Assembly (NCBI GenBank): GCA_963971425.1
Contig: OZ020514.1
Location: forward strand, 20,247,406 to 20,311,405
Origin: Bryoerythrophyllum caledonicum
Lineage: Eukaryota > Streptophyta > Bryopsida > Pottiales > Pottiaceae
Length of the DNA: 64,000 bases
Direction: 5' to 3'
In this document: positions 1-64,000 of the stretch, one piece after another
Position numbering within the stretch: the stretch's first letter is position 1
How the letters are laid out: each line of letters begins with the position of its first letter
Made by a program: the position numbers and the translations under genes
The notes under the pieces: model-generated
Database searches by the model: none
The model's input: only the letters and a program-made list of their open reading frames with translations
Told to the model about the DNA's origin: nothing

Positions 1-1399
1 CTTGGAGGGAGGGGATGACCCTTGTATTTCAGCATAAATTCACTCTTCATTGCTCGGTATTTCTTCTCTCGATAGGCAGCATCCCTCAAGAGTCTCGGCC
101 TAACTCCACTTAGTACATTGGTTTGCCGCTTTGGAAGACTTCACACACACCTTCTTTGCGACCACCAAGTCCGCAAGGTAGTCGAGATCCTCTACGCACA
201 TTTTGTACGGCGGCTTGAAGTTGTTTTGCATGAGATGTTTATGCTTTAATTTAGTAGGGTCGCTCGTCACCCCATTTGAATCTAGGAAGATTGCAACGGT
301 GAACATTTTGTCAATGTTGATACACCTCTTGACATAGGCGTTGTCCATTTCAAAGAAAAGAAGGATCTTGGCATCTTTGGGGTCCGTTCGTCTAAGGTGC
401 GTGAAAATTTATGGCACTACTTTTTGTTGAAACGCCTACAATCATATATCATACAGTGAGAGAACAAGCAGGAATCTTTGGTTGATTGTTATTATTATTG
501 TTGAAAAAGAGCGCGTTGATTGAATACTGTTATGGTTGAAGATTGTTGAAGGGAGATTTCACACTAGATTACGACAAAATGGATTATGTCCACAACAAAT
601 TGGGACAAATTCGAACTCAAATCTACTAGTAGTGTGTAGGATTTAGTAGATTGGGCTAGATCTATCAGAGATCTAGTATATTCAAGCTAGATCTACAAAA
701 CCCACAACCAAGTTTCCCCACAAATGCTCTTTTAACAACAAGATCTACTCACACCTTCACAACATAATACAAATACTCAATAGAGAGTAGCAAATCTTGC
801 TTTACTTCCTCAAACTTCCATATACCACTTCCGTACTCACTACAACTCAAGATCCACACAACACCTTCACTTCCTAGCTCTCTAACCACACCTATACACT
901 CTACGTTGCAACACATGAAGAAAAAAGAAAAGTCCAAGAGGGCGGCTCTCTAACCCCTCAAAACCCTAATCCTCCACGATGGATGAGAGATGTCCGGACG
1001 GATGACATCCATGCCCAAAAAATTTCATCCAAATTCCATACAATTTCATCCACTGTCAGTCCGGACAGTCTTATCCACTGTTCAGATTCATCCACAGTTC
1101 TATTTTTTATCCATACTACTTTAGTAACTTCAAAAATTACTACCTAGACCTTACGATAAGCTCAAATCTCCGATTAATATTATTGCCCTTTTGAACATCT
1201 CTCGGATGTTTAAGTGGTGTACTGGAGAAAAACATAAATCTAGACACATAATATTGGATTAGAAGTCGAAAGTGCAAAGTCACCTCTGGAGTTTTGCTGA
1301 ACAATTCTAGCCACCAAAAGGAAAAACCACCCTGCTGGGAAGATCTTCATTGCATGGCAAACCAGTTCTAGACTCAAAACGAGTCTCTACTTGCACGTC
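1..1399. other. Unassigned sequence left of gypsy-2
   Basis: No clear gene in most of this stretch. It contains many TCTACTAG/AGATCTA-like and GTCCGGAC-like short words (about 590-690 and 990-1,100), the sort of non-coding sequence found between the pol gene and the 3' end of an LTR element. It may be the 3' untranslated part or LTR of the minus-strand gypsy-2 fossil, but I see no matching second LTR in the window, so the boundary is unknown. Confidence 0.3.
76..400 (-). pseudogene. Unrecognised coding fragment
   Basis: An open minus-strand frame from about 400 to 100 encodes a non-repetitive peptide beginning KILLFFEMDNAYVKRCIN and containing KPPYKMCVEDLDYLADLVV. The amino-acid make-up looks like real coding sequence rather than a chance frame, and the same frame continues for about 20 codons past its first stop. 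I do not recognise the family. It could be part of a gene extending left of the window or a piece of a mobile element. Confidence 0.25.
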
Positions 1400-3416
1400 A
1401 TGTTCAGATCCGGATACTGTCGCCTTCTTCTTGATTGATTCGGGTACTGAAACTGTCTTCGAGTCGAGTGCCCTCGACAAATCCACTGTTGGAGGCGGAA
1501 TAGATGTCTAGACCTGCCCTGGAAAAGTCGCCGGTGGAGCCATCGGATGATACTACTGATACTATGGGATTTTGGAGTGGGAGAAAATCTATGGTGCATA
1601 CCCTCAAGTACCAGAACTCATACCATAGTGTCCAGGTTCGCCGCCACACGAATAATGTCCCTAAGCTAAATAAGGATATGGACCACCATAGCCTCTTGCC
1701 CGAGCGTACTGCTCCATAGTTGCCATGTGAGACACTAGCGGTCCTCTACCGCCCTAGAGATCTGGAGGTCCTGAAGAAACTCCTATTTGACCTTGTACGG
1801 GTCCAGAACTAGAACCACCCTAGAAAGGATAAGTCGTATTCCAGAAAGGACTGGTCTGGGGCTGAAAATCCAGAGTTGGGAGAGGAAGGGTCCGGTCCGA
1901 AGGGAAGTTCTCCGTCCGGACACCAGGTGCTTGGGACTCTGGAGTTACGTGTCGTCCAGTCTCAGTGTCGGTGGGAAGTGCAGAAAGGTCTTGAACATTT
2001 TTTCTCTCCACCACTTCCGCCAAGTTGCAGCCAAACATTAATCCCCAGCCTTTCTCCTCGAATTCTCTTGTCCATTCTTCCTCCTCTTGGTGCTTTTGAT
2101 TGTTAATGGACTTGCATTCTTCCTTCACATAACTCTCTAGTGCGTTGTTGTCCGACTCCAGCTAACTGGTGTCCCAATGATTGTATTTAGCCAATGTTGA
2201 AAAAAACACTAAACTTTGCAAATTGCCATGATTCCCTAGCAAAACTTTTCCGCACTCTCTTGGACCACTTGCGTTTTCCAAGTCCTCTCCAGACACTGCC
2301 TCTGCAAACTCCAGAGATCCTAGTCCTTCACGGTTCACCTGCATCCCTTGAAAAATCAGGCGCTCTCCTAAACTTCTGAGCCGTCCAAGTTTGGTTTTGT
2401 CTAAGTTTTTTGAAAACTCCGGATTATCTAGGTCACCTTTTCTAGACAATGCTTGATCGTTTAGACCACCTTGTCTAAACAACTCCAAATTTTCTGAGCA
2501 ATTATGTCTAGACAACTCCAGATTGTCTCGACCACCATGGCCAGACAACTCCGTCTGGACTACCTAGGCCATTTGCACTGTCTGGTTTGCTAGAATTGTT
2601 ACAACATCTGGACTTCTTGGAAAAGTCGCAGTCCTTTGTACTTGGTCTCCACGACAACTATCTCCCTTTTGCGGCTCAATCCGTCCTTGGACTGAGTCAC
2701 TGGAAATCAGTAGAAGTGCTTGGTGTTTCTCATAGAACTAATAAGGCTTGAGCTTGTTAATGTTGACCACTATCCGGTTTGGTTCAAAGTTGTCCACCTT
2801 CACCAAAAGAGCTATGTTGTTTGGTAACCTGTATTGGATCCAGTACGATCCAAACCACCGGCTCTTGAATTTGCCGGCATGCTCCTTATGCCCCTTCAGA
2901 TATCATAAAACATAATCGCAAATCTTGAAGTCTTTGTACTTGTAATGTTGCTTACTCCGGAGCGCTCGGTCCCATTGTCGTTTACCAACCTACTCCTGGG
3001 CCACTATCCAGTAAATATCAACGTCTTCCAAATCTGCAATTTGGGCTGACAGGACCCGTATAGCTGTATAGTCCATTGATCTTTCCGATGTCCGGGGCGC
3101 GATCAAATACTCCGTAGGCATCATTGGGTGTAATCCGTATACTAACTGGAATGGTGTATGTCTAGTTGACACCTTGTATGCTGTTTTGTAAGAAAACAAC
3201 ACTGTGTGGAGGTGTTCATCCCAGTCCGTGCGCTTCTCATTCACCAACTTCGTGAGCAGATGGCCAATCACCTTGATGATAGATTCCGCTTGGCCATTTC
3301 CCTGTGGATAGTATGTTGTAGAAGTCCGGTGCTGGAGTAGAAAATGGTCCACTAGATACTCTATTGCCTCATTGACAAAGTGGGAACCTGCTCACTAACA
3401 AGTATCAAGGGACACC

Positions 3417-4653
3417 TGTGAGCCGCAAAAACGGCTCATGGTGACGAATGGACCGCACATCATGTGCATTAAGGTCAACAAGTAGTAGAAATGGGTTATC
3501 CCATTGGATTAGCCCATGATTTTTGATCAAAATGGCCAAATAGCCTTTTCGTACACTAATTCTTAAATTGGGAGCCACATTATGGCAACCAAGAGTTATA
3601 TGGGGTTAACCAAAAAATAAATAGAAAGAAAAAAAAATAAAGAAAATGTTAGGAAAATAATAAAATAATAGAAAAGATAGAAATAGAAGGAGTGGAGAAG
3701 AATTTACCTCCTACCAAGTCGGGGACCGTAAAGTGGCCACGGTAAGGAAACCACGTGAAAAATAGCAGAAGATGGAAGAATGATGGTGAGGAGAAAGAAA
3801 AAAAGAATGAGGTTTTAAAGCCCATTAAAAAATAGTTTAAAAGGGTCAAAATGACTTGGGTAAAAACCCACCAATCACTAATTAAATTAGGCATTATCCC
3901 ATGCAAGGGAAATTCAAGTTAGGTGGAGTAGGTAGATTTAGCACCCTTGAATTAGTTAGATGGCTCACTTATTGTTGATCATGCGCACATCATGTGGTGT
4001 GAGGTTAAAATATGTGCATGTGTTCCTTTGTATGAATTCCTTTGTGTAAATAGGATTCCTTTGTGTGAATGTGCAGGACATGCATGTGATGTATGGTACA
4101 TGGTTTTAAATAAACGTATGAGTTGAGTGTTGCACTGCTGGTTGCTTGGCTGTGAGTCCGAGGTTAAGTCGGAGGGGTAATCGAATGTTGCCATTGCGTT
4201 AAGCACAAAAAAATAGTAAGGAAAGAAAAAACAAACATAAAGAACGAAGTTATAACCAATGAGATAATGGGGACATGAATTCTCGTATCAAGAAAGAAAT
4301 TTGTCTGCTGTCAGCTGCTGTCAGGGTCGTACTTTGGTCTAAACTCGGTCTTTGAGGGTCTAATCAAGTTCATAAGGCCGAGCTAAACCCATCTAAGCCA
4401 AAAATGTGGAAAACGGAGCCCTAGGGCAAAACGTATGTGTGTTTGAAGTTTGGGACCAACTTAAGGCTGATTTCAGTCATCACAACGCCATTTGTTCACT
4501 AAAATCTCAAGTAACCACAACCTAAACCGCTATGTCCCGTGCATGGCATGTATGGTTAGTTTCAATGGTGGTTGCACACGGAGTTGTATCCCAGTTTTAG
4601 GGTCTTGTGTTCAAAATAAGCCACCCGCTAAGGGGCGGTTTATTTTGCTCACA
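3417..4653 (+). repeat. gypsy-1 LTR copy without internal region
   Basis: Begins TGTGAGCCGCAAAAACGGC and ends near CTCACA, the inverted ends of the gypsy-1 LTR. It is strongly similar to the LTRs at 40,922 and 47,964 but shorter, lacking the tandem GAGCACGATCACGAAGAG array. Its right flank (CAGGTCCTCCAATCCGTGG) is the same gypsy-2 reverse-transcriptase site that flanks the full gypsy-1 element at 50,201. The two probably descend from one insertion in a region later duplicated. Confidence 0.8.
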
Positions 4654-5044
4654 CACAGGTCCTCCAATCCGTGGTGAAGGTAGTTTTAAGTTGATCCGTC
4701 TTCTGGATTGACACTTGGTTGTATCCGCCAATCCCGTCGAGGAAGCTAAAGCAATCTTGTCCGGCTACGTGATTCAACACCATGTCAATCAAGAAGAGTG
4801 GAAAATAATCTTTCTTGGTTGCCGTGTTCAGTTTCCGGAAATCTTGACATACTCGGATCTTTGTTTTTCCTTCCAGACCGACCATTTTAGGAACGATCAC
4901 GATGTGAGAAACCCATTCAGAATTGTTGACCGGATAGATGAATTCGGTCATCTGTAGCTTCTCTAGCTCCTTCACCATCATGGAGTACTTCGGATTAAGC
5001 CGGTCTTGACGTTGTCGGAATAGTATCGCTCCGTCCGTTAAGGC

Positions 5045-5048
5045 AATG
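5045..5048. repeat. Left target duplication (AATG) of element G
   Basis: AATG directly before the left inverted repeat. The same four bases follow the right inverted repeat at 37,272-37,275. The uninterrupted version (GTCAATGTGGTGTTC) is present in gypsy-2 copy 2 near 50,590-50,604, which confirms the insertion boundary. Confidence 0.85.
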
Positions 5049-5077
5049 AACACCATATTCGTTATATTGGGAGATTT
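5049..5077 (+). repeat. Left terminal inverted repeat of element G
   Basis: 29 bp beginning AACACCATATT, continuing through TTATATTGGGAG to GATTT. It matches the reverse complement of 37,243-37,271 at 28 of 29 positions; the one difference is C versus T at the twelfth base. Confidence 0.9.
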
Positions 5078-5195
5078 AGCAACACCCAAATTAACACATG
5101 TTGATCATAAGAGCTAAAGTGCACATCTGAACTCTACAATATGGAGGGATATGAGACATATCGATAGAAAAGGAAAGTCCATTTTTCTAAGTCTA

Positions 5196-7959
5196 TTACG
5201 AATCGGACCTCGCAAGTGCTTCCAAGGACGCCTTGATAATTGCTACTTGTCCCATCGGAATTTTTCTAGTTGAATCTTGCACATGACCTCCATCCCTCTT
5301 TGAAGACCTAGGTTTCCATGCTGTCAAGATTGAATCGGTACTCTCCCACGTTATGGCTATCCCCTTTTCAATTGTCCAACGAAGGTTGCAATCAGTATCC
5401 CAATCTTTATAGAACTTCAGAACATCCCGATCGCGCGATATAGGGCGGTAGAATTGGATACGCACGGTGTTTGGCATATCCGGGTTAGAATTAGGATCTG
5501 AAACTGCTTGAGCAATCCAAAATGGGCGCTCGTCCCCATCAGAAGGCCGCAATGCAACAAAATAGCCAGCAAAAAGATCACAACCAACTCTAAAAGAAGG
5601 AGGTGGACGATCGCGTCTCTCGCCAACAAAATGCTCATCTTCACGGTACTCCTCGCGAACCTCACCCTCCGCTGAGAACTCATCTTCAATGGCATGGGCA
5701 ATTCGCGTCGTTGGCCAAAAGCCGTCTTCCAATGATATCGGCGTATCCATTGGAATTATCAAGGCATCTCTAACATCGCGCCAATAATACCATAGCGGCT
5801 CAAAACGTGATCTGGCTTCAACAGACTCCCGCGATGATTGCTCCCAGTGATCGATGAATCCTGAAAGTCCCTTCACCACCTCATGAAGATGCCGCATCAT
5901 AGAAGGCTTCAATGCATCAGGTTCTCCGCGAGGCCATAAAGATCTTCCTTCAAAATCCTCCTTCCACAATTTGATGCCACTACCTTCTCCTCTCTTAGGA
6001 AGCCAATCCTCATCATGACAAAGGATTTTATACTTCATTACCGGACAACCACGAGAGTCCACATAAAACTTGAGCCGATGAGCCTTCGTATGACCCTGCA
6101 AAGTTTCATCACCGTCCGCAATCATATCTCCAATGAACTTCTTAAAGTTAGGAACCCCTTGGATGAGATGTGGGATTGTGGGAACACTCTCATTTTTCAG
6201 AAACGACCTCATGAGCAAAGGAATGGTTGGAAAACTCTCCTTCCTCAGTGTCATACTCCAACGTCCAAATAATGCATCTATATCATCATGTGTGTGACCA
6301 ACTAGCATGGAATTAACATATACCTCGCGGAAGATGCGTTTTGCAACAAGGAGAGACCAAAAACAGAAAACAAATCTATTTTTGTTATCACCAACTTTAT
6401 TGTCCATTTGCACGTTCAATATTGGAGGCAAAGGCCTCCCTGGAACAGGGATATCTAGAATCTGCCCTAATGGATCCAAACACATCTTTGCACCCCGTAA
6501 TACAGCCGCATACAATGGAGTTTTGCGAACGACCCGACCACGTAGTTGGCATCATGGGAGTATAAATCAAGGCCGTAATGGGCATAACGCTGGTCCACAT
6601 GACCATGGGCAAGCATGCCTGTGATTGCAAGAGGCAACTTCATAAGCCCATCTAAGTGTTTTGTTTTATGTGAAAAAACCGGGGAGGCGGTCTTTGAGTG
6701 ATCCATCTTATCATGCATGATGGTAAGAACCTCCTGGGGCGACGACTTTGATCGAAATCAGTTCAGGTAGTACAAGTCCCGATGTGCGAAAGCAGAATTG
6801 ATGTGAGCCTGCATCTTCTTTTGCCATAGCAGAGATGCTTGTGTTCCAGGTTGAGTAAGCTTCTTCTGATCCTGGTGTTTGTCACACGTAGAACAACGGG
6901 CAAAGTTGTCTCCACCTTTCTTGGCATAGTACTGAGGGAAGCTCACTCGCCGAATCTTAATCAAGCTTGAGGTTGAGATTGGTGGCAATCCACAATCAGC
7001 GAGATGATCATCAAGAAGCGGAATCTGATCCTTCAACTTAAAACTTGCAGGAAGGACCTTTGCCACAACCTTCTCGCTAAATGGGAGAACACGAGACTTG
7101 TGAGGCATGTGGTCCGCATGTCTATCGAGGATGGCTCCAAGAGCGGCAGTAGCCACAACCGTATGACCTCTAGGCTTACGCAAACCGGTATTCCCATGGT
7201 GTTGAGCCGCATGACCAGCCGCAGCGTCCTTTGTATTTCGATAGAAAGTACTCGAACTTAGACCCATGATTTTCATCTAGGCATGGGCACAAACGTCCAC
7301 ACCCTCTAGGGTCACAACCTTTCTACCCGAAGAGTTTCTATGAAACTGTCTATGAACGTCGAGTTTGATATGATTTCTAAACTGCACAATGGTCTCACTA
7401 TACAAGCGCGTCTGAAGGACTTTTATTTTAACTCTAGGGTAGTGTTGAACACAGTTTTGACTGCAACAACTATTGCTCGCAACTGCGTTAATGGAAAGAG
7501 GGGTCATGAGGAATTCAACATTCCTGGACACTGTTGGACGTGTATTCCTTGAGGAATTGTCGTACAAACAAGAGCTCCCTCCTAGAGGTTTGTTACGCTC
7601 AACCAACCAGACATTGTAAACGTCCCTAAGGCAATGATGGAAGAGACTCACACCGTTTAAAAAGACTTGTTGAATTGGCCAGGACTTAAACGAGTAACTC
7701 CATTCATCAGGAGCTTCGTCTTGAACAAAAGTATTGGATACCTGTACTACAACATTCGAATCCTCAAGAGGACCAGAGGAACCTAGAATTGCACTAGACC
7801 GGACATTGCGAACCAACCCCTCCGCAACGCCAACACCCGAACCATTGTGAAGCGAAATAGTCATCCCGACCCAGAGACGGCGAGGAATAACATCTACTCA
7901 AGAAGGTCTGGGTTCACGGGAGCGTCAACATGAACATCGTCGCCCTCCGAAGACGACAT
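5196..7959 (-). pseudogene. DUF7869-type protein, transposase-like (broken)
   Basis: One long minus-strand coding region. Likely start ATG at 7,957-7,959 (MSSSEGDDVHVDAP). Next comes a Cys-rich segment NSCCSQNCVQHY (about 7,450), then VDVCAHA, then GDNFARCSTCDKHQDQKK (about 6,870). The conserved core LNVQMDNKVGDNKNRFV...VNSMLVGHTHDDIDALFGRW lies near 6,400-6,250. The D...N...GHTHDDID pattern is the hallmark of the DUF7869 family, whose fold resembles RNase-H-like transposases; a mobility role is inference. In-frame stops lie at 7,277 (TAG) and 6,758 (TGA), and a frameshift near 6,520 joins the middle to the intact 439-codon C-terminal frame. It lies just inside the left end of element G, so it may encode the enzyme that moved G. 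Confidence 0.7.
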
Positions 7960-8365
7960 CCTACATTCCAATGAGATAAATATTAAATAACCCTGCCAAA
8001 TAAGAATGGGTAAATACCTTGTAGGAATAGACATCAATGAAGAAGCATATGAAGAGGGTAATTAAGCTCGAATCGAGGTAAGGTTTGGCGCTTGAAAATA
8101 ACTATGATTCAAGTGAATTGACATTGTAGAACAAGCAAATTTAGCTTGACTCGAGGTAAACACATGCGGTATTTTATGACAAAAATAAAATTTCATGCGA
8201 TTAGTTTTAATCCAAATATGAAATTATCTCACCCTTGACAGTGACAATTTAGCCCGGCCCAACTTGAAATGCTGACTATTAAATAGTATGACCATTTATC
8301 TCGAGTCGAGGTAAACAGACATAGAAAATAAGGTATGACAATTTAGCTCGAGTCGAGCAAAAGTG
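7960..8365. promoter_or_regulatory. Upstream region with TTTAGCTCGAGTCGAG half-palindromes
   Basis: Several degenerate copies of the element-G motif (AAGCTCGAATCGAGGTAAG near 8,066; AGCTTGACTCGAGGTAAAC near 8,143; TTATCTCGAGTCGAGGTAAAC near 8,296; TTTAGCTCGAGTCGAGC near 8,343). They lie 100-400 bp upstream of the DUF7869-type gene start. The position suggests a promoter or transposase-binding role; this is inference. Confidence 0.45.
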
Positions 8366-8895
8366 TCCTTCCGTGATTCTTGGCGTCTTTTTCGGGATCC
8401 ATATGGGAAAACTCTTCAGCCTATGAATCTGACTCACTGTATACTACAACCCAAATATTTCCGTTAGTCGTCAAGAAACTCGCAGTGATGCTTCAAAATC
8501 ACAGTAGCAACTGGAACCAACGCAATAATCCTATACACTGTCACATCCTAATTGCTAGGGACTGTGCACAGACAATGCAAGAAGTATACATTGTGTACCT
8601 TATGAAGAAGACAACCAGTGCATTGTTGCCTCACGCAAGCACCCTGCTCAACCGTTTGCAACCTATAGATGCTGCACTCATCAACCTCCGACAGTTGTAC
8701 TACCACCAAGCCTCTCCACAACAACCTTGCACAACAACCAAAGTGAGAAGGAAACAAATGAAGAAAGTTTTCGCGGATCGGCAAGGTCACTCACGGACAC
8801 ATAGAATTGGTGGGAGGAAACTTCAGAATTGGCGGGGGGGAGCTTTTCCACAGCCCCTAAAAAATTGCAAATTCAAAATCTTAGCGGGAAACTGA
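8365..8895 (+). pseudogene. Pogo/Tigger-like DDE transposase remnant
   Basis: An open plus-strand frame whose middle part reads ILIARDCAQTM, then VYLMKKTTSALLPHASTLL, then NRLQPIDAALINLRQLYYH. This resembles the end of the DDE_1 domain of pogo/Tigger-type transposases (pattern: D-A-P-x-H, then LPP-H-T-S-x-LLQPLD-x-G). The N-terminal DNA-binding part and first catalytic residues are missing and the QPLD signature is degraded to QPID. It is a short relic within element G. Chance resemblance is possible but unlikely given the order of matches. Confidence 0.45.
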
Positions 8896-8977
8896 ATCAG
8901 CTATTTCCCGGTTGACTAAAATAAGGAAGGGTACATACCTCGAATATACTCGCACATGCGAGTTATATACACGGTTT

Positions 8978-9110
8978 TAGGGTATTTCTCAGGGTTAGGG
9001 TTAGGGTTAGGTTTAGGGTTTGGAGTTTGGGGTTTTAGGGTTTAGGGTTTGGAATTTAGGTTCGGGTTTAGGGTTCAGGGTTTAGGGTCCTTGGTTTAGG
9101 TGTTATCTTC
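8978..9110 (+). repeat. Interstitial telomere-like repeat
   Basis: About 130 bp of degenerate GGGTTAGGG / GGGTTTAGGG / GGGTTTGG units. TTTAGGG is the usual plant telomere unit. The copies are imperfect and embedded in unrelated sequence, so this is an interstitial array and not a chromosome end. Confidence 0.8.
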
Positions 9111-10470
9111 TAATGCCATTTCATTTCAATATAATAATACTTTGAAGATTCATGATATTGACAATTCAACTAAGGTATAGGGAAATGTAGAGAAGATATT
9201 GAGATGATTAGAAATAATTTGTATCACAATCCAAATAGGACTATTATGTTGAAATCAAAGACCTTAACAAACGAGTAGCATTAAAAAAAACAAAAAAACA
9301 TATTATATGTGCATGTGTATTTTTAGCAAAAAAGTATGTATTCAAACATGCTTTGGACATCATTTCTTTGGGGTTTTGAAAATGTGCATCATGTTACTAT
9401 TTTGTCATCAATTTAGAATGTGCATTCTTTGGCAAGAATCCCAAGTGTCCCCATGGTCTGGATTTGGAATTGAAATTGGTTACTATCCACTTAGAGGTAT
9501 TCAAAGACTTGAAATGTGCGCAAACTAGTATTTGGATTAAAATATCTTATTCTTGAGTTCACATTGTATTATCATGAGTTTAGGGTGTGGCAATCTAAAC
9601 ATGACATGAAAGATGGAAGAATTCTTCACCACACATAATTTATTTCATGGTTTGACATGAAATTAAAGACTTTGTCATTTGTAAAACATAGAGAGTGGAA
9701 CAATATTAATAGATTTCAACAAGAAACGGAGAGACCTCCTCATGACAAAAAAAGGATAATCAAAATATAAAATGTAACTAATACAAAGTGTATCACTTAG
9801 TGCATCAGGCATAATTAAATGTTTGTAATGTAAGTAATTTTGAATTTATTTATACATGCAAAAAAAGAATAATTAGTTTTTGAGCACGTTTTAGTGGTCG
9901 CAAATTATATTTGAAATTCTCAAAATTTTGTAGAAGGATGATAAAAGTCATGAGGCATAATTATTAGTAATTTATTTCCTCAATGAACGTCTTCAATAAA
10001 AGTTATGCGAGCCAAAAGAGAAACTTCTCGATTGCCGGCACGTCGAGCAACCTAAAAAACCTTTTGCTATGACAGAGTATAGAATGTGATATTTTCAATA
10101 CATAGAAGTAATATTAGAACGAATGATATTGTGGAAAAACATGTTATTTTTCTAGTGAAAAATAACATTACATCCCAATTCATACATTTTCACACATTGT
10201 CACATATTATTGATTTAGGGTACAAAGAATACTTAGACTTCATATCCACTGAAGACTAGGGGATCGTCATATTTTTTTGCTTTTCAATATTACTATTGGA
10301 GATTCAGGTCCACATATTTTGAAAATCCATTTAAAATTCAAAAGATTACTGTTTCACTTGTGAAAAACTTAACCATAAAGAGAAGTACGGAGTTCAAAAT
10401 GATTGATTGTAGAAGAAGAAATACACATTGCACATACATCAGCTCGGTTTTTAGCAGAGGTGTGCACCAT
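9111..10470. other. AT-rich sequence, nothing recognised
   Basis: No convincing reading frame, repeat or element boundary seen. It is the internal spacer of element G between the telomere-like repeat and the palindrome pair beside the gypsy-1 LTR. Confidence 0.4.
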
Positions 10471-10607
10471 CACTTTGTGCAATGAACTAAATGAAGTGTC
10501 CGCACACACTTTAGCTCCAGTAGTGCTAACGTGTGCCTCATCACTAGGTGCAGTGAACTAAAAAGAAAATATGCACAGTTTAGCTCTACTAGAGCTAAAT
10601 TGTTTAC
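10471..10607. repeat. Degenerate G-motif palindromes
   Basis: Two diverged copies of the element-G palindrome (CACTTTAGCTCCAGTAGTGC near 10,507 and CAGTTTAGCTCTACTAGAGC near 10,576), with CACC/CATCACT spacers that also recur at 12,660 and 14,340. The gypsy-1 LTR inserted directly after the second copy. Confidence 0.6.
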
Positions 10608-12659
10608 TGTGAGCTGCAAAAACGGCTCATGGTGACGAATGGACCACGCATTGTGTCTATTAAGGATAACAAAGTAGTGGAAATGGGTTATCCTATTGAT
10701 TAGTTCATGGTTTTTGATCAAGATGGCTAAATAGCCTTTCCATGCGCTAATTATTTAATTAGGAGCCACATTGTGGCAACCAAGAATTTTATGAAGTTAA
10801 CCAAAAAATAAATAGAAAGGAAAAAATGAGAAAAGGTAGAAAAACAAAAACAATAGAAAAGAAGTGGAAATAGAAGTGGTGGAGAAGAATTTACCTCCTA
10901 CGAAGTCATGGACCACAATTGGCCACGATGAGGAAATCACGGGAGAAAAATTAGGAGAAGAGGAAGAATGATGGTGAGGAGAAGGTAAAAAGAAGGAGGC
11001 TTAAAAAGCCCTTAAAAATGTAGTTAAAAAGGTCCAAAAGGCTTGGGCAAACCCCTCACCAATCACTAAGTAAAATTAGGAATTACCCCAAGCAAGGGGA
11101 ATTCAATCTAGGTAGAGTAATTAGATTTAGCATCCTTGGAATTTGCTTAATAGCTCACTTATTGGAGATCATGCGCACCCCATGAAGTTAAAGTTGAGAT
11201 TTAGATATTCCTTGGTTAGTGGGACACCCACTTTTGTTAAATGCAAGGGTGGCACGGAAATAAGTAGTCATAGGTTAATAGTTTTTTTAAGAAGAAAGTC
11301 ATTAATGGAAGAAGGCAAAGGCGGTGGGGAACATCCTTGGGAACGCAAGGAGAGCAAGGCTTGGGGGGTTACCCCCTGGAGAAGCTCATTCGGTAGTGTG
11401 CAAGGAATGTGGGGAGAGTAAGGAATGTGGGGAGAGCACGGAATGTGAGAGAGAGACTGGGAAATAGAAAGAGAGCCGGAAGCCCCGGCCACGACAGGCA
11501 ATGAATTAGGTTAGGAACAAGGGCGGTAGTTGGAGCAAGCACAAAGATCACAAGAACACGAAGATCAAGAGCTGGAGCATAAGGGCGGTAGCTGGAGCAA
11601 GCACGAAGATCACCAGAACACGAGGATCAAGAGTTGGAGACGAAGATCAAGAGCTGGAGCACAAGGACGGTAGCTGGAGCAAGCACGAAGATCACAAGAA
11701 CACGAAGATCAAGAGCTAGAGCACAAGGGCCGTAGCTGGAGCAAGCACGAAGATCACAAGAACACGAAGATCAAGAGAGCACGAAGTCAAGAGCTAGAGA
11801 CGAAGATCAAGAGCTGGAGCACAAGCACGACGACCAAGGACAGAGGGTGAACCGAACTGAATCAAGGAGCCTCTCCTCTCCCTCGGACTAGTAATCAATT
11901 CCTTGTGCATGAAAGGAACCCTAATTTTCTAAATACAAAAATCACGCGGAAGCGCTGCCAATTTTTTACTAGGATTAGGGTTTGCTATATGTTCAACCAA
12001 ACAATCGGTTTAATTGTCATTAGTAAGTGAACGCAGCTGGAGGCTTATGCATGGTGTAAGGTTTGAATAGGATTACTTGTGTGAATGTATGTGGTGTACA
12101 CGTGAATGTGTGGTGCATGATCTTGAATAAACGCATATGTTAAGTGTGCACTGCTGGTCGTTGGATGTGAATCCAGGATTGAGTCAAACGGTTAATTGAA
12201 GGCTGCAATCGTGTTAAGCAAGAAAAACTAATAAGAATACTAAAAATAAACATAGAAAACGGAGTTATAACCACGAAGATAATGAAGAATTAAACTTTGG
12301 GTATAATAAGAAGTAGCCTGTCTGCTGGCCACTGCTGTCAGGGTCGCACATAAGTCTGGAATTGGTTGTTGAGGCTCTAATCACGTTCACAAGGTGGATT
12401 TGAACCTATCTAAGCTTTAAAACGTTGAAAACGGAGCTTTGAGGTGGAACTTATGCTTGTTTAAAAGTTGGGTTTAATTTAAGGCTGAATCTAGCCATCA
12501 CAACACTAATCATTAACGGACCTTCTTGAGTGACCACACCTTGGGTCACCGTGCTTGTATGAATGGTTGAAGGATGTTTGAACAAGGGGCTGCATCCCAC
12601 ACTTAGGGTCTTGTGTTCAAGATAAGCCACCTGTTAGGGGGTGGTTTATTTGGCTCACA
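10608..12659 (+). repeat. Solo gypsy-1 LTR
   Basis: Starts TGTGAGCTGCAAAAACGGCT and ends GGCTCACA, 2.05 kb, similar end to end to the gypsy-1 LTR at 47,964-50,200. It includes a diverged internal tandem array (GAAGATCAAGAGCTGGAGC units, about 11,535-11,845). No gypsy coding sequence lies on either side, and the flanks are element-G palindrome sequence. A clean 5-bp duplication was not resolved. It inserted after element G acquired its palindromes. Confidence 0.8.
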
Positions 12660-13854
12660 TGCACCATCACTAAATGGAGTGGATTAGAAAGCAAAAATGC
12701 ACTATGTAGCTCCAGTATACAGAAGATGGCTTCTAGTGTAGTGGACACTAAATAGGAATCCATACAGTAATTGTAAAATTTACAATAAGTGTAGTGACAA
12801 AACTATATTACACTAAATGTCAACTACTACACTAAATGTCAATCCTAGTAAATAGTGGAACATAAAGTTTTTTACTTGTGGACAGTTACTGTAGGGAACC
12901 TTAATCATGATTTGATTACATCTTAAGCATAAAAGTAAAGAAGGGTTGAGTGCATGTAGAAAAGCAAGAATTTGCAAGAAAGAGCTTGGGAATAATCGGA
13001 CGTAGGTATGGAGCAAAAGGAAAATATCAAAAATTGGACAAAGTAGAATGTAAAATATGGAGGGAAAATGAAACTACAAGTAGAAGATTGGAAGTATAAG
13101 AACATTCTTCTGGAAACAAAAATGAGAAAAGAAAGGAATATTGGAAAAGGAAAAAACTTAAACATACAATAAATATAGAAATAGAAGTAAAATACTCATT
13201 AGGTATCCATCACATATGCATTCAATGTGCATTACATATTCAGTAAATATTCATTAAATATTCATTAAATATTCAAATACACATTAATTTTACATTAGAA
13301 ATTTATGTACTATTCACTAACTATTCATTAACAGTGCATTAAATACTCTTTAAATAATAATTAAATATACAACTATTAATTAAACTATCATAAAATATAC
13401 TTTTAAAACTTCTAACATTCATTAAATAAAATTTAAATATTCTTTATTTGTGCATAAAAGTTACAGATATACAAATATACATGAATTATCCTATAAAAAA
13501 TCATTACAAAGTCATTAGTTATTGGCTAAATATATGATTACACATTAAATATTCATTAGATAATATTAAATAATGTAAAGAAAATGCAAGAGATGGGAAT
13601 GAGAATAGTTGTGGATAAGACGATAAGAAATTGAGGTTGAAGATAAGACGAAGAATAAATGCATGGCAACCGGTAGGCAAAAGATTTTGAGCTTATACTA
13701 TTTATCAAGTATCAAAATTGTGTGCTAGGGAAGAGTTTTGATAAAGGGCTATTACGAAATGAACTGTAGTAGGTGAGCGAATGAGGGATAATGTTCAGGA
13801 CAATGGTGGCTAAAACTAGTTGCCAACTTGTTGACAAATAGTGTACTAGAAAAA
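12660..13854. other. AT-rich spacer with ATTCATTAAAT repeats
   Basis: Begins with a degenerate G-motif (TAGCTCCAGTATAC), then becomes strongly AT-rich. Around 13,220-13,450 the words ATTCATTAAATATTC and CATTAAAT recur many times. No gene is visible. Confidence 0.5.
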
Positions 13855-14239
13855 GAGAATCTCCACCGGGGCCGAGGGACCGGGATGCAAGAATAAACAC
13901 GGTAAAGCCCACTCCGTGAGGCCTAGGCCGGTGTCCCGGCCCACTGGAGTAGCACCGCCGGTTCTTCTAAACAGTAAATTTACAAAAAGTACAGGGGGCA
14001 CCAAAATTCTCCGGGACCATGTGTTCAATCATGTAATTACACAAGGGAATTAAAAAAAATCAATAAAAACCCCAAAAAAAATTAGCCTACTATGGTGTTA
14101 GTGTTGGGTGCTGGCATTCCCTCACAGTGGCCAATTTGGGGACGGTGCGGGGGGAAAAGGGTAACCCTCCTCTCGTCATCTCAAACTTGGGCACCTTCCC
14201 ACTGGTGTGGAAAATTCCCCGTCAGGGGTGGAGATGCTC
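13855..14239. mobile_element. Possible PIF/Harbinger-like MITE
   Basis: A roughly 385-bp GC-richer block in AT-rich surroundings. Its ends are inverted repeats: GAGAATCTCCACCGGGG on the left and, reverse-complemented, GAGCATCTCCACCCCTG on the right. GAGCATCTCCACC-type ends are common among small plant MITEs. No clear target duplication was found, which keeps confidence low. Confidence 0.4.
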
Positions 14240-14299
14240 TAACTATTGTATTTGTACCGTTACAATAAAAGCAAAATGAAGTGAAAATGAAGTGAAAAG

Positions 14300-14425
14300 T
14301 AAAGAAAAAATTCACACTTTAGCTCTATTAGAGCTAAAGTGTGCACCATCAGTAAATGTAGGGAACTAAAAAGAAAATATGCACACTTTAGCTCCAATAG
14401 AGCTACAGTGTGCACCGGCCTTTAT
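14300..14425. repeat. G-motif palindrome pair
   Basis: Two copies of a diverged form, CACTTTAGCTCTATTAGAGC and CACTTTAGCTCCAATAGAGC, each continuing into CTAAAGTGTGCACC or a near match. The arms pair with each other, so each copy can form a hairpin. Confidence 0.75.
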
Positions 14426-15235
14426 TTTATAATTATACAATTGCAAGATGTGGTCTTAACATACTTATTGTCTGTTAGATTCTCATAGTAAATAATATCA
14501 AACTCATAAAAAAACAAAACTTGAATTCAAAGTAATAGAATCTTAAAATCGTAGCTTTAAAACTCTCTTAAATGTGCTTCACCTAATTATTGGTGTAGGA
14601 GGAACTTATATATATTGATGGTAATGAATTTACTCGTTGTGTAATGCAGAAATTGAAATCGAGTCAAGTGAAAGCCAACTGATCGTCTAAAACCATGAAA
14701 GAAAACTAAACACTATAATCCTATTTCTAACACTAAACACTATAAACGTTCATTTCCGTCCAATCCAAGTTAGTGTATTTATTGAGAAAATGTCAATTTA
14801 GAAGTTATATTTGAGATCATACGAATGAAATTGGAAATAATCACTTTTCTTTTGCTACCTGTTCGTTGCCCTAGAATATGCAAAATTGTAGTGTTGATGG
14901 CTCAAAAAAATTGTGTAGGAAATTTACGAGTACAGAAATACTACACACGCGTATAATCTTGAACATAATCTAGTAAGATTAAATTGGCTTCTTGAAATTC
15001 CGGGTATCAATAATGAAGGTGAATGATTTGTGGTGCATCCACCTTTAATACCCGAGGGTCTCATCCCAATATCGCAAAGGGTATCTTGAGGGTATCTCGG
15101 GAGCACAACACGGCCACAGGGTTTCGACCCTCACGGCTTCAGGTGCCCCAGAAAGTACCCTACGAAATCGTGGCGCGAGCCTTTTTTTCTTCTCTTTTTG
15201 TTGCTGTCCAGGTTTTTTGTGTGTACTTCTAGGCG
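14426..15235. other. Unassigned spacer of element G
   Basis: AT-rich up to about 14,990, then a more mixed stretch (15,000-15,235) with short open frames that show no recognisable protein. It may be promoter or leader sequence of the downstream multi-exon gene. Confidence 0.3.
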
Positions 15236-15560
15236 TTGTTGTTTTGTGAGTTTTGTGAGTTTATGCGTTGGTTCGTCGTTGCGACTTTGCGGTTTGTGTT
15301 AGTTTTGTTATCTATAGGGTTTGTTAAGTTTGTGTATACTGTAGCGCTGCGTTTAGGCTTTCGTGGGCAATTTACTGGAGTTTAGGGTTTCCTGCGGATA
15401 GGGTTTGTAGGACGTGCGATTTTCTGTTGTGTGAGTTCGTGTATACTGTAGCGCTAGAGTTTAGGGCTATTTGTGTGAGATTGTGTGAGATTGTGTGAGT
15501 TTCTGCGAGTTTGTAAGAGTTTGTGTGAGTTTGTGTGAGTTTGTGTGAGCATATTGAGTC
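15236..15560 (+). repeat. GTGTGAGTTT minisatellite
   Basis: Repeats of TTTGTGTGAG / TTTGTGAG words, densest at 15,475-15,550, preceded by two copies of TATACTGTAGCGCT (about 15,333 and 15,440). It lies in the probable 5' leader region of the multi-exon gene of element G. Confidence 0.7.
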
Positions 15561-15769
15561 TGAAATGGCCGTGCGCGAAGGATTGACGTGAACAAGGAAC
15601 AAGACTTGCAGCTTTTTTAGTCGGATTTCTCAGTTTTAAAGGTAAGTGCACTCATTCAGTCTTGCATTTTTTTTGATATTTGGGTAGTTTTGCTTTTGAT
15701 ATGATGTGTTAGAACATTATATATGTGTAGCATCGCTTTTGATGTATGTGTGAGCACGTAGATGAGATT

Positions 15770-16020
15770 GTGTATTCAATGTGGTGGTTTCAATGTGGTG
15801 GTTTCAATGTGGTGGTTTGTGCTAGTTTAAATGTGTTGGTTTGTGCTGGTGTAAATGTGCGGCTTTCTGCTAGTTTCAATGAGCTGGTTTCAATGTGGTG
15901 GTTTCAATGTGCTGAATTGGATGTGATGAATTCAATGTGATAATTTCAATGTGCTCATTTCAAAGTGCTGATTTCAATGTGAATGATTTCAATGTGTTGG
16001 TTTCCATGTGCTACTTTGAT
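15770..16020 (+). repeat. TTTCAATGTGGTGG minisatellite
   Basis: More than a dozen imperfect tandem copies of a 14-15-bp unit, TTTCAATGTGGTGG or TTTCAATGTGCTGA. The reading frame over it is a by-product of the repeat. Immediately after it, TTGTTGCAG/G ... GTGAAAG/GTAAAA (about 16,055 and 16,112) looks like a small non-coding leader exon. Confidence 0.75.
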
Positions 16021-16216
16021 TGATTTTGTGTGTGGGTTTGTAATTGTTGTTGCAGGACGTCTAGTTCCAGCAGAATTTGTCTGGGATTAATGTTCAGAAT
16101 CAATGGGTGAAAGGTAAAATCCATACTCTCACCAAGGAGCCCTAAACCCTACGCCTTGAATATCATATAACGAAAGACAAATCTGCACAAACTGCAATAA
16201 ATAAGCTTTTCAATGA

Positions 16217-16562
16217 ACACAGTTTAGCTCGAGTCGAGCTAAAGTGGGACATCGATATTGCACTATTGTCCACACATTAGCTCGAGTCGAGCTAAAGTGG
16301 GCCTCCACTGTGCACATTTGGCCACACTTTAGCTCGAGTCGAACTAAAGTGCGCTCTCCAGTGTGCTCTTTTGGCTGCACTTTAACTCGACTCGAGATAA
16401 AGTGTGACCAATTAAGCACACTGGAGGGCGCACTTTGGCGCGACTCCAACTTAAGTGTGGTCAAATGTGCATAGTAAAGGCCCACTCTAGCTCGACTCGA
16501 GGTAAAGTGTGGAGAATAATGGACTATCGAGGCCACACTAAAGCTCGACTCGAGCTAAAATG
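16217..16562. repeat. Long imperfect hairpin built from G palindromes
   Basis: About eight G-motif palindromes spaced about 50 bp apart. The whole block is a larger inverted repeat centred near 16,390: the sequence between palindromes on the left (GGACATCGATATTGCAC, TGGGCCTCCACTGTGCAC, GCGCTCTCCAGTGTGCTC) recurs reverse-complemented in mirror order on the right (GAGCACACTGGAG-like, GTGCATAGTAAAGGCCCAC, AATGGACTATCGAGGCC). Arms are about 160 nt. A transcript through it would fold into a long hairpin with many nested small hairpins, a plausible source of small RNAs. It lies upstream of the multi-exon gene start at 17,467. Confidence 0.8.
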
Positions 16563-16800
16563 TATGACTAAATACGTCTTTGGTTGTGCTAAAGCCGGCT
16601 CCGGGAAAAGTAATCAGATTATCTTCTCTCAAACTCAGGGTCTGAAAAAATATCATGGCCTTTTAGTAAAGCCAACACACTTTACCTCGAATTGAGCTAA
16701 AGTGTAAAACAATGAACTTAAACAACAACTCAAACACAACTACATTCGGACTTAAAACATTCCAAAAGTAAAGTTTACCAATGATATCTATGACTTAACT

Positions 16801-16951
16801 CATGTCAACTTCTCCTTCACCTTTCATAAGTGTGCATGAGCTTCAGTCCCGCTCCAACCACTTGAGAACCTTGAAGAGTGAAGTTCGTGAGTGATTGGAT
16901 CGGTTCGTAAGCTTTTCCACAGTTTTGAGAGTTGAACGAGAAGTAGCCATG
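16801..16951. repeat. Fold-back repeat unit, copy 1
   Basis: About 150 bp with inverted ends: CATGTCAACTTCTCCTTCAC on the left and GTTGAACGAGAAGTAGCCATG-like sequence on the right. It is nearly identical in order and content to copy 2 at 17,120-17,271, sharing GCATGAGCTTCAGTCCCGCT and CAACCACTTGAGAACCT. It could be a tiny MITE or a structured RNA element in the leader of the downstream gene. Confidence 0.7.
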
Positions 16952-17034
16952 AATTGAATAAAAAAGTCTAGGAAAGTCGTCCGAATGAATATTGTAAGTG
17001 TCAGAACTGTTCAGTTTTGCATTCTATGTATAAG

Positions 17035-17060
17035 CACTTTAGCTCGAGTCGAGCTAAAGA
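17035..17060. repeat. G-motif palindrome between fold-back units
   Basis: CACTTTAGCTCGAGTCGAGC followed by TAAAG, a near-perfect palindrome with 1-nt centre. A further copy follows at about 17,350-17,378, and others at 8,340, 16,6xx, 18,9xx and 34 kb. Confidence 0.8.
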
Positions 17061-17119
17061 TGAAGCTAAAGCTTGACGACAACAATGTTACAGACGTGTA
17101 ATAGTCTAGTTTCTCAACT

Positions 17120-17271
17120 CATGTCTACTTTTCGTTCACCTCTCATAAATCGTGCATGAGCTTCAGTCCCGCTCCAACCACTTGAGAACCTCAAAGAGTA
17201 ATGTTTGTGAGTGACTGGATGAGTTCGTAAGCTTTTCCACCGTTTTGGGAGTTGAACGAGAAGTAGGCATG
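17120..17271. repeat. Fold-back repeat unit, copy 2
   Basis: Second copy of the 150-bp unit at 16,801, about 85 percent similar by eye, with the same inverted ends (CATGTCTACTTTTCGTTCAC left, its complement GAACGAGAAGTAGGCATG right). The two copies are direct repeats about 320 bp apart with a G palindrome between them. Confidence 0.7.
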
Positions 17272-18918
17272 AATTGATTGAAAGGGTCTAAGAAACTGTT
17301 CTAATTGACTAAATTTTGTTGCAGAGTATTATTCACATACTGTATTTGGTTACACTTTAGCTCGAGTTGAGCTAAAGTGTGACCTCTCCATCCTAATTAA
17401 ATGATCAATTTAGCAATCTAATATTTGTGCTCGGTTTCATGTGTGTGCAGATCTGAGAGGGACAGGATGGTGTCTAAGCTGTAGCACTTCTTCCAGCCAA
17501 AGCCCGTCGACATTGACGATGACGATGGAGACGACAACAACCACTTGGATTGGTGGGAGCTCAAAGACCCATCGATGACACTAAAGTGGATGCTGCTGTG
17601 GGCCGCGTTTACGGACAATCTAGTGTTTGGTCAGACCTTTGCCGGTGACATCGTTGAACCCCAACACATCGACTTCACGACCAGGATTATTCATGTTGTC
17701 CACGAAGATAACGATCACGTTAGGTTATCGTGTGAGACGACCACTGAGTCCGTAGAGCCGTATTTGTTTACAATTGTAGTTGACAATAGTTCATCTCCCT
17801 CCTGTATCCACGATTTAGTCAATTCTCTTAGGTCGTCCAAATTCAGAGAAATAGTGACTTAGGTCAACCACAAAATTTTGCTTAAAAAATGGGAGACTAG
17901 TAGTGGTTAGCCGCTGAAAGCAAAGGCTATAGCCAATAAACTCCGAGTCATTTTATCGAGAATGAGAACCTTTTCCGCTCTAGAGAAGGCAAAATTAATC
18001 GCGGGGAGGTGCCCGATAGAAATTTTGGAAGTTTTTGGGGCCGTGACCGGTAGCCAGGACATGAGTGAAGCGTCGGTACCGGTAAGAACACTAGGTGGAA
18101 GAACAAGTCGAAGCACCCTGCGCAACACGTTGTCTGCTTCCCCCGTCAAGAAGGCTCAACTGCCAAGAAGCCGGAGACCTCTTCAAGAAAGAAGTCGAAG
18201 CTCGTATCAGAGGAAGAGTTAGCCAATTTGATGGCCTCTGCACTCTCCGAGCTTCCTCAAGCGCTCGGATACGGAGAGACAATCGACTACAACAACGTCC
18301 AACAGATTTACCAAAAATTGTGGACGGAGTGTCAGAGCTACTTCTTCCAAGGAGACAGAGAGATGAAGATCAAGCTTGACGTGATGAGGTTGCATAATGC
18401 ACTGCCGGAGTGGACGATCCGTGCATTTGAGCCTCGGGGTATGGAGGAGTTGAAGCATTACTACCTCCAAATGCCCGACAAGACGTAGAAGCAGACTCTT
18501 TGCGTCATGCCTAAGCTCGACTCTATGCCAACCACAGTTGAGGAGCTCAGCAACTGCGACTATTACATCATCAACGGCCAGCATAGCTTTGCTGCCTCAA
18601 AGGAGATGATAAACGACAACGTCTCGGAGGTTATGAGAAGGCACTTCCGAACATGGCAGTGTTACATTGTCTGGACACAGGATCCAGAGAAGTTGAGGAA
18701 GATTTCCGCGTATTATAATCGTGTGAATCACTTGGTCCAATTCAAGCCGACGTGGGCAACCAATATCCTCGGCTCTCATGCTTTGTGGATCCAAGCTGGG
18801 AGACCAATGTCCAAGCACTCTGCCACGGGCATTCTGGTCTCACAAGTTAGGTCGGAGAACTGCAGTTGAAATGGCCAATGACAAAAGATTTGAGGTAATA
18901 TATCTTAACCAAGGTCAT

Positions 18919-18947
18919 GCACTTTAGCTCGAGTTGAGCTAAAGTGC
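18919..18947. repeat. Intronic G palindrome
   Basis: GCACTTTAGCTCGAG then TTGAGCTAAAGTGC: 14-bp arms with one mispair around a single central base, inside the intron 18,895-19,123. A second, shorter motif (AAGTTAGCTCGACTCGAGC) lies at 19,017-19,040 in the same intron. Confidence 0.85.
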
Positions 18948-19310
18948 AAGTTTGCTCTGTATCTGTATAGTCATGTATATAGATTGAAATCGCTTTCATT
19001 GTATACTCTCAGTTTGCAAGTTAGCTCGACTCGAGCAAACTTGAAATGGTTAGACCCTACTGAACATGTTTATTATTCTGTTTTAATTGTAAACTCAAAC
19101 CACCCTGTTTATTTTCTATGCAGCCATTTCTTAACGCGGTTTGCGAGCGCTTCGCAATGATCGACGTTGCAAAGAGCCAGGCAACGCTCAAGAAAGCTGG
19201 GAAGGCGAAGGAGCTCTCAATTACGAACGAGGTGAAGATCATCACCGCGACAGATGAGACCTTCAATCTCTGGTCGGATGTCATCTCTTCCGCGGCGCAT
19301 GGCAACCTCA

Positions 19311-19318
19311 TCAACGTC
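19311..19318. repeat. Left 8-bp target duplication of hAT-A
   Basis: TCAACGTC directly before the element; CCAACGTC follows it at 32,850-32,857 (7 of 8 identical). Eight bases is the duplication length typical of hAT elements. With one copy removed, the exon reads through in frame (NLINV then DSTWMPF). Confidence 0.85.
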
Positions 19319-19529
19319 AAGGGTTGTCTTCATAGACGGACAGGGGCCTAAAGACAGCGGACGGACGAACAGTAGGACGGACGGACACAACGGACAACAC
19401 TTTTTGGCGGACAATTGCGTGTAAAAAAAAATTACAAACCCTAAATCAAATTTTCAACTTACCCTCTAGTAAAACACATGTGCACGACACGTCAGACGGC
19501 TTTCCACGTCACATCAAGGAGCGGGCGCA

Positions 19530-19865
19530 TGCCTTCGGACCGCACATGCAGCATTTGGGGCCGAACGCGTACCAATCTGGACCGGGTGCATTCATGTAGG
19601 GCCGGGTGCGTTCCAATTAGGGCTGGGCGCGTACAATTTAGGGCCGGGCGCGTACAAATTTGGGCTGGGCGCGCAGCGTCACGGGCCTGACGCGTACCAT
19701 TGTGGGTCGCACGCGCACCTGCCTATCGGGGGCACGCGGTTTAGGGCCGGACGCGCAGCGTTATGGGCCTGGCGCGTACCATTGTGGGTCGCGTGCGCAC
19801 CTACCTATCGGGCGCGCGTGGTTAGGGGCCGGGCGCGCACGATCGAACACTGCGTTTGCGTCTCA
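19530..19865 (+). repeat. GC-rich array, left subterminal, hAT-A
   Basis: About 15 degenerate copies of a roughly 20-bp unit centred on GGGCCGGGCGCGTAC, CpG-rich, in otherwise AT-balanced sequence. The unit reads inward from the left end; the array near the right end (32,225-32,700) carries the same unit on the other strand, so the two are inverted relative to each other. Confidence 0.9.
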
Positions 19866-20058
19866 TAAGGGCTGAGGTTTAGAGAATTTGAAAGAATACA
19901 ATTGTACCAGTGTGCTTTAACATCAAAATTATTTATTTCAATGTGGTGCGTTTATAAATGGGCACTCTCAACACCAAGTACATATTTTAGAACCGCGGTT
20001 CTATTGTACTATGCTATCACCACACCACTAAAGACACTTTTAACTTGTATCGGTCTTG

Positions 20059-23000
20059 TTACAATGGTACGCGCCCGATAGGTAGGTGCTCCGAGGCCAA
20101 GACTGGTGCCACGTACTCCTCAATCTCCGAGGCCAAGTTTCGTAATTGTAGCTCGGCTCCAGTAGTTGATGCGACGTTCACAAGTCGTTTTACTCGGATA
20201 TTCTTTCTTTTGTCTGTTACTCCATCCATGTTTTTAGAGCGGTTGCCTTTGGCCCCAATGACTCTCTCCGAGGTTCCGCTTCGCCAAGGTCCCGTGAAGA
20301 AAGGGAGAGTACCATTGTTCTCACCCCTCCGTGTCCCTAAATGGTTGCTCATAGTAGAGGACCCAACCCTCGCGGAGGGAAGTTGTGGGGTTAGTATCGC
20401 GCGCTCCACACCACCATTTGGGCCGAGTGCGTTACGGTGGACGAGTGGCCGAACTATTGTTGAAGAGGTCTTTTTCTTTACACGTAAAAGAGTTCTTCCG
20501 ATCGATGCGGTACTTTGAGCACGTGGCCGCCGAAACAAATCTTGTAGTGGCATGTCTTCCTCTGAGTCCGGTTCTAGTGCTTGAGGCAAAACCGTAGTGC
20601 TTCTCACAACTTCAATGGACCCCGTGGTGGCCATTGGCTCATGGAATTCATTATCGTTTCCAGCACTGCTCACTTCGTTTCCATCGTGAGGAAATGTATC
20701 GTTCGCTGCAATGCCAATGCCATGACCGTTGAGATAAGGGCCATCGCCACTAGAAGGGCCTGAGGCGCTAGAGCCATTTGAGTTCATAGACTGATTCTCC
20801 GAGATGTTGTCATCTCCATCAAGATTGCCCCCCAATGCCGATCCATCTTCCATTGCCCTAGCTTCTTGGGCACGGTCTTCACCCGATAATTCTACTATAG
20901 TATGGACTGCCGCTGTGTCGACATCATCAAACACAAAAGGATCCACTGGGTCACCATGGACGTTGTGAAAATGGTCATGTAGTGCATCTCCACCGTGCTC
21001 GTTGTTTGCAGACTTGTCCCTAGGTGGGCTATGATCACACACGGGATTATTGTCACCGGCAAGATCTTTCCAATCGCCGCCCATCCAGTTGTAACCCTCA
21101 TCATCCGACTCCAAGCCCTCGTCCTCTGTGTTTGAAAGAAGTCCCCCATCTGGATCAGACTCCTCCGAATGCACATTCTCCTCATACCATTGAATTGGGT
21201 CTCGTTGAGCACGTTCTCGGAGCAATCGACTATTCGTGTAGATATAAACCAAATCTTCTACTTTCTGCACTCCCAAGCGATTTTGGCTCTTACTATGCAC
21301 AAACGAATACATGCTCCAATTATGCTCACATGACGAGGCCGAGCAGGTTTGTGCTAGTATACGCTTCGCAATGATAAGGAATGATTGCCCGCCCACGCGG
21401 TTCCACCATTGGTGGGGCAAGGGGTTGCTGTTTTAAATTTCCCCAGCTTCCTCCGGTGAATATAGGCCTCGCAATTCTTCATACTCCGTGATTTCGAGCA
21501 TTACTGCCAAAAAAGACACTCCGAGTGGACCACAGAGCGTCATAACAACCTTGTTTAGGGCCCTTTTGGCCTCACCATTGTTTTGAATTTGCAAGTTATT
21601 GGCTAGATAAGGATTCAATAAAGCCCCTACATAATGAAGATCTGTTGTCATCATCTCCCAACGGGCAACGAATGATCCTTCGAGGCGAGTGGCAGTTCCG
21701 GCAGGCATGTTGAACGGCGCATTGCGCAGCTTGAACACGTGCTCCTTTAGCTTGTTCATGGTCACCGAAGCAATTCCCATTGCCGGAGTGTCACCATCAA
21801 AAGTCCGCAATGCCTTTAGTACTGGTGCCACTACAAATTCAAAGTTAGTCCACCGATGCTAGAAAGTCTCGTCTAGAACGGTGGCTTGCACCTGCGTTGC
21901 CTTTGCAGGGGCATGGTGCCCGTTTTGCCTATCGAAAAGAGAGGATACGTAGGATATCCATGCGGGGTTTATCACAACCATCTCCAGGGCATTCTTCACT
22001 TCCAACAGACGATGGATCATTATGTTATTGCATGCAAACCTTGTTGCTGCTGGCCTCAACAGAGACAATTTTTGGCGAAAATCGACAAAAAAAGGGCCAT
22101 GGGCACATGGTGGTTCCGGATATACAATGCAATCTGTTTCGCCTTCTGGACGAGGCCTGCAAATATGTCTTCCTTCCCTAGTCTTGGAAGAGGAGGTCCA
22201 AAATATGTGCACAACACCTTTGAGTATATATGTGCGGGTACTCATCGTTGACCTTCTTCATTGCCCCCAACATGTTTGAAGCATTATCAGTGCACACTTG
22301 GACCACATTCAATGGTCCAACCTTACGGATAAAACTTTTCAATTGGTCCCCTATATATGCCGTAGATTTCTTCATACCCGTGGTGTCTATAGACCCCAAG
22401 AAGATATCACCCATTGGACATACGAGCATGATATTCATGAGAGGGCGACATGTAACATTGTCCCACCCATCGGAGCATATTGTTGCCCCATACTTGGCAA
22501 TATCTACGCCGGTCTTCTTGTCCACAATGTCTTTCACTTTTTTTTTAGAGGCTCAATGTATGTCGTCCTCATGGCATTCTACGATGGCGGTGTATAATCG
22601 AAACTTGCCTTTGACGTTGCGAGGGTGGCCTTGATGAAGGCCGGATGTCTAACCACGTTGAATGCAACATTTGCTTCATAAAAAAAATGTGCCCATAATT
22701 CGTCCAACTCTTTTCGTTTTTCTATCTGGTAAGCCTTTGGAAAGCTCCGTTGTCGTACAAATCTCGGTGTTGATGATGCTGCTTGGCTTAGAGGATTTGT
22801 GGACTGCATGTTCTCTTCATTTTGAGTTTCCAAGAAACTACCTTGTTGGATGGATTGGCTAGAACATGGTTTAGTGGAACATGTTGTTGGTGCGCTAGGA
22901 AGGCCAACGATCTCCGCCTCGGTCATCCTAGTAGGAATAATATTCCCGCATCTTTTAAAACGGACCTTAACAGCTGCTAGGGCCTTAGTGCACGAAGTCT

Positions 23001-23151
23001 TCGTCCATTGTGGATACCCATAGTGTGACATACACCTCTCACGTTTGTATGCGAACGTGTAACTGCACCAAACACATGTCACTTGATCCTTCTTGTTAAA
23101 TGTGTACCATGGGGCCCACTCCTTCGTTTGAGCCCTTTGTTGAGACGACAT
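20059..23151 (-). pseudogene. hAT transposase (BED finger, DUF659, hATC), broken
   Basis: Start ATG 23,151 (MSSQQRAQTKEWAPWYTF). A BED-type zinc-finger region follows (CVWCSYTFAYKRERCMSH, residues about 20-45). A DUF659 segment (CSDGWDNVTCRPLMN; VCTDNASNMLGAM) lies at 22,460-22,250. The C-terminal dimerisation region (HQWWNRVGG; CSASSCEHNWSMYSF; VYIYTNSRLL) lies at 21,415-21,240, followed by a long acidic Ser/Asp-rich tail. In-frame stops are seen near 22,579 (TAG), 21,859 (TAG) and 21,433 (TAA), with frame changes around 22,200. Domain order is that of plant hAT proteins that act in the nucleus to cut and paste the element. No longer functional. Closest relative in the window is the transposase at 51,351-54,820. 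Confidence 0.88.
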
Positions 23152-23364
23152 CACAATATAATTGGCGCGCAATGTTGTGCCAAAGAGAATCCGCCAAAAG
23201 AAATAGGAAATTGTGTGTGCATAGAAAATGTTGACCCAAAGGTCACTCACAAACTTGTAGATTTATGCAAGGAGCCCAATGAGGAGTTCCAGGACACAAA
23301 GCCAAGGATGTGAGGTGAGTCAAGCACATCGCATATGGTTCTTATATAGTGCTGGAGTAGGAGC

Positions 23365-23490
23365 ATCTGGGACCGGGCGCGCACAAGGGGGGCCGGGCGT
23401 ATACTCTATGTGGCCGGGCGCGCACGCTGTGGGGCCGTGGGCGTACGCTGTGGGCCGGGCGCGCACAATGTTGGGGCGTGCGCACTAATT
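23365..23490 (+). promoter_or_regulatory. GC-rich array upstream of hAT-A transposase
   Basis: Six or so copies of GGGCCGGGCGCGCAC-like units starting about 215 bp upstream of the transposase ATG (minus strand). Same motif as the array at 19,530. Confidence 0.75.
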
Positions 23491-23700
23491 CGACGGTATA
23501 TTAAAACATTGCAACACTTAACATTTTGATATGTAAAACATCTCATAAAAATCCACTAAATATACATGATGCCACTTAGTTTACAAGGTTTTATTAAATA
23601 TACAAAATATCGCTCAATATTAATTGGCAGTTACAAAATTGTAGAAAACTTTTGTTTCAAAATGTTTCAACATTGCTCTATGTACATTTCTAGCACTATT
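23491..23700. other. AT-rich spacer
   Basis: Short AT-rich interval between the GC array and the end of F1. Nothing recognised. Confidence 0.4.
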
Positions 23701-23706
23701 GTAGTT

Positions 23707-24635
23707 CTAAACTCCCCTAAAGCCAGTAAAAAATGAAAGAAGATTGTCTTTCTTCCGAACTTGTGCCTTCAAGTCTTGAATTTCTTTAAGACATTTCGCT
23801 ACTTCATTATCCTTCTCATCGAGATCTTCTCCTAGATCCTCAATTATGTTCAAGCTTTCATTTAGTCGCTTCTTCACTCGAAGATAATCGTCGCGACTCA
23901 CCTAGTCACCCTCCGTAGACTTTTTTTTTATTATCCACGCCCTCGTCTGGTACCGCATCCGTCTTTGTGGCATCTCCGTCTTGTTGTGAAACCGACCGTT
24001 TAGGGTTCAAGCCTGATACGATGGACAATTCTTATTGCCTACGTACAGACTCATGACATCCAGTATCTGAGTCGTCAGATGAAGACGCGGACCACTCGAT
24101 TTTTTGATTCGACGGTTTAACTTCCATGGTTTTCCCGAGACCTTCTTCTAGAAACTTCCGCACAAAACGATATTGTTAATCCAATGACTGGCGTCATCTT
24201 GGAGTGTGTTTGGATTTCCATTGTCCTCCAATCAACCGGTACGCCAAGTTCCACCTCCGCGTAAACCATCCGTAAAATTGAAATATTTACCGAGTTGCAG
24301 CACACTTTCGCCTCGTTATAAATATGTTGGTACGCTTGGATGCAACGCTCCTTGAAGAACTCATTGGTGCAGTACCCCAAGTTGGCCCTATTTGTACATT
24401 GCATTAGAGAATACCGCGAGTATGGTCAGAGGTGCCCCAAATGACACCATCCAATGTATTTTGCACATTGTGCAAATGCCCATGGAATTGGAACCGCCTC
24501 CCAACCAGAAAATGCCTTCATCTTCTCATCCATCAACACGTGAAGGCGCTTCTTCTGCTTTGAGCGTGCGTGACAAAAATCACGTTGTCGTTTTCCGTGG
24601 GGACTGCTAGTGATAGATGGTTGTCCAGAATCCAT
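23707..24635 (-). pseudogene. F1: F-family protein, short form
   Basis: Unrecognised family with five members in this window. Start ATG 24,635 (MDSGQPSITSSP). The basic N-terminus (KQKKRLHVLMDEKMKAF) leads into the conserved module: SGWEAVPIPW, YIGWCHL, LGYCTNEFFKERCIQAYQHI, ILRMVYAEVELGVPVDWRT. Then come an acidic linker with SSDDSDTGC and a C-terminal coiled coil (YLRVKKRLNESLNIIEDLGE; KCLKEIQDLKAQVRKKD) ending at 23,707. A TGA at about 24,426 replaces a Trp conserved in F2, and frame changes follow near 24,140. No RING finger. Role unknown; basic N-terminus plus coiled coil suggests a nuclear DNA- or protein-binding protein (inference). Its upstream block is shared with F2. Confidence 0.65.
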
Positions 24636-24669
24636 GGTGACGAGGTAGAGGAATTTGAAGCTGGCGAAA

Positions 24670-24775
24670 TACAAAGGTGTCAATAGACACCGTAAAAAAC
24701 TTCCCAAAAGTGCCAAGCAAGCAACCGCCACGTGGCAGTTGCAGGCCAAAGCGCCTAGGAAGTGGGGTCCGTAAC
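24670..24775 (-). promoter_or_regulatory. Upstream block shared by F1 and F2
   Basis: Contains the short palindrome GGTGTCAATAGACACC (about 24,676), then CTTCCCA..., CCGCCACGTGGCAGTTGC, GGCCAAAGCGCCT and GGAAGTGGG. The same string order occurs upstream of F2 (26,900-27,022). CACGTG is a plant G-box core. Its constancy against diverged surroundings suggests a promoter. Confidence 0.65.
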
Positions 24776-24814
24776 TTTGAATTCCAATATTTATAGTAAA
24801 TTAGTGACCTATGG

Positions 24815-25005
24815 CGGGCGCATACGACCAAGAGGTGCGCGTACGCGAGAGGGCTGGGCGCGTGTGCGAGAAGGCTGCGCGAGTACGCTGGAGAGCTACG
24901 CGCGTACGCCAAAGGGCTATGTGCATACGCCGGAGGGCTACGCGTGTACGCCAGAGGGCTGCGCGCGTACGCTGAAGGGCTGAGCGCGTAAGCGAGAGGG
25001 GTGTG
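24815..25005 (+). promoter_or_regulatory. GC-rich array upstream of F1
   Basis: Ten or so units of the type GGGCTGCGCGCGTACGC / AGAGGGCTACGCGCGTACGC, beginning about 180 bp upstream of the F1 ATG. Confidence 0.75.
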
Positions 25006-25009
25006 CCTT

Positions 25010-25225
25010 GAACTTGTGCCTTGAACTTGACATACAATACTCATATTTACTTATATCCTTGTGCCTTGAACTTGACATACAATACTTATACTTACTTATA
25101 ACCAATGACCTTTAACTTATACTTTCTTATACAATACTTATACTTATACATACAATACTTAATATTTATACTTACTTATACAATACTTATACTTACTTAG
25201 GCACACAATACTTATACTTACTCAA
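25010..25225 (+). repeat. AT-rich array (ACAATACTTATACTTACTTAT)
   Basis: Starts with two copies of GTGCCTTGAACTTGACATAC, then many copies of ACAATACTTATACTTACTT-like units. Simple tandem sequence without coding potential. Confidence 0.75.
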
Positions 25226-25910
25226 TGATTTTTTTGGAAGAGTTAGTACCTTCAATTAGCATGCTCAATGATTTGTTCGCAAACTTATACTCATATTAAG
25301 ATATAATATGGATAATTTGTATGGTAGAATGCCATCTCTTAACATTTGGAAGGCCGTTGCAATTAGTTACATATAATTCAACCAAGAATTATAATGTTGC
25401 ATTAATATTGGGGATTTTGTTACCTCCCAAATCATTTATTATGCAAGAAAGTAACATGATTTTTATTGTTTAGTCTTATGATTGACATGTTTGAGACAAA
25501 AATTTAAGTTTTATTCTTCAAGACATGATATAAATTCCACTACAAAAAAATTCTCGATGATACTATAGACTATTGTAGTCGGTTATCAAATATTAGACAA
25601 AAGTGAATTTAATTTATTGACTGGGGTGCATGAAGTTGTACAATCATGGAAGATCATAACACATTCATCAAATATATAACTTAAACGTATACAAGACTGT
25701 ATAGAACATTCACTTTATTACATCTAGCCAAATTAAAAAACATGCTGAACCATACAAACTTGATTATCGTCAGAGATAAACAATATTGTTTCGAACTAAA
25801 GCCATTTACAAATGAAGTGCAATTTACAAAATTCACAAGGTCTATGATTTCAAAATGTTACAAAATTGCCAATTTATCATTCATGGCACTACTTCCATTG
25901 CTATCAAATT
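25226..25910. other. AT-rich spacer between F1 and F2
   Basis: No convincing gene. Short open frames here lack family resemblance. Confidence 0.4.
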
Positions 25911-26864
25911 CTACGACTTTAAAGTAAACACCAGCTTCGCGTATTCCTGGATTTGATTGTCATTTTCTTGGAGTACAGCGCATAATTTTTTAAGTTCTTC
26001 TTTGTTGTGGTTAGCTTCTTCTACGAGATTCTTGTTTTCCTGTATACTCTGCTCATATTTAGCAAGAAGTTGAAGATGAGCCTCTCGACCAATTGGAACA
26101 TCATCAGAAGACTCTAGATTTTCATTGATGTTCTCATGGGCAACCGCGTCCATCCTAATTGGACCATTTTCCTTGCCAAAATCTTCTCCAATTGTTGGTG
26201 TTTCTTGGAGGGCAGAATCTAGCCAATGGCATTTAATAAAGCCTTCAATCTCCTTGCGAATAGTTGAGTCACACCCAGTATCCGAGTCGTCACTGGAAGT
26301 GTCATACCACACGACTTCCTCGTTTGGAACTTCAACCTCCTTGGCCTTTTTTCCTAGAGCTTCGCCCGGAAACTTGCGCTCTATTGGTAGTGACGCCGTG
26401 GATACTGGTGTCATCTTGGACTTTGGTTGTATTTCCATCGTCCTCCAATCGACTACTACTCCGAGTATAATCTCAGCATACACCATACGTAAAATGGATA
26501 GATTCACCTCGTTCTGGTGAATCTTTGCCGTATTGTAGATGTGCTCGTACGCTTGGATGCACCGTTCTTTGAATACTTCATTGGTGCAGTAATTTAAATT
26601 ACCCTGGTTGTATTTCCGAGGTTGCGAATATCGCGAATGCGGCCACATTCGTCCCAAATGACACGAGGCAATGTACTTTGCAAACTGTGTAAATGTCCAC
26701 GGACTAGGTACATCTTCCTAGCCTCGAAATGCCTTCAACTCACCATCGATGAATATGTGAATGCGTTTCTTCATCTTGTGGTTGCGTACTCGTCCCGCAT
26801 CACGCTCTCGTTTCTTCATTTTCTTCTCGGAAGCCCGAATCTCAGAAGGTCCACTTGAGTCCAT
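25911..26864 (-). pseudogene. F2: F-family protein, short form
   Basis: Start ATG 26,864 (MDSSGPSEIRASEKKMKKRE). Basic region NHKMKKRIHIFIDGELKAFR, then the conserved module: EDVPSPWTF, YIASCHLG, LNYCTNEVFKERCIQAYEHI, ILRMVYAEIILGVVVDWRT. The acidic linker SSDDSDTGC matches F1. The protein ends in a coiled coil (EQSIQENKNLVEEANHNKEE; CAVLQENDNQIQEYAK). Only one defect is obvious: TAG near 26,718 at the position of the conserved Trp of the GWED motif, and downstream 248 codons are open. It is closest to F1 in sequence and in its upstream block, so the pair looks like a tandem duplication inside hAT-A. Confidence 0.68.
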
Positions 26865-26899
26865 GCTTGAAACTAGCGTGAAAGGGCACCGGGAGTAAA

Positions 26900-27022
26900 A
26901 GGGTGTCAATAGACACCGGAAGTTAAAGGGTGTCAATTGACACCGGGACCCACTTCCCAATAGTATTTAGCAAACAGCCGCCACGTAGCAGTTGCAGGCC
27001 AAAGCGCCTGGGAAGTGGGCCC
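26900..27022 (-). promoter_or_regulatory. Upstream block shared by F2 and F1
   Basis: Holds two short palindromes, GGTGTCAATAGACACCGG and GGTGTCAATTGACACCGG, then CTTCCCA, GCCGCCACGTAGCAGTTGC, GGCCAAAGCGCCT and GGAAGTGGG in the same order as upstream of F1. Confidence 0.65.
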
Positions 27023-27044
27023 ATTGTGCCACGATTCCCAAACT

Positions 27045-27365
27045 TACAGCAAGGCGCGCATGCACCCCACAGGCGCTGCGCGTACGAGATGGGACGATCT
27101 CGTGCGTATCAATCATGGTCTCGAGAGGAGGAACAGAATGGTCGGGCGCGTGTGAATGGGGCCGGGCGCGTGCGCTGTGAGGCCAGGCGCGCGCGAATGG
27201 GGGTCGGGCGCATGCCTTTTGAGGCTGGGCGCGCACTCTTTGGGGCCGGGCGCACGCAAATAGGGGCCTGGCGCGCACAAACAGTGGTAGTGCGCGCTCG
27301 AATGGAGACCGGGCGCATGCGCTCTGAGGCCGGGCGCGTGCGCTGTGGGGCCGGGAGCGCATGAA
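27045..27365 (+). promoter_or_regulatory. GC-rich array upstream of F2
   Basis: About 15 copies of GGGCCGGGCGCGTGCGCTG-like units beginning about 185 bp upstream of the F2 ATG. Open frames across it in several phases are artefacts of the repeat. Confidence 0.8.
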
Positions 27366-27573
27366 CAGGGACCATGGAAAGTTCTCTTCTTGCAAATTGG
27401 ATTATCTTAAATGTTACAAACTAACTTCAATGTTTCAAAGGAGATGCAAGAAATGGGTCAATGCTTTAAAGTCGTCCTTATATTTATATTGCACATGCAA
27501 ATTTTGCAACATACAAAATGGTTACAAATGCTACGCTTTCATCTTGCATTCTATTTGCCTATACTCCACTTCA

Positions 27574-29660
27574 TCACGCATCGGCTCCACTTGGTTCACC
27601 ACTTCGTGAGGCCCCATCATCTAGCAATTTACGAGCCGCTCGCGTCCTCCGGTGAGGCCCATCCGCGTTTACCAGAGCACGTAACATTTCAGAGTTCCGA
27701 AGTGCTTTGAGAGTCTTCATAGTCGCCGGACTATGTTCCTCAAGAAGGAAATCAATAGCTTCCTCCTTCCAAGTTTCCTTCCATTGCGATTCTTCCCATT
27801 ACAACGCATTGCGAAGGTGAAGATCAGTGGCCTCTCCCAATTCTGACACCACACGTCCCTGGTGATTCCACAGTTTTCCATCTAGACGTTGCCCGAATTG
27901 AAATAGCTTCCGCCTAGCATCCCAATATCCACCCATGACTTGGTAGAAGAAGTTTCGTTTACCAACATGGTCCGCGGTGGTTCCCGATATGAGCTTGTTG
28001 GCCACTCGTACAATTTCTTGGTGGTCATTTTCCCAACCAAATTGCGTGCTTATTCTGGACTTATGTAGTTGGTGGCACTGCGCACGCCTATCCCACACCA
28101 AATCTTCTCCCCACTTTTAAGCATAGGCATCCCCAAGCGCATTCTCCGGGTTTAGCTCCCAACTAGGTGGCATGTAGGCGGTGAGGCCAAACACTTCATA
28201 CAAGAGCTTATGAAATGGTGCTCTACACTTTGCGCAAAACCTACATGTCAAGATACCATTGCCATTTGCCTCGCACGGTCAACATTCAAGATGCATGCCA
28301 CCTTCCATTGATAGTGTTGCTCGCTCACTGACCTAATCCTTTCTCAAAGGATGTCGTTTGCACTGCAAAGCTCAACAAGTTCCGTGCTTGGATTGGGTGG
28401 GGAAAACGACAGAGAATCCTCGGTGCCGATGGAATCTACAAATGGCTGCGTTGCTACAGTCGGCGGCGGTAGAAAAACCAATGGACGACTAGCGAAGCGG
28501 TGACGCGGTGGTCTTGTCACGGTCTCTAGCAAGCAGCTAGTAATGTTGCCAATAACATTGGCGATCATTGTCTCGTCCACAGCTCGAGCAACTTTGCCAA
28601 TATCAGCCTGGCTGGCAACACGTTCTCGACGCAACTCTTCTATCTTGGCTGCTTGCTTGGTGATAATATCACCCTTTCCACTGGATTGCAGCTTGAGGTT
28701 TTCAATCTTTTCTTGGAGACGTTGAATCATCTCATCCTTCAAGCTGATAGTGTCCAATAACTCCCGGTGAGCATCGACGGTCGTACTTCCGGACCCTGAT
28801 GCTACATGCCTGGTGTTGGAAGTGGTGACTACGACATTCATCATTGGCATTTCATCCACAACATGGATGGGTTCTTCATCTCCAACACCCTCAAGCCTCG
28901 CGGCGGGTTCATCATCGCCAACAAGATTTACGATTGGTAAATCTACCTGGCCACCTCCTTGAACCAATAGACATCCTGCTTGATGGAGCTTCACTCGTTG
29001 GCGCTTTTTTCGTGACGCACACGCCACTAGAGAAGTCGATGAACGCCAACCTATACGTCCATCTGAGTCCGAATCCGGTGATGAATCTGACTCTATTAGA
29101 GCAACTTCTTCTGGGCCATCCGTTTTCTGTGGCCCTAGTGCCGTAAAAAAAAACACTGGATGTTGCTCCCTAGGCACATCGGCATGCATCCACACCCTCG
29201 GCATTTTTGGAGTTTTCCGCACAGTCTTCCAATCCACTCGCTCATTGAAAACGACCTCCGCATATACCATGCGAGCGAGATAGAGGGGACAATCATTGCG
29301 GGGCATGAATTCGAGCTCGTATAAGTATTGGTGAACTTGGAGGGCACGAGCTCGAAACGCCTCATTGATGCAATACTTCAAATTAGTCTTGTTTGCTCGA
29401 CGATTTATTAAATGACGATGTGGAGTAAACATCTTCGACAGATGGCACCTCGCGATGTAATCCTTGCAAGTGACAGACGACCATGGCGATGGCTCATCTT
29501 GCCAACCCACGAATGCAATATTTGCTGGATTGTTGAACACGTGCATCCGCTTCTTCTGGAGCTTCCCGTGCCTCGCCCTATCTCTTTCATTCTCCCTCTT
29601 CCTCTGCGCGGTGGACATTGGAGGCTGTTGTTGGGCATCCGGCTCACTCTCACTGTCCAT
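27574..29660 (-). pseudogene. F3: F-family protein, long form with RING-like tail
   Basis: Start ATG 29,660 (MDSESEPDAQQQPPMS). Basic region, then the conserved module: KKRMHVFNNPANIAFVGW, DYIARCHLSKMF, LKYCINEAFRARALQ, LARMVYAEVVFNERVDWKT. An acidic linker (SDSSPDSDSDG) and a coiled coil (LKDEMIQRLQEKIENLKLQ) follow to the TGA at 28,344-28,342. The same frame continues past that stop with EQHYQWKVACILNVDRARQ, matching F5. The next segment encodes CRFCAKCRAPFHKLLYEVFG, then GKRNFFYQVMGGYWD, ESQWKETWKEEAIDFLLEEH and GPHRRTRAARKLL, all aligned with the F5 C-terminus. Compared with F5, the first half of the RING and about 100 residues before it are missing. The intact version could be a RING-type ubiquitin ligase; F3 as it stands could not. 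Confidence 0.65.
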
Positions 29661-29924
29661 AGCCGATCATTGTAAAAAAATCTACCAAAATATTCGTTAA
29701 CTACGCTAAGCTCTATCTAAAAAAAACTAACGAAAATTACCACCTTGGATTTCAAAATAATCCAAGGTAGCGATGTTAATTAATTAGAACGGTGATTGAT
29801 GCGGTGATGCAATACGTCGTTTGGATGTGTGCAAATCTGGAGCCCCAATTGAAGATCACGCAATTAGCCACCTTAAAAAGATAGTAGAAGGCCACGATTT
29901 CCAATTGGAGTTTGTGAGATGGGC

Positions 29925-30310
29925 TCGGCGCGCGCGACCATTTATACTAGTGAGCCGGGCGCGCACGCGACATGGAGAACGCGTGCATGCCGTATGGGGA
30001 CCGGGCGCATACGCTGGCTCTCGCGCGTATGATTCGGGGTCTCTGGCGTAGGGTTTGGGGCCTCGGGCGTAGGATCCACGGTCAGGCGCATGGACACTGG
30101 GGCCGGGCGCGAGCGGGAACGGACGGGCGCATGCGGGAACAGGCTCTATTCCTGTGGGAACATGCTCTATTCGTGCGGGAACATGTTCTATTCCTGCGGG
30201 AACAGGTTCTATTTGTACGGAAACAGGTCGGGCGCGTTCGCTAGAGGGGCGGGCGCGTTCGCTGGAGGGCCGGGCGCATGGCGTCTTGGTCAGGCGCATG
30301 CGGACGTGCA
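29925..30310 (+). promoter_or_regulatory. GC-rich array between F3 and the kinase-like gene
   Basis: Units such as GGGCCGGGCGCGAGCG and, at 30,130-30,230, CGGGAACATGCTCTATTC repeats. It starts about 265 bp upstream of F3 and ends about 200 bp upstream of the divergent kinase-like gene, so it sits in a shared intergenic region and could serve both. Confidence 0.75.
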
Positions 30311-30512
30311 TGCGAGGTCAGGGTTTTCCATTTCACTATAAATGGAACAGATTCTAATTTCTATCACATAGGCTCTTCTTAAGTGGCTCCTTGTCCTATT
30401 ACTATTCGTACTTTGCTAGGAACTAAGAAAAGGGCCACCACACATTGAGTTCAGGGGAGGTTTTGATTTTTTTTTTAAAATTCTAGTTTGTGTAGGATTG
30501 TGATTATTGCAA

Positions 30513-32076
30513 TGGCCACTGATCGTAATACTGGAAAGCGGCCCGCATATGTTGATTTAGATGCTCCAGATGCATCGGAGCTTCCACCTACTAGCGTTGC
30601 AGAGTCGAGCCGCAATCCTTCTGATGCACCAAAGGCACCGCGAAGAGGGCGAAGCAAAAAATGTCTGCGCACAAGAAGGATGCCGGTTATCCACCAAAGG
30701 AGTATACCGCATTTCTTGGAGGTGTGGCAATATAATACTACCGTCGATGGTGTGAAACTGACGTGGTGCGATTCCGTCAAGTTTATTTGGAGAAGGGAGA
30801 GCCAGGAATCATGTGCCTACTGGCCGACCTCCAATCAAAATTTGAGCGCGCTCTGGAGAATTTTGAATCGTTCAAGGATGCATATGGCATGTATCACTAT
30901 GTGGCATTCATGGAGAGAGTAATCACTCAATGTATGAGTAATGCATCGCATGTATTCGACTGTGAGGTGAAAAAACCTCGCGGAGGCCAGCATCAACCAC
31001 AAGACTTGGAACTCCACAAGTTCCTTGAAGGTGTGAAGACCACCATCGGCAGGTTTTCAAGCTCTCGTACGAGAGGTATGCCTTGGAATGAACAAGCGAT
31101 GAAGTCAGCCATGGAGGCGCATATGTTGCTTAGCGTGCAATTCCTTCGAGAAGATATTGGAGTTTATGGACTTTCTAGATATGCCGTTGGTGGATACGGA
31201 AAGGTTCGGAAGGTCCGCATCGTGGGTGTGCGAGCCATTTCGGCATACATGGAGTTCGCCGGGAAAATGCCAACGGCGTCTCATCCGAAGGAGAAATTTA
31301 GACAACGGTCTCACGAGGCCATGATATGTCATGTTGCACATCCAGGAGTTATAAAGTTTTGGGCAGTGAATACAAAGAATATGGTGGCGTACACATTGTG
31401 GTGGAATGGTGGTAGCTGGGCCCATTTTAAAACCGCCGATTCAAAGGCAAATCCAGCGGCTTCGAGCAACTCAATCCTTTCAGCTCCATATATTTCGGCG
31501 GAGGATACAACACAAATCTTAGCCTTCCAGAAGAATAGAGCAAGACTTGCCTGGGCTTTGATGTGCACGATGGCCCAAGTCCACAATGACATCGCTCCCA
31601 CAAACGTACTTCTCCACTTTCCTCCAGAGAAACCAGGGTCCGTCTTCATAGGCGTTTGTGATTGGGGAATTGCAAGCCGAGTATCACACAAAGAACCATC
31701 AAAATATGGATTGCGGACAGACACGGAGCTTGACAATCAACGCCGTAGACAACATTGGGTAGCTCCAAAGTTGTTTTACAAATTCGGCCCACAAGATTCG
31801 GAAACGGCATTGGATGTGATGCAGCAGCGACACCAATACACCGAGCTCGCCGATTTGTACTCCGTTGGGTGGATGGCTAGAGCGATTTGGGAGAAAGAAT
31901 CTGACTCAACATTCTTCAAATCAACCGTCAACTACGCAGCTTTTCAAGTGAAGATCGAGAAATTACTGGAGCGAGATCTCCTCAAACGTCCAATACTGTG
32001 CAAAGTGGTTGACGAGCTAATGGCTAAACCTTTCAACCTTGAAGTTCCTGACGCTTGCTTCCGCTATGAGATATAG
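30513..32076 (+). CDS. Protein-kinase-like cargo gene of hAT-A
   Basis: Likely start ATG 30,513 (MATDRNTGKRPAYVDLD). A frame change at the A-run near 30,655 and a TAA near 30,740 separate this N-terminus from the main 437-codon frame (30,763-32,076), so the full gene may be broken even though the catalytic domain is open. Kinase landmarks in order: Gly-rich loop GGYGKV (about 31,190), probable strand-3 Lys in EFAGKM, helix-C Glu in SHEAMICHVAHPGVIKFW, catalytic loop VHNDIAPTNVLLHF (about 31,580; HND in place of HRD), metal-binding CDWGIA (DWG in place of DFG), WVAPKLFY (APE equivalent), and DLYSVGWMA. The key catalytic Asp, Asn and Asp are all present, so activity is possible. About 200 residues before the domain are unrecognised. 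It is the only plus-strand gene of hAT-A. A captured host kinase is one explanation. Confidence 0.75.
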
Positions 32077-32224
32077 AAATTTTGACTTAGCGTATTGATA
32101 GTGAAGGTTTCAATTCTTGATCATTTTGCAATATGTACTAGCATTGTGATGTGACGTTACTTTTTGCCCATCTCCTCATAAATAAAATATTAACATTTTT
32201 CACGACATGAAGCTCATGCATGTT

Positions 32225-32705
32225 AAAAAGTGAGAGAGCGCGCGCGACCCCTGAATTCATAACCTGTACGCGCACGACCCCAAAGGCCTTGCGCCTGGCC
32301 CAGCCCACTCCACGAAGGCGCCCAACCCTCCCCCACGAACGCGCGCAGCCCCTCCACAAACGCGCGCGACCTTGGTCGGACGCACCAGCCCCTCCAAGTA
32401 TGCGCCCGACCCTTCACCGCGCGCGCTCGGCCCCTTGCGGTACGCACGCGGTCCTCCCTGCATGCGCCCGGCCCCTCACGGTACGCGCCCAGTCCACCTC
32501 TGTACGCGCCCGGCCCAACACGGTATGCACCCGGTCCTCCCCTGTATGCGCCCGGCCCCTTCAGTGCGCGCGAGGGTGATCTCCGCACGCGCCTGGCCCC
32601 TTCAGTATGCGCTCGGCCCATCTTCGTACTCGCCTGCCCGCTGCACGCGCTCGCCCTCTTGTCTGCACGCGCGCGACCCTGTTGACAACGTGTCAGCCAC
32701 GTAGT
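32225..32705 (-). repeat. GC-rich array, right subterminal, hAT-A
   Basis: About 20 copies of the hAT-A unit, reading CGCGCCCGGCCCC on the plus strand, so oriented opposite to all other arrays of hAT-A. It lies downstream of the kinase-like gene and near the right end, mirroring the left subterminal array. Confidence 0.85.
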
Positions 32706-32849
32706 CGCCTTCGTGGCAGTGGGTAAGTTGATTTACCTCAAGTCATGGTCAAACCAGGGTTGATCCTTATTAGACGGACATCAGCCTCTACAGGACGGAC
32801 AGCCGGACAGACAGACACTACCGGACGGACGTACGGCCGGACAACCCTG

Positions 32850-32857
32850 CCAACGTC
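32850..32857. repeat. Right 8-bp target duplication of hAT-A
   Basis: CCAACGTC after the element end, paired with TCAACGTC at 19,311-19,318. Confidence 0.85.
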
Positions 32858-35800
32858 GATTCGACTTGGATGCCCTTCGCAAAGTTCAAAGACACCAAGT
32901 CATGGGTATGTGACAAGGATGGGGTCCTGTCGCGAGAGTTCTTTAAGTTTCTCGGCAACTTGACCGAAGCTGAACACGCAAAAATGTCCAAGCACATTCT
33001 CAATCAATCAAAGCCCTCTCGGAAACTGCCCTACCCTTAGGTGGTTATAAAGCAGCCGAATTCCGTGCTAGAGGATTATTACACTGCCCGGGACTGGGTG
33101 GATCGGAGGAAAAAGAAGGACGTCGCTCGAATGGAGTTTCAAGTGATCAAGCCGGAGCTAGCGCTTTTCAATAGCTCTGGAGCGTATAGTCATTCCAACT
33201 CGCGGAAGTTCAAAAAGAACTATAACATGAGTAAGGCGTCAAAGCGTGCCTTCTTGGATTGGGGTCCACCGGATTCATACTACAAAGATTCGAGGCAGAT
33301 GCACTTTCGCAACTGCAAATGTGAAGATTTCTCTCCGTATGCTAAAGAGTTCTTCAGAGTCTTCATCGATGTGCGATCGCGGTTCGTTCCACCTCAGGGA
33401 GCCCTACACTTCCGTTTGTACAAGGCAGCAACGAATTCGCTCGAGACGTGGCCTTCGGATTCGTGGCGCAACCTGGGCTGCAATGTGAAGCTCGGCATCA
33501 TCGACTTTCAGAACATCCCTGGGTTCTTTGGGAAGGCAACGCCGTCATTGGAGAGGCCCTTCTTCGACGACTTCATGACGATGCTCGCATTAAAAGGGCA
33601 GCCTCCCTTCACCGGTCTTCCAGCCTGGCTCTTCATTTGCAAAGACGAGCAATCACACCTTCGAGTGACAGCGTTTGCTGAGGGCCCGTCGTTGTGCCAT
33701 GCGTACGATGTGCTGCAGTCAAAGTATCTTTCCTCCGAGAACGAGCGCTCGGGGGGATTCGCGCCAAAGACCAATAACGCTCTCGACCCGGTTCGCATCA
33801 TCTTTCTCTTCAAGAAGGAGCTTAGGCAAATCTCGGCCGTGAAGAAGACCTACGCAGCTCCAAAGCATGTGCTGTACACCAAGCTGCACAAGTACAACAA
33901 GTTGGCCTACTTCATGAACTTGAACGAGCTATGGATGGAGTTCTTCATCAAGGTCCTGGAGCTATTCTACAAGAGAGGGGAGGCAGTTGTCCAGCTGTTT
34001 GGCGGGACGAAATTACTCATTGCGAGTGTGGTAAGTTTTCTTGCAGTTTAGCTCGAATTGAGCTAAACTATTGATACCCTTTCTGACTCGTGCATAGTTT
34101 CAATGAGGTCATTGCCTATGCTGTTGCGTGACACTTTAGCTCGAGTCGAGCTAAAGTGTCGGCTTTTACTTGTATGATTTTCTAGAAGTCGTCAACTGCG
34201 TTGTAACCTTTCAAGTTGTAATAGCTGAGTTTTCGTACCAGTAACTGTTTGTATTCAGTTTAGCTTGACTTGACCTAAATTGAAACTTGTTCAATCCATT
34301 GGCATTGCAGCTACCATCTCCGTCGGGTACCTCCCCTGTCTCTAGTGGGGGTCAATTGCTTCTTGTTCTCCCATCCCCGTCGACCCGCCCTTCTTCCCTT
34401 CCAAAGTCGCCCGCTCGGGACGTATCTATTGCAGATGTCCCCAGCTCATCGTCAGGTTAGTGTAACGTAGTTGCGAGTGTATAGAGGCAGAACATTTTGT
34501 AAATGTCCAATTTTGTACTCTAGTATTTTTTGTTAATATTACAGTACTCGGCAAGCACTTCAGCTTGACTGAAGCTAAACTGCTTGACATCTAACCACTG
34601 TGACCTGTATCAGTGTCCTATGTGCGCATCCGCTGATAGGGTGAAGTTGTTGAATTGTTTCAGATCTAAGTTTCGGTGATGACGCGATTGCTCACCCACT
34701 CATAGATGAGGTCGTCCAAACTGCAGTCTTAGTCGTAGAAGAGGTCGTCCAAGTTTTGGCCGTGCTTGTAGACGAGATCAATCATAATTCTGCCGTCCTG
34801 GAACCACCTCTTCTTGTCTCAGAACCACGCCCCCAAATGGATGTCGGGCACTTGGGACCCCTTGACAGCATGCAAGGTTCTTTGGAATCGATGGGTGCCC
34901 AAGACGAAATTCTGCAGGACGATGAAGTTCTCGAGGTATTCTTCTAACACTTTTCAAACTCCACTCTTTCCCCATCACGCCTCCCCCCGTTTACCTCTTT
35001 TGTTCTACGTATTGTTGATTCGTCGTTGTTAATGAATCTGTAGTATTATTGGTCGTTCTCTTGGCGTTTTTGAACCAGGTCGGCGAGGCATCAATAAGTG
35101 GTGCTAGTATTCTAGAAGAAACACCTAGAGTCCTATCAGATTTTGAGGGCAGGTGGTTGAATATTGTGTTGGACCTCAATGGGATTCGATGCACGAATGA
35201 GCCTTCGTGGCAGGCCAGAGGATCCTGAAACTCTGACTCGTCCATTCACTCGGCTTCGCAGCCGGCCGAAGTCGGCCCTAAACTACTTCGAGTGCGCCTT
35301 GGTTGAGCTGAATTCCTTACGAAGTTGTCTAAGATTGCCACCATCACGATCTGGAGTTCGATGATGGAATCTACAACACGTCAGATATGTAAATATCTTT
35401 TTCAACATAGTTCTTTGTACCCTCTCAAGATCATTGGTCAGGAGAGTTGCGATAGGGTTCTCAAGCGTAGAGTCGGTAGCAGAACAATCTACATGAAGGA
35501 ATCTGGCACTCAGAAGGACATCTTCTTGAAGACCTTATCGAACCATCTCTTCAATAGGTTGGGTCGTGAGTATACTCTGGCGAATACGCTTGTCATTGAC
35601 AATAGCCCGATTTAGCATATGCTCAATTTGCCGGAGAACGTCCTTCTTCTTCCATCATGGTCGCACAAACATGATGGCGTGAGAAATGATTCTGTACTGC
35701 TGGAGGAATTGCTGCCATATCTCTCTAACCTTCATCAGTTTCCAGGTGGCCTAGCGTAGTACTGGGCCAAACATCCCTCAGGCCGGGAGATGTTCTTTAA

Positions 35801-36992
35801 TAATCAGAAGACATGTGGTCAGTCTGTGAGTATTTGGAACGCAATCCAAGCGTCTCAGAATCTCCGCTCTTAATGCCGTTGGGAACGCTTAGATGCCTAA
35901 TGTACTTTAGGTCGGATAGAACTAAACTGTATTGACTGCAGCTCGATTTTGTAAATTTTGTTGGACCATTTTTTGTATATATATATTTTTATGATAAATG
36001 AAACTAAGATGTTTCACCACTTTGTTTGTTGTGCGGATTGGATACCTACTGCTGATGGAATATCGTTCGATTTTGAATGATTGGAATTTTCATCTATTGT
36101 TCTGAGGTATATGAGCGTTACTCTAGTTGAAATTTCTACAGGACTGTGACTGTCAGGCGTCCGTGGATTCCTTGCTGGGCCCAGAGGAGTTCGCCCTTTT
36201 CCTTCGGAGTAAAGGGCTTTTGTTGCACTCTGCTGCAACCGCGCAGTCAACCATGGATTATTCGACCATGGTAGTGGACGACGGAGTTGTTAAAAGCCCT
36301 ATTGCGGGGGAGCCAATTCATGAATGGAACAACTCACCTTCGCCGTAGTGGCCTCGTTCAATTCCAGGGTCCCTGCGTCAAAATCCGTATAATTGTACTC
36401 CGGCAAAGCGTATTCTCTATGACGGTTTAAGGGATGCTACTTCCCAACGCTCGCTCGCGGTGCGTGTTATGATGACCTCCAAGTTATTGCACTATTGAGA
36501 TGTTTTGGTCTAGATAATTTTGGTTTGTTGTTGAGCTACATTGCACTAATGTAGTTTTGGTTCATTTGAGCTTGTTTTTTTTCGTTGGATGTTAAATGTG
36601 CTCTGTGGATCTTTCCTTCTGCATTTCAGCTCCATTCAACCTAATGTGCACTAGGATGGATCTTATTGATACAATTTTCATGTGTGCTTTGTAGGAGTAT
36701 TCGACCTAAAGTGTATTTCTTTGGATTGTGTGTGGCGCCTATTGTGCAGGAACCATCCGGTAAATGTCTCCGCCCCCGTATTCTCTCAGGAAATGCTGCT
36801 AGAGACAAATGCTCTCCTTCCCCCACCCGCCGACACTCGCTGCTCAAATCAAACAGTAACGAGGTGCGTAGGCGGGGTTTGCAACGTCATCTTGAGAGTC
36901 CATTAATGCAAGAGAATGGTGTAACATGGACTAGGCAACGTCAGAGGGCTATTTTCAAGACGCGAATAGAGGCTTATGGTGGAACTCCATAG
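32858..36992 (+). pseudogene. ParB-like / methyltransferase-like / FCP1-like gene, 3' exons
   Basis: Continuation of the gene at 17,467. Exons: 32,858-34,030; 34,311-34,455; 34,664-34,935; 35,079-35,825; 36,142-36,459; 36,750-36,992, with GT-AG introns and matching phases. The first exon contains FLDWGPPDSYYKDSRQ (about 33,250) and ends VVQLFGGTKLLIAS (about 34,000), recalling motifs DPPY and FGGSGTTLIA of N4/N6 amino DNA methyltransferases, though degraded. Later exons encode LNIVLDLNGIRC, IATITIWSSMMEST, NTLVIDNSPI, and ENVLLLPSWS: the FCP1-type HAD phosphatase pattern, with DLN in place of the catalytic DxD, as in some plant members. The tail is basic. Stops: TAG at 33,038, 35,613, 35,757, 36,346; TGA at 35,226 and 35,304. 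Phosphatase assignment is firm, methyltransferase tentative. Confidence 0.65.
34130..34160. repeat. Perfect 31-bp G palindrome in an intron
   Basis: Two perfect 15-bp arms (GACACTTTAGCTCGA and its complement) around a single G. It lies in the intron 34,031-34,310, which holds further copies at about 34,049-34,072 and 34,256-34,285. The next intron (34,456-34,663) holds a diverged copy, CACTTCAGCTTGACTGAAGC, near 34,556. Confidence 0.9.
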
Positions 36993-37242
36993 ACCATTTG
37001 ATTAGTGATAGGACGATTGTGTATTGCCTCGGGGTGAATGAGTGTTGTTTGTGACTTTTTTCATGAAGTTTTGAATAATGGTACATGCTTCTTTTACCAT
37101 TACCATTTTTTGGGACATTCGGCTAATTTGGTCCATCCATGTAATGAAATATAGTATTCTTGGTGCATTGTCGATATGCTTTGCACCTACAATTGTCTAC
37201 ATATATTGATACTTCAAAGATCATAAATCTTCAAAATCATGG
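36993..37242. other. Right subterminal region of element G
   Basis: AT-rich sequence between the end of the multi-exon gene and the right inverted repeat. No gene seen; it probably contains that gene's 3' untranslated region. Confidence 0.4.
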
Positions 37243-37271
37243 AAATCTCCCAATATAACAAATATGGTGTT
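37243..37271 (-). repeat. Right terminal inverted repeat of element G
   Basis: Reverse complement begins AACACCATATT and matches 5,049-5,077 at 28 of 29 positions. AATG (37,272-37,275) follows as the target duplication. Confidence 0.9.
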
Positions 37272-38959
37272 AATGTGGTGTTCCCCTAGCTCCCGTGAGA
37301 TTCCTACAAGATCAGATGGTAGCTACACAAAGATGTCGTCAAACTCCGTCAGCAATTTGGTATATTCTGCCTGCTCGTCTTTGATAGCTACTTCTCCAAG
37401 AAGAAGGTTTTCCCATTCGATACGTGGACTGTTTCATAGACCTCCGGAGATACCATTGTTTTAACCTGGTCCGTCTCATCCATTTCCGGTCCGATTTGAA
37501 ACTCTGACCACCTAGGGATAGTCTCCAATGATCTAGAAGGTTCAGGTGGAAGATCTCCTTTGGCTATTTGCTTCCGGATCTAGCCGGTAGAGAATTCAAC
37601 GTTGGATTCTCCCAAAGATTGATTGCATACCTTGTCCTCCGGTGCCATCAATCCTTCAGCTTGATTCCGGAAGAGATCTTGCTGTGGAAATCCGCATTAT
37701 TCTTCCGTTGATTTGCTGAGCTGTTGTACTTAGTAAGATTGGATGGAGTCATATGCTTCCGGGTCTGTCCTATCTAAGGTGTAACCGTCCAAGTCTCCCG
37801 TCTCCCCCTGATGTTGTTTCGGACGCCACGTCATACACAAGGCCGGATCTCCGAATAAGAAGGCCTTCTTGGCCTAGTTCACTTTTATCCCTGCTGGGTA
37901 TAACCATGGTCTCACTTGTGGTAGAGGGAACAATTTACCCTCTCCTACACGAATGACGAGGTAGTTCAACTCGTAAGTCAATCCGGAAATCTTCGTAGGT
38001 AATCCGGACAGCTTCCCGACCGGAACTACCCTCGATTGGTCCGCCATCTGGAGGGTTTGGTTTGTGGGTTCAAAGGTGATATATCCTAGATTGGCTGCCG
38101 TACTTTCTAGAATCAAGTTTACTCCGAATCCGCCATCTACAAGAATATTCCGGATGGTACATCCGTCAATTTCTACAGAAATTTCCGGAGCTCAGAAATC
38201 CTCTACCTCTGTAAAATTGACCATCAGAGGAGCTAGACGGACATTTCTCTTCCTCGGTCCAATCAAAGCAATTTTCAACTGCTTGTGATAATTGGCATTA
38301 TCATGGAGAAGTTGAATAAAGGTGTTGTTGACCTTCTCCTCCTTGATATCATGCAAGATATCGTACTCGTCCACCCTGATCCTAGCTTTTGGTCGTACGA
38401 GTGCCGGTTGATCAACAAATGTTACCTTCCTTCTCCAATCTTAGAGCTCCGGATAGGTTCCTCTTAAACTTCATTTCCGATATCCGGAAAAAGAGTGGAG
38501 GTCTCGACCCCTTTTTCCAACTCTACTACTTCCGGAATGATTTCACTATAAGAGCAACCAGACCTTCCGGATGTTTTCGAAGTCCAGCCTCTACCTCCGC
38601 CAGATTTTGCCCTTTGTGCTTTCTTCTTTCTATGACCTCGGTCACGGGTAGAGCTACGCATACTCACCTGGTGAATGCCAACTCCAGGTAAGGCTGGTGC
38701 CTCCACCGGACATTGTCAGATGTTTGGATTTCCTACCCCGTCCTTGTAATCGTAGTTTAGGGCACTCTATTCTCTAGGTGGGACCTCGACTTGCTTGTAA
38801 ACCGGCCGCGGGTTTGCCACTTGCTAGCAATCCGGTGCGATGTGTCCATAGTACCCATAGTTTTGACAAGGCAGCTGCAGTGGAGCTCCTTGACTTTCCC
38901 TCCTTGGGCATTCTCGCGCGTAGTGTTTGGGTTTACTCGGATATAGTTTGAGATTCGTC
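37272..38959 (-). mobile_element. Ty3/gypsy fossil (gypsy-2, copy 1), right part
   Basis: Minus-strand continuation of the element whose pol lies at 1.4-5.0 kb. It shows an aspartic-protease-like region (38,116-37,874; LESTAANLGYITFEPTNQTL) and, near 38,900, a Cys/His-containing segment like a gag zinc knuckle. It is old and broken in several places. Element G separates it from its reverse transcriptase. The stretch around 37,786 corresponds to the site where hAT-B entered copy 2. Confidence 0.75.
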
Positions 38960-40732
38960 CACTATAAGAAAGCCATGCTTTTGGTGTCGTCAAGGCTGCA
39001 TCGTGTTGTATTTTCTGTGATGTCACACATTAGGCAAAAAATTGCTACAATACCTCGAATTTAGTTTGACGTTGCATCAAACGTGATCCTGTTAAAGACA
39101 AAACGCGTTGATGTCACCGTAGACATGCACGTTTTTTGCGACGTCAAAAGAAACGTGACCACGTCAGACTGTGACGTCATTGAAAACACGGGATGTCCAC
39201 GTCAACCAGAGTTGTATTAAATTTTACTGTGGAATGATTGCAACCTGCTGCCCAAAAGTCAAAAATTGAGGAAATGGGCAGCTTTCATCCATAGTGGATG
39301 AAATATGTCGCAAGGAAGGAAGAGCCGAAGGGCGACTTACACACAAGCAACCTCCACAGCATCTACACTTTAATTTTGGAAGTGTGGGTGAGAGCAAATT
39401 AAACTTAGGTGATAGAAGTGGAAGGTGGGTTGCGGCGAAGCTCACTGCAATGCTAAGAGGAGGGGGATTAGGAGAACAACAAGGAGTAGAAAGAGGCAAC
39501 TTGAAGGTGATGGAGCAAAGCAACGGCGGCTATGGCGGTGGCTATGGCGACGGCTATGGCGGCAGCTATGGCGGGAGCCATGGAGCGGTGACGACGGAGC
39601 TAGCTGGGAGCAAGGAAGGTGACCTACGGCAGATCAAGACGGCAAGGGGAGAGCTCAAAGGGAAGAAGAACAATGGCAGGGGGAGTTTTGGCCATAGCCG
39701 GCTAACCCTAGCCATAGCTGACCTCAGCCATGGCCAGGAAACCCTAGCCATAGCCAAGTTTAGTATTCACCACCGTGGAGAGGTGCTGCAACAGCAAGGC
39801 CGGTACGTCCTCCACTTACTTAGAACTCGTAAAACACGTCGTGAGGTCTTCGCATCGAACTGTAGGTACGTGGTTCAAACACAAACTTGCGCGGAGCTCC
39901 ACCTCGCAATCATCTTCGCGCCGAATTCCTCCTCGTGGCGTAGGTCGCGTCAAGTTGCAAACTGCAGCTCTCCCATCCACACAACGCCGAACTCCAGCTC
40001 TGTAGATCTTCTTGAGCGCCAAAGCTGTGACCTAGGTCGTCGCACACCCATGACGTAGTCTGAAGAACAATTTTTAGGCACCCTAAATCCTTCCCGAATG
40101 CCCATGCTCGTTCATCAATTGCCCCAACAAGCGCCAAATCACACATTAGGGTTTTGATCATTTTTAGAAACATGTTCAGAAAAACGTCCAAAAGAACTTG
40201 CTAGATGTTCAAGTGAACATGATCTCCAGCATGAAAAAGGTCATTGACAATATATAGGCAGAACGCGCCAACGTCAGGATTGATGTCATGAGCAACACCA
40301 GCATGTCAAAACGAACGTCAAAACTAACAGCCTTGTATGGACGAAAAATGCTCTAAAAGCACGACGTCAGCTGACATGGGTTGTCCACGCCATAATTCTT
40401 TGGGTCCAAGTCAACAATTTTTAAAATTCCACGTCACTGCCCGCTCAAAATGGAGTTGGATGAAAAAATCCCGCGTGGCACTACCCAAAGGAAAACATAG
40501 CTGATGTGGACATGGCCCCCCCCCCTACATGGAGCCCTTTCCCACATATTTCAAGCAACATTCAGTTGGATGTCAAGAGGTTGACAACCATGTTACGACA
40601 AATTTTTTGACGTTTTCGACTTGTTCATCTTGACGGATTTTAGGTGACATCAACATTGACGCAACAGCATGTTACTTTTGACGTTCAGGCATGTTTTCAC
40701 CATGTTACAATAAACACGGGTTTCTTATAGTG
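38960..40732. mobile_element. Non-autonomous CACTA (En/Spm) element
   Basis: Ends CACTATAAGAAAGCC and GGGTTTCTTATAGTG are inverted repeats of the CACTA type, flanked by an exact 3-bp duplication GTC (38,957-38,959 and 40,733-40,735). Length 1.77 kb. GACGTCA-like words recur near both ends, as expected for subterminal repeats. No transposase is visible. The 254-codon plus-strand frame 39,294-40,058 contains a GGYGGGYG stretch from a GGCTATGGC microsatellite and shows no known domain, so I do not call it a gene. Confidence 0.9.
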
Positions 40733-40921
40733 GTCTCCCGACATGTCAGAAACGCTTTCCAAAGGCAAGCCAGGTACTTTACCCATTTGCTGAAGACCGC
40801 AAAATCATTGATGAATACTTCAAGGAAGTATCTAAGGAAATCCTGGACGATGTCCATCATCAACCACTTAAAGGTTTCGGGCGCGTTGCAGAGTCCAAAT
40901 GGCATCCGGTTGAACGCCTAG
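40733..40921 (-). mobile_element. Ty3/gypsy fossil (gypsy-2, copy 2), left piece
   Basis: Short reverse-transcriptase piece on the minus strand (MPFGLCNAPETFKWLMMDI). It adjoins the gypsy-1 insertion; the preceding part of the same domain is at 50,201-50,530. Broken fossil. Confidence 0.8.
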
Positions 40922-41884
40922 TGTGAGCCGCAAAAACGGCTCACCGTGACAAATGGACCGCAAATCATGTGCATTAAGGTCAACAAGTAGTAAAAATGGG
41001 TTATCCCATTGGATTAGTCCATGATTTTTTATCAAAATGGCCAAATAGCCTTTTCATACACTAATTCTTAAATTGGGAGCCACATTATGGCAACCAAGAG
41101 TTTTATGAGGTTAACCAAAAAATAAATAGAAAGAAAAAATAAATAAATAAAAGGTTAGGAAAATAAAAAAATAATAGAAAAGATAGAAATAGAAGGAGTG
41201 GAGAAGAATTTATCTCCTACTAAGTCGGGGACCGCAAAGTGGCCACGGTGAGGAAACCACAGGAAAAATAGGAGAAGATGGAAGAATGATGGTGAGGAGA
41301 AAGAAAAAAGAATGAGGTTTTAAAGCCCATTAAAAAATCGTTGAAAAGGGTCAAAATGACTTGGATAAAAACCCACCAATCACTAATTAAATTAGGCATT
41401 ATCCCACGCAAGGGAAATTCAAGTTAGGTGGAGTAGGTAGATTTAACACCCTTGAATTAGTTAGATGGCTCACTTCTTGTTGATCATGTGCACATCATGT
41501 GGTGTGAGGTTAAAATGTGAGTAGAGTATTCTTAGGTTAGTAGTGACACCTCCCTAAGTTATTACAAGGGTGCCTTACAAGGAATTAGTAGGTAGGTTTA
41601 TGTTTTTTAAAAGGTGCCATTAGTAGTGGCAGCCAAGATGGCGGCTGGAGCATTAAAAAAAAAACCCATGGGAACGACCTTGGGGAACAAAGAAGGGAGC
41701 AAGAGGCCTTGGGGTTACCCCCTGAGAGGACTCTCATTCGTGTGAGGAGGAGACTGTGGAAATGTAGGGAGAGTGGACAGGAGAGCCGGAAGCCCCGGCC
41801 ACCAGAAGTGGTTTTTGTTTTTGTGAAGGAAACGGACTGAGAGAATCAGAAGCCCTAGCTAGAGCAGGAGAGTAATTAGGTTAA

Positions 41885-44235
41885 CAGGGAGACAAACAAG
41901 ACGAGCACGATCACGAAGAGCACAGGGAGACGAGCACAATAACTGAAGGGCACCAGGGAGACAAACAAGACGAGCACGATCACGAAGAGAGTAAGGAGAC
42001 AAGCACGATCACTGAAGAGCCCCAGGGAGACGAACAAGACAAGCACGATCACGAAGAACACAGGGAGACGAGCAAGACGAGCACGATCATCGAAGAGCAC
42101 CAGGGAGTTGAACAAGACGAGCACGATCACGAAGAGTCGAGAGAGACGAGCAAAAGGAGCACAATCACGAAGAGCACAGGGAGATGAGCACGATCACTGA
42201 AGAGCACCAAGGAGAGGAACAAGATGAGCACATCCACGAAGAGAGTAGGGAGACGATCACGATCGGTGAAGAGCACGAGGGAGACGAACAAGACGAGCAC
42301 GATCACAAAGAGAGTAGGGAGACAAGGAGGATCACAGAAGAGCACGAGGGAGACAAACAAGACGAGCACGATCACGAAGAGCACAAGAGACGAGCAAGAC
42401 GAGCACGATCACTGAAGAACACCAGGGAGACAAACAAGACGAGCACGATCACGAAGAGCACACGGAGACAAGCAAGACGAGCACGATCACCGAAGAGCAC
42501 CAAGGAGACAAACAAGACGAGCACAATCACGAAGAACACATGGAGACGAGCACGATCACGAAGAGCACCAGAGAGACGAACAAGATGAGCATGATCACGA
42601 TCACTGAAGAGCACTAGGGAGAAAAGCAAGACGAGCACGATCATTAAAGAGCACAGGGAGACGAGCACGATCATTGAAGAGCACCTGGGAGACGAGCAAG
42701 ACGAGCATGAGCACGAAGTCACCATTAAAGGCCAGAGGGTAAATTGAGACGAATAAGACGAGCACGATCACGAAGAGCACAGGGAGATGAGCACGATCAC
42801 TAAAGAGCACCAGGGAGAGGAGCACGACGAGCACAATCACAAAGAGAACAGGGAGACAAGGAAGTGGAGCACGATCACGAAGAGCACACGGAGACAAGCA
42901 CGATCACTGAAGAGCACTAGGGAGACGAACAAGACAAGCACGATCACTCAAGGGCACCCGGGAGACGAACAAGACGAGCACGATTACGAAGAGCACAGAG
43001 AGACGAGCAAGACGAGCACAATCACAAAGAGCACAGGGAGACGAGCACGATCACTGAAGAGCACCAGGGAGACGAACAAGACGAGCTAGATGACGAAGAG
43101 CACAGAGAGACGAACAAGACGAGCATAATCACGAAGAGCACCAAGGAGACGAGCACGATCACTGAAGAGCACCAAGGAGACAAATAAGTCAAGCACGATC
43201 ACGAAGAGCACAGAGAGACGAAGAAGAGGAGCACAATCACGAAGAGCACAGGGAGACGAGCACGATCACTGAAGAGCACGAGGGAGACGAACAAGACGAG
43301 CTAGATCACGAAAAGCACAGAGAGACGAACAAGACGAGCACAATCACGAAGAGCATAGGGAGTCAAACACGATCACTGAAGAGCACCAAGGGAGACGAAC
43401 AAGATGAGCACGATCACTGAAGAGCACCAGGGAGACGAGCAAGACGAGCATGAGCACGAAGTCACCATTAAAGGCCAGAGGGTTAATTGAGACGAATAAG
43501 ACGAGCACGATCACAAAGAGCACATGGAGACGAGCACGATCATTGAAGAGCACCAAGGAGACGATCAAGACGAACTAGATTACGAAGAGCACAGAGAGAA
43601 GAGCAAGAGGAGCACGATCACAAAGAGCACAGGGAGACAAGCGCGATCACTGAAGAGCACCAGGGAGAGGAACAAGACGAGCTAGATCACAAAGAGCATA
43701 GGGAGACGAGCAAGACGAGCACGATCACAAAGAGCACAGGGAGACGAGCACGATCACTAAAGAGCACCAGGGAGAGGAAGAAGACGAGCACGATCACGAA
43801 AAGCACAGGGAGACGAGCAAGACAAGCACGATCACCGAAGAACACAAGGGAGAAGAACAAGACGAGCACAATCACGAAGAGCACATAGAGATGAGCACGA
43901 TCACAAAGAGCACAAGAGAGACGTTAAGACGAGCACGATCACGAAGAGCACGAGAGAGACGAACAAGACGAGCACGATCACAAAGAGCACGAGAGAGACA
44001 AACAAGACGAGCACGATCACGAAGAGCACTGGGAGAGGAGGACGATCACTGAACAACACCCGAGAGACGAACAAGACGAGTACGATCACTGAAGAGCATA
44101 GAGAGACGAGCACGATCACTGAAGAACACCAGGGAGACGAACAAGACGAGCACGATCACTAAAGAGCACCTGGGAGACGAGCAAGACGAGCACGAGCACG
44201 AAGTCACCATTAAAGGGCAGAGGGTGAATTGAGCG
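41885..44235 (+). repeat. Expanded tandem array in gypsy-1 5' LTR
   Basis: About 2.35 kb of imperfect units around GAGCACGATCACGAAGAGCA and CAGGGAGACGAGCAAGACGA (roughly 40-60 bp per unit). The 3' LTR holds a shorter version (about 48,935-49,375, 0.45 kb) and the solo LTR at 10.6 kb a diverged one. Long open frames on both strands here (Lys/Thr/Ser-rich or Val/Leu-rich) are by-products of the repeat and not genes. Confidence 0.9.
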
Positions 44236-46045
44236 GGATCAGGGAGCCTCCTCTCTCTCTCAGCCATGGTGAAATTGGGCCTAGACATCACGGAACCTTC
44301 ACCGTACATCATCAACATGGCTAATCAAAGTTCGGAGGCCCTATTAGGTCATATTAGTGGTTGTAAGGTTACCATGGGGGGTGAGGAGTACTCCCTCACC
44401 TTCCAAGTCATTTGAATGCACTCCAACAAGGAGGCATACCCCTTGCTATTAGGTAGCCCTTGGTTACGAATTGCCAACGCCACGGTAGAATGGGGAGGAC
44501 CGAAACCTCACATCACCTATGGGCCACTGGAGAATCCTACCACAATCCATATCCAACCAAGTAGGCTGGGGTTATGTCACGGTTGCATGGGCTCCTCGGA
44601 GGATGAATCACAAGAGGTATTGGCAAAAGAGCCTTCCAAGAGAGTGAGATTTGCGCCCCACAAGGCGGTGGATAGAGCCCAATTCTCGTAGGCCAACGTG
44701 ATGCCGTTCAAAAGCATGGGACCGGGCCTTTATGAGTGGGTTCCCACTGGGGAGTTTGTAGAATGGTTGAGAGAACACCCCACCTCGAGCACGGATGAAG
44801 CCATGTCCGTGCATTTCATGGAGAGTGAGTTGATTGAGGTGAAGACCAAGTTGGACTTGGGCCTGGTTCCCCTCCTAGACGACTTAGAACCCGCAGCAGT
44901 GTTTGGAATGGATGTCTATGGTACACAAGGGACGGAGTTGGAGGTCTTGATCAATGAGGGCCCTCTCAACCCATCTCTCCACTTTAGATGGACATCCACC
45001 GATATTCTAGCTAGTGGTTTGGGGGCAACATACCCCCAGGTCCTGAATGATTGGTACAAGGGACCAACTCAACAACCACACGTACATCACGATGATTGGA
45101 AGTTAATGGTGGTCTCTTATGAGGAGGACGAAGTCCGTAGTATAAAGGTGGGTGTTGGATTGACCAAAGAAGAGATGGTGAAATACGAGTCACTCGTAGA
45201 CGAGTTTCGGGACATTTTTGTGTGGTCATACAAGGACCTCAAGGGCATTCCCCGGGCGGTGACACAACATCACATTTCCCTTCTCCCAGGCACCACTTCC
45301 ATTAGACAAAAAGAGCGGCATATGAACCCTAACCTACAGCTCATTGTCAAGGCCAAGTTGGAGATGCTACTCGAAGCAAGGTTCATTAAACCCGTGGAGA
45401 TATCTGATTGGGTTTCCCCCATGGTTTTGGTTTTGGTTAAATCCCGCCGAAAAGAACTATACCACCACCGAACATGAATGTTTGGCAATGGTCTTTTTGG
45501 TCAAAAATTTCCGCCATTACTTATTACTCAACCCCGTGGTGTTTTACGTGGACCACATGGCCATCAAGTACCTCGTCAACAAGGCGGATTTGAGTGGTTG
45601 TTTAGCGAGGTGGGTCTTACTTTTGGAAGAGTTTGACTGCACAGTTGAATACCGCCCGGGAAGGATGCACCTCCAAGCCAATCACCTCTCCCGTCTCTCA
45701 GAGGAAACCGGTGTAGTCCCCATTGATGAGGCCATGATAGATGAGGACTTGTTTAAAGTATCCTCCATTCCCTCATGGTACAACCTAGTGGCCGAATTCC
45801 TTACCACACACCTTCTACCAGACTCGTTGTCTAAGAACGAGCGTAAGAAGTTTTGCCTTCATAGCCGCCACTTCACCGTAGTGGGAGGCAAGTTGTATCG
45901 TCGTGGAGTCAATGGCATGCTACGTCGATGTGTGACGTCCGTGGAAATCCCCACGATCCTCTCGGCCTGCCATAACAGCGTGTGTGGAGGGCACTTCGCT
46001 GGGACCTTGACGGCCCAAAAGGTCCTTCGCGGGGTAGAAGCACAC

Positions 46046-46811
46046 TAAGGTGGGTGCACTTTCGGACAACCTATTGTACCAAAAAAGTGGTAAAAGTCAA
46101 CCCTTCTTTGGAATCCAATTTTCCTTATGTACATTGAGTATAAACATGAATATTTTTAGCATTCCTAAAGCGTGGCAGGTGATGTGACACGCGCGGCTTT
46201 AGGAGCCTCGAAAGTCATGCGAATTGTAGTTTTTGGAGGCGTTTAAGAGGTTTAATTTGTACTATATTTGTACCTTTGCGAGAGTGGAAGGTGTTTCAGT
46301 ATGCCACCTTTTACTCATATTACTTGAAAATCAGTTTGCTACCCACATGGGGATCCCCTTAAAACGACTGGATACTGGAAAAAAAACAAAGTTTGGATCA
46401 TTTTTGAGTATATTTTGCCCAAAAATAATTTTAGCACTTTGACCGTAAAAATCACAATGAGCGACTAAAAATTATCACAACTTTTAATGTGCATTTGAAG
46501 GCTTTAAACATGTTCTTCCATTATCTAAGTGTGAATTTGTACTATCTTTTGTCAAATAACATGATATTTGTACTTTTGTTGTTTTTATCCAGACTGTGAT
46601 GTACTTTCTGAAAGTTAAAAAAGTACATATATTTATGTGTTCCCAATGTTTTTTGGAGTAAAGCACAATAGTTTTATAATATTCATTAGTATTGCTAACA
46701 TCATTGCCAAAAACATTAGTACTTTTGCATTGGGAGCACTACTAATCCGGCCATTGAAGTTTGGGACCCCCTGAAAAAACTGCTCGTGACGTATTAAGTG
46801 CTCCACCCTAA
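46046..46811. mobile_element. Possible MITE nested in gypsy-1
   Basis: About 765 bp of AT-rich non-coding sequence between RNase H and integrase regions. Ends TAAGGTGGGTGCACTT (left) and, reverse-complemented, TTAGGGTGGAGCACTTAA (right) are imperfect inverted repeats. No target duplication was resolved. Confidence 0.45.
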
Positions 46812-47963
46812 CTTGCTTCCACCCCGCGGGGGTTACTATTGGCCCACATTGTTCCAAGACGCCCATGAGTACACCAAGCGATGCGACGCTTGTCAACGGT
46901 ATGCCCGAAATGATCTTCGAATGAGCATGCCCTTGCGCGTATCCTTGCCCTTGGTCCCATTCGAGAAATGGGGTATTGACTACGTTGGGGAGGTACACCC
47001 TAGCTCCTCTAGTAGAATGAAGCACATAGTAGTGGCAACCGAATACCTCACCAAATGGGCCGAGGCTCGAGCCGTGAAAACCAATGATGCTAATCAGGCG
47101 GCCAAGTTTTTGTTCGAACAAATCATTACCCGGTTTGGTTGTCCCAAGATCCTCATTAGTGATAGGGGGAAATACTTTTTGAACGAAATGATCGAAGCCA
47201 TGACCACCGGCTTCAAGATCAACCATCGCAAGACCACCCCTTATCACCCTCAAACCAATGGGCACACCGAACGGGTCAACCAAACCCCAATGAATACCTT
47301 GAGGAAGACGGTCACCGATTCCAAGAGATATTGGGACACTAAACTCCCCGCCGCGTTATGGGCCTACCAAACCACGTTCAAGGTTACCATACACGCTACG
47401 CCTTTCTCGTTGGTATATGGCATTGAAGCCATTTTGCCAATAGAGTTCGAGATTCCCTCTCTGCGAGTGGCCGTGACCGAACGATGGTCCATGACCACGT
47501 CTTTAGCCGATCGGTTGGAACGATTGGAGGAGCTTGATGAGATGCGCCGATGGAGCAACCAGAACATGGAGCCATCCAATGTCGAAGGAAAATTGCCTTC
47601 CACAAACGGAACAAGGTCCGGTCACTAAGACCGGGACTGCTAGTCCTCCTCCAAGATGCGAGGAGATTGGATTTCCCAGGCAAATTCGATGCCTTGTGGT
47701 TAGGACCATATCTCATGAAGGCGGTCTTCCCCAACAACTCCGTTCAACTCCAAACCCTTAACGGCGAGGAATTCCCAATGAGAACATCGAGCAACCGATG
47801 CAAGGAGTACAAGGTGTGATTTGCACACAACCTTCACAATTGAGACCTCCCAATTCTCTTACGACCTTGGTCCAATTAAATCACGAAGGGTGGGACTTGA
47901 CCGTGTCCCCGAAGCAAGAGAGGGGTTCTCCGCCTCTTCGAGTTGTCCCAGATGGCGACCATG

Positions 47964-50200
47964 TGTGAGCCGCAAAAATGGCTCACGGTGACAAATGGAC
48001 CGCACATCATGTGCATTAAGGTCAACAAGTAGTAAAAATGGGTTATCCCATTGGATTAGTCCATGATTTTTTATCAAAATGGCCAAATAGCCTTTTCATA
48101 CACTAATTCTTAAATTGGGAGCCACATTATGGCAACCAAGAGTTTTATGAGGTTAACCAAAAAATAAATAGAAAGAAAAAATAAATAAATAAAAGGTTAG
48201 GAAAATAAAAAAATAATAGAAAAGATAGAAATAGAAGGAGTGGAGAAGAATTTACCTCCTTCTAAGTCGGGGACCGCAAAGTGGCCACGGTGAGGAAACC
48301 ACAGGAAAAATAGGAGAAGATGGAAGAATGATGGTGAGGAGAAAGAAAAAAGAATGAGGTTTTAAAGCCCATTAAAAAATCGTTGAAAAGGGTCAAAATG
48401 ACTTGGATAAAAACCCACCAATCACTAATTAAATTAGGCATTATCCCACGCAAGGGAAATTCAAGTTAGGTGGAGTAGGTAGATTTAGCACCCTTGAATT
48501 AGTTAGATGGCTCACTTCTTGTTGATCATGTGCACATCATGTGGTGTGAGGTTAAAATGTGAGTAGAGTATTCTTAGGTTAGTAGTGACACCTCCCTAAG
48601 TTATTGCAAGGGTGCCTTACAAGGAATTAATAGGTAGGTTTATGTTTTTTAAAAGGTGCCATTAGTAGTGGCAGCCAAGATGGCGGCTGGAGCATTAAAA
48701 AAAAAACCCATGGGAACGACCTTGGGGAACAAAGAAGGGAGCAAGAGGCCTTGGGGTTACCCCCTGAGAGGACTCTCATTCGTGTGAGGAGGAGACTGTG
48801 GAAATGTAGGGAGAGTGGACAGGAGAGAGCCGGAAGCCCCGGCCACCAGGAGTGGTTTTTGTTTTTGTGAAGGAAACGGACAGAGAGAACCGGAAGCCCC
48901 GACTAGAGCAGGAGAGTAATTAGATTAACAGGGAGACAAAGAAAACGAACACGATCACAAAGAGCACAGGGAGAAGAGCAAAAGGAGCACGATCACGAAA
49001 GAGCACCAGGGAGACAAACAAGACGAGCACGATCACGAAGAGCACAAAGAGACAAGCAAGACGAGCACGATCACTGAAAAGCACGATCACTGAAGAGCAC
49101 TAGGGAGACGAACAAGACTAGCACAATCACAAAGAGCACAGGGAGACGAGCAAGACGAGCACAATCACGAAGAGCATAGGGAGACGAGCACGATCACAGA
49201 AGAGCACCCGGGAGACAAACAAGAGGAGCACGATCAGGAAGAGAATAGGGAGACGAGCAGGATCATCGAAGAGCACTAAGGAGACAAACAAGACAAGTAG
49301 GATCACTGAAGAGCACTAGGGGGACGAGCAAGATGAGCACGAGCACGAAGTCTCCATTAAAGGGCAGAAGATGAATTGAGCGGGATCAGGGAGCCTCCTC
49401 TCTCTCTCCAATTTGATTCACTATCCTCTTGTTGCATGTGGAGGAAGGAACCCTAGTTTTACTAGTTACAACAATTGCGCGGAAGCGCTGCCCAAATTAC
49501 AATAGAATTAGGGTTTTCATCAACATAAAAACATTGGTTCAAATATATACAAGGAGTTAAACGCAACTGTAAGGGTATGTATCGTAGGGTGTATGAGTAG
49601 GATTCCTTTTTGTGAATGTGCATGACATGGATGTGATGTATGGTACTTGATTTTAAATAAACGTATGAGTTGAGTGTTGCACTGCTGGTCGCTTGGCTAT
49701 GAGTTCCAGGTTAAGTCGGTGGGGTAATCAAATGTTGCCATTGTGTTAAGCACAAAACAATAGTAAGGATAGAAAAAACAAACATAAAGAACGAAGTTAT
49801 AACCAATGAGATAATGGGAGCATGAATTCTATTATCAAGATAGAAATCTGTCTGCTGTCAATTGCTGTTAGGGTCGTACTTTGGTCTAAACTTGGTCTTT
49901 GAGGGTCTTCTCAAGTTCATAAGGCCAAGCTGAACCCATTTAATCCAAAAATGTGGAAAACGGAGCCCTAGAGCAAAACTTATGTGTGTTTGAAGTTCGG
50001 GACCAACTTAAGGCTGATTTCAGTCATCACAACGCCATTTGTTCACTAAAATCTCAAGTAACCACAACCTAAACCGCTATGTCCCGTGCGTGGCATGTAT
50101 GGTTAGTTTCAATGGTGGTTGCACACGGGGTTGTAACCCGGTTTTAGGGTCATGTGTTCAAGATAAGCCACCCGCTAGGGAGCGGTTTATTTGGCTCACA
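47964..50200 (+). repeat. gypsy-1 3' LTR
   Basis: 2.24 kb, TGTGAGCC...GGCTCACA inverted ends. Nearly identical to the start of the 5' LTR over the first 0.9 kb (40,922 onward). Confidence 0.88.
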
Positions 50201-50775
50201 CACAGGTCCCCCAATCCGTGGTGAAGGTAGTTTTAAGTCGATCCGTCTTCCAGATTGATACTTGGTTGTATCCGCCAATCCCGTCGAGGAAGCTAAAGCA
50301 CTCTTGTCCGGCTACGTGATTCAACACCATGTCAATTATGGGTAGTGGAAAATGATCTTTCTTGGTTGCCGCGTTCAGTTTCCGAAAATCTTGACATACC
50401 CAAATCTTTGTATTTCCTTCTAGACCTACCATCTTAGGAACGATCACGATGTGAAAAACCCATTCAGAATTGTTGACCGGATAGATGAATTCGGCTGTCT
50501 GTAGCTTCTCTATCTCCTTCACCATCATGGAGTACTTCGGATTAAGCCGGTACTAACGTTGTCGGAATAGTATTGCTCCGTCCGTTAAGTCAATGTGGTG
50601 TTCTACTAGCTCCGGTGAGATTCCCACAAGATCAGATGGTAGCTACACAAAGTCGTCGTCAAACCTTGTCAGCAACTTGGTATATTATGTCTGCTCGTCT
50701 TTGATAGCTGCTTCTGCAAGAAGAAGGTTTTTCCATTCGATATACTTCCGGGTCTGTCCTATCTAAGGTGTAACC
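50201..50775 (-). mobile_element. Ty3/gypsy fossil (gypsy-2, copy 2), right piece
   Basis: Minus-strand reverse-transcriptase N-terminal part (QDFRKLN..., FSFLDGIGGYNQV), close to 4,650-5,040. It includes the undisturbed AATG site (about 50,591) that element G occupies in copy 1, and stops at the left end of hAT-B. Broken fossil. Confidence 0.82.
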
Positions 50776-50924
50776 TAGGGTTGTCATAACGGACAGATTG
50801 AAGTGATCGGATGGGACAACCGGACGGACAGTTCGGACATATTGCGTAAAGTGCTCCCAGTAATTTTTTGCAGGTAAGAAATTTTTACTGAAATGGCCAC
50901 GTCACATTCAGACGTGTCACACCA

Positions 50925-51068
50925 CCGTGGCACTAGGGCGGGGACGTCTCCATGAGGGGCGGAGACGTCCCCGCATTTGGGGCGGGGACATCTACACCTG
51001 GGGACGGGGACGCCTTCCCTAGGGGCGGAGATGTCTCCGCCCCAGGGGCGTAGACGTCCCCGCCCCTA
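50925..51068. repeat. GC-rich palindromic array, left subterminal, hAT-B
   Basis: Five or six units such as GGGGCGGAGACGTCCCCGCC. The motif is partly self-complementary (GGGGCGG...CCGCCCC, GACGTC core). It occupies the position that the GGGCCGGGCGCG array holds in hAT-A. Confidence 0.85.
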
Positions 51069-51350
51069 CATCATTGAGCAAAGAGACGTGAATGTCTGAA
51101 AGCAAAATATGTTTATTACATTAAATCGTTTCACGATATAACAACAATTCTCTAATCTATGGAACTTCCAAACGAAGTAATATCAGCGCTAGTTATCTAA
51201 GAAACCTTTTTCTCTCCTAGCTTCTTCTATGAATTATGACAACTCTCTTGATTTCGCATACATATACGTAGTTACTTTTCTTGTCCTTTAATTATTCAAA
51301 CGGCCCGATCTGCGCACTCCTTTGGTGGACGGGCCACCCATAACCGCATC

Positions 51351-54300
51351 TCAAAGGACAATATCATCATCATCTCGTACCTCATCGCAATCTGGACGGT
51401 TGTCATCATCAGCTCCTTCACCTCTCTCATCTTCGAATTCTCCATTGCTACCATCCGTAGTCCAAAAGCCCTCTATTTCAGAGTTGTCATTGCGAAGCTC
51501 TACGACTGTTTCACAATCGCAACTTGAGCGTCTGAATCTCTTTTGTCGATGTGCGTGAGGATCATTGCCGTCGGAATTTATGGTTGGGTGCTGGTAGGAC
51601 GAACTGCTCGAATGGGAACAACAAACGCCGGAGTTGTTGAAGAGCGTCCTGGAACATACGTGTCCAAAAACGGTTGTACAACCACGTTCGGATCTCGTGC
51701 CCTTATTCCAAGGAGAGGATGTTTACGAAGCCTTGAGGATGATGCTTTGCCGTTGTTTCTTCCTTCACGGCCTCTAGCCGCTCCACGACCTCAAAACCCT
51801 CCACGAGCATTAGTCCTTCCACTGGGTTGTATATATTGACCCATTGGATGAAGAAGCCCCATTGTAGCGGCCAAAGGGGGTTTGTTATTTGTGGTAGTAG
51901 TAGCGGAAGTGTTTTGACCCATCCCCTCAACGCCTACACTTTGTTGGAAGGGTCCATACATGGCCTTTGCCGTTCTAAGAGAAGAGGAATTCGAGAAAGG
52001 CGGCGTTGGTACATTCTCGTGATTGATAACCGTAGGCAACACCACAACCGGAGATGGTTGTGGCTCAAGGTCCTCTGTGAATGCAAAAGCATCATCAGGG
52101 TCTAAATAATCCGGGTCAAAACGTTGACGCTGATTAACAACCCTTTCATTTCTTCGAGTCATACCTACAATTGTTGTGTTTACAACATTTGCGTTAGAGT
52201 CTCCTTGAACGACTCCAGTGCTATGAAATGATGCACCCATTCCAATAGGGCTCTCTTGGCCATACCGGTTTTCAACCGATCCTTGGTTGTTTCGAGTCGC
52301 AGTATTTACTGCATTCTCTCCTGCTCCGTTGTTATCGGCATCCCCATTTCCACCTCCAAAGTCTGATGGGGACTTGTCATTGTCGCGAACATTCCCGACA
52401 TTGCCCCCCACCGTTTCAGGCTCTTCAAGGTTAGTCACATTTGGGATGTTGCTCTCTGAGGAAGTAGACAATGGTTGCACTTCATGAATGCCCTCATTTT
52501 GAGGAAGATGAGGCGAAGGACTGCGACGAGGACTTTGATTCCAAGGTCCCCAACGACCTTGAGCCAATTCTTCTTCCACATCGTCATCATCTCCGTAATA
52601 GTTTTTTGTTTCCTCAAGGTGATCCGCACCTTCCACCCAAAGATTAGGGTTTTTCAAGTACTCCAGCGGAGAGCGGGGAGCTGTTTTATTGTGCTCCTCC
52701 TCTTCCTCGGCTATCAACACATCAAAATCACGATTAGGTTCACCCACCGGGACCGGCTCCAAGGCATCTCGGTCGGAATCCTCTGAGTGAATATTCGCAT
52801 CGTACCATCAATAGGGATCGGCCCTTGGTCTTTGTTGAAGGCATCGGCTATTGGTATAAATATACACCTATGATGCAGCCTTTTCCGCCGCTAATCGATT
52901 TCGGCTTTTGTTAAGGACAAACGAGTACATACTCTAGTTTCGTTTGCAAGAGCTAGCTGAACACGTAAGGGCTAGAATACAAATAGCTATTTTAGGTTAT
53001 GCCTTGTCTGCGATCCTGGCCCACCATTGATGAAGTTGAAGCTTTGTCTAGCGGATGGTAGATGCCTCGCTAGGGCCATATGGTCTTGTGCACTTCTTGT
53101 ACTGTGTTAACTCATATTGGACGTCGTCATATGAGACTTCCAATACCTCCATCATTTTGCGAACAACCCGATTCAATGCTCTTTGTGCGATTGCGTCAGC
53201 CCTAAGCATCACCCTATCCTTGAGGTACGGATTCAAAAGAGCCAAGGTAGTGAACATTGCTAAAAAAAACATTTGCCAGCGGGCATCAAAAGATTGCTCA
53301 AGAGTGGGTGCTATGTCAGCTCGTAGAGTAAAGGGTGACTCTCTCAAAGAGTACACGTGTTCTCGCAAATTATGCATCACGAGCCACGCACGACCCATGG
53401 CTGGTTTGCGGCCATCAAACACACGCAATGCCTTCAAAACATCCCCAGTCATGTGCACGTAATTCTGACATCGTTGCCAAAAGGCCACAACTTCGATGGT
53501 GAGCACCACATTACGCGCTGCGGTTGCTACTTGCTCTCCATTCTGTCAATTCCGTAGAGTTGCAAAGTAGTTTACAACACGGGGGTGGTCTTTCAACTAC
53601 TCCAACACTCCTTTGAGTCTCACCAATTGATCCAACATAAGGAAATTACAAGCAAAGCGGGCTTCAGTGGGCACTACAATATGCAGGTTTGGACTCAACT
53701 CGCGAAGTGTCCCCATTGTCGAATGATGGTTTCTAATATATTTGCACAATTTCTTTGCCCTCTCTATTAAATCTTTAAATTCTTGGACCTTCGCCCAATC
53801 TTCCAACATGACATCCAATGCATGTGCCATGCACGGGTGCTTGTGAGTGTGCAAGTATGTGAGAATAATATCATCCATCGCTCCAAGCGTGTTGGGCGCA
53901 TTGTCTGTACAAATCTGTACCACATTCTTGGAACCCACCTTCTCAATGTAAACTTTCACTTGGTCCGCTATGTACCGCATGGACTTTCTTCTCACCATAG
54001 GTGTCTATGCTCTCTAAGAATACGTCATCAGTGGGGCACGATATCATAAAATTCATGAGGGGCCTCCGATGGACATCATCCCAACCATCCGTGCATATCG
54101 ACACCCCATAATTCTTGATTGCAAAACCAACTTTGGCTTCAATCTCTTTCTCAATTTGCAACCTCTTAGGTTCAATCAATCTAGTCCTCAACTGGTGATA
54201 TGTAGGAGGAGTGTACTCAAACTTTGCCACGGATGTTGCCGTCACTGCATCGATGAACGCCTGATTTCGCGCCACATTAAAAGGCACATTTGCCTGATAG

Positions 54301-54820
54301 AAAAAGGTCGCCCACTTCTCATCAAGTTCCTTCCTCTTTGCAATGTTAAAAGCATCAAGCATCCGTTGTTGATGTAGTTGCCCAGATCTAGTGGAATTCC
54401 AGGCGGTAAGACCACCCGACACATGTGAAGGGTCGTTTCCTTCAGAGAGATTAGGCACTCCTTCCCGAGGCCCACTTGTTATCCCACCTGCCACATTATT
54501 TTGAGCGTCGAATTGGCTTGAAGTGTCAAAAGTTGGTGCCCTTGATGGACCACTCGGACCTCAATCTCCGCCATACATGTCCCCGGCTGTCATTCGTTGC
54601 GGAACAATGTTTCCACAATTGGCAAATCGACTTCGCACATAGGGAGGTAGGCTACAACAAATCAACCTCTTCGACTTGGCGCCATATCCAAAGTGAGCAA
54701 AGCACGCTCACGTTTGTAGCTAAAAGTATAGTTGCAGAAAACACAACTCACTTTGCCCCCGTTGTCACCAAAATTGTACCAAGGTTTCCATTCTTTTGTT
54801 TGCTTCCTTTAACTTCCCAT
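51351..54820 (-). pseudogene. hAT transposase of hAT-B (broken)
   Basis: Start ATG 54,820. BED-finger part KEWKPWYNFG...VSCVFCNYTFSYKRER (about 54,790-54,710). DUF659 segment: CTDGWDDVHRRPLMNFM, ICTDNAPNTLGAM (54,110-53,880). Then ALRVFDGRKPAMGRAW, LLNPYLKDRV (53,440-53,210) and the C-terminal dimerisation region HQWWARIADKA, CSASSC, MYSFVLNKSRNRL (about 53,030-52,900). A Gln/Asn/Pro-rich tail follows, and an acidic end (NRPDCDEVRDDDDIVL) just before TGA 51,351. Many in-frame stops of all three types and a few frameshifts; for example a TAG replaces the Trp of the conserved NWS motif near 52,935. Same domain order as the hAT-A copy but clearly diverged, so the two insertions are not recent duplicates. 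Confidence 0.85.
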
Positions 54821-55114
54821 TGCATTCACGGCTTATGCCAAATAATGTGCAAGTCCCGTCTAAGCCAAAATACGGGGCTAGTTATAATATAGAATGGGGT
54901 GAAAATATGAGGTCTGATAGCGCTGGTGCACTGCTTGAACCAATTTTTACATCACCTCAGCCGCACACCAGTGCCGCCTGCCACCCAAGTAGACTCGCAA
55001 GGAGCTCAAACTAAATTGAGGTCCAAGGGATAGAGGCCAAGGTGACAAGCGTAAGGACAATTGGTCCTCCCCGAACCTTTTATACACGAGCCAAGAACGG
55101 GTGGGACCTGACGC

Positions 55115-55322
55115 GCTAAGGGCGGGGACGTCTCCGTGCAGGGGTGGAGACGTCCCCGCCCTTACCCGGGCAGGGGCTGAGACGTCTCCGCCCTTACACG
55201 GGCAAGGGCGGGGAAGTCTCCGCCCTTTCCTGTTGTGGGGAGACTTCGCCGCCCCTGCCCTGGTAATGGCGGGGACGTCTCCGCCCCTGCCCGTGTAAGG
55301 ACGGGACGTCTCTCCAACCCAG
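55115..55322. promoter_or_regulatory. GC-rich palindromic array upstream of hAT-B transposase
   Basis: Eight or so units of GGGCGGGGACGTCTCCGCCC / CTGCCCGTGTAAGG. Left and right halves are largely inverted copies around about 55,235, so it can fold on itself. It starts about 295 bp upstream of the transposase ATG. Confidence 0.8.
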
Positions 55323-55344
55323 GAGAAGGAGGCCTTTGAAGCAT

Positions 55345-55545
55345 TTTGGGTGCTTAGGCACTCCTCCTCTCCATGAGGAGGGTGGAGGTTTTAGTACAGG
55401 GTGCCTTATTTTTGGTTCCGACAAGATTGCGACGCACTTAAAATAAGAAGCAGATTATGTCTACAAAGGAAGACTTTCGGGAAAGTACTACTTTTGTCCT
55501 TTGACCGCATGCTCTCCAATAATGAACACCTTTATTAGCTCCCTT
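55345..55545. repeat. 200-bp module beside GC array, copy 1
   Basis: Shares with 56,860-57,060 the strings GGCACTCCTC, CTCCATGAGG, CACTTAAAATAA, GCAGATTATGTCT, GCATGCTCTCCAATAA and GAACACCTTTATTAGCTCCC in the same order. Each copy sits directly outside a GC array upstream of a gene. Confidence 0.75.
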
Positions 55546-55834
55546 TTAGATCAAGTAGTGAATAGCATGGGAGCTATGCAAGTCCCCAGCCGTAAGGGGT
55601 AGTATAAGCTTCTAGTAGAATGTATTGTGCAAGTTCTCTAAATAAATAATTTAAACACAATTGCCCCACAAAAGATTTGAAATGTACCACATACCATTAA
55701 AGAAAAAAATAAATCAAGTAGTGAATAGCATGGGAGCTATGCAAGTCCCCATATTTATAATCATACAATGTTTAGAGCAAAAGTATTGTTCTCAAAAAAA
55801 ATTTGCTACGTCCTAAACCTTTAAATACTCCTAG
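55546..55834. other. Spacer between array module and F4
   Basis: AT-rich. Contains a direct repeat AGTAGTGAATAGCATGGGAG (55,554 and 55,717), which occurs again in a variant near 57,511. No gene. Confidence 0.5.
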
Positions 55835-56510
55835 TTAGTTGTAACTTTGGTGAAGGGCTCGTTCGGTCCTCCTCAGCCTACCACGTGCTTGTGCCTTTCC
55901 ACTCGCAACTTGGACGTGGGTTCCGTCGGAGTTAGCATCTTAACTCAACGTGTCAGTATGGTAGCTAGGTTTGTCGTCCATCACAGTCATGAACTTGCCC
56001 AATCCATCTTCCGGATATTTGGGCCATCCCATTGGAATTATTCCATATTCTGGGCGAGGAATTTTTACCTTCCCCGGAATCGACTTCAAAGTGGACCAAT
56101 CCACTCTCTTGCCCAACTTCACCTCCGCATGAACACCTCGCAATGAAGAGATTTACTTCGTTGCGTTTGACAAATGGGACGTCATACAATACTTGGTAAA
56201 CTTCGATGCATCGGTTTTTTAACGCCTCGTCGACGCAATGTTTCATGTTTTCCTTGTCGAAGCGCCGGTGATAGTTGTGTTGTGCCTCTTGGAAAGCCTT
56301 GTCGATGTGGCACCACTCGATGTAGTTTGTGCAATCATCAAAACTCAATGGCTCCACTACGTCCTCCCAACCTCGAAAAGCCAACTTCTTGGGATTACGA
56401 AGAAGGTGCAACCGCTTCTGATGGGCGTTCCCCGCTCGTGCACGGGTCTTGTACCGCTCCTCCTTGGCCAATTGTCCGGATGAAGACTTAGTGTGCACGT
56501 GTTCTCGCAA
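55835..56510 (-). pseudogene. F4: F-family protein, short form, hAT-B
   Basis: Frame from ATG 56,510 (MREHVHTKSSSGQLAKEE); the true start may lie slightly upstream. Conserved module: HQKRLHLLRNPKKLAFRGW, DVVEPLSFDDCTNYIEWCHI, MKHCVDEALKNRCIEVYQVL, then after a frame change near 56,140, VHAEVKLGKRVDWSTLK. The C-terminal part GLGKFMTVMDDK is shared with F5. It ends at TAA 55,835 with no coiled coil or RING, shorter than F1 and F2. One further in-frame stop is present. It occupies the same place relative to the transposase as F1 does in hAT-A. Confidence 0.65.
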
Positions 56511-56634
56511 AATTCTAGCGTGGATGGATGAATGAGACCTCGCACGACGCCAACATCCAGCTCAATGAAGAGATGGTGGATAGGAGCATGCGAGGCGGGG
56601 ACAAATGAGGAGTGCCTCCATTAAAATAGTAATC

Positions 56635-56785
56635 CGGTAGGGGCGGAGACATGTCCGCCCCTGCCTCAGCAAAGGTGTGGACGTCCCCGCCCTCTACCGA
56701 GATTGGGGCGGAGACATCTCCGCCCTACTCGGGCAGGGTGGGGACGTCTCCGCCCCACCAGTGCAGGGGCAGGGACGTTTGCTTG
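56635..56785. promoter_or_regulatory. GC-rich palindromic array upstream of F4
   Basis: Units GGGGCGGAGACATCTCCGCC, GTGGGGACGTCTCCGCCCCA. Begins about 125 bp upstream of the F4 start. Confidence 0.8.
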
Positions 56786-56859
56786 TAAATTTGGGGGGAG
56801 GGTTTGTCCCCACAAAACTCATGAAGGAGGCGTTTGAGGTCATTCTTGCTTGGCCAAGG

Positions 56860-57060
56860 CACTCCTCATCTCCATGAGGCAGGTGTACAATTAAATGTGC
56901 GGTGCATTATTCTTGGTTCTGACAAAATCCTAATGCACTTAAAATAACATGCAGATTATGTCTTTCCCTAGTTCTAGGGAGGAAGGCGAAATGGAAAGTA
57001 CAACTTTTGTACATTGACGGCATGCTCTCCAATAAGGAACACCTTTATTAGCTCCCTATT
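56860..57060. repeat. 200-bp module beside GC array, copy 2
   Basis: Second copy of the module at 55,345-55,545, again immediately outside a GC array. Confidence 0.75.
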
Positions 57061-57964
57061 AGTTTTGGAGCAAACATAAAAGTGTAGAAAACTATTTCCT
57101 TTCAAATTTAAAAAAAAATTCCTTGTCTTTGGTGGAAAATAACGCTTCAACTCAAGTCAAAGATTTTCACATATTGCCAAAAAAAAAACGGGCAAGGTAC
57201 CAAAAACAAAAACGTCTTAGGACATTAAACTTAGAGATTTTAACTTTTTATACTTTTGATTTTTTCCACAACAATATGTGGTGTAGACCTTCATATTGAC
57301 CATTTGGATCATCAATCTAAAACATATCAAGTATCTAAAATCTAAAACGTTAATTGCCCATTTTTGAGCTTCCACTACTAGCATAGTTGACTTGAATAAG
57401 CTACACCCTTTTTCTAACTCTAACAATTGGTGTATAAGGAACTAACATCATCCTAAACTACCATTAGTTATGGATTTAGGCCTTATCTAGTGCATAAATT
57501 CGATACCAAGTAGTGAGTAGCATGGAAGCTATGCAACCCTTTCAATCCGTGTGGTTAATATTTATGAAATTTTGTGGGGACATTAACAAAGAAGTATTTA
57601 TTGAGATCCTACGGTTAGATAAAGAAATAAAAAGGTTTTGTCTTCCTTCTTAGGCATTTTACTATAGCCTCGCAGTTTTGAAGTGTTTTTGGTGTAAAAA
57701 TGCCTTGGTCCTTTAGGGATTAGAAATGTTTGGAGGTTTAAAAATTGGTCCACACCATTTTTGTTTATACAAACGCACAAATCCTTATGAGGCTTAAGTA
57801 CATCCATAATCACACCACTATTATCAAGTAGAATGTAGACACTACTATTCATATTTTTTTTAGTATCCATAATGTAGTACGAAAATGGGAAAATACATTA
57901 AACGCTAGAAGATGAGGCACTCTAAGAAAAATGTCTCTTGGTACCGCAAAAACAAAAAATACAC
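57061..57964. other. AT-rich spacer between F4 and F5
   Basis: No convincing gene. A 90-codon minus-strand frame (57,598-57,870) has no recognisable features. A partial repeat of the AGTAGTGAGTAGCATGG word occurs at 57,511. Confidence 0.4.
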
Positions 57965-58854
57965 CTAGTCTATATTCATCGGGCTATTAGTAGTGCCACT
58001 CGCCCCTACCTTGTTGTCGTGTGCCCCTACGTGCATAGGGAGGTCTTCATCTGAGCCCAATACAAGTCTACGAGACGCCGATCGTGTTCTCCTCGCTGGT
58101 CCATCTTCATCCAACACGGCCCTTAGGATTTGGGATTGCATGAGCTGATCCAGCGCTTGCCGGTCCCTGGACTGTGCACATCGAGCAAGAATTCCGTTCC
58201 GTCATTTCGGAAAATTTCTTTCCACTCTGATTCCAATAATTGTCTTCGTTCTTGCGGGTCCGGTTGGTCAACGTCGTGAGAAATGCGATCCCTGTTGTCG
58301 TATGTGATGCGAACTTCGTCAACGGCCCACAACCATTGCCGTGGATGAGGTCCGAATCGAAATTGCTCCCCATTCTCGTCCCAATCGCCATTAAAGCATT
58401 GGTAGAAGAAATTTCGTTCTCCTTGGCCGTATTTGTCCTTTAACGGGATCAAATTCTTGCACACCCGGACAATCTGCTCCAGGTCCCTTTCCCAATCCCA
58501 CTCGTTTGAGAGGTGCATCTTATCCAACGAGTGCATCTTCAGTTTCCAGCTCGACACCAAATCCTTTCCCCACATCTGTGATTGATCATGAGCGTTCGTC
58601 ACATTGAACTCCTAATGCGGGGGCATGTATGGAACTAATCCAAAAAGTTCGTACAATCGCTCCTGAAAAGGGGCCTTGCACAATGAGCACCGCCGGCGTA
58701 CAACCATCAAGCTAATCAAGCAAAATGGATGGTACAAGTGCTTACAAGTGCCTAGATGCATCCCACCTTCTGGACCAAATGGGTTTGGACAAATTGAGCA
58801 AGTCGTACTGTCGGATACGAAGCTCGAAGGTTGTGGCCACAATAACATGGGGCT

Positions 58855-60846
58855 TGTAGAGTGATTTTTCACCACTCTGACAAAACACCCAAGTGTACCC
58901 ACACCTCATAGGATTCGTTACGGGGATGATCATACGCCTAGTTTTAAGTAATTGGGGATTAGTTGTGTTGTTAAGGCTATCTTTTTAGTTGATTCTTAAG
59001 GTTATCTATCTATTTATAGGAAATTAAGGCTGTTAGCATCATTCTTAAGGGATCCACAAACAAAGTCTAAACCCCAAGGATCTCTCGTGCCTTAAGGAGG
59101 TACATTAGTCCTTCTAAGATTGTGCTTATGCCACTAATTCTTAAACACTTGCCACACTGGGCTAATGGAAGTTTCCATTAAGTCTCATTGCTTTGGTTCT
59201 TTATTTATAGTCTTTAAGAATTCAAATTCTTACCTCATGCAAAATTGCTCCACTTTTCACGTTCGTCCACTGAATCCACGTAATCACGTTCTTAAGACAA
59301 TGGTTAGTCTCAAAAATTCCATGCACAAGTTAACTTAAGTCTTAAGGAGTTTCAGCTCTTAAGTCTCCTCTAAAGTTTACTTATCCACACTTAATTCTTA
59401 AAGACTACGGTGTTTTATACTTACTTCTACCATTTAGTCTTTAAGATCTCTGACTGGTTCTTAAGACTTCCTTCTCGGTCGTCTCGATGTTCTTAAGGAC
59501 ACAGTCTCTGGCCCTTAGTTCTTAAGCACTCACTTACTCACTTAGGCCTGATTCTAAAGAACCTGCACTGTCTAGACCAATTCAGCCCTACAGTGTTCTT
59601 AAGTTTCTGTCTTTAAGACTTCCAGAACCGGGAGTGCATCTCACTGAATGCAAATGTTGTCCCGTATTCTCACCCATACAAACCTTTAAGTCCAAGCCCT
59701 TAAACTTAAAGGTCTCGTGGTACTTAAGGTCTCAACCTTCATAAGCTTATGTATCCAAACTTGGACTTAAGATTCTTAAGTTTCTATGTTTTCTTCTTAA
59801 GTCTTTCTTTGGGATTTGTTCCTTATTTTCTCTCCTATGATAGATCCTTAAATACTCACAACTTAGCCTACCTTAGAGAATCCCTTCTATTAAGGCTAGA
59901 CTTAATGCCAATTTTTTGTATGCATAAGATGACATTCTTGCCATGCATCAAGGTATGCCACTCTTGATGTTTATCGCATAAATTGCATTAACACGAATAA
60001 GATTTCCACTCTTATTCTTATGATACTCAAGTTATGCTCACTCACACTTGAGATCTTATTAAGTACTTATGCATCACACATCTCATGCACTAAGTCACTT
60101 AATTTCACATTATCTCCATTAATCTTCACACTCATGATTAATGCTCCAACACACACACACAAGGTCACACCCACGACCTTAGTAGTTAGGGTATTTTCCT
60201 TACTTATTCCATGAAGAATAAATATACAATGCATTCATGCATAGGAATTTTATCCACAATTAATACCTAATACATGCACTTGCATTTACAACACACAAGG
60301 TCAAATTTATGCAATGAAGTTCACATATTATTGCAATTATACATATGACTCAAGTCACACACAAGACTCTACATATGCAAATTCAATAGTAATTATATAT
60401 TCATATATAAAATTAAATACTCTTACAACATTAAGAGTCATCAACTAGCTCTTTCACCTAAAGCTAGGACTCACTCCAATCTTCCTCCAAGGAATTTCTA
60501 TGGTAATGGCAAAGAATGCTAAAAATTCAAGCTAGTCATTCTACTCAACATCCAAGAGGTATACCTCTTGGCAAGAAATTTTCCCTAGTATTAACCATTA
60601 AGATTAATTCCACTAAATCTTCACATCTCTTCATATCGATTCATGAAAAGGTACAACCTATCCAAAGGGTGCGAGTTCAACCCTTTTCCCATTATTTCCT
60701 TATTCTTGGATATGAATAGGTATTTTCCACTTAATTAACTACTTAGTGTAAACTTAATCATTAATTTTTTAATTCTTCATATATCTACAATCCTTTTTAC
60801 ACTTAATTTTCGGAAAAAAGCCAATTTTTGTCATTTTGGCTCTACA
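58855..60846. repeat. Solo LTR nested in F5 (second)
   Basis: 1.99 kb with TGTAGAG...CTCTACA ends and an exact 5-bp duplication GGGCT (58,850-58,854 and 60,847-60,851). No internal coding region remains. The sequence is AT-rich and unusually full of TCTTAAG words (dozens between 58,970 and 59,840). Family (gypsy or copia) not determinable. Confidence 0.85.
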
Positions 60847-61287
60847 GGGCTGCCCCAACGATCGAGGGTGGATGAAACCTCCTTTTTGAAATTCCATTTG
60901 TACCGGGACCAATCGATGGTTGTTTTCCCACCGGCGGTTTTCACCATCGCCATTTCATCCATCTTGAAAAGATCATCTACGAGGGCCCACGATGTCAAAC
61001 CAAACACCCTCTCCTGGTTGTTTTCGGTATAGTTGTTGTCGATTTTTTTGAATTCCGCCACCAATTGTCGGGACCGATCGACCGTGAAGACGCAGGCCAA
61101 CTTCCATTGATAGTAATGTTCTACCAACACATCCAAGCGACTTTGTAGTCTTGAATTCTCTTCAAGCGCTTTAGCGAGCTCTTTGCCGCCATCACCCGCC
61201 GCACCGTCTTATTTGTTGACCAAAGCTTTGTCTGCATTGGTAGGGGCCTCATCAAACGACAATGAATCGTCTTGGGTTGACACGAGT

Positions 61288-63191
61288 TGTAGAAGAGAAT
61301 TTTATCTTGTAAAGAAATAACAATCCAAGATAATTCCCTAGTGGGGGATCTAGGAGAGGCTAATTCAGTCTATCGTTAAATAACTAAGGTCATATGTTAG
61401 ATAGGAATGTCGTTTATGTTACAACTTGCTTAGGATAGCGTATAATCCATTATTGGTGTTTTAATTATCCCTTGTGCTTTTCCAGTGAGTGCACACTACA
61501 CTCTTACAGTCAATTAGTGTTTAAGCATACAATTGTGGTTAGGTAGGTTCTTTCATCTAATAGGACACAAATAGTCTTGACACGTGGTTTTGTGTGTGAT
61601 ATAATTTGTCTTGCACAATTTATCTTTAATCCTAATTACTAGGTTCCTTAATTATTATGTTCCCATTTATCTTATCTACTCTACTTTGCCATGGGTTTGA
61701 GAGATAAGGTTTCTATCCTGACTTCCCACTTGCGCTCCTCTGGTCAGCCTCCAAAGTTAGTCATTCCAAACCGCCTGCTAAAGCATCCATTTCTGAAAAC
61801 ACTAGTCAACCATTAAATCTTATCTCTTCTTTAATGGTCACTCGGATTATATCTATAATCTATGAATCCTTTTACTAACATTATATCATGGCAAATGGTC
61901 TTGTTTTATGTCTCTACTCATTAGACATAATTCTATAGATAATTATTTATCTTAATTTAGCTTGACTTAATGTACACTCGGTCAAACTTAAAAGGAAATT
62001 CTTTCCCAACTCATGACAACATGGTCACTTCATAACTCCTTCATACTAGCTAGGCCCACTTATGGCTTCACAATCTTAACTTTCAATAGTTACCATCTTA
62101 TCTCTCACATATACCTTTACTATTTGTCATGTTTTCCTTCACATGATCTTTTAACACTTCTCTTCATACTACAATGACATAACTCTTAATTGAGGAAATT
62201 ACTATGGTTCATTTTATATTACGCTCAAGGGTGATCAATCCTTATCTCATTTATAAACGTAATTTCTCTCAACATTAATTATATAATTTAGTGTGACACA
62301 ACCTCACTTGTACTATTCATCTTAAATTTCTACCATTGCTCTCAGTAGGTTAAAGTTTTTATATTTACCAAAGCCATACAAGACTATTGGTCGCTTCAAC
62401 AATATATTTTAACCATTCTTTGTTTACATGGATATCACAAATTATCAGTTGAATCTTTCGACAAATGATTCAATAATCTATTAACGTATGACACTGGATT
62501 GCCTTAATTATATCACTCAACAAATTGCCTCTATTATGTTCACTTCACTTCCATTTTAATGATTTACAAAGTGTTATGGGAGTTTGTGCTGAGTTTGTGT
62601 CAGTGAGACAATTCGTCCGTAACGAGGAAAGGTCCTCAGAATAATTGTCTAATCACATAATTGCACTGGTCTGGGTTTTCGTGCAACATTCAACAATGTC
62701 GGATTAATTTAAGATTGTACAGTTGAACACAATCTCTCAATATTGATTCCATCGACAATTTGTCACATCACTCCATGTTGCCAGACATCAATCTCCTACA
62801 TCAAATCACTCAGCATGCAGAATTGACAATTAGTCCAGTAAACGAAGCTAGGCTTGTATTCCAAAAATTGAGCACTACATACACCAGCCTAGGACACACA
62901 CTTGAGCATAAAAATGTGGTGTGTTCACCTTCATCAGAAGGCGTTTTATCATTCCTCTGTGACTATTGGTATCTTGGGATCCTAACTATAAAACTTATAA
63001 CTACCTAAACTACCATGGTGTCTATTCATATCTCAGCCGCCATTAACCATCGACTACTAGTTTTTACACTATCCAAAAGATAAGGTAAAAGTTCACAGTT
63101 TATATGATCATTTGTAAACTAACATTCTATCTTTACCCTATTCTCATTGGAAAGACAATTTGTCACTAAAAAACAAAATTTCCTTACTACA
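61288..63191. repeat. Solo LTR nested in F5 (first)
   Basis: 1.90 kb with TGTAGAAGAGAATTTT at the left, AAAATTTCCTTACTACA at the right, and an exact 5-bp duplication CGAGT (61,283-61,287 and 63,192-63,196). TG...CA ends with 5-bp duplication are diagnostic of an LTR. No coding region remains. Confidence 0.82.
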
Positions 63192-64000
63192 CGAGTACAA
63201 GCCCTTCTCTTCATGTCGTGGATTCCAATCTTCTGTGGTCATTGTACTAGCTTCTAGGGCAAGTCGGAGCTCCTCCATATCACGTCGTTGCTGGTCAATA
63301 ATAATGTTTTTATCATTGAGTTCAACTCTCAACTTGCGAACCTCATCACGCAATGACAATAGTTTTGTCCTCTTCCCTTCTAATTGGTTCAGCAAGGTTT
63401 GGATAGTACTGGCAAAAATAGCACCAGTAGAGGCTTCTAACGTTCGATCAACAACCGCGGGGGATTGTACCTGAGCTACAACTTCATCAATGGAATGGTT
63501 AACGACTACGTTAACCGTTTATTCGGCCCTCCTTTGTTTGGTGCGTGCTTGTGTCCTTTGACTCCTTGTGATTGGAACGTGGGATCCGTTAGAGTCTATA
63601 TCCGTATTTGAGGGATCGGTCTCGTACGTGTCGACCGGTTCAGTCTTCGCCATCAATTTGCCCAATCCGCCTTCTCTATACCTCCGTGTCCCCATTGGAA
63701 TCAATCCATTTGCTGGAGAAGGAACTTTTAAGCTATCTTCCATGGCTTTCAAGGTGGACCAATCCACCCTCTTGCCCAACTTTACCTCCGCGTAGACACC
63801 TCGCGCAAGGAAGAGATTTACTTCATTGCGTTTGATATAAGGGATGTCGTACAAGACCTGGTATACTTCAATGCACCGTTTTTTGAACGCCTCGTCGGTG
63901 CACTTACAAAAATTTGCCTTCTGAAAGCGTCGGTGATAATTGTGTCGCTCCTCCAGGAAAGCCTTGTCGATATAGCACCACTCGATGAAGTTTGCGCAAT

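Follow-up and report, generated by a model that had tools for sequence, protein, structure and literature searches.

Sola transposons use a DDE-type transposase, and VANDAL/MuDR elements combine a MULE transposase with a 9-bp target duplication; in bacteria the ParB/parS system is characterised by repeated palindromes, some of them clustered just upstream of a gene. As far as the accessible part of the source, on Sola2, describes them, Sola1/Sola2 elements have short inverted repeats and a 4-bp target duplication, which in Sola2 is AWWT or AT-only (PMC3627910). In the VANDAL/VANC system a second gene stands beside the transposase gene, and a short motif, concentrated within introns and between genes and arranged in tandem repeats, differs among related elements (excerpts of PMC5735166 and PMC10398659). 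Fungal TET/JBP transposons (KDZ, Plavaka, hAT7 and IS3EU) carry an extra enzyme gene whose product has been discussed as acting on silencing marks (partial text of PMC12730594).

The element described here, G, has something in common with each of these: the short inverted repeats and 4-bp duplication of Sola, the second gene and element-specific motif in non-coding DNA of VANDAL/VANC, the extra enzyme gene of the fungal elements and, with ParB/parS, repeated palindromes together with a ParB-like motif (INGQHS) in its second gene.

Insertion G and its empty site

G lies in a window of 64,000 nucleotides of Bryoerythrophyllum caledonicum, the whole stretch of DNA that we analysed. Its inverted repeat, AATG duplication and empty site confirm and define it as a single DNA-transposon insertion (Table 1). 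The 29-bp ends differ at one position, and a 25-bp end probe allowing up to three mismatches finds exactly these two places in 64 kb, that is, one copy of G; the same probe had no match in 100 shuffles, and the chance expectation for such 29-bp pairs is ~6e-7. AATG stands flush with both ends. The left flank (4043-5048) aligns to 49590-50595 at 92.4% identity and the right flank (37269-37422) to 50589-50742 at 89.6%; since these are adjoining parts of another gypsy copy, the flanks were once contiguous, with the empty site at 50592-50595. A reverse transcriptase, recognised by eye, is encoded in the flank (ORF 4649-5104, minus strand). Terminal inverted repeats with a target duplication are those of a TIR (cut-and-paste) transposon.

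The span of G is 32,223 bp, and subtraction of the nested hAT and solo LTR leaves ~16.6 kb. The 8-bp duplication of the nested hAT carries one mismatch; an 8-bp duplication and hAT transposase belong to this nested element only, not to G. Its location there also disposes of a kinase-like gene (30736-32076) as a gene of G, and an apparent second inverted-repeat element at 10576-14341 was rejected, its arms being two of G's palindromes. A search of phages with the hAT companion ORF found no relative, and Rfam and tRNA searches gave no match. The end of G is absent as an exact match from viral_contigs and, at up to three mismatches, from G001, the assembly that holds G's relatives. An earlier note had taken G for a DNA element from its inverted repeats, the duplication of 4 bp and an empty site still present in the window, had placed it between adjoining pieces of one gypsy region whose second copy is undisturbed, and had put its net size at about 16.6 kb; the end pair, AATG, flank alignments and subtraction bear all of this out.

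Table 1. Features of G and its surroundings (positions in the window)
Feature	Position	Strand	Basis
Target duplication, left copy (AATG)	5045..5048	.	flush with left end
Left terminal inverted repeat of G, 29 bp	5049..5077	+	end pair and probe search
Gene 1, DUF7869 protein, probable transposase, broken	5196..7962	-	single exon as in L008; PF25273
Four palindromes, 5' of gene 1	8062..8362	.	
Two palindromes, non-coding G	10510..10599	.	
Nested solo LTR (TGTGAGC..GGCTCACA), foreign to G; target duplication not clear	10608..12659	.	
Two palindromes, non-coding G	14318..14407	.	
Palindrome array, 53-bp period, 6 sites, upstream of gene 2	16218..16563	.	
Three more palindromes, upstream of gene 2	16681..17376	.	
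Gene 2, 5' part: N-terminal and ParB/DGQHR-like motif region (INGQHSFAAS)	17467..18890	+	tblastn, alignment, frames
Two palindromes, gene 2 intron	18923..19040	.	
Gene 2, start of second exon, interrupted by hAT	19121..19318	+	frames, alignment
Nested 13.5-kb hAT, foreign to G; ends (C/A)AGGGTTGTC; 8-bp duplication TCAACGTC/CCAACGTC	19319..32849	.	
Gene 2, remainder of second exon: methyltransferase-like, without DPPY motif	32854..34026	+	tblastn, alignment
Four palindromes, gene 2 introns	34047..34579	.	
Gene 2, NIF/FCP1-like phosphatase region (LDLNG, IDNSP)	35100..35801	+	PF03031; 35100-35228 by eye
Gene 2, possible last exon	36645..36992	+	open frame only
Right terminal inverted repeat of G, 29 bp	37243..37271	-	end pair and probe search
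Target duplication, right copy (AATG)	37272..37275	.	flush with right end
Empty site, other gypsy copy	50592..50595	.	flank alignments

Two genes and their relatives

Gene 1 matches Pfam PF25273 (DUF7869; E 4.9e-33), a family to which Pfam assigns no function and of which the papers searched make no mention. The copy is damaged – two in-frame stops, and gaps of 1 bp and ~67 bp relative to L008, a contig with an intact homologue of 947 amino acids at 73% identity. Between the two, dN/dS is 0.13 (924 of 948 codons), and codon comparison shows the lineage of the DUF7869 gene to have been under past selection. Acidic positions common to gene 1 and its homologue ('HDKMD/SDGM', 'MDN..NKN/IDGG' and 'GHTHxDID') form a DDE/D-like pattern, and the protein is probably a transposase of the DDE/D type that would cut G at its inverted repeats. 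Two AlphaFold predictions, one of them for the DUF7869 protein, gave low mean pLDDT values of 34 and 32. The existence of an intact, selected homologue, together with a sharp-ended element, makes DUF7869 a testable transposase candidate.

The L008 contig, which we judge to be misbinned, belongs to a metagenome-assembled genome (MAG), G001. DUF7869 occurs in one of 388 genomes of G001's class, namely G001 itself, and in none of 14 control genomes, which supports a misbinned eukaryote contig. No relative of gene 1 was found in plasmids.

Gene 2 has open-exon homologues on three contigs (L023, L024 and L025) of the same MAG. In-frame TAG codons and shifts of frame interrupt its own 5' part; against the homologues, tblastn gives E values of 5.3e-67, 9.0e-65 and 9.7e-27 for this part and of 1.2e-90, 9.8e-90 and 2.1e-10 for the methyltransferase-like region. 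The exon split by the hAT is a single exon in the homologues, and dN/dS between L023 and L024 is 0.14, 0.12 and 0.25 for three exons. Comparison with these loci shows gene 2 to be one broken gene, conserved as a unit.

PF03031 matches 35307-35801 at E 2e-12, and L024 at E 2.4e-14 (47.5 and 53.8 bits, cut-off 21.8). NIF/FCP1 phosphatases carry the catalytic motif DxDxT; phosphatase activity of gene 2 is doubtful, because this position reads DLNG. The combination of motif I and catalytic DPPY that marks N6/N4 DNA methyltransferases was not found: what we take to be the catalytic place reads IIDFQN / IVDFRN. The only methyltransferase match is a weak one of L024 to N6_N4_Mtase (E 0.033), beyond which the ParB-like and methyltransferase-like parts gave no useful match in PHROGs, NCBIfam or PDB sequences; the ParB-like part had no ParB match in Pfam, NCBIfam or PHROGs, and a search of phages with two gene 2 parts found no relative. 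Neither the pieces of gene 2 nor its homologues match the VANC domains (DUF1985/DUF287) in Pfam at E values up to 10. The earlier note had predicted a DUF7869-type gene and a second gene that joins ParB-like, methyltransferase-like and FCP1-like parts. Element, size, DUF7869 and one-gene fusion thus stand, the last by virtue of the homologues; as to labels, FCP1/NIF holds, methyltransferase is weak (and on a homologue), and ParB is a motif assignment with no profile match.

The relatives lie on short contigs (4-7 kb), none of which holds both genes or G-like ends: L008 has gene 1 without gene 2, and L023, L024 and L025 have gene 2 without gene 1. Among the best eight inverted-repeat pairs per locus in six relatives, none with a 4-bp duplication was seen in L008 or L013; L023, L024 and L025 gave palindrome pairs, and L015 and L025 one chance-like pair each.

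The private palindromes and what may read them

The window contains 23 palindromes, TTTAGCTCGASTCGAGCTAAA, and all 23 lie in G proper, which makes up 26% of it. None occurs in the nested hAT, the LTR or the flanks, and none in the coding exons of gene 1 or gene 2 as modelled. The relatives keep the core, CTCGASTCGAG, with arms that are altered yet complementary, and in four of them 27 of 27 sites are outside exons (six in L008, 21 in L023, L024 and L025 together). The palindrome is found solely in non-coding DNA, either that of G or, in versions with different arms, that of homologous loci. Its core is largely constant across elements (exact matches: window 11, L008 1, L023 8, L024 6, L025 3), and the symmetry partly reaches past it; at three sites in the window CTCTA..TAGAG or CTCCA..TAGAG replaces the usual core. 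Each of the two hATs in the window has its own, different private motif. Our literature search, which covered titles and the starts of abstracts and reached subscription papers in part, found no such element described. Private palindromes, which like the hAT motifs are absent from the earlier note, are a new observation, and raise the possibility of self-recognition at the DNA level.

We give about an even chance to the reading as a whole: that G is a large cut-and-paste DNA transposon, now dead, with two genes and a self-recognition system. The DUF7869 protein would cut at the inverted repeats as transposase, and an element protein, most likely that of gene 2, would bind the palindromes; that these are putative binding sites of this kind is plausible, if a little short of an even bet. 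Stationed at 5' regions and introns, the gene 2 protein could keep the chromatin of the element open against host silencing or, alternatively, regulate the element's genes. Such a purpose, by analogy with VANC for VANDAL, is put forward tentatively.

A different assignment, which we think unlikely, is that the transposase itself binds the palindromes while gene 2 does otherwise, for example as a helper in repair or replication. The subterminal repeats of En/Spm, which are transposase-bound sites, offer a parallel, and L008 bears its palindromes with gene 1 and without gene 2 on the contig. Yet the greater number is on the three contigs without gene 1, many sites are in gene 2 introns, and the outermost full palindromes are ~3.0 and 2.7 kb from the ends of G, with one half-site at 5111. 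The palindromes might instead act as RNA or DNA hairpins – in intron definition, transcription stop or replication – their sequence unread by protein. Palindromes between gene 2 exons in all four loci seen, arms that co-vary and remain complementary (partly also beyond the core), and the three altered but still pairing cores would fit; but the core is more constant across elements than a hairpin needs, and many sites (16.2-16.6 kb) are outside the modelled transcribed parts, and we hold hairpins alone to be improbable.

That G picked up an intron or intergenic feature found host-wide is more doubtful again: the remaining 47 kb of the window, itself apparently mobile DNA, has none of the 23 sites, and in a 4.8-Mb assembly each type, at low mismatch, is restricted to the contigs it belongs to (the L023/L024 type, at up to one mismatch, to those two; the L025 type to its own) and none is in seven retroelement contigs of that assembly. 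An endogenous virus or virus-derived island is very improbable. The size of G, and parts resembling ParB, a methyltransferase and a phosphatase, are reminiscent of large DNA viruses, but only two genes were found, gene 2 has introns and no phage relatives of its parts, the ends are short inverted repeats with a 4-bp duplication, and short-peptide scans with three protein pieces, one peptide pattern and one alignment gave no confirmed relative in viral_contigs. Least credible of all is an assembly chimera, given the flush duplication, the empty site and the continuation of gene 2 as one gene beyond the hAT; the flank alignments, AATG, the shuffles and the expectation of ~6e-7 led us to reject chance and chimera alike.

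Comparison with known systems

The earlier note could name no superfamily for G, and none can be named now; a Sola-like DDE transposase is the best guess, drawn from the length of the duplication (4 bp) and the pattern of acidic residues, and likened by description rather than sequence. AATG is neither the AWWT of Sola2 nor AT-only, and a second gene and palindromes such as those of G are not described for Sola2 in the accessible part of the source (PMC3627910). The fungal transposons have duplications of 6, 7, 8 and 2-3 bp (PMC12730594, in part), and no TET/JBP was found in G. From bacterial ParB/parS, G differs in that there is no ParB profile match, no ParA was found, and it is a eukaryotic transposon.

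From VANDAL/VANC, G is set apart by another transposase (DUF7869), a duplication of 4 bp, a gene 2 without VANC domain and a motif that is a palindrome. Our best reading is that gene 2 is predicted to work in the manner of the anti-silencing VANC proteins of Arabidopsis, though it is not itself a VANC protein. It is conceivable, if rather unlikely, that in this host unrelated large transposons – G and the two hATs – each possess a non-coding barcode of their own along with a family of companion proteins to read it, the companion in G being a ParB-like/dead-methyltransferase-like/NIF fusion on parS-like palindromes. With the private palindromes one can test directly if transposons other than MuDR evolve sequence-specific tags that proteins of their own recognise, and arms that vary yet stay complementary make protein-site swaps among relatives feasible. 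Such tags bear on the question of how mobile elements evade silencing yet leave the host unharmed; if the reading is true, self-recognition of the VANC type was invented independently at least twice.

Insertion of the element and its nested passengers

The 32-kb inverted-repeat transposon G is a clean insertion. Its ends, at 5049 and 37271, are 29-bp inverted repeats with one mismatch, AATG adjoins it at either end, and its outer flanks align, at 92.4% and 89.6% identity, to adjacent parts of another gypsy copy, in which the G site is empty. A 25-bp end probe, allowed up to three mismatches, matched only the two G ends in the window and nothing in 100 shuffles; the window holds one G copy. Net of a nested hAT, whose transposase ORF matches Dimer_Tnp_hAT (E 1.7e-4), and a nested solo LTR, G measures about 16.6 kb; this size and the tallies of sites took the nested boundaries as 12662 and 32853, a few bases past the tabulated ends.

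Features nested in G or elsewhere in the window
Feature	Coordinates	Strand	Remarks
Open frame	8377-8895	+	By eye like the last part of a pogo/Tigger-type DDE domain; Pfam search found nothing at E 0.01
Degenerate repeats	8991-9100		Inside G; like TTTAGGG, the plant-type telomere repeat
Nested solo LTR	10608-12659		Begins TGTGAGC, as do three other copies in the window; target duplication sought, none found
Nested hAT	19319-32849		Ends (C/A)AGGGTTGTC; 8-bp duplication, one mismatch
Paralogous companion ORFs of nested hAT	24117-24800, 25911-26717, 28344-29666		
Kinase-like ORF of nested hAT	30736-32076		Pkinase E 8e-6, under cut-off
Gypsy LTR-like regions	41884-44203, 48929-49400		Arrays of GACGAGCACGATCACGAAGAGCAC-type repeats, differing greatly in length among the copies

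The two genes and their relatives

Gene 1, the probable transposase, includes an ORF (5196-6551, -) that matches DUF7869 with E 4.9e-33; the frame upstream gives a weak match to the start of DUF7869 that falls short of the cut-off (E 0.01). When contigs of prokaryote genomes were scanned with the pattern GHTH[DE]DID, 14 loci came up, three of which code for DUF7869-like proteins by tblastn (L008, E 0; L013, 2e-8; L015, 5e-8), the remaining 11 having no tblastn match below E 0.07. L008 is a 4.3-kb contig in the entry for the cyanobacterium MAG AVDCRST_MAG81 and encodes an intact, intronless protein of 947 aa; because DUF7869 occurs in one of the 388 genomes of that MAG's class – that MAG alone – we take the contig to be a misbinned eukaryote piece. 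AVDCRST MAGs are presumably of soil crust origin. L013 and L015 code for distant DUF7869 proteins; their contigs, assigned to Bacteroidetes MAGs, are probably also misbinned eukaryote DNA.

Across 924 of 948 codons gene 1 is 73% identical to L008 (dN 0.18, dS 1.4), and the dN/dS of 0.13 shows that the lineage was evolving under selection. The window copy itself has two internal in-frame stops (one TAG, one TGA), ends one codon early, and shows two gaps relative to L008, one of 1 bp and one of about 67 bp. Acidic positions in three blocks are common to L008, L013 and the window gene; as a pattern, not a structure, these blocks look like a DDE/D triad, and a transposase role would be the conventional reading.

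Homologues of gene 2 are coded on three contigs (L023, L024 and L025) of G001, a 4.8-Mb assembly that also contains the L008 contig. Against these homologues the ParB-like part scores E 5e-67, 9e-65 and 1e-26, and the exon that follows it 1e-90, 1e-89 and 2e-10. The L024 gene runs from an N-terminal region through ParB-like, methyltransferase-like, and acidic and coiled parts to a NIF phosphatase (E 2.4e-14), an order shared by the recognisable parts in the window; the L025 homologue is truncated by the contig end. Between L023 and L024, dN/dS for three exons is 0.14, 0.12 and 0.25. Frame changes and a number of in-frame TAG codons break the window copy, and the nested hAT splits an exon whose two sides form a single exon in the homologues. 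Stops in the homologue-aligned exons (17467-18890 and 32854-35801) are TAG in four of four cases, a count that omits the parts with frame changes and one stop lying past the end of its exon; such stops could have arisen where methylated CAG or TGG decayed, or in some other way. No relative contig carries both genes together, nor G-like ends.

The ParB label comes from the motif INGQHS(F/V) and its surroundings alone, profile searches of gene 2 and its homologues giving no ParB support, and the methyltransferase label from one weak match (L024, E 0.033) and from the relatives' VxSVYAGSK, which resembles motif I. The catalytic methyltransferase motif is absent from its expected place in window and relatives alike, and the NIF part reads DLNG at the position where active members carry DxDxT. 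Together these two departures suggest that gene 2 may encode a binding protein composed in part of inactive enzyme folds.

Private motifs of G and of the two hATs

Within the window a palindrome, TTTAGCTCGASTCGAGCTAAA, is private to the non-coding part of G. At up to four mismatches it has 23 sites in the window, all 23 within G proper (26% of the window), with none in the nested hAT, the nested LTR, the flanks or the coding exons as drawn. The consensus was derived from these 23 sites, their placement playing no part in its choice, and 30 shuffled windows gave one match in total. Six palindromes form an array of 53-bp period upstream of gene 2; four lie upstream of gene 1, six in modelled gene 2 introns and the remaining seven at other non-coding places in G.

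The centre, CTCGASTCGAG, is largely common to window and relatives: counted exactly, with any middle base allowed and arms ignored, it occurs 11 times in the window, once in L008, and 8, 6 and 3 times in L023, L024 and L025. The arms are mostly complementary: the window and L008 have TTTAG, L023 and L024 have TTCAG or ATCAG, and L025 has TTATC or CTATC. Three window sites have an altered centre with the two sides still matching. Co-variation of the two arms outside the core is modest: among window sites the value at three of 13 offsets was attained in fewer than 30 of 1000 shuffles, likewise at three of 13 for L023 with L024, and at no offset for L008 or L025 (few sites) or for 16 sites in the window outside G.

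On the four homologous contigs lie 6, 8, 8 and 5 palindromes, all 27 outside coding sequence though this, hand-trimmed, fills 52-66% of the contigs. Within G001 the L023/L024 type is found at up to one mismatch on those two contigs only, and at two mismatches L008's contig and contig C126 each add a single site (reversed control, one match); the L025 type, at up to three, is found at five sites, all on its own contig (reversed control, two). Neither seven G001 retroelement contigs, found by Integrase_H2C2 and RVT_2, nor 40 further G001 contigs (first 20 kb of long ones), taken from ORF density to be mostly bacterial, have palindromes; a lone core without matching arms occurs in L048, among the 40, and in L009, a chance locus. 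An origin of the palindromes in host introns is unlikely on these comparisons, which covered retroelement and mostly bacterial contigs.

Both hATs in the window show the same habit of private motifs. All 34 sites of GGGCCGGGCGCGYAC (P2; up to two mismatches) fall within the nested hAT; the motif is GC-rich, with many copies in repeats of 21-bp period, some of which overlap open frames. All 12 sites of GGGCGGAGACGTCTCCGCCC (P3; up to four mismatches), itself a private palindrome, fall at 50,851-64,000. This region is hAT-like: two ORFs carry DUF659 (at 53597-54560), a domain of hAT transposases, and pieces of it match the transposase region of the nested hAT; its ends were not found in the window. 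The two hATs have related companion genes, 28344-29666 matching 55965-56561 (E 1e-28) and 63519-63998 (E 4e-23).

A putative reader and the VANC comparison

The gene 2 protein might read the palindromes of G, a proposal from sequence that we hold tentatively and place a little short of even. Such reading could serve anti-silencing, by analogy a possible purpose of the palindromes that we rate somewhat less likely. According to two reports, VANDAL elements encode VANC proteins, which bind short, often tandemly repeated motifs located within introns or between genes; these motifs vary among related elements, and the proteins cause members of their own family to lose methylation (PMC5735166, PMC10398659). 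On the sequence side G is similar in having a second gene, a non-coding motif, a tandem array and change among relatives, but it differs in having no VANC domain. VANC is the closest working model for the palindromes, with G at best working like VANC and not being a member.
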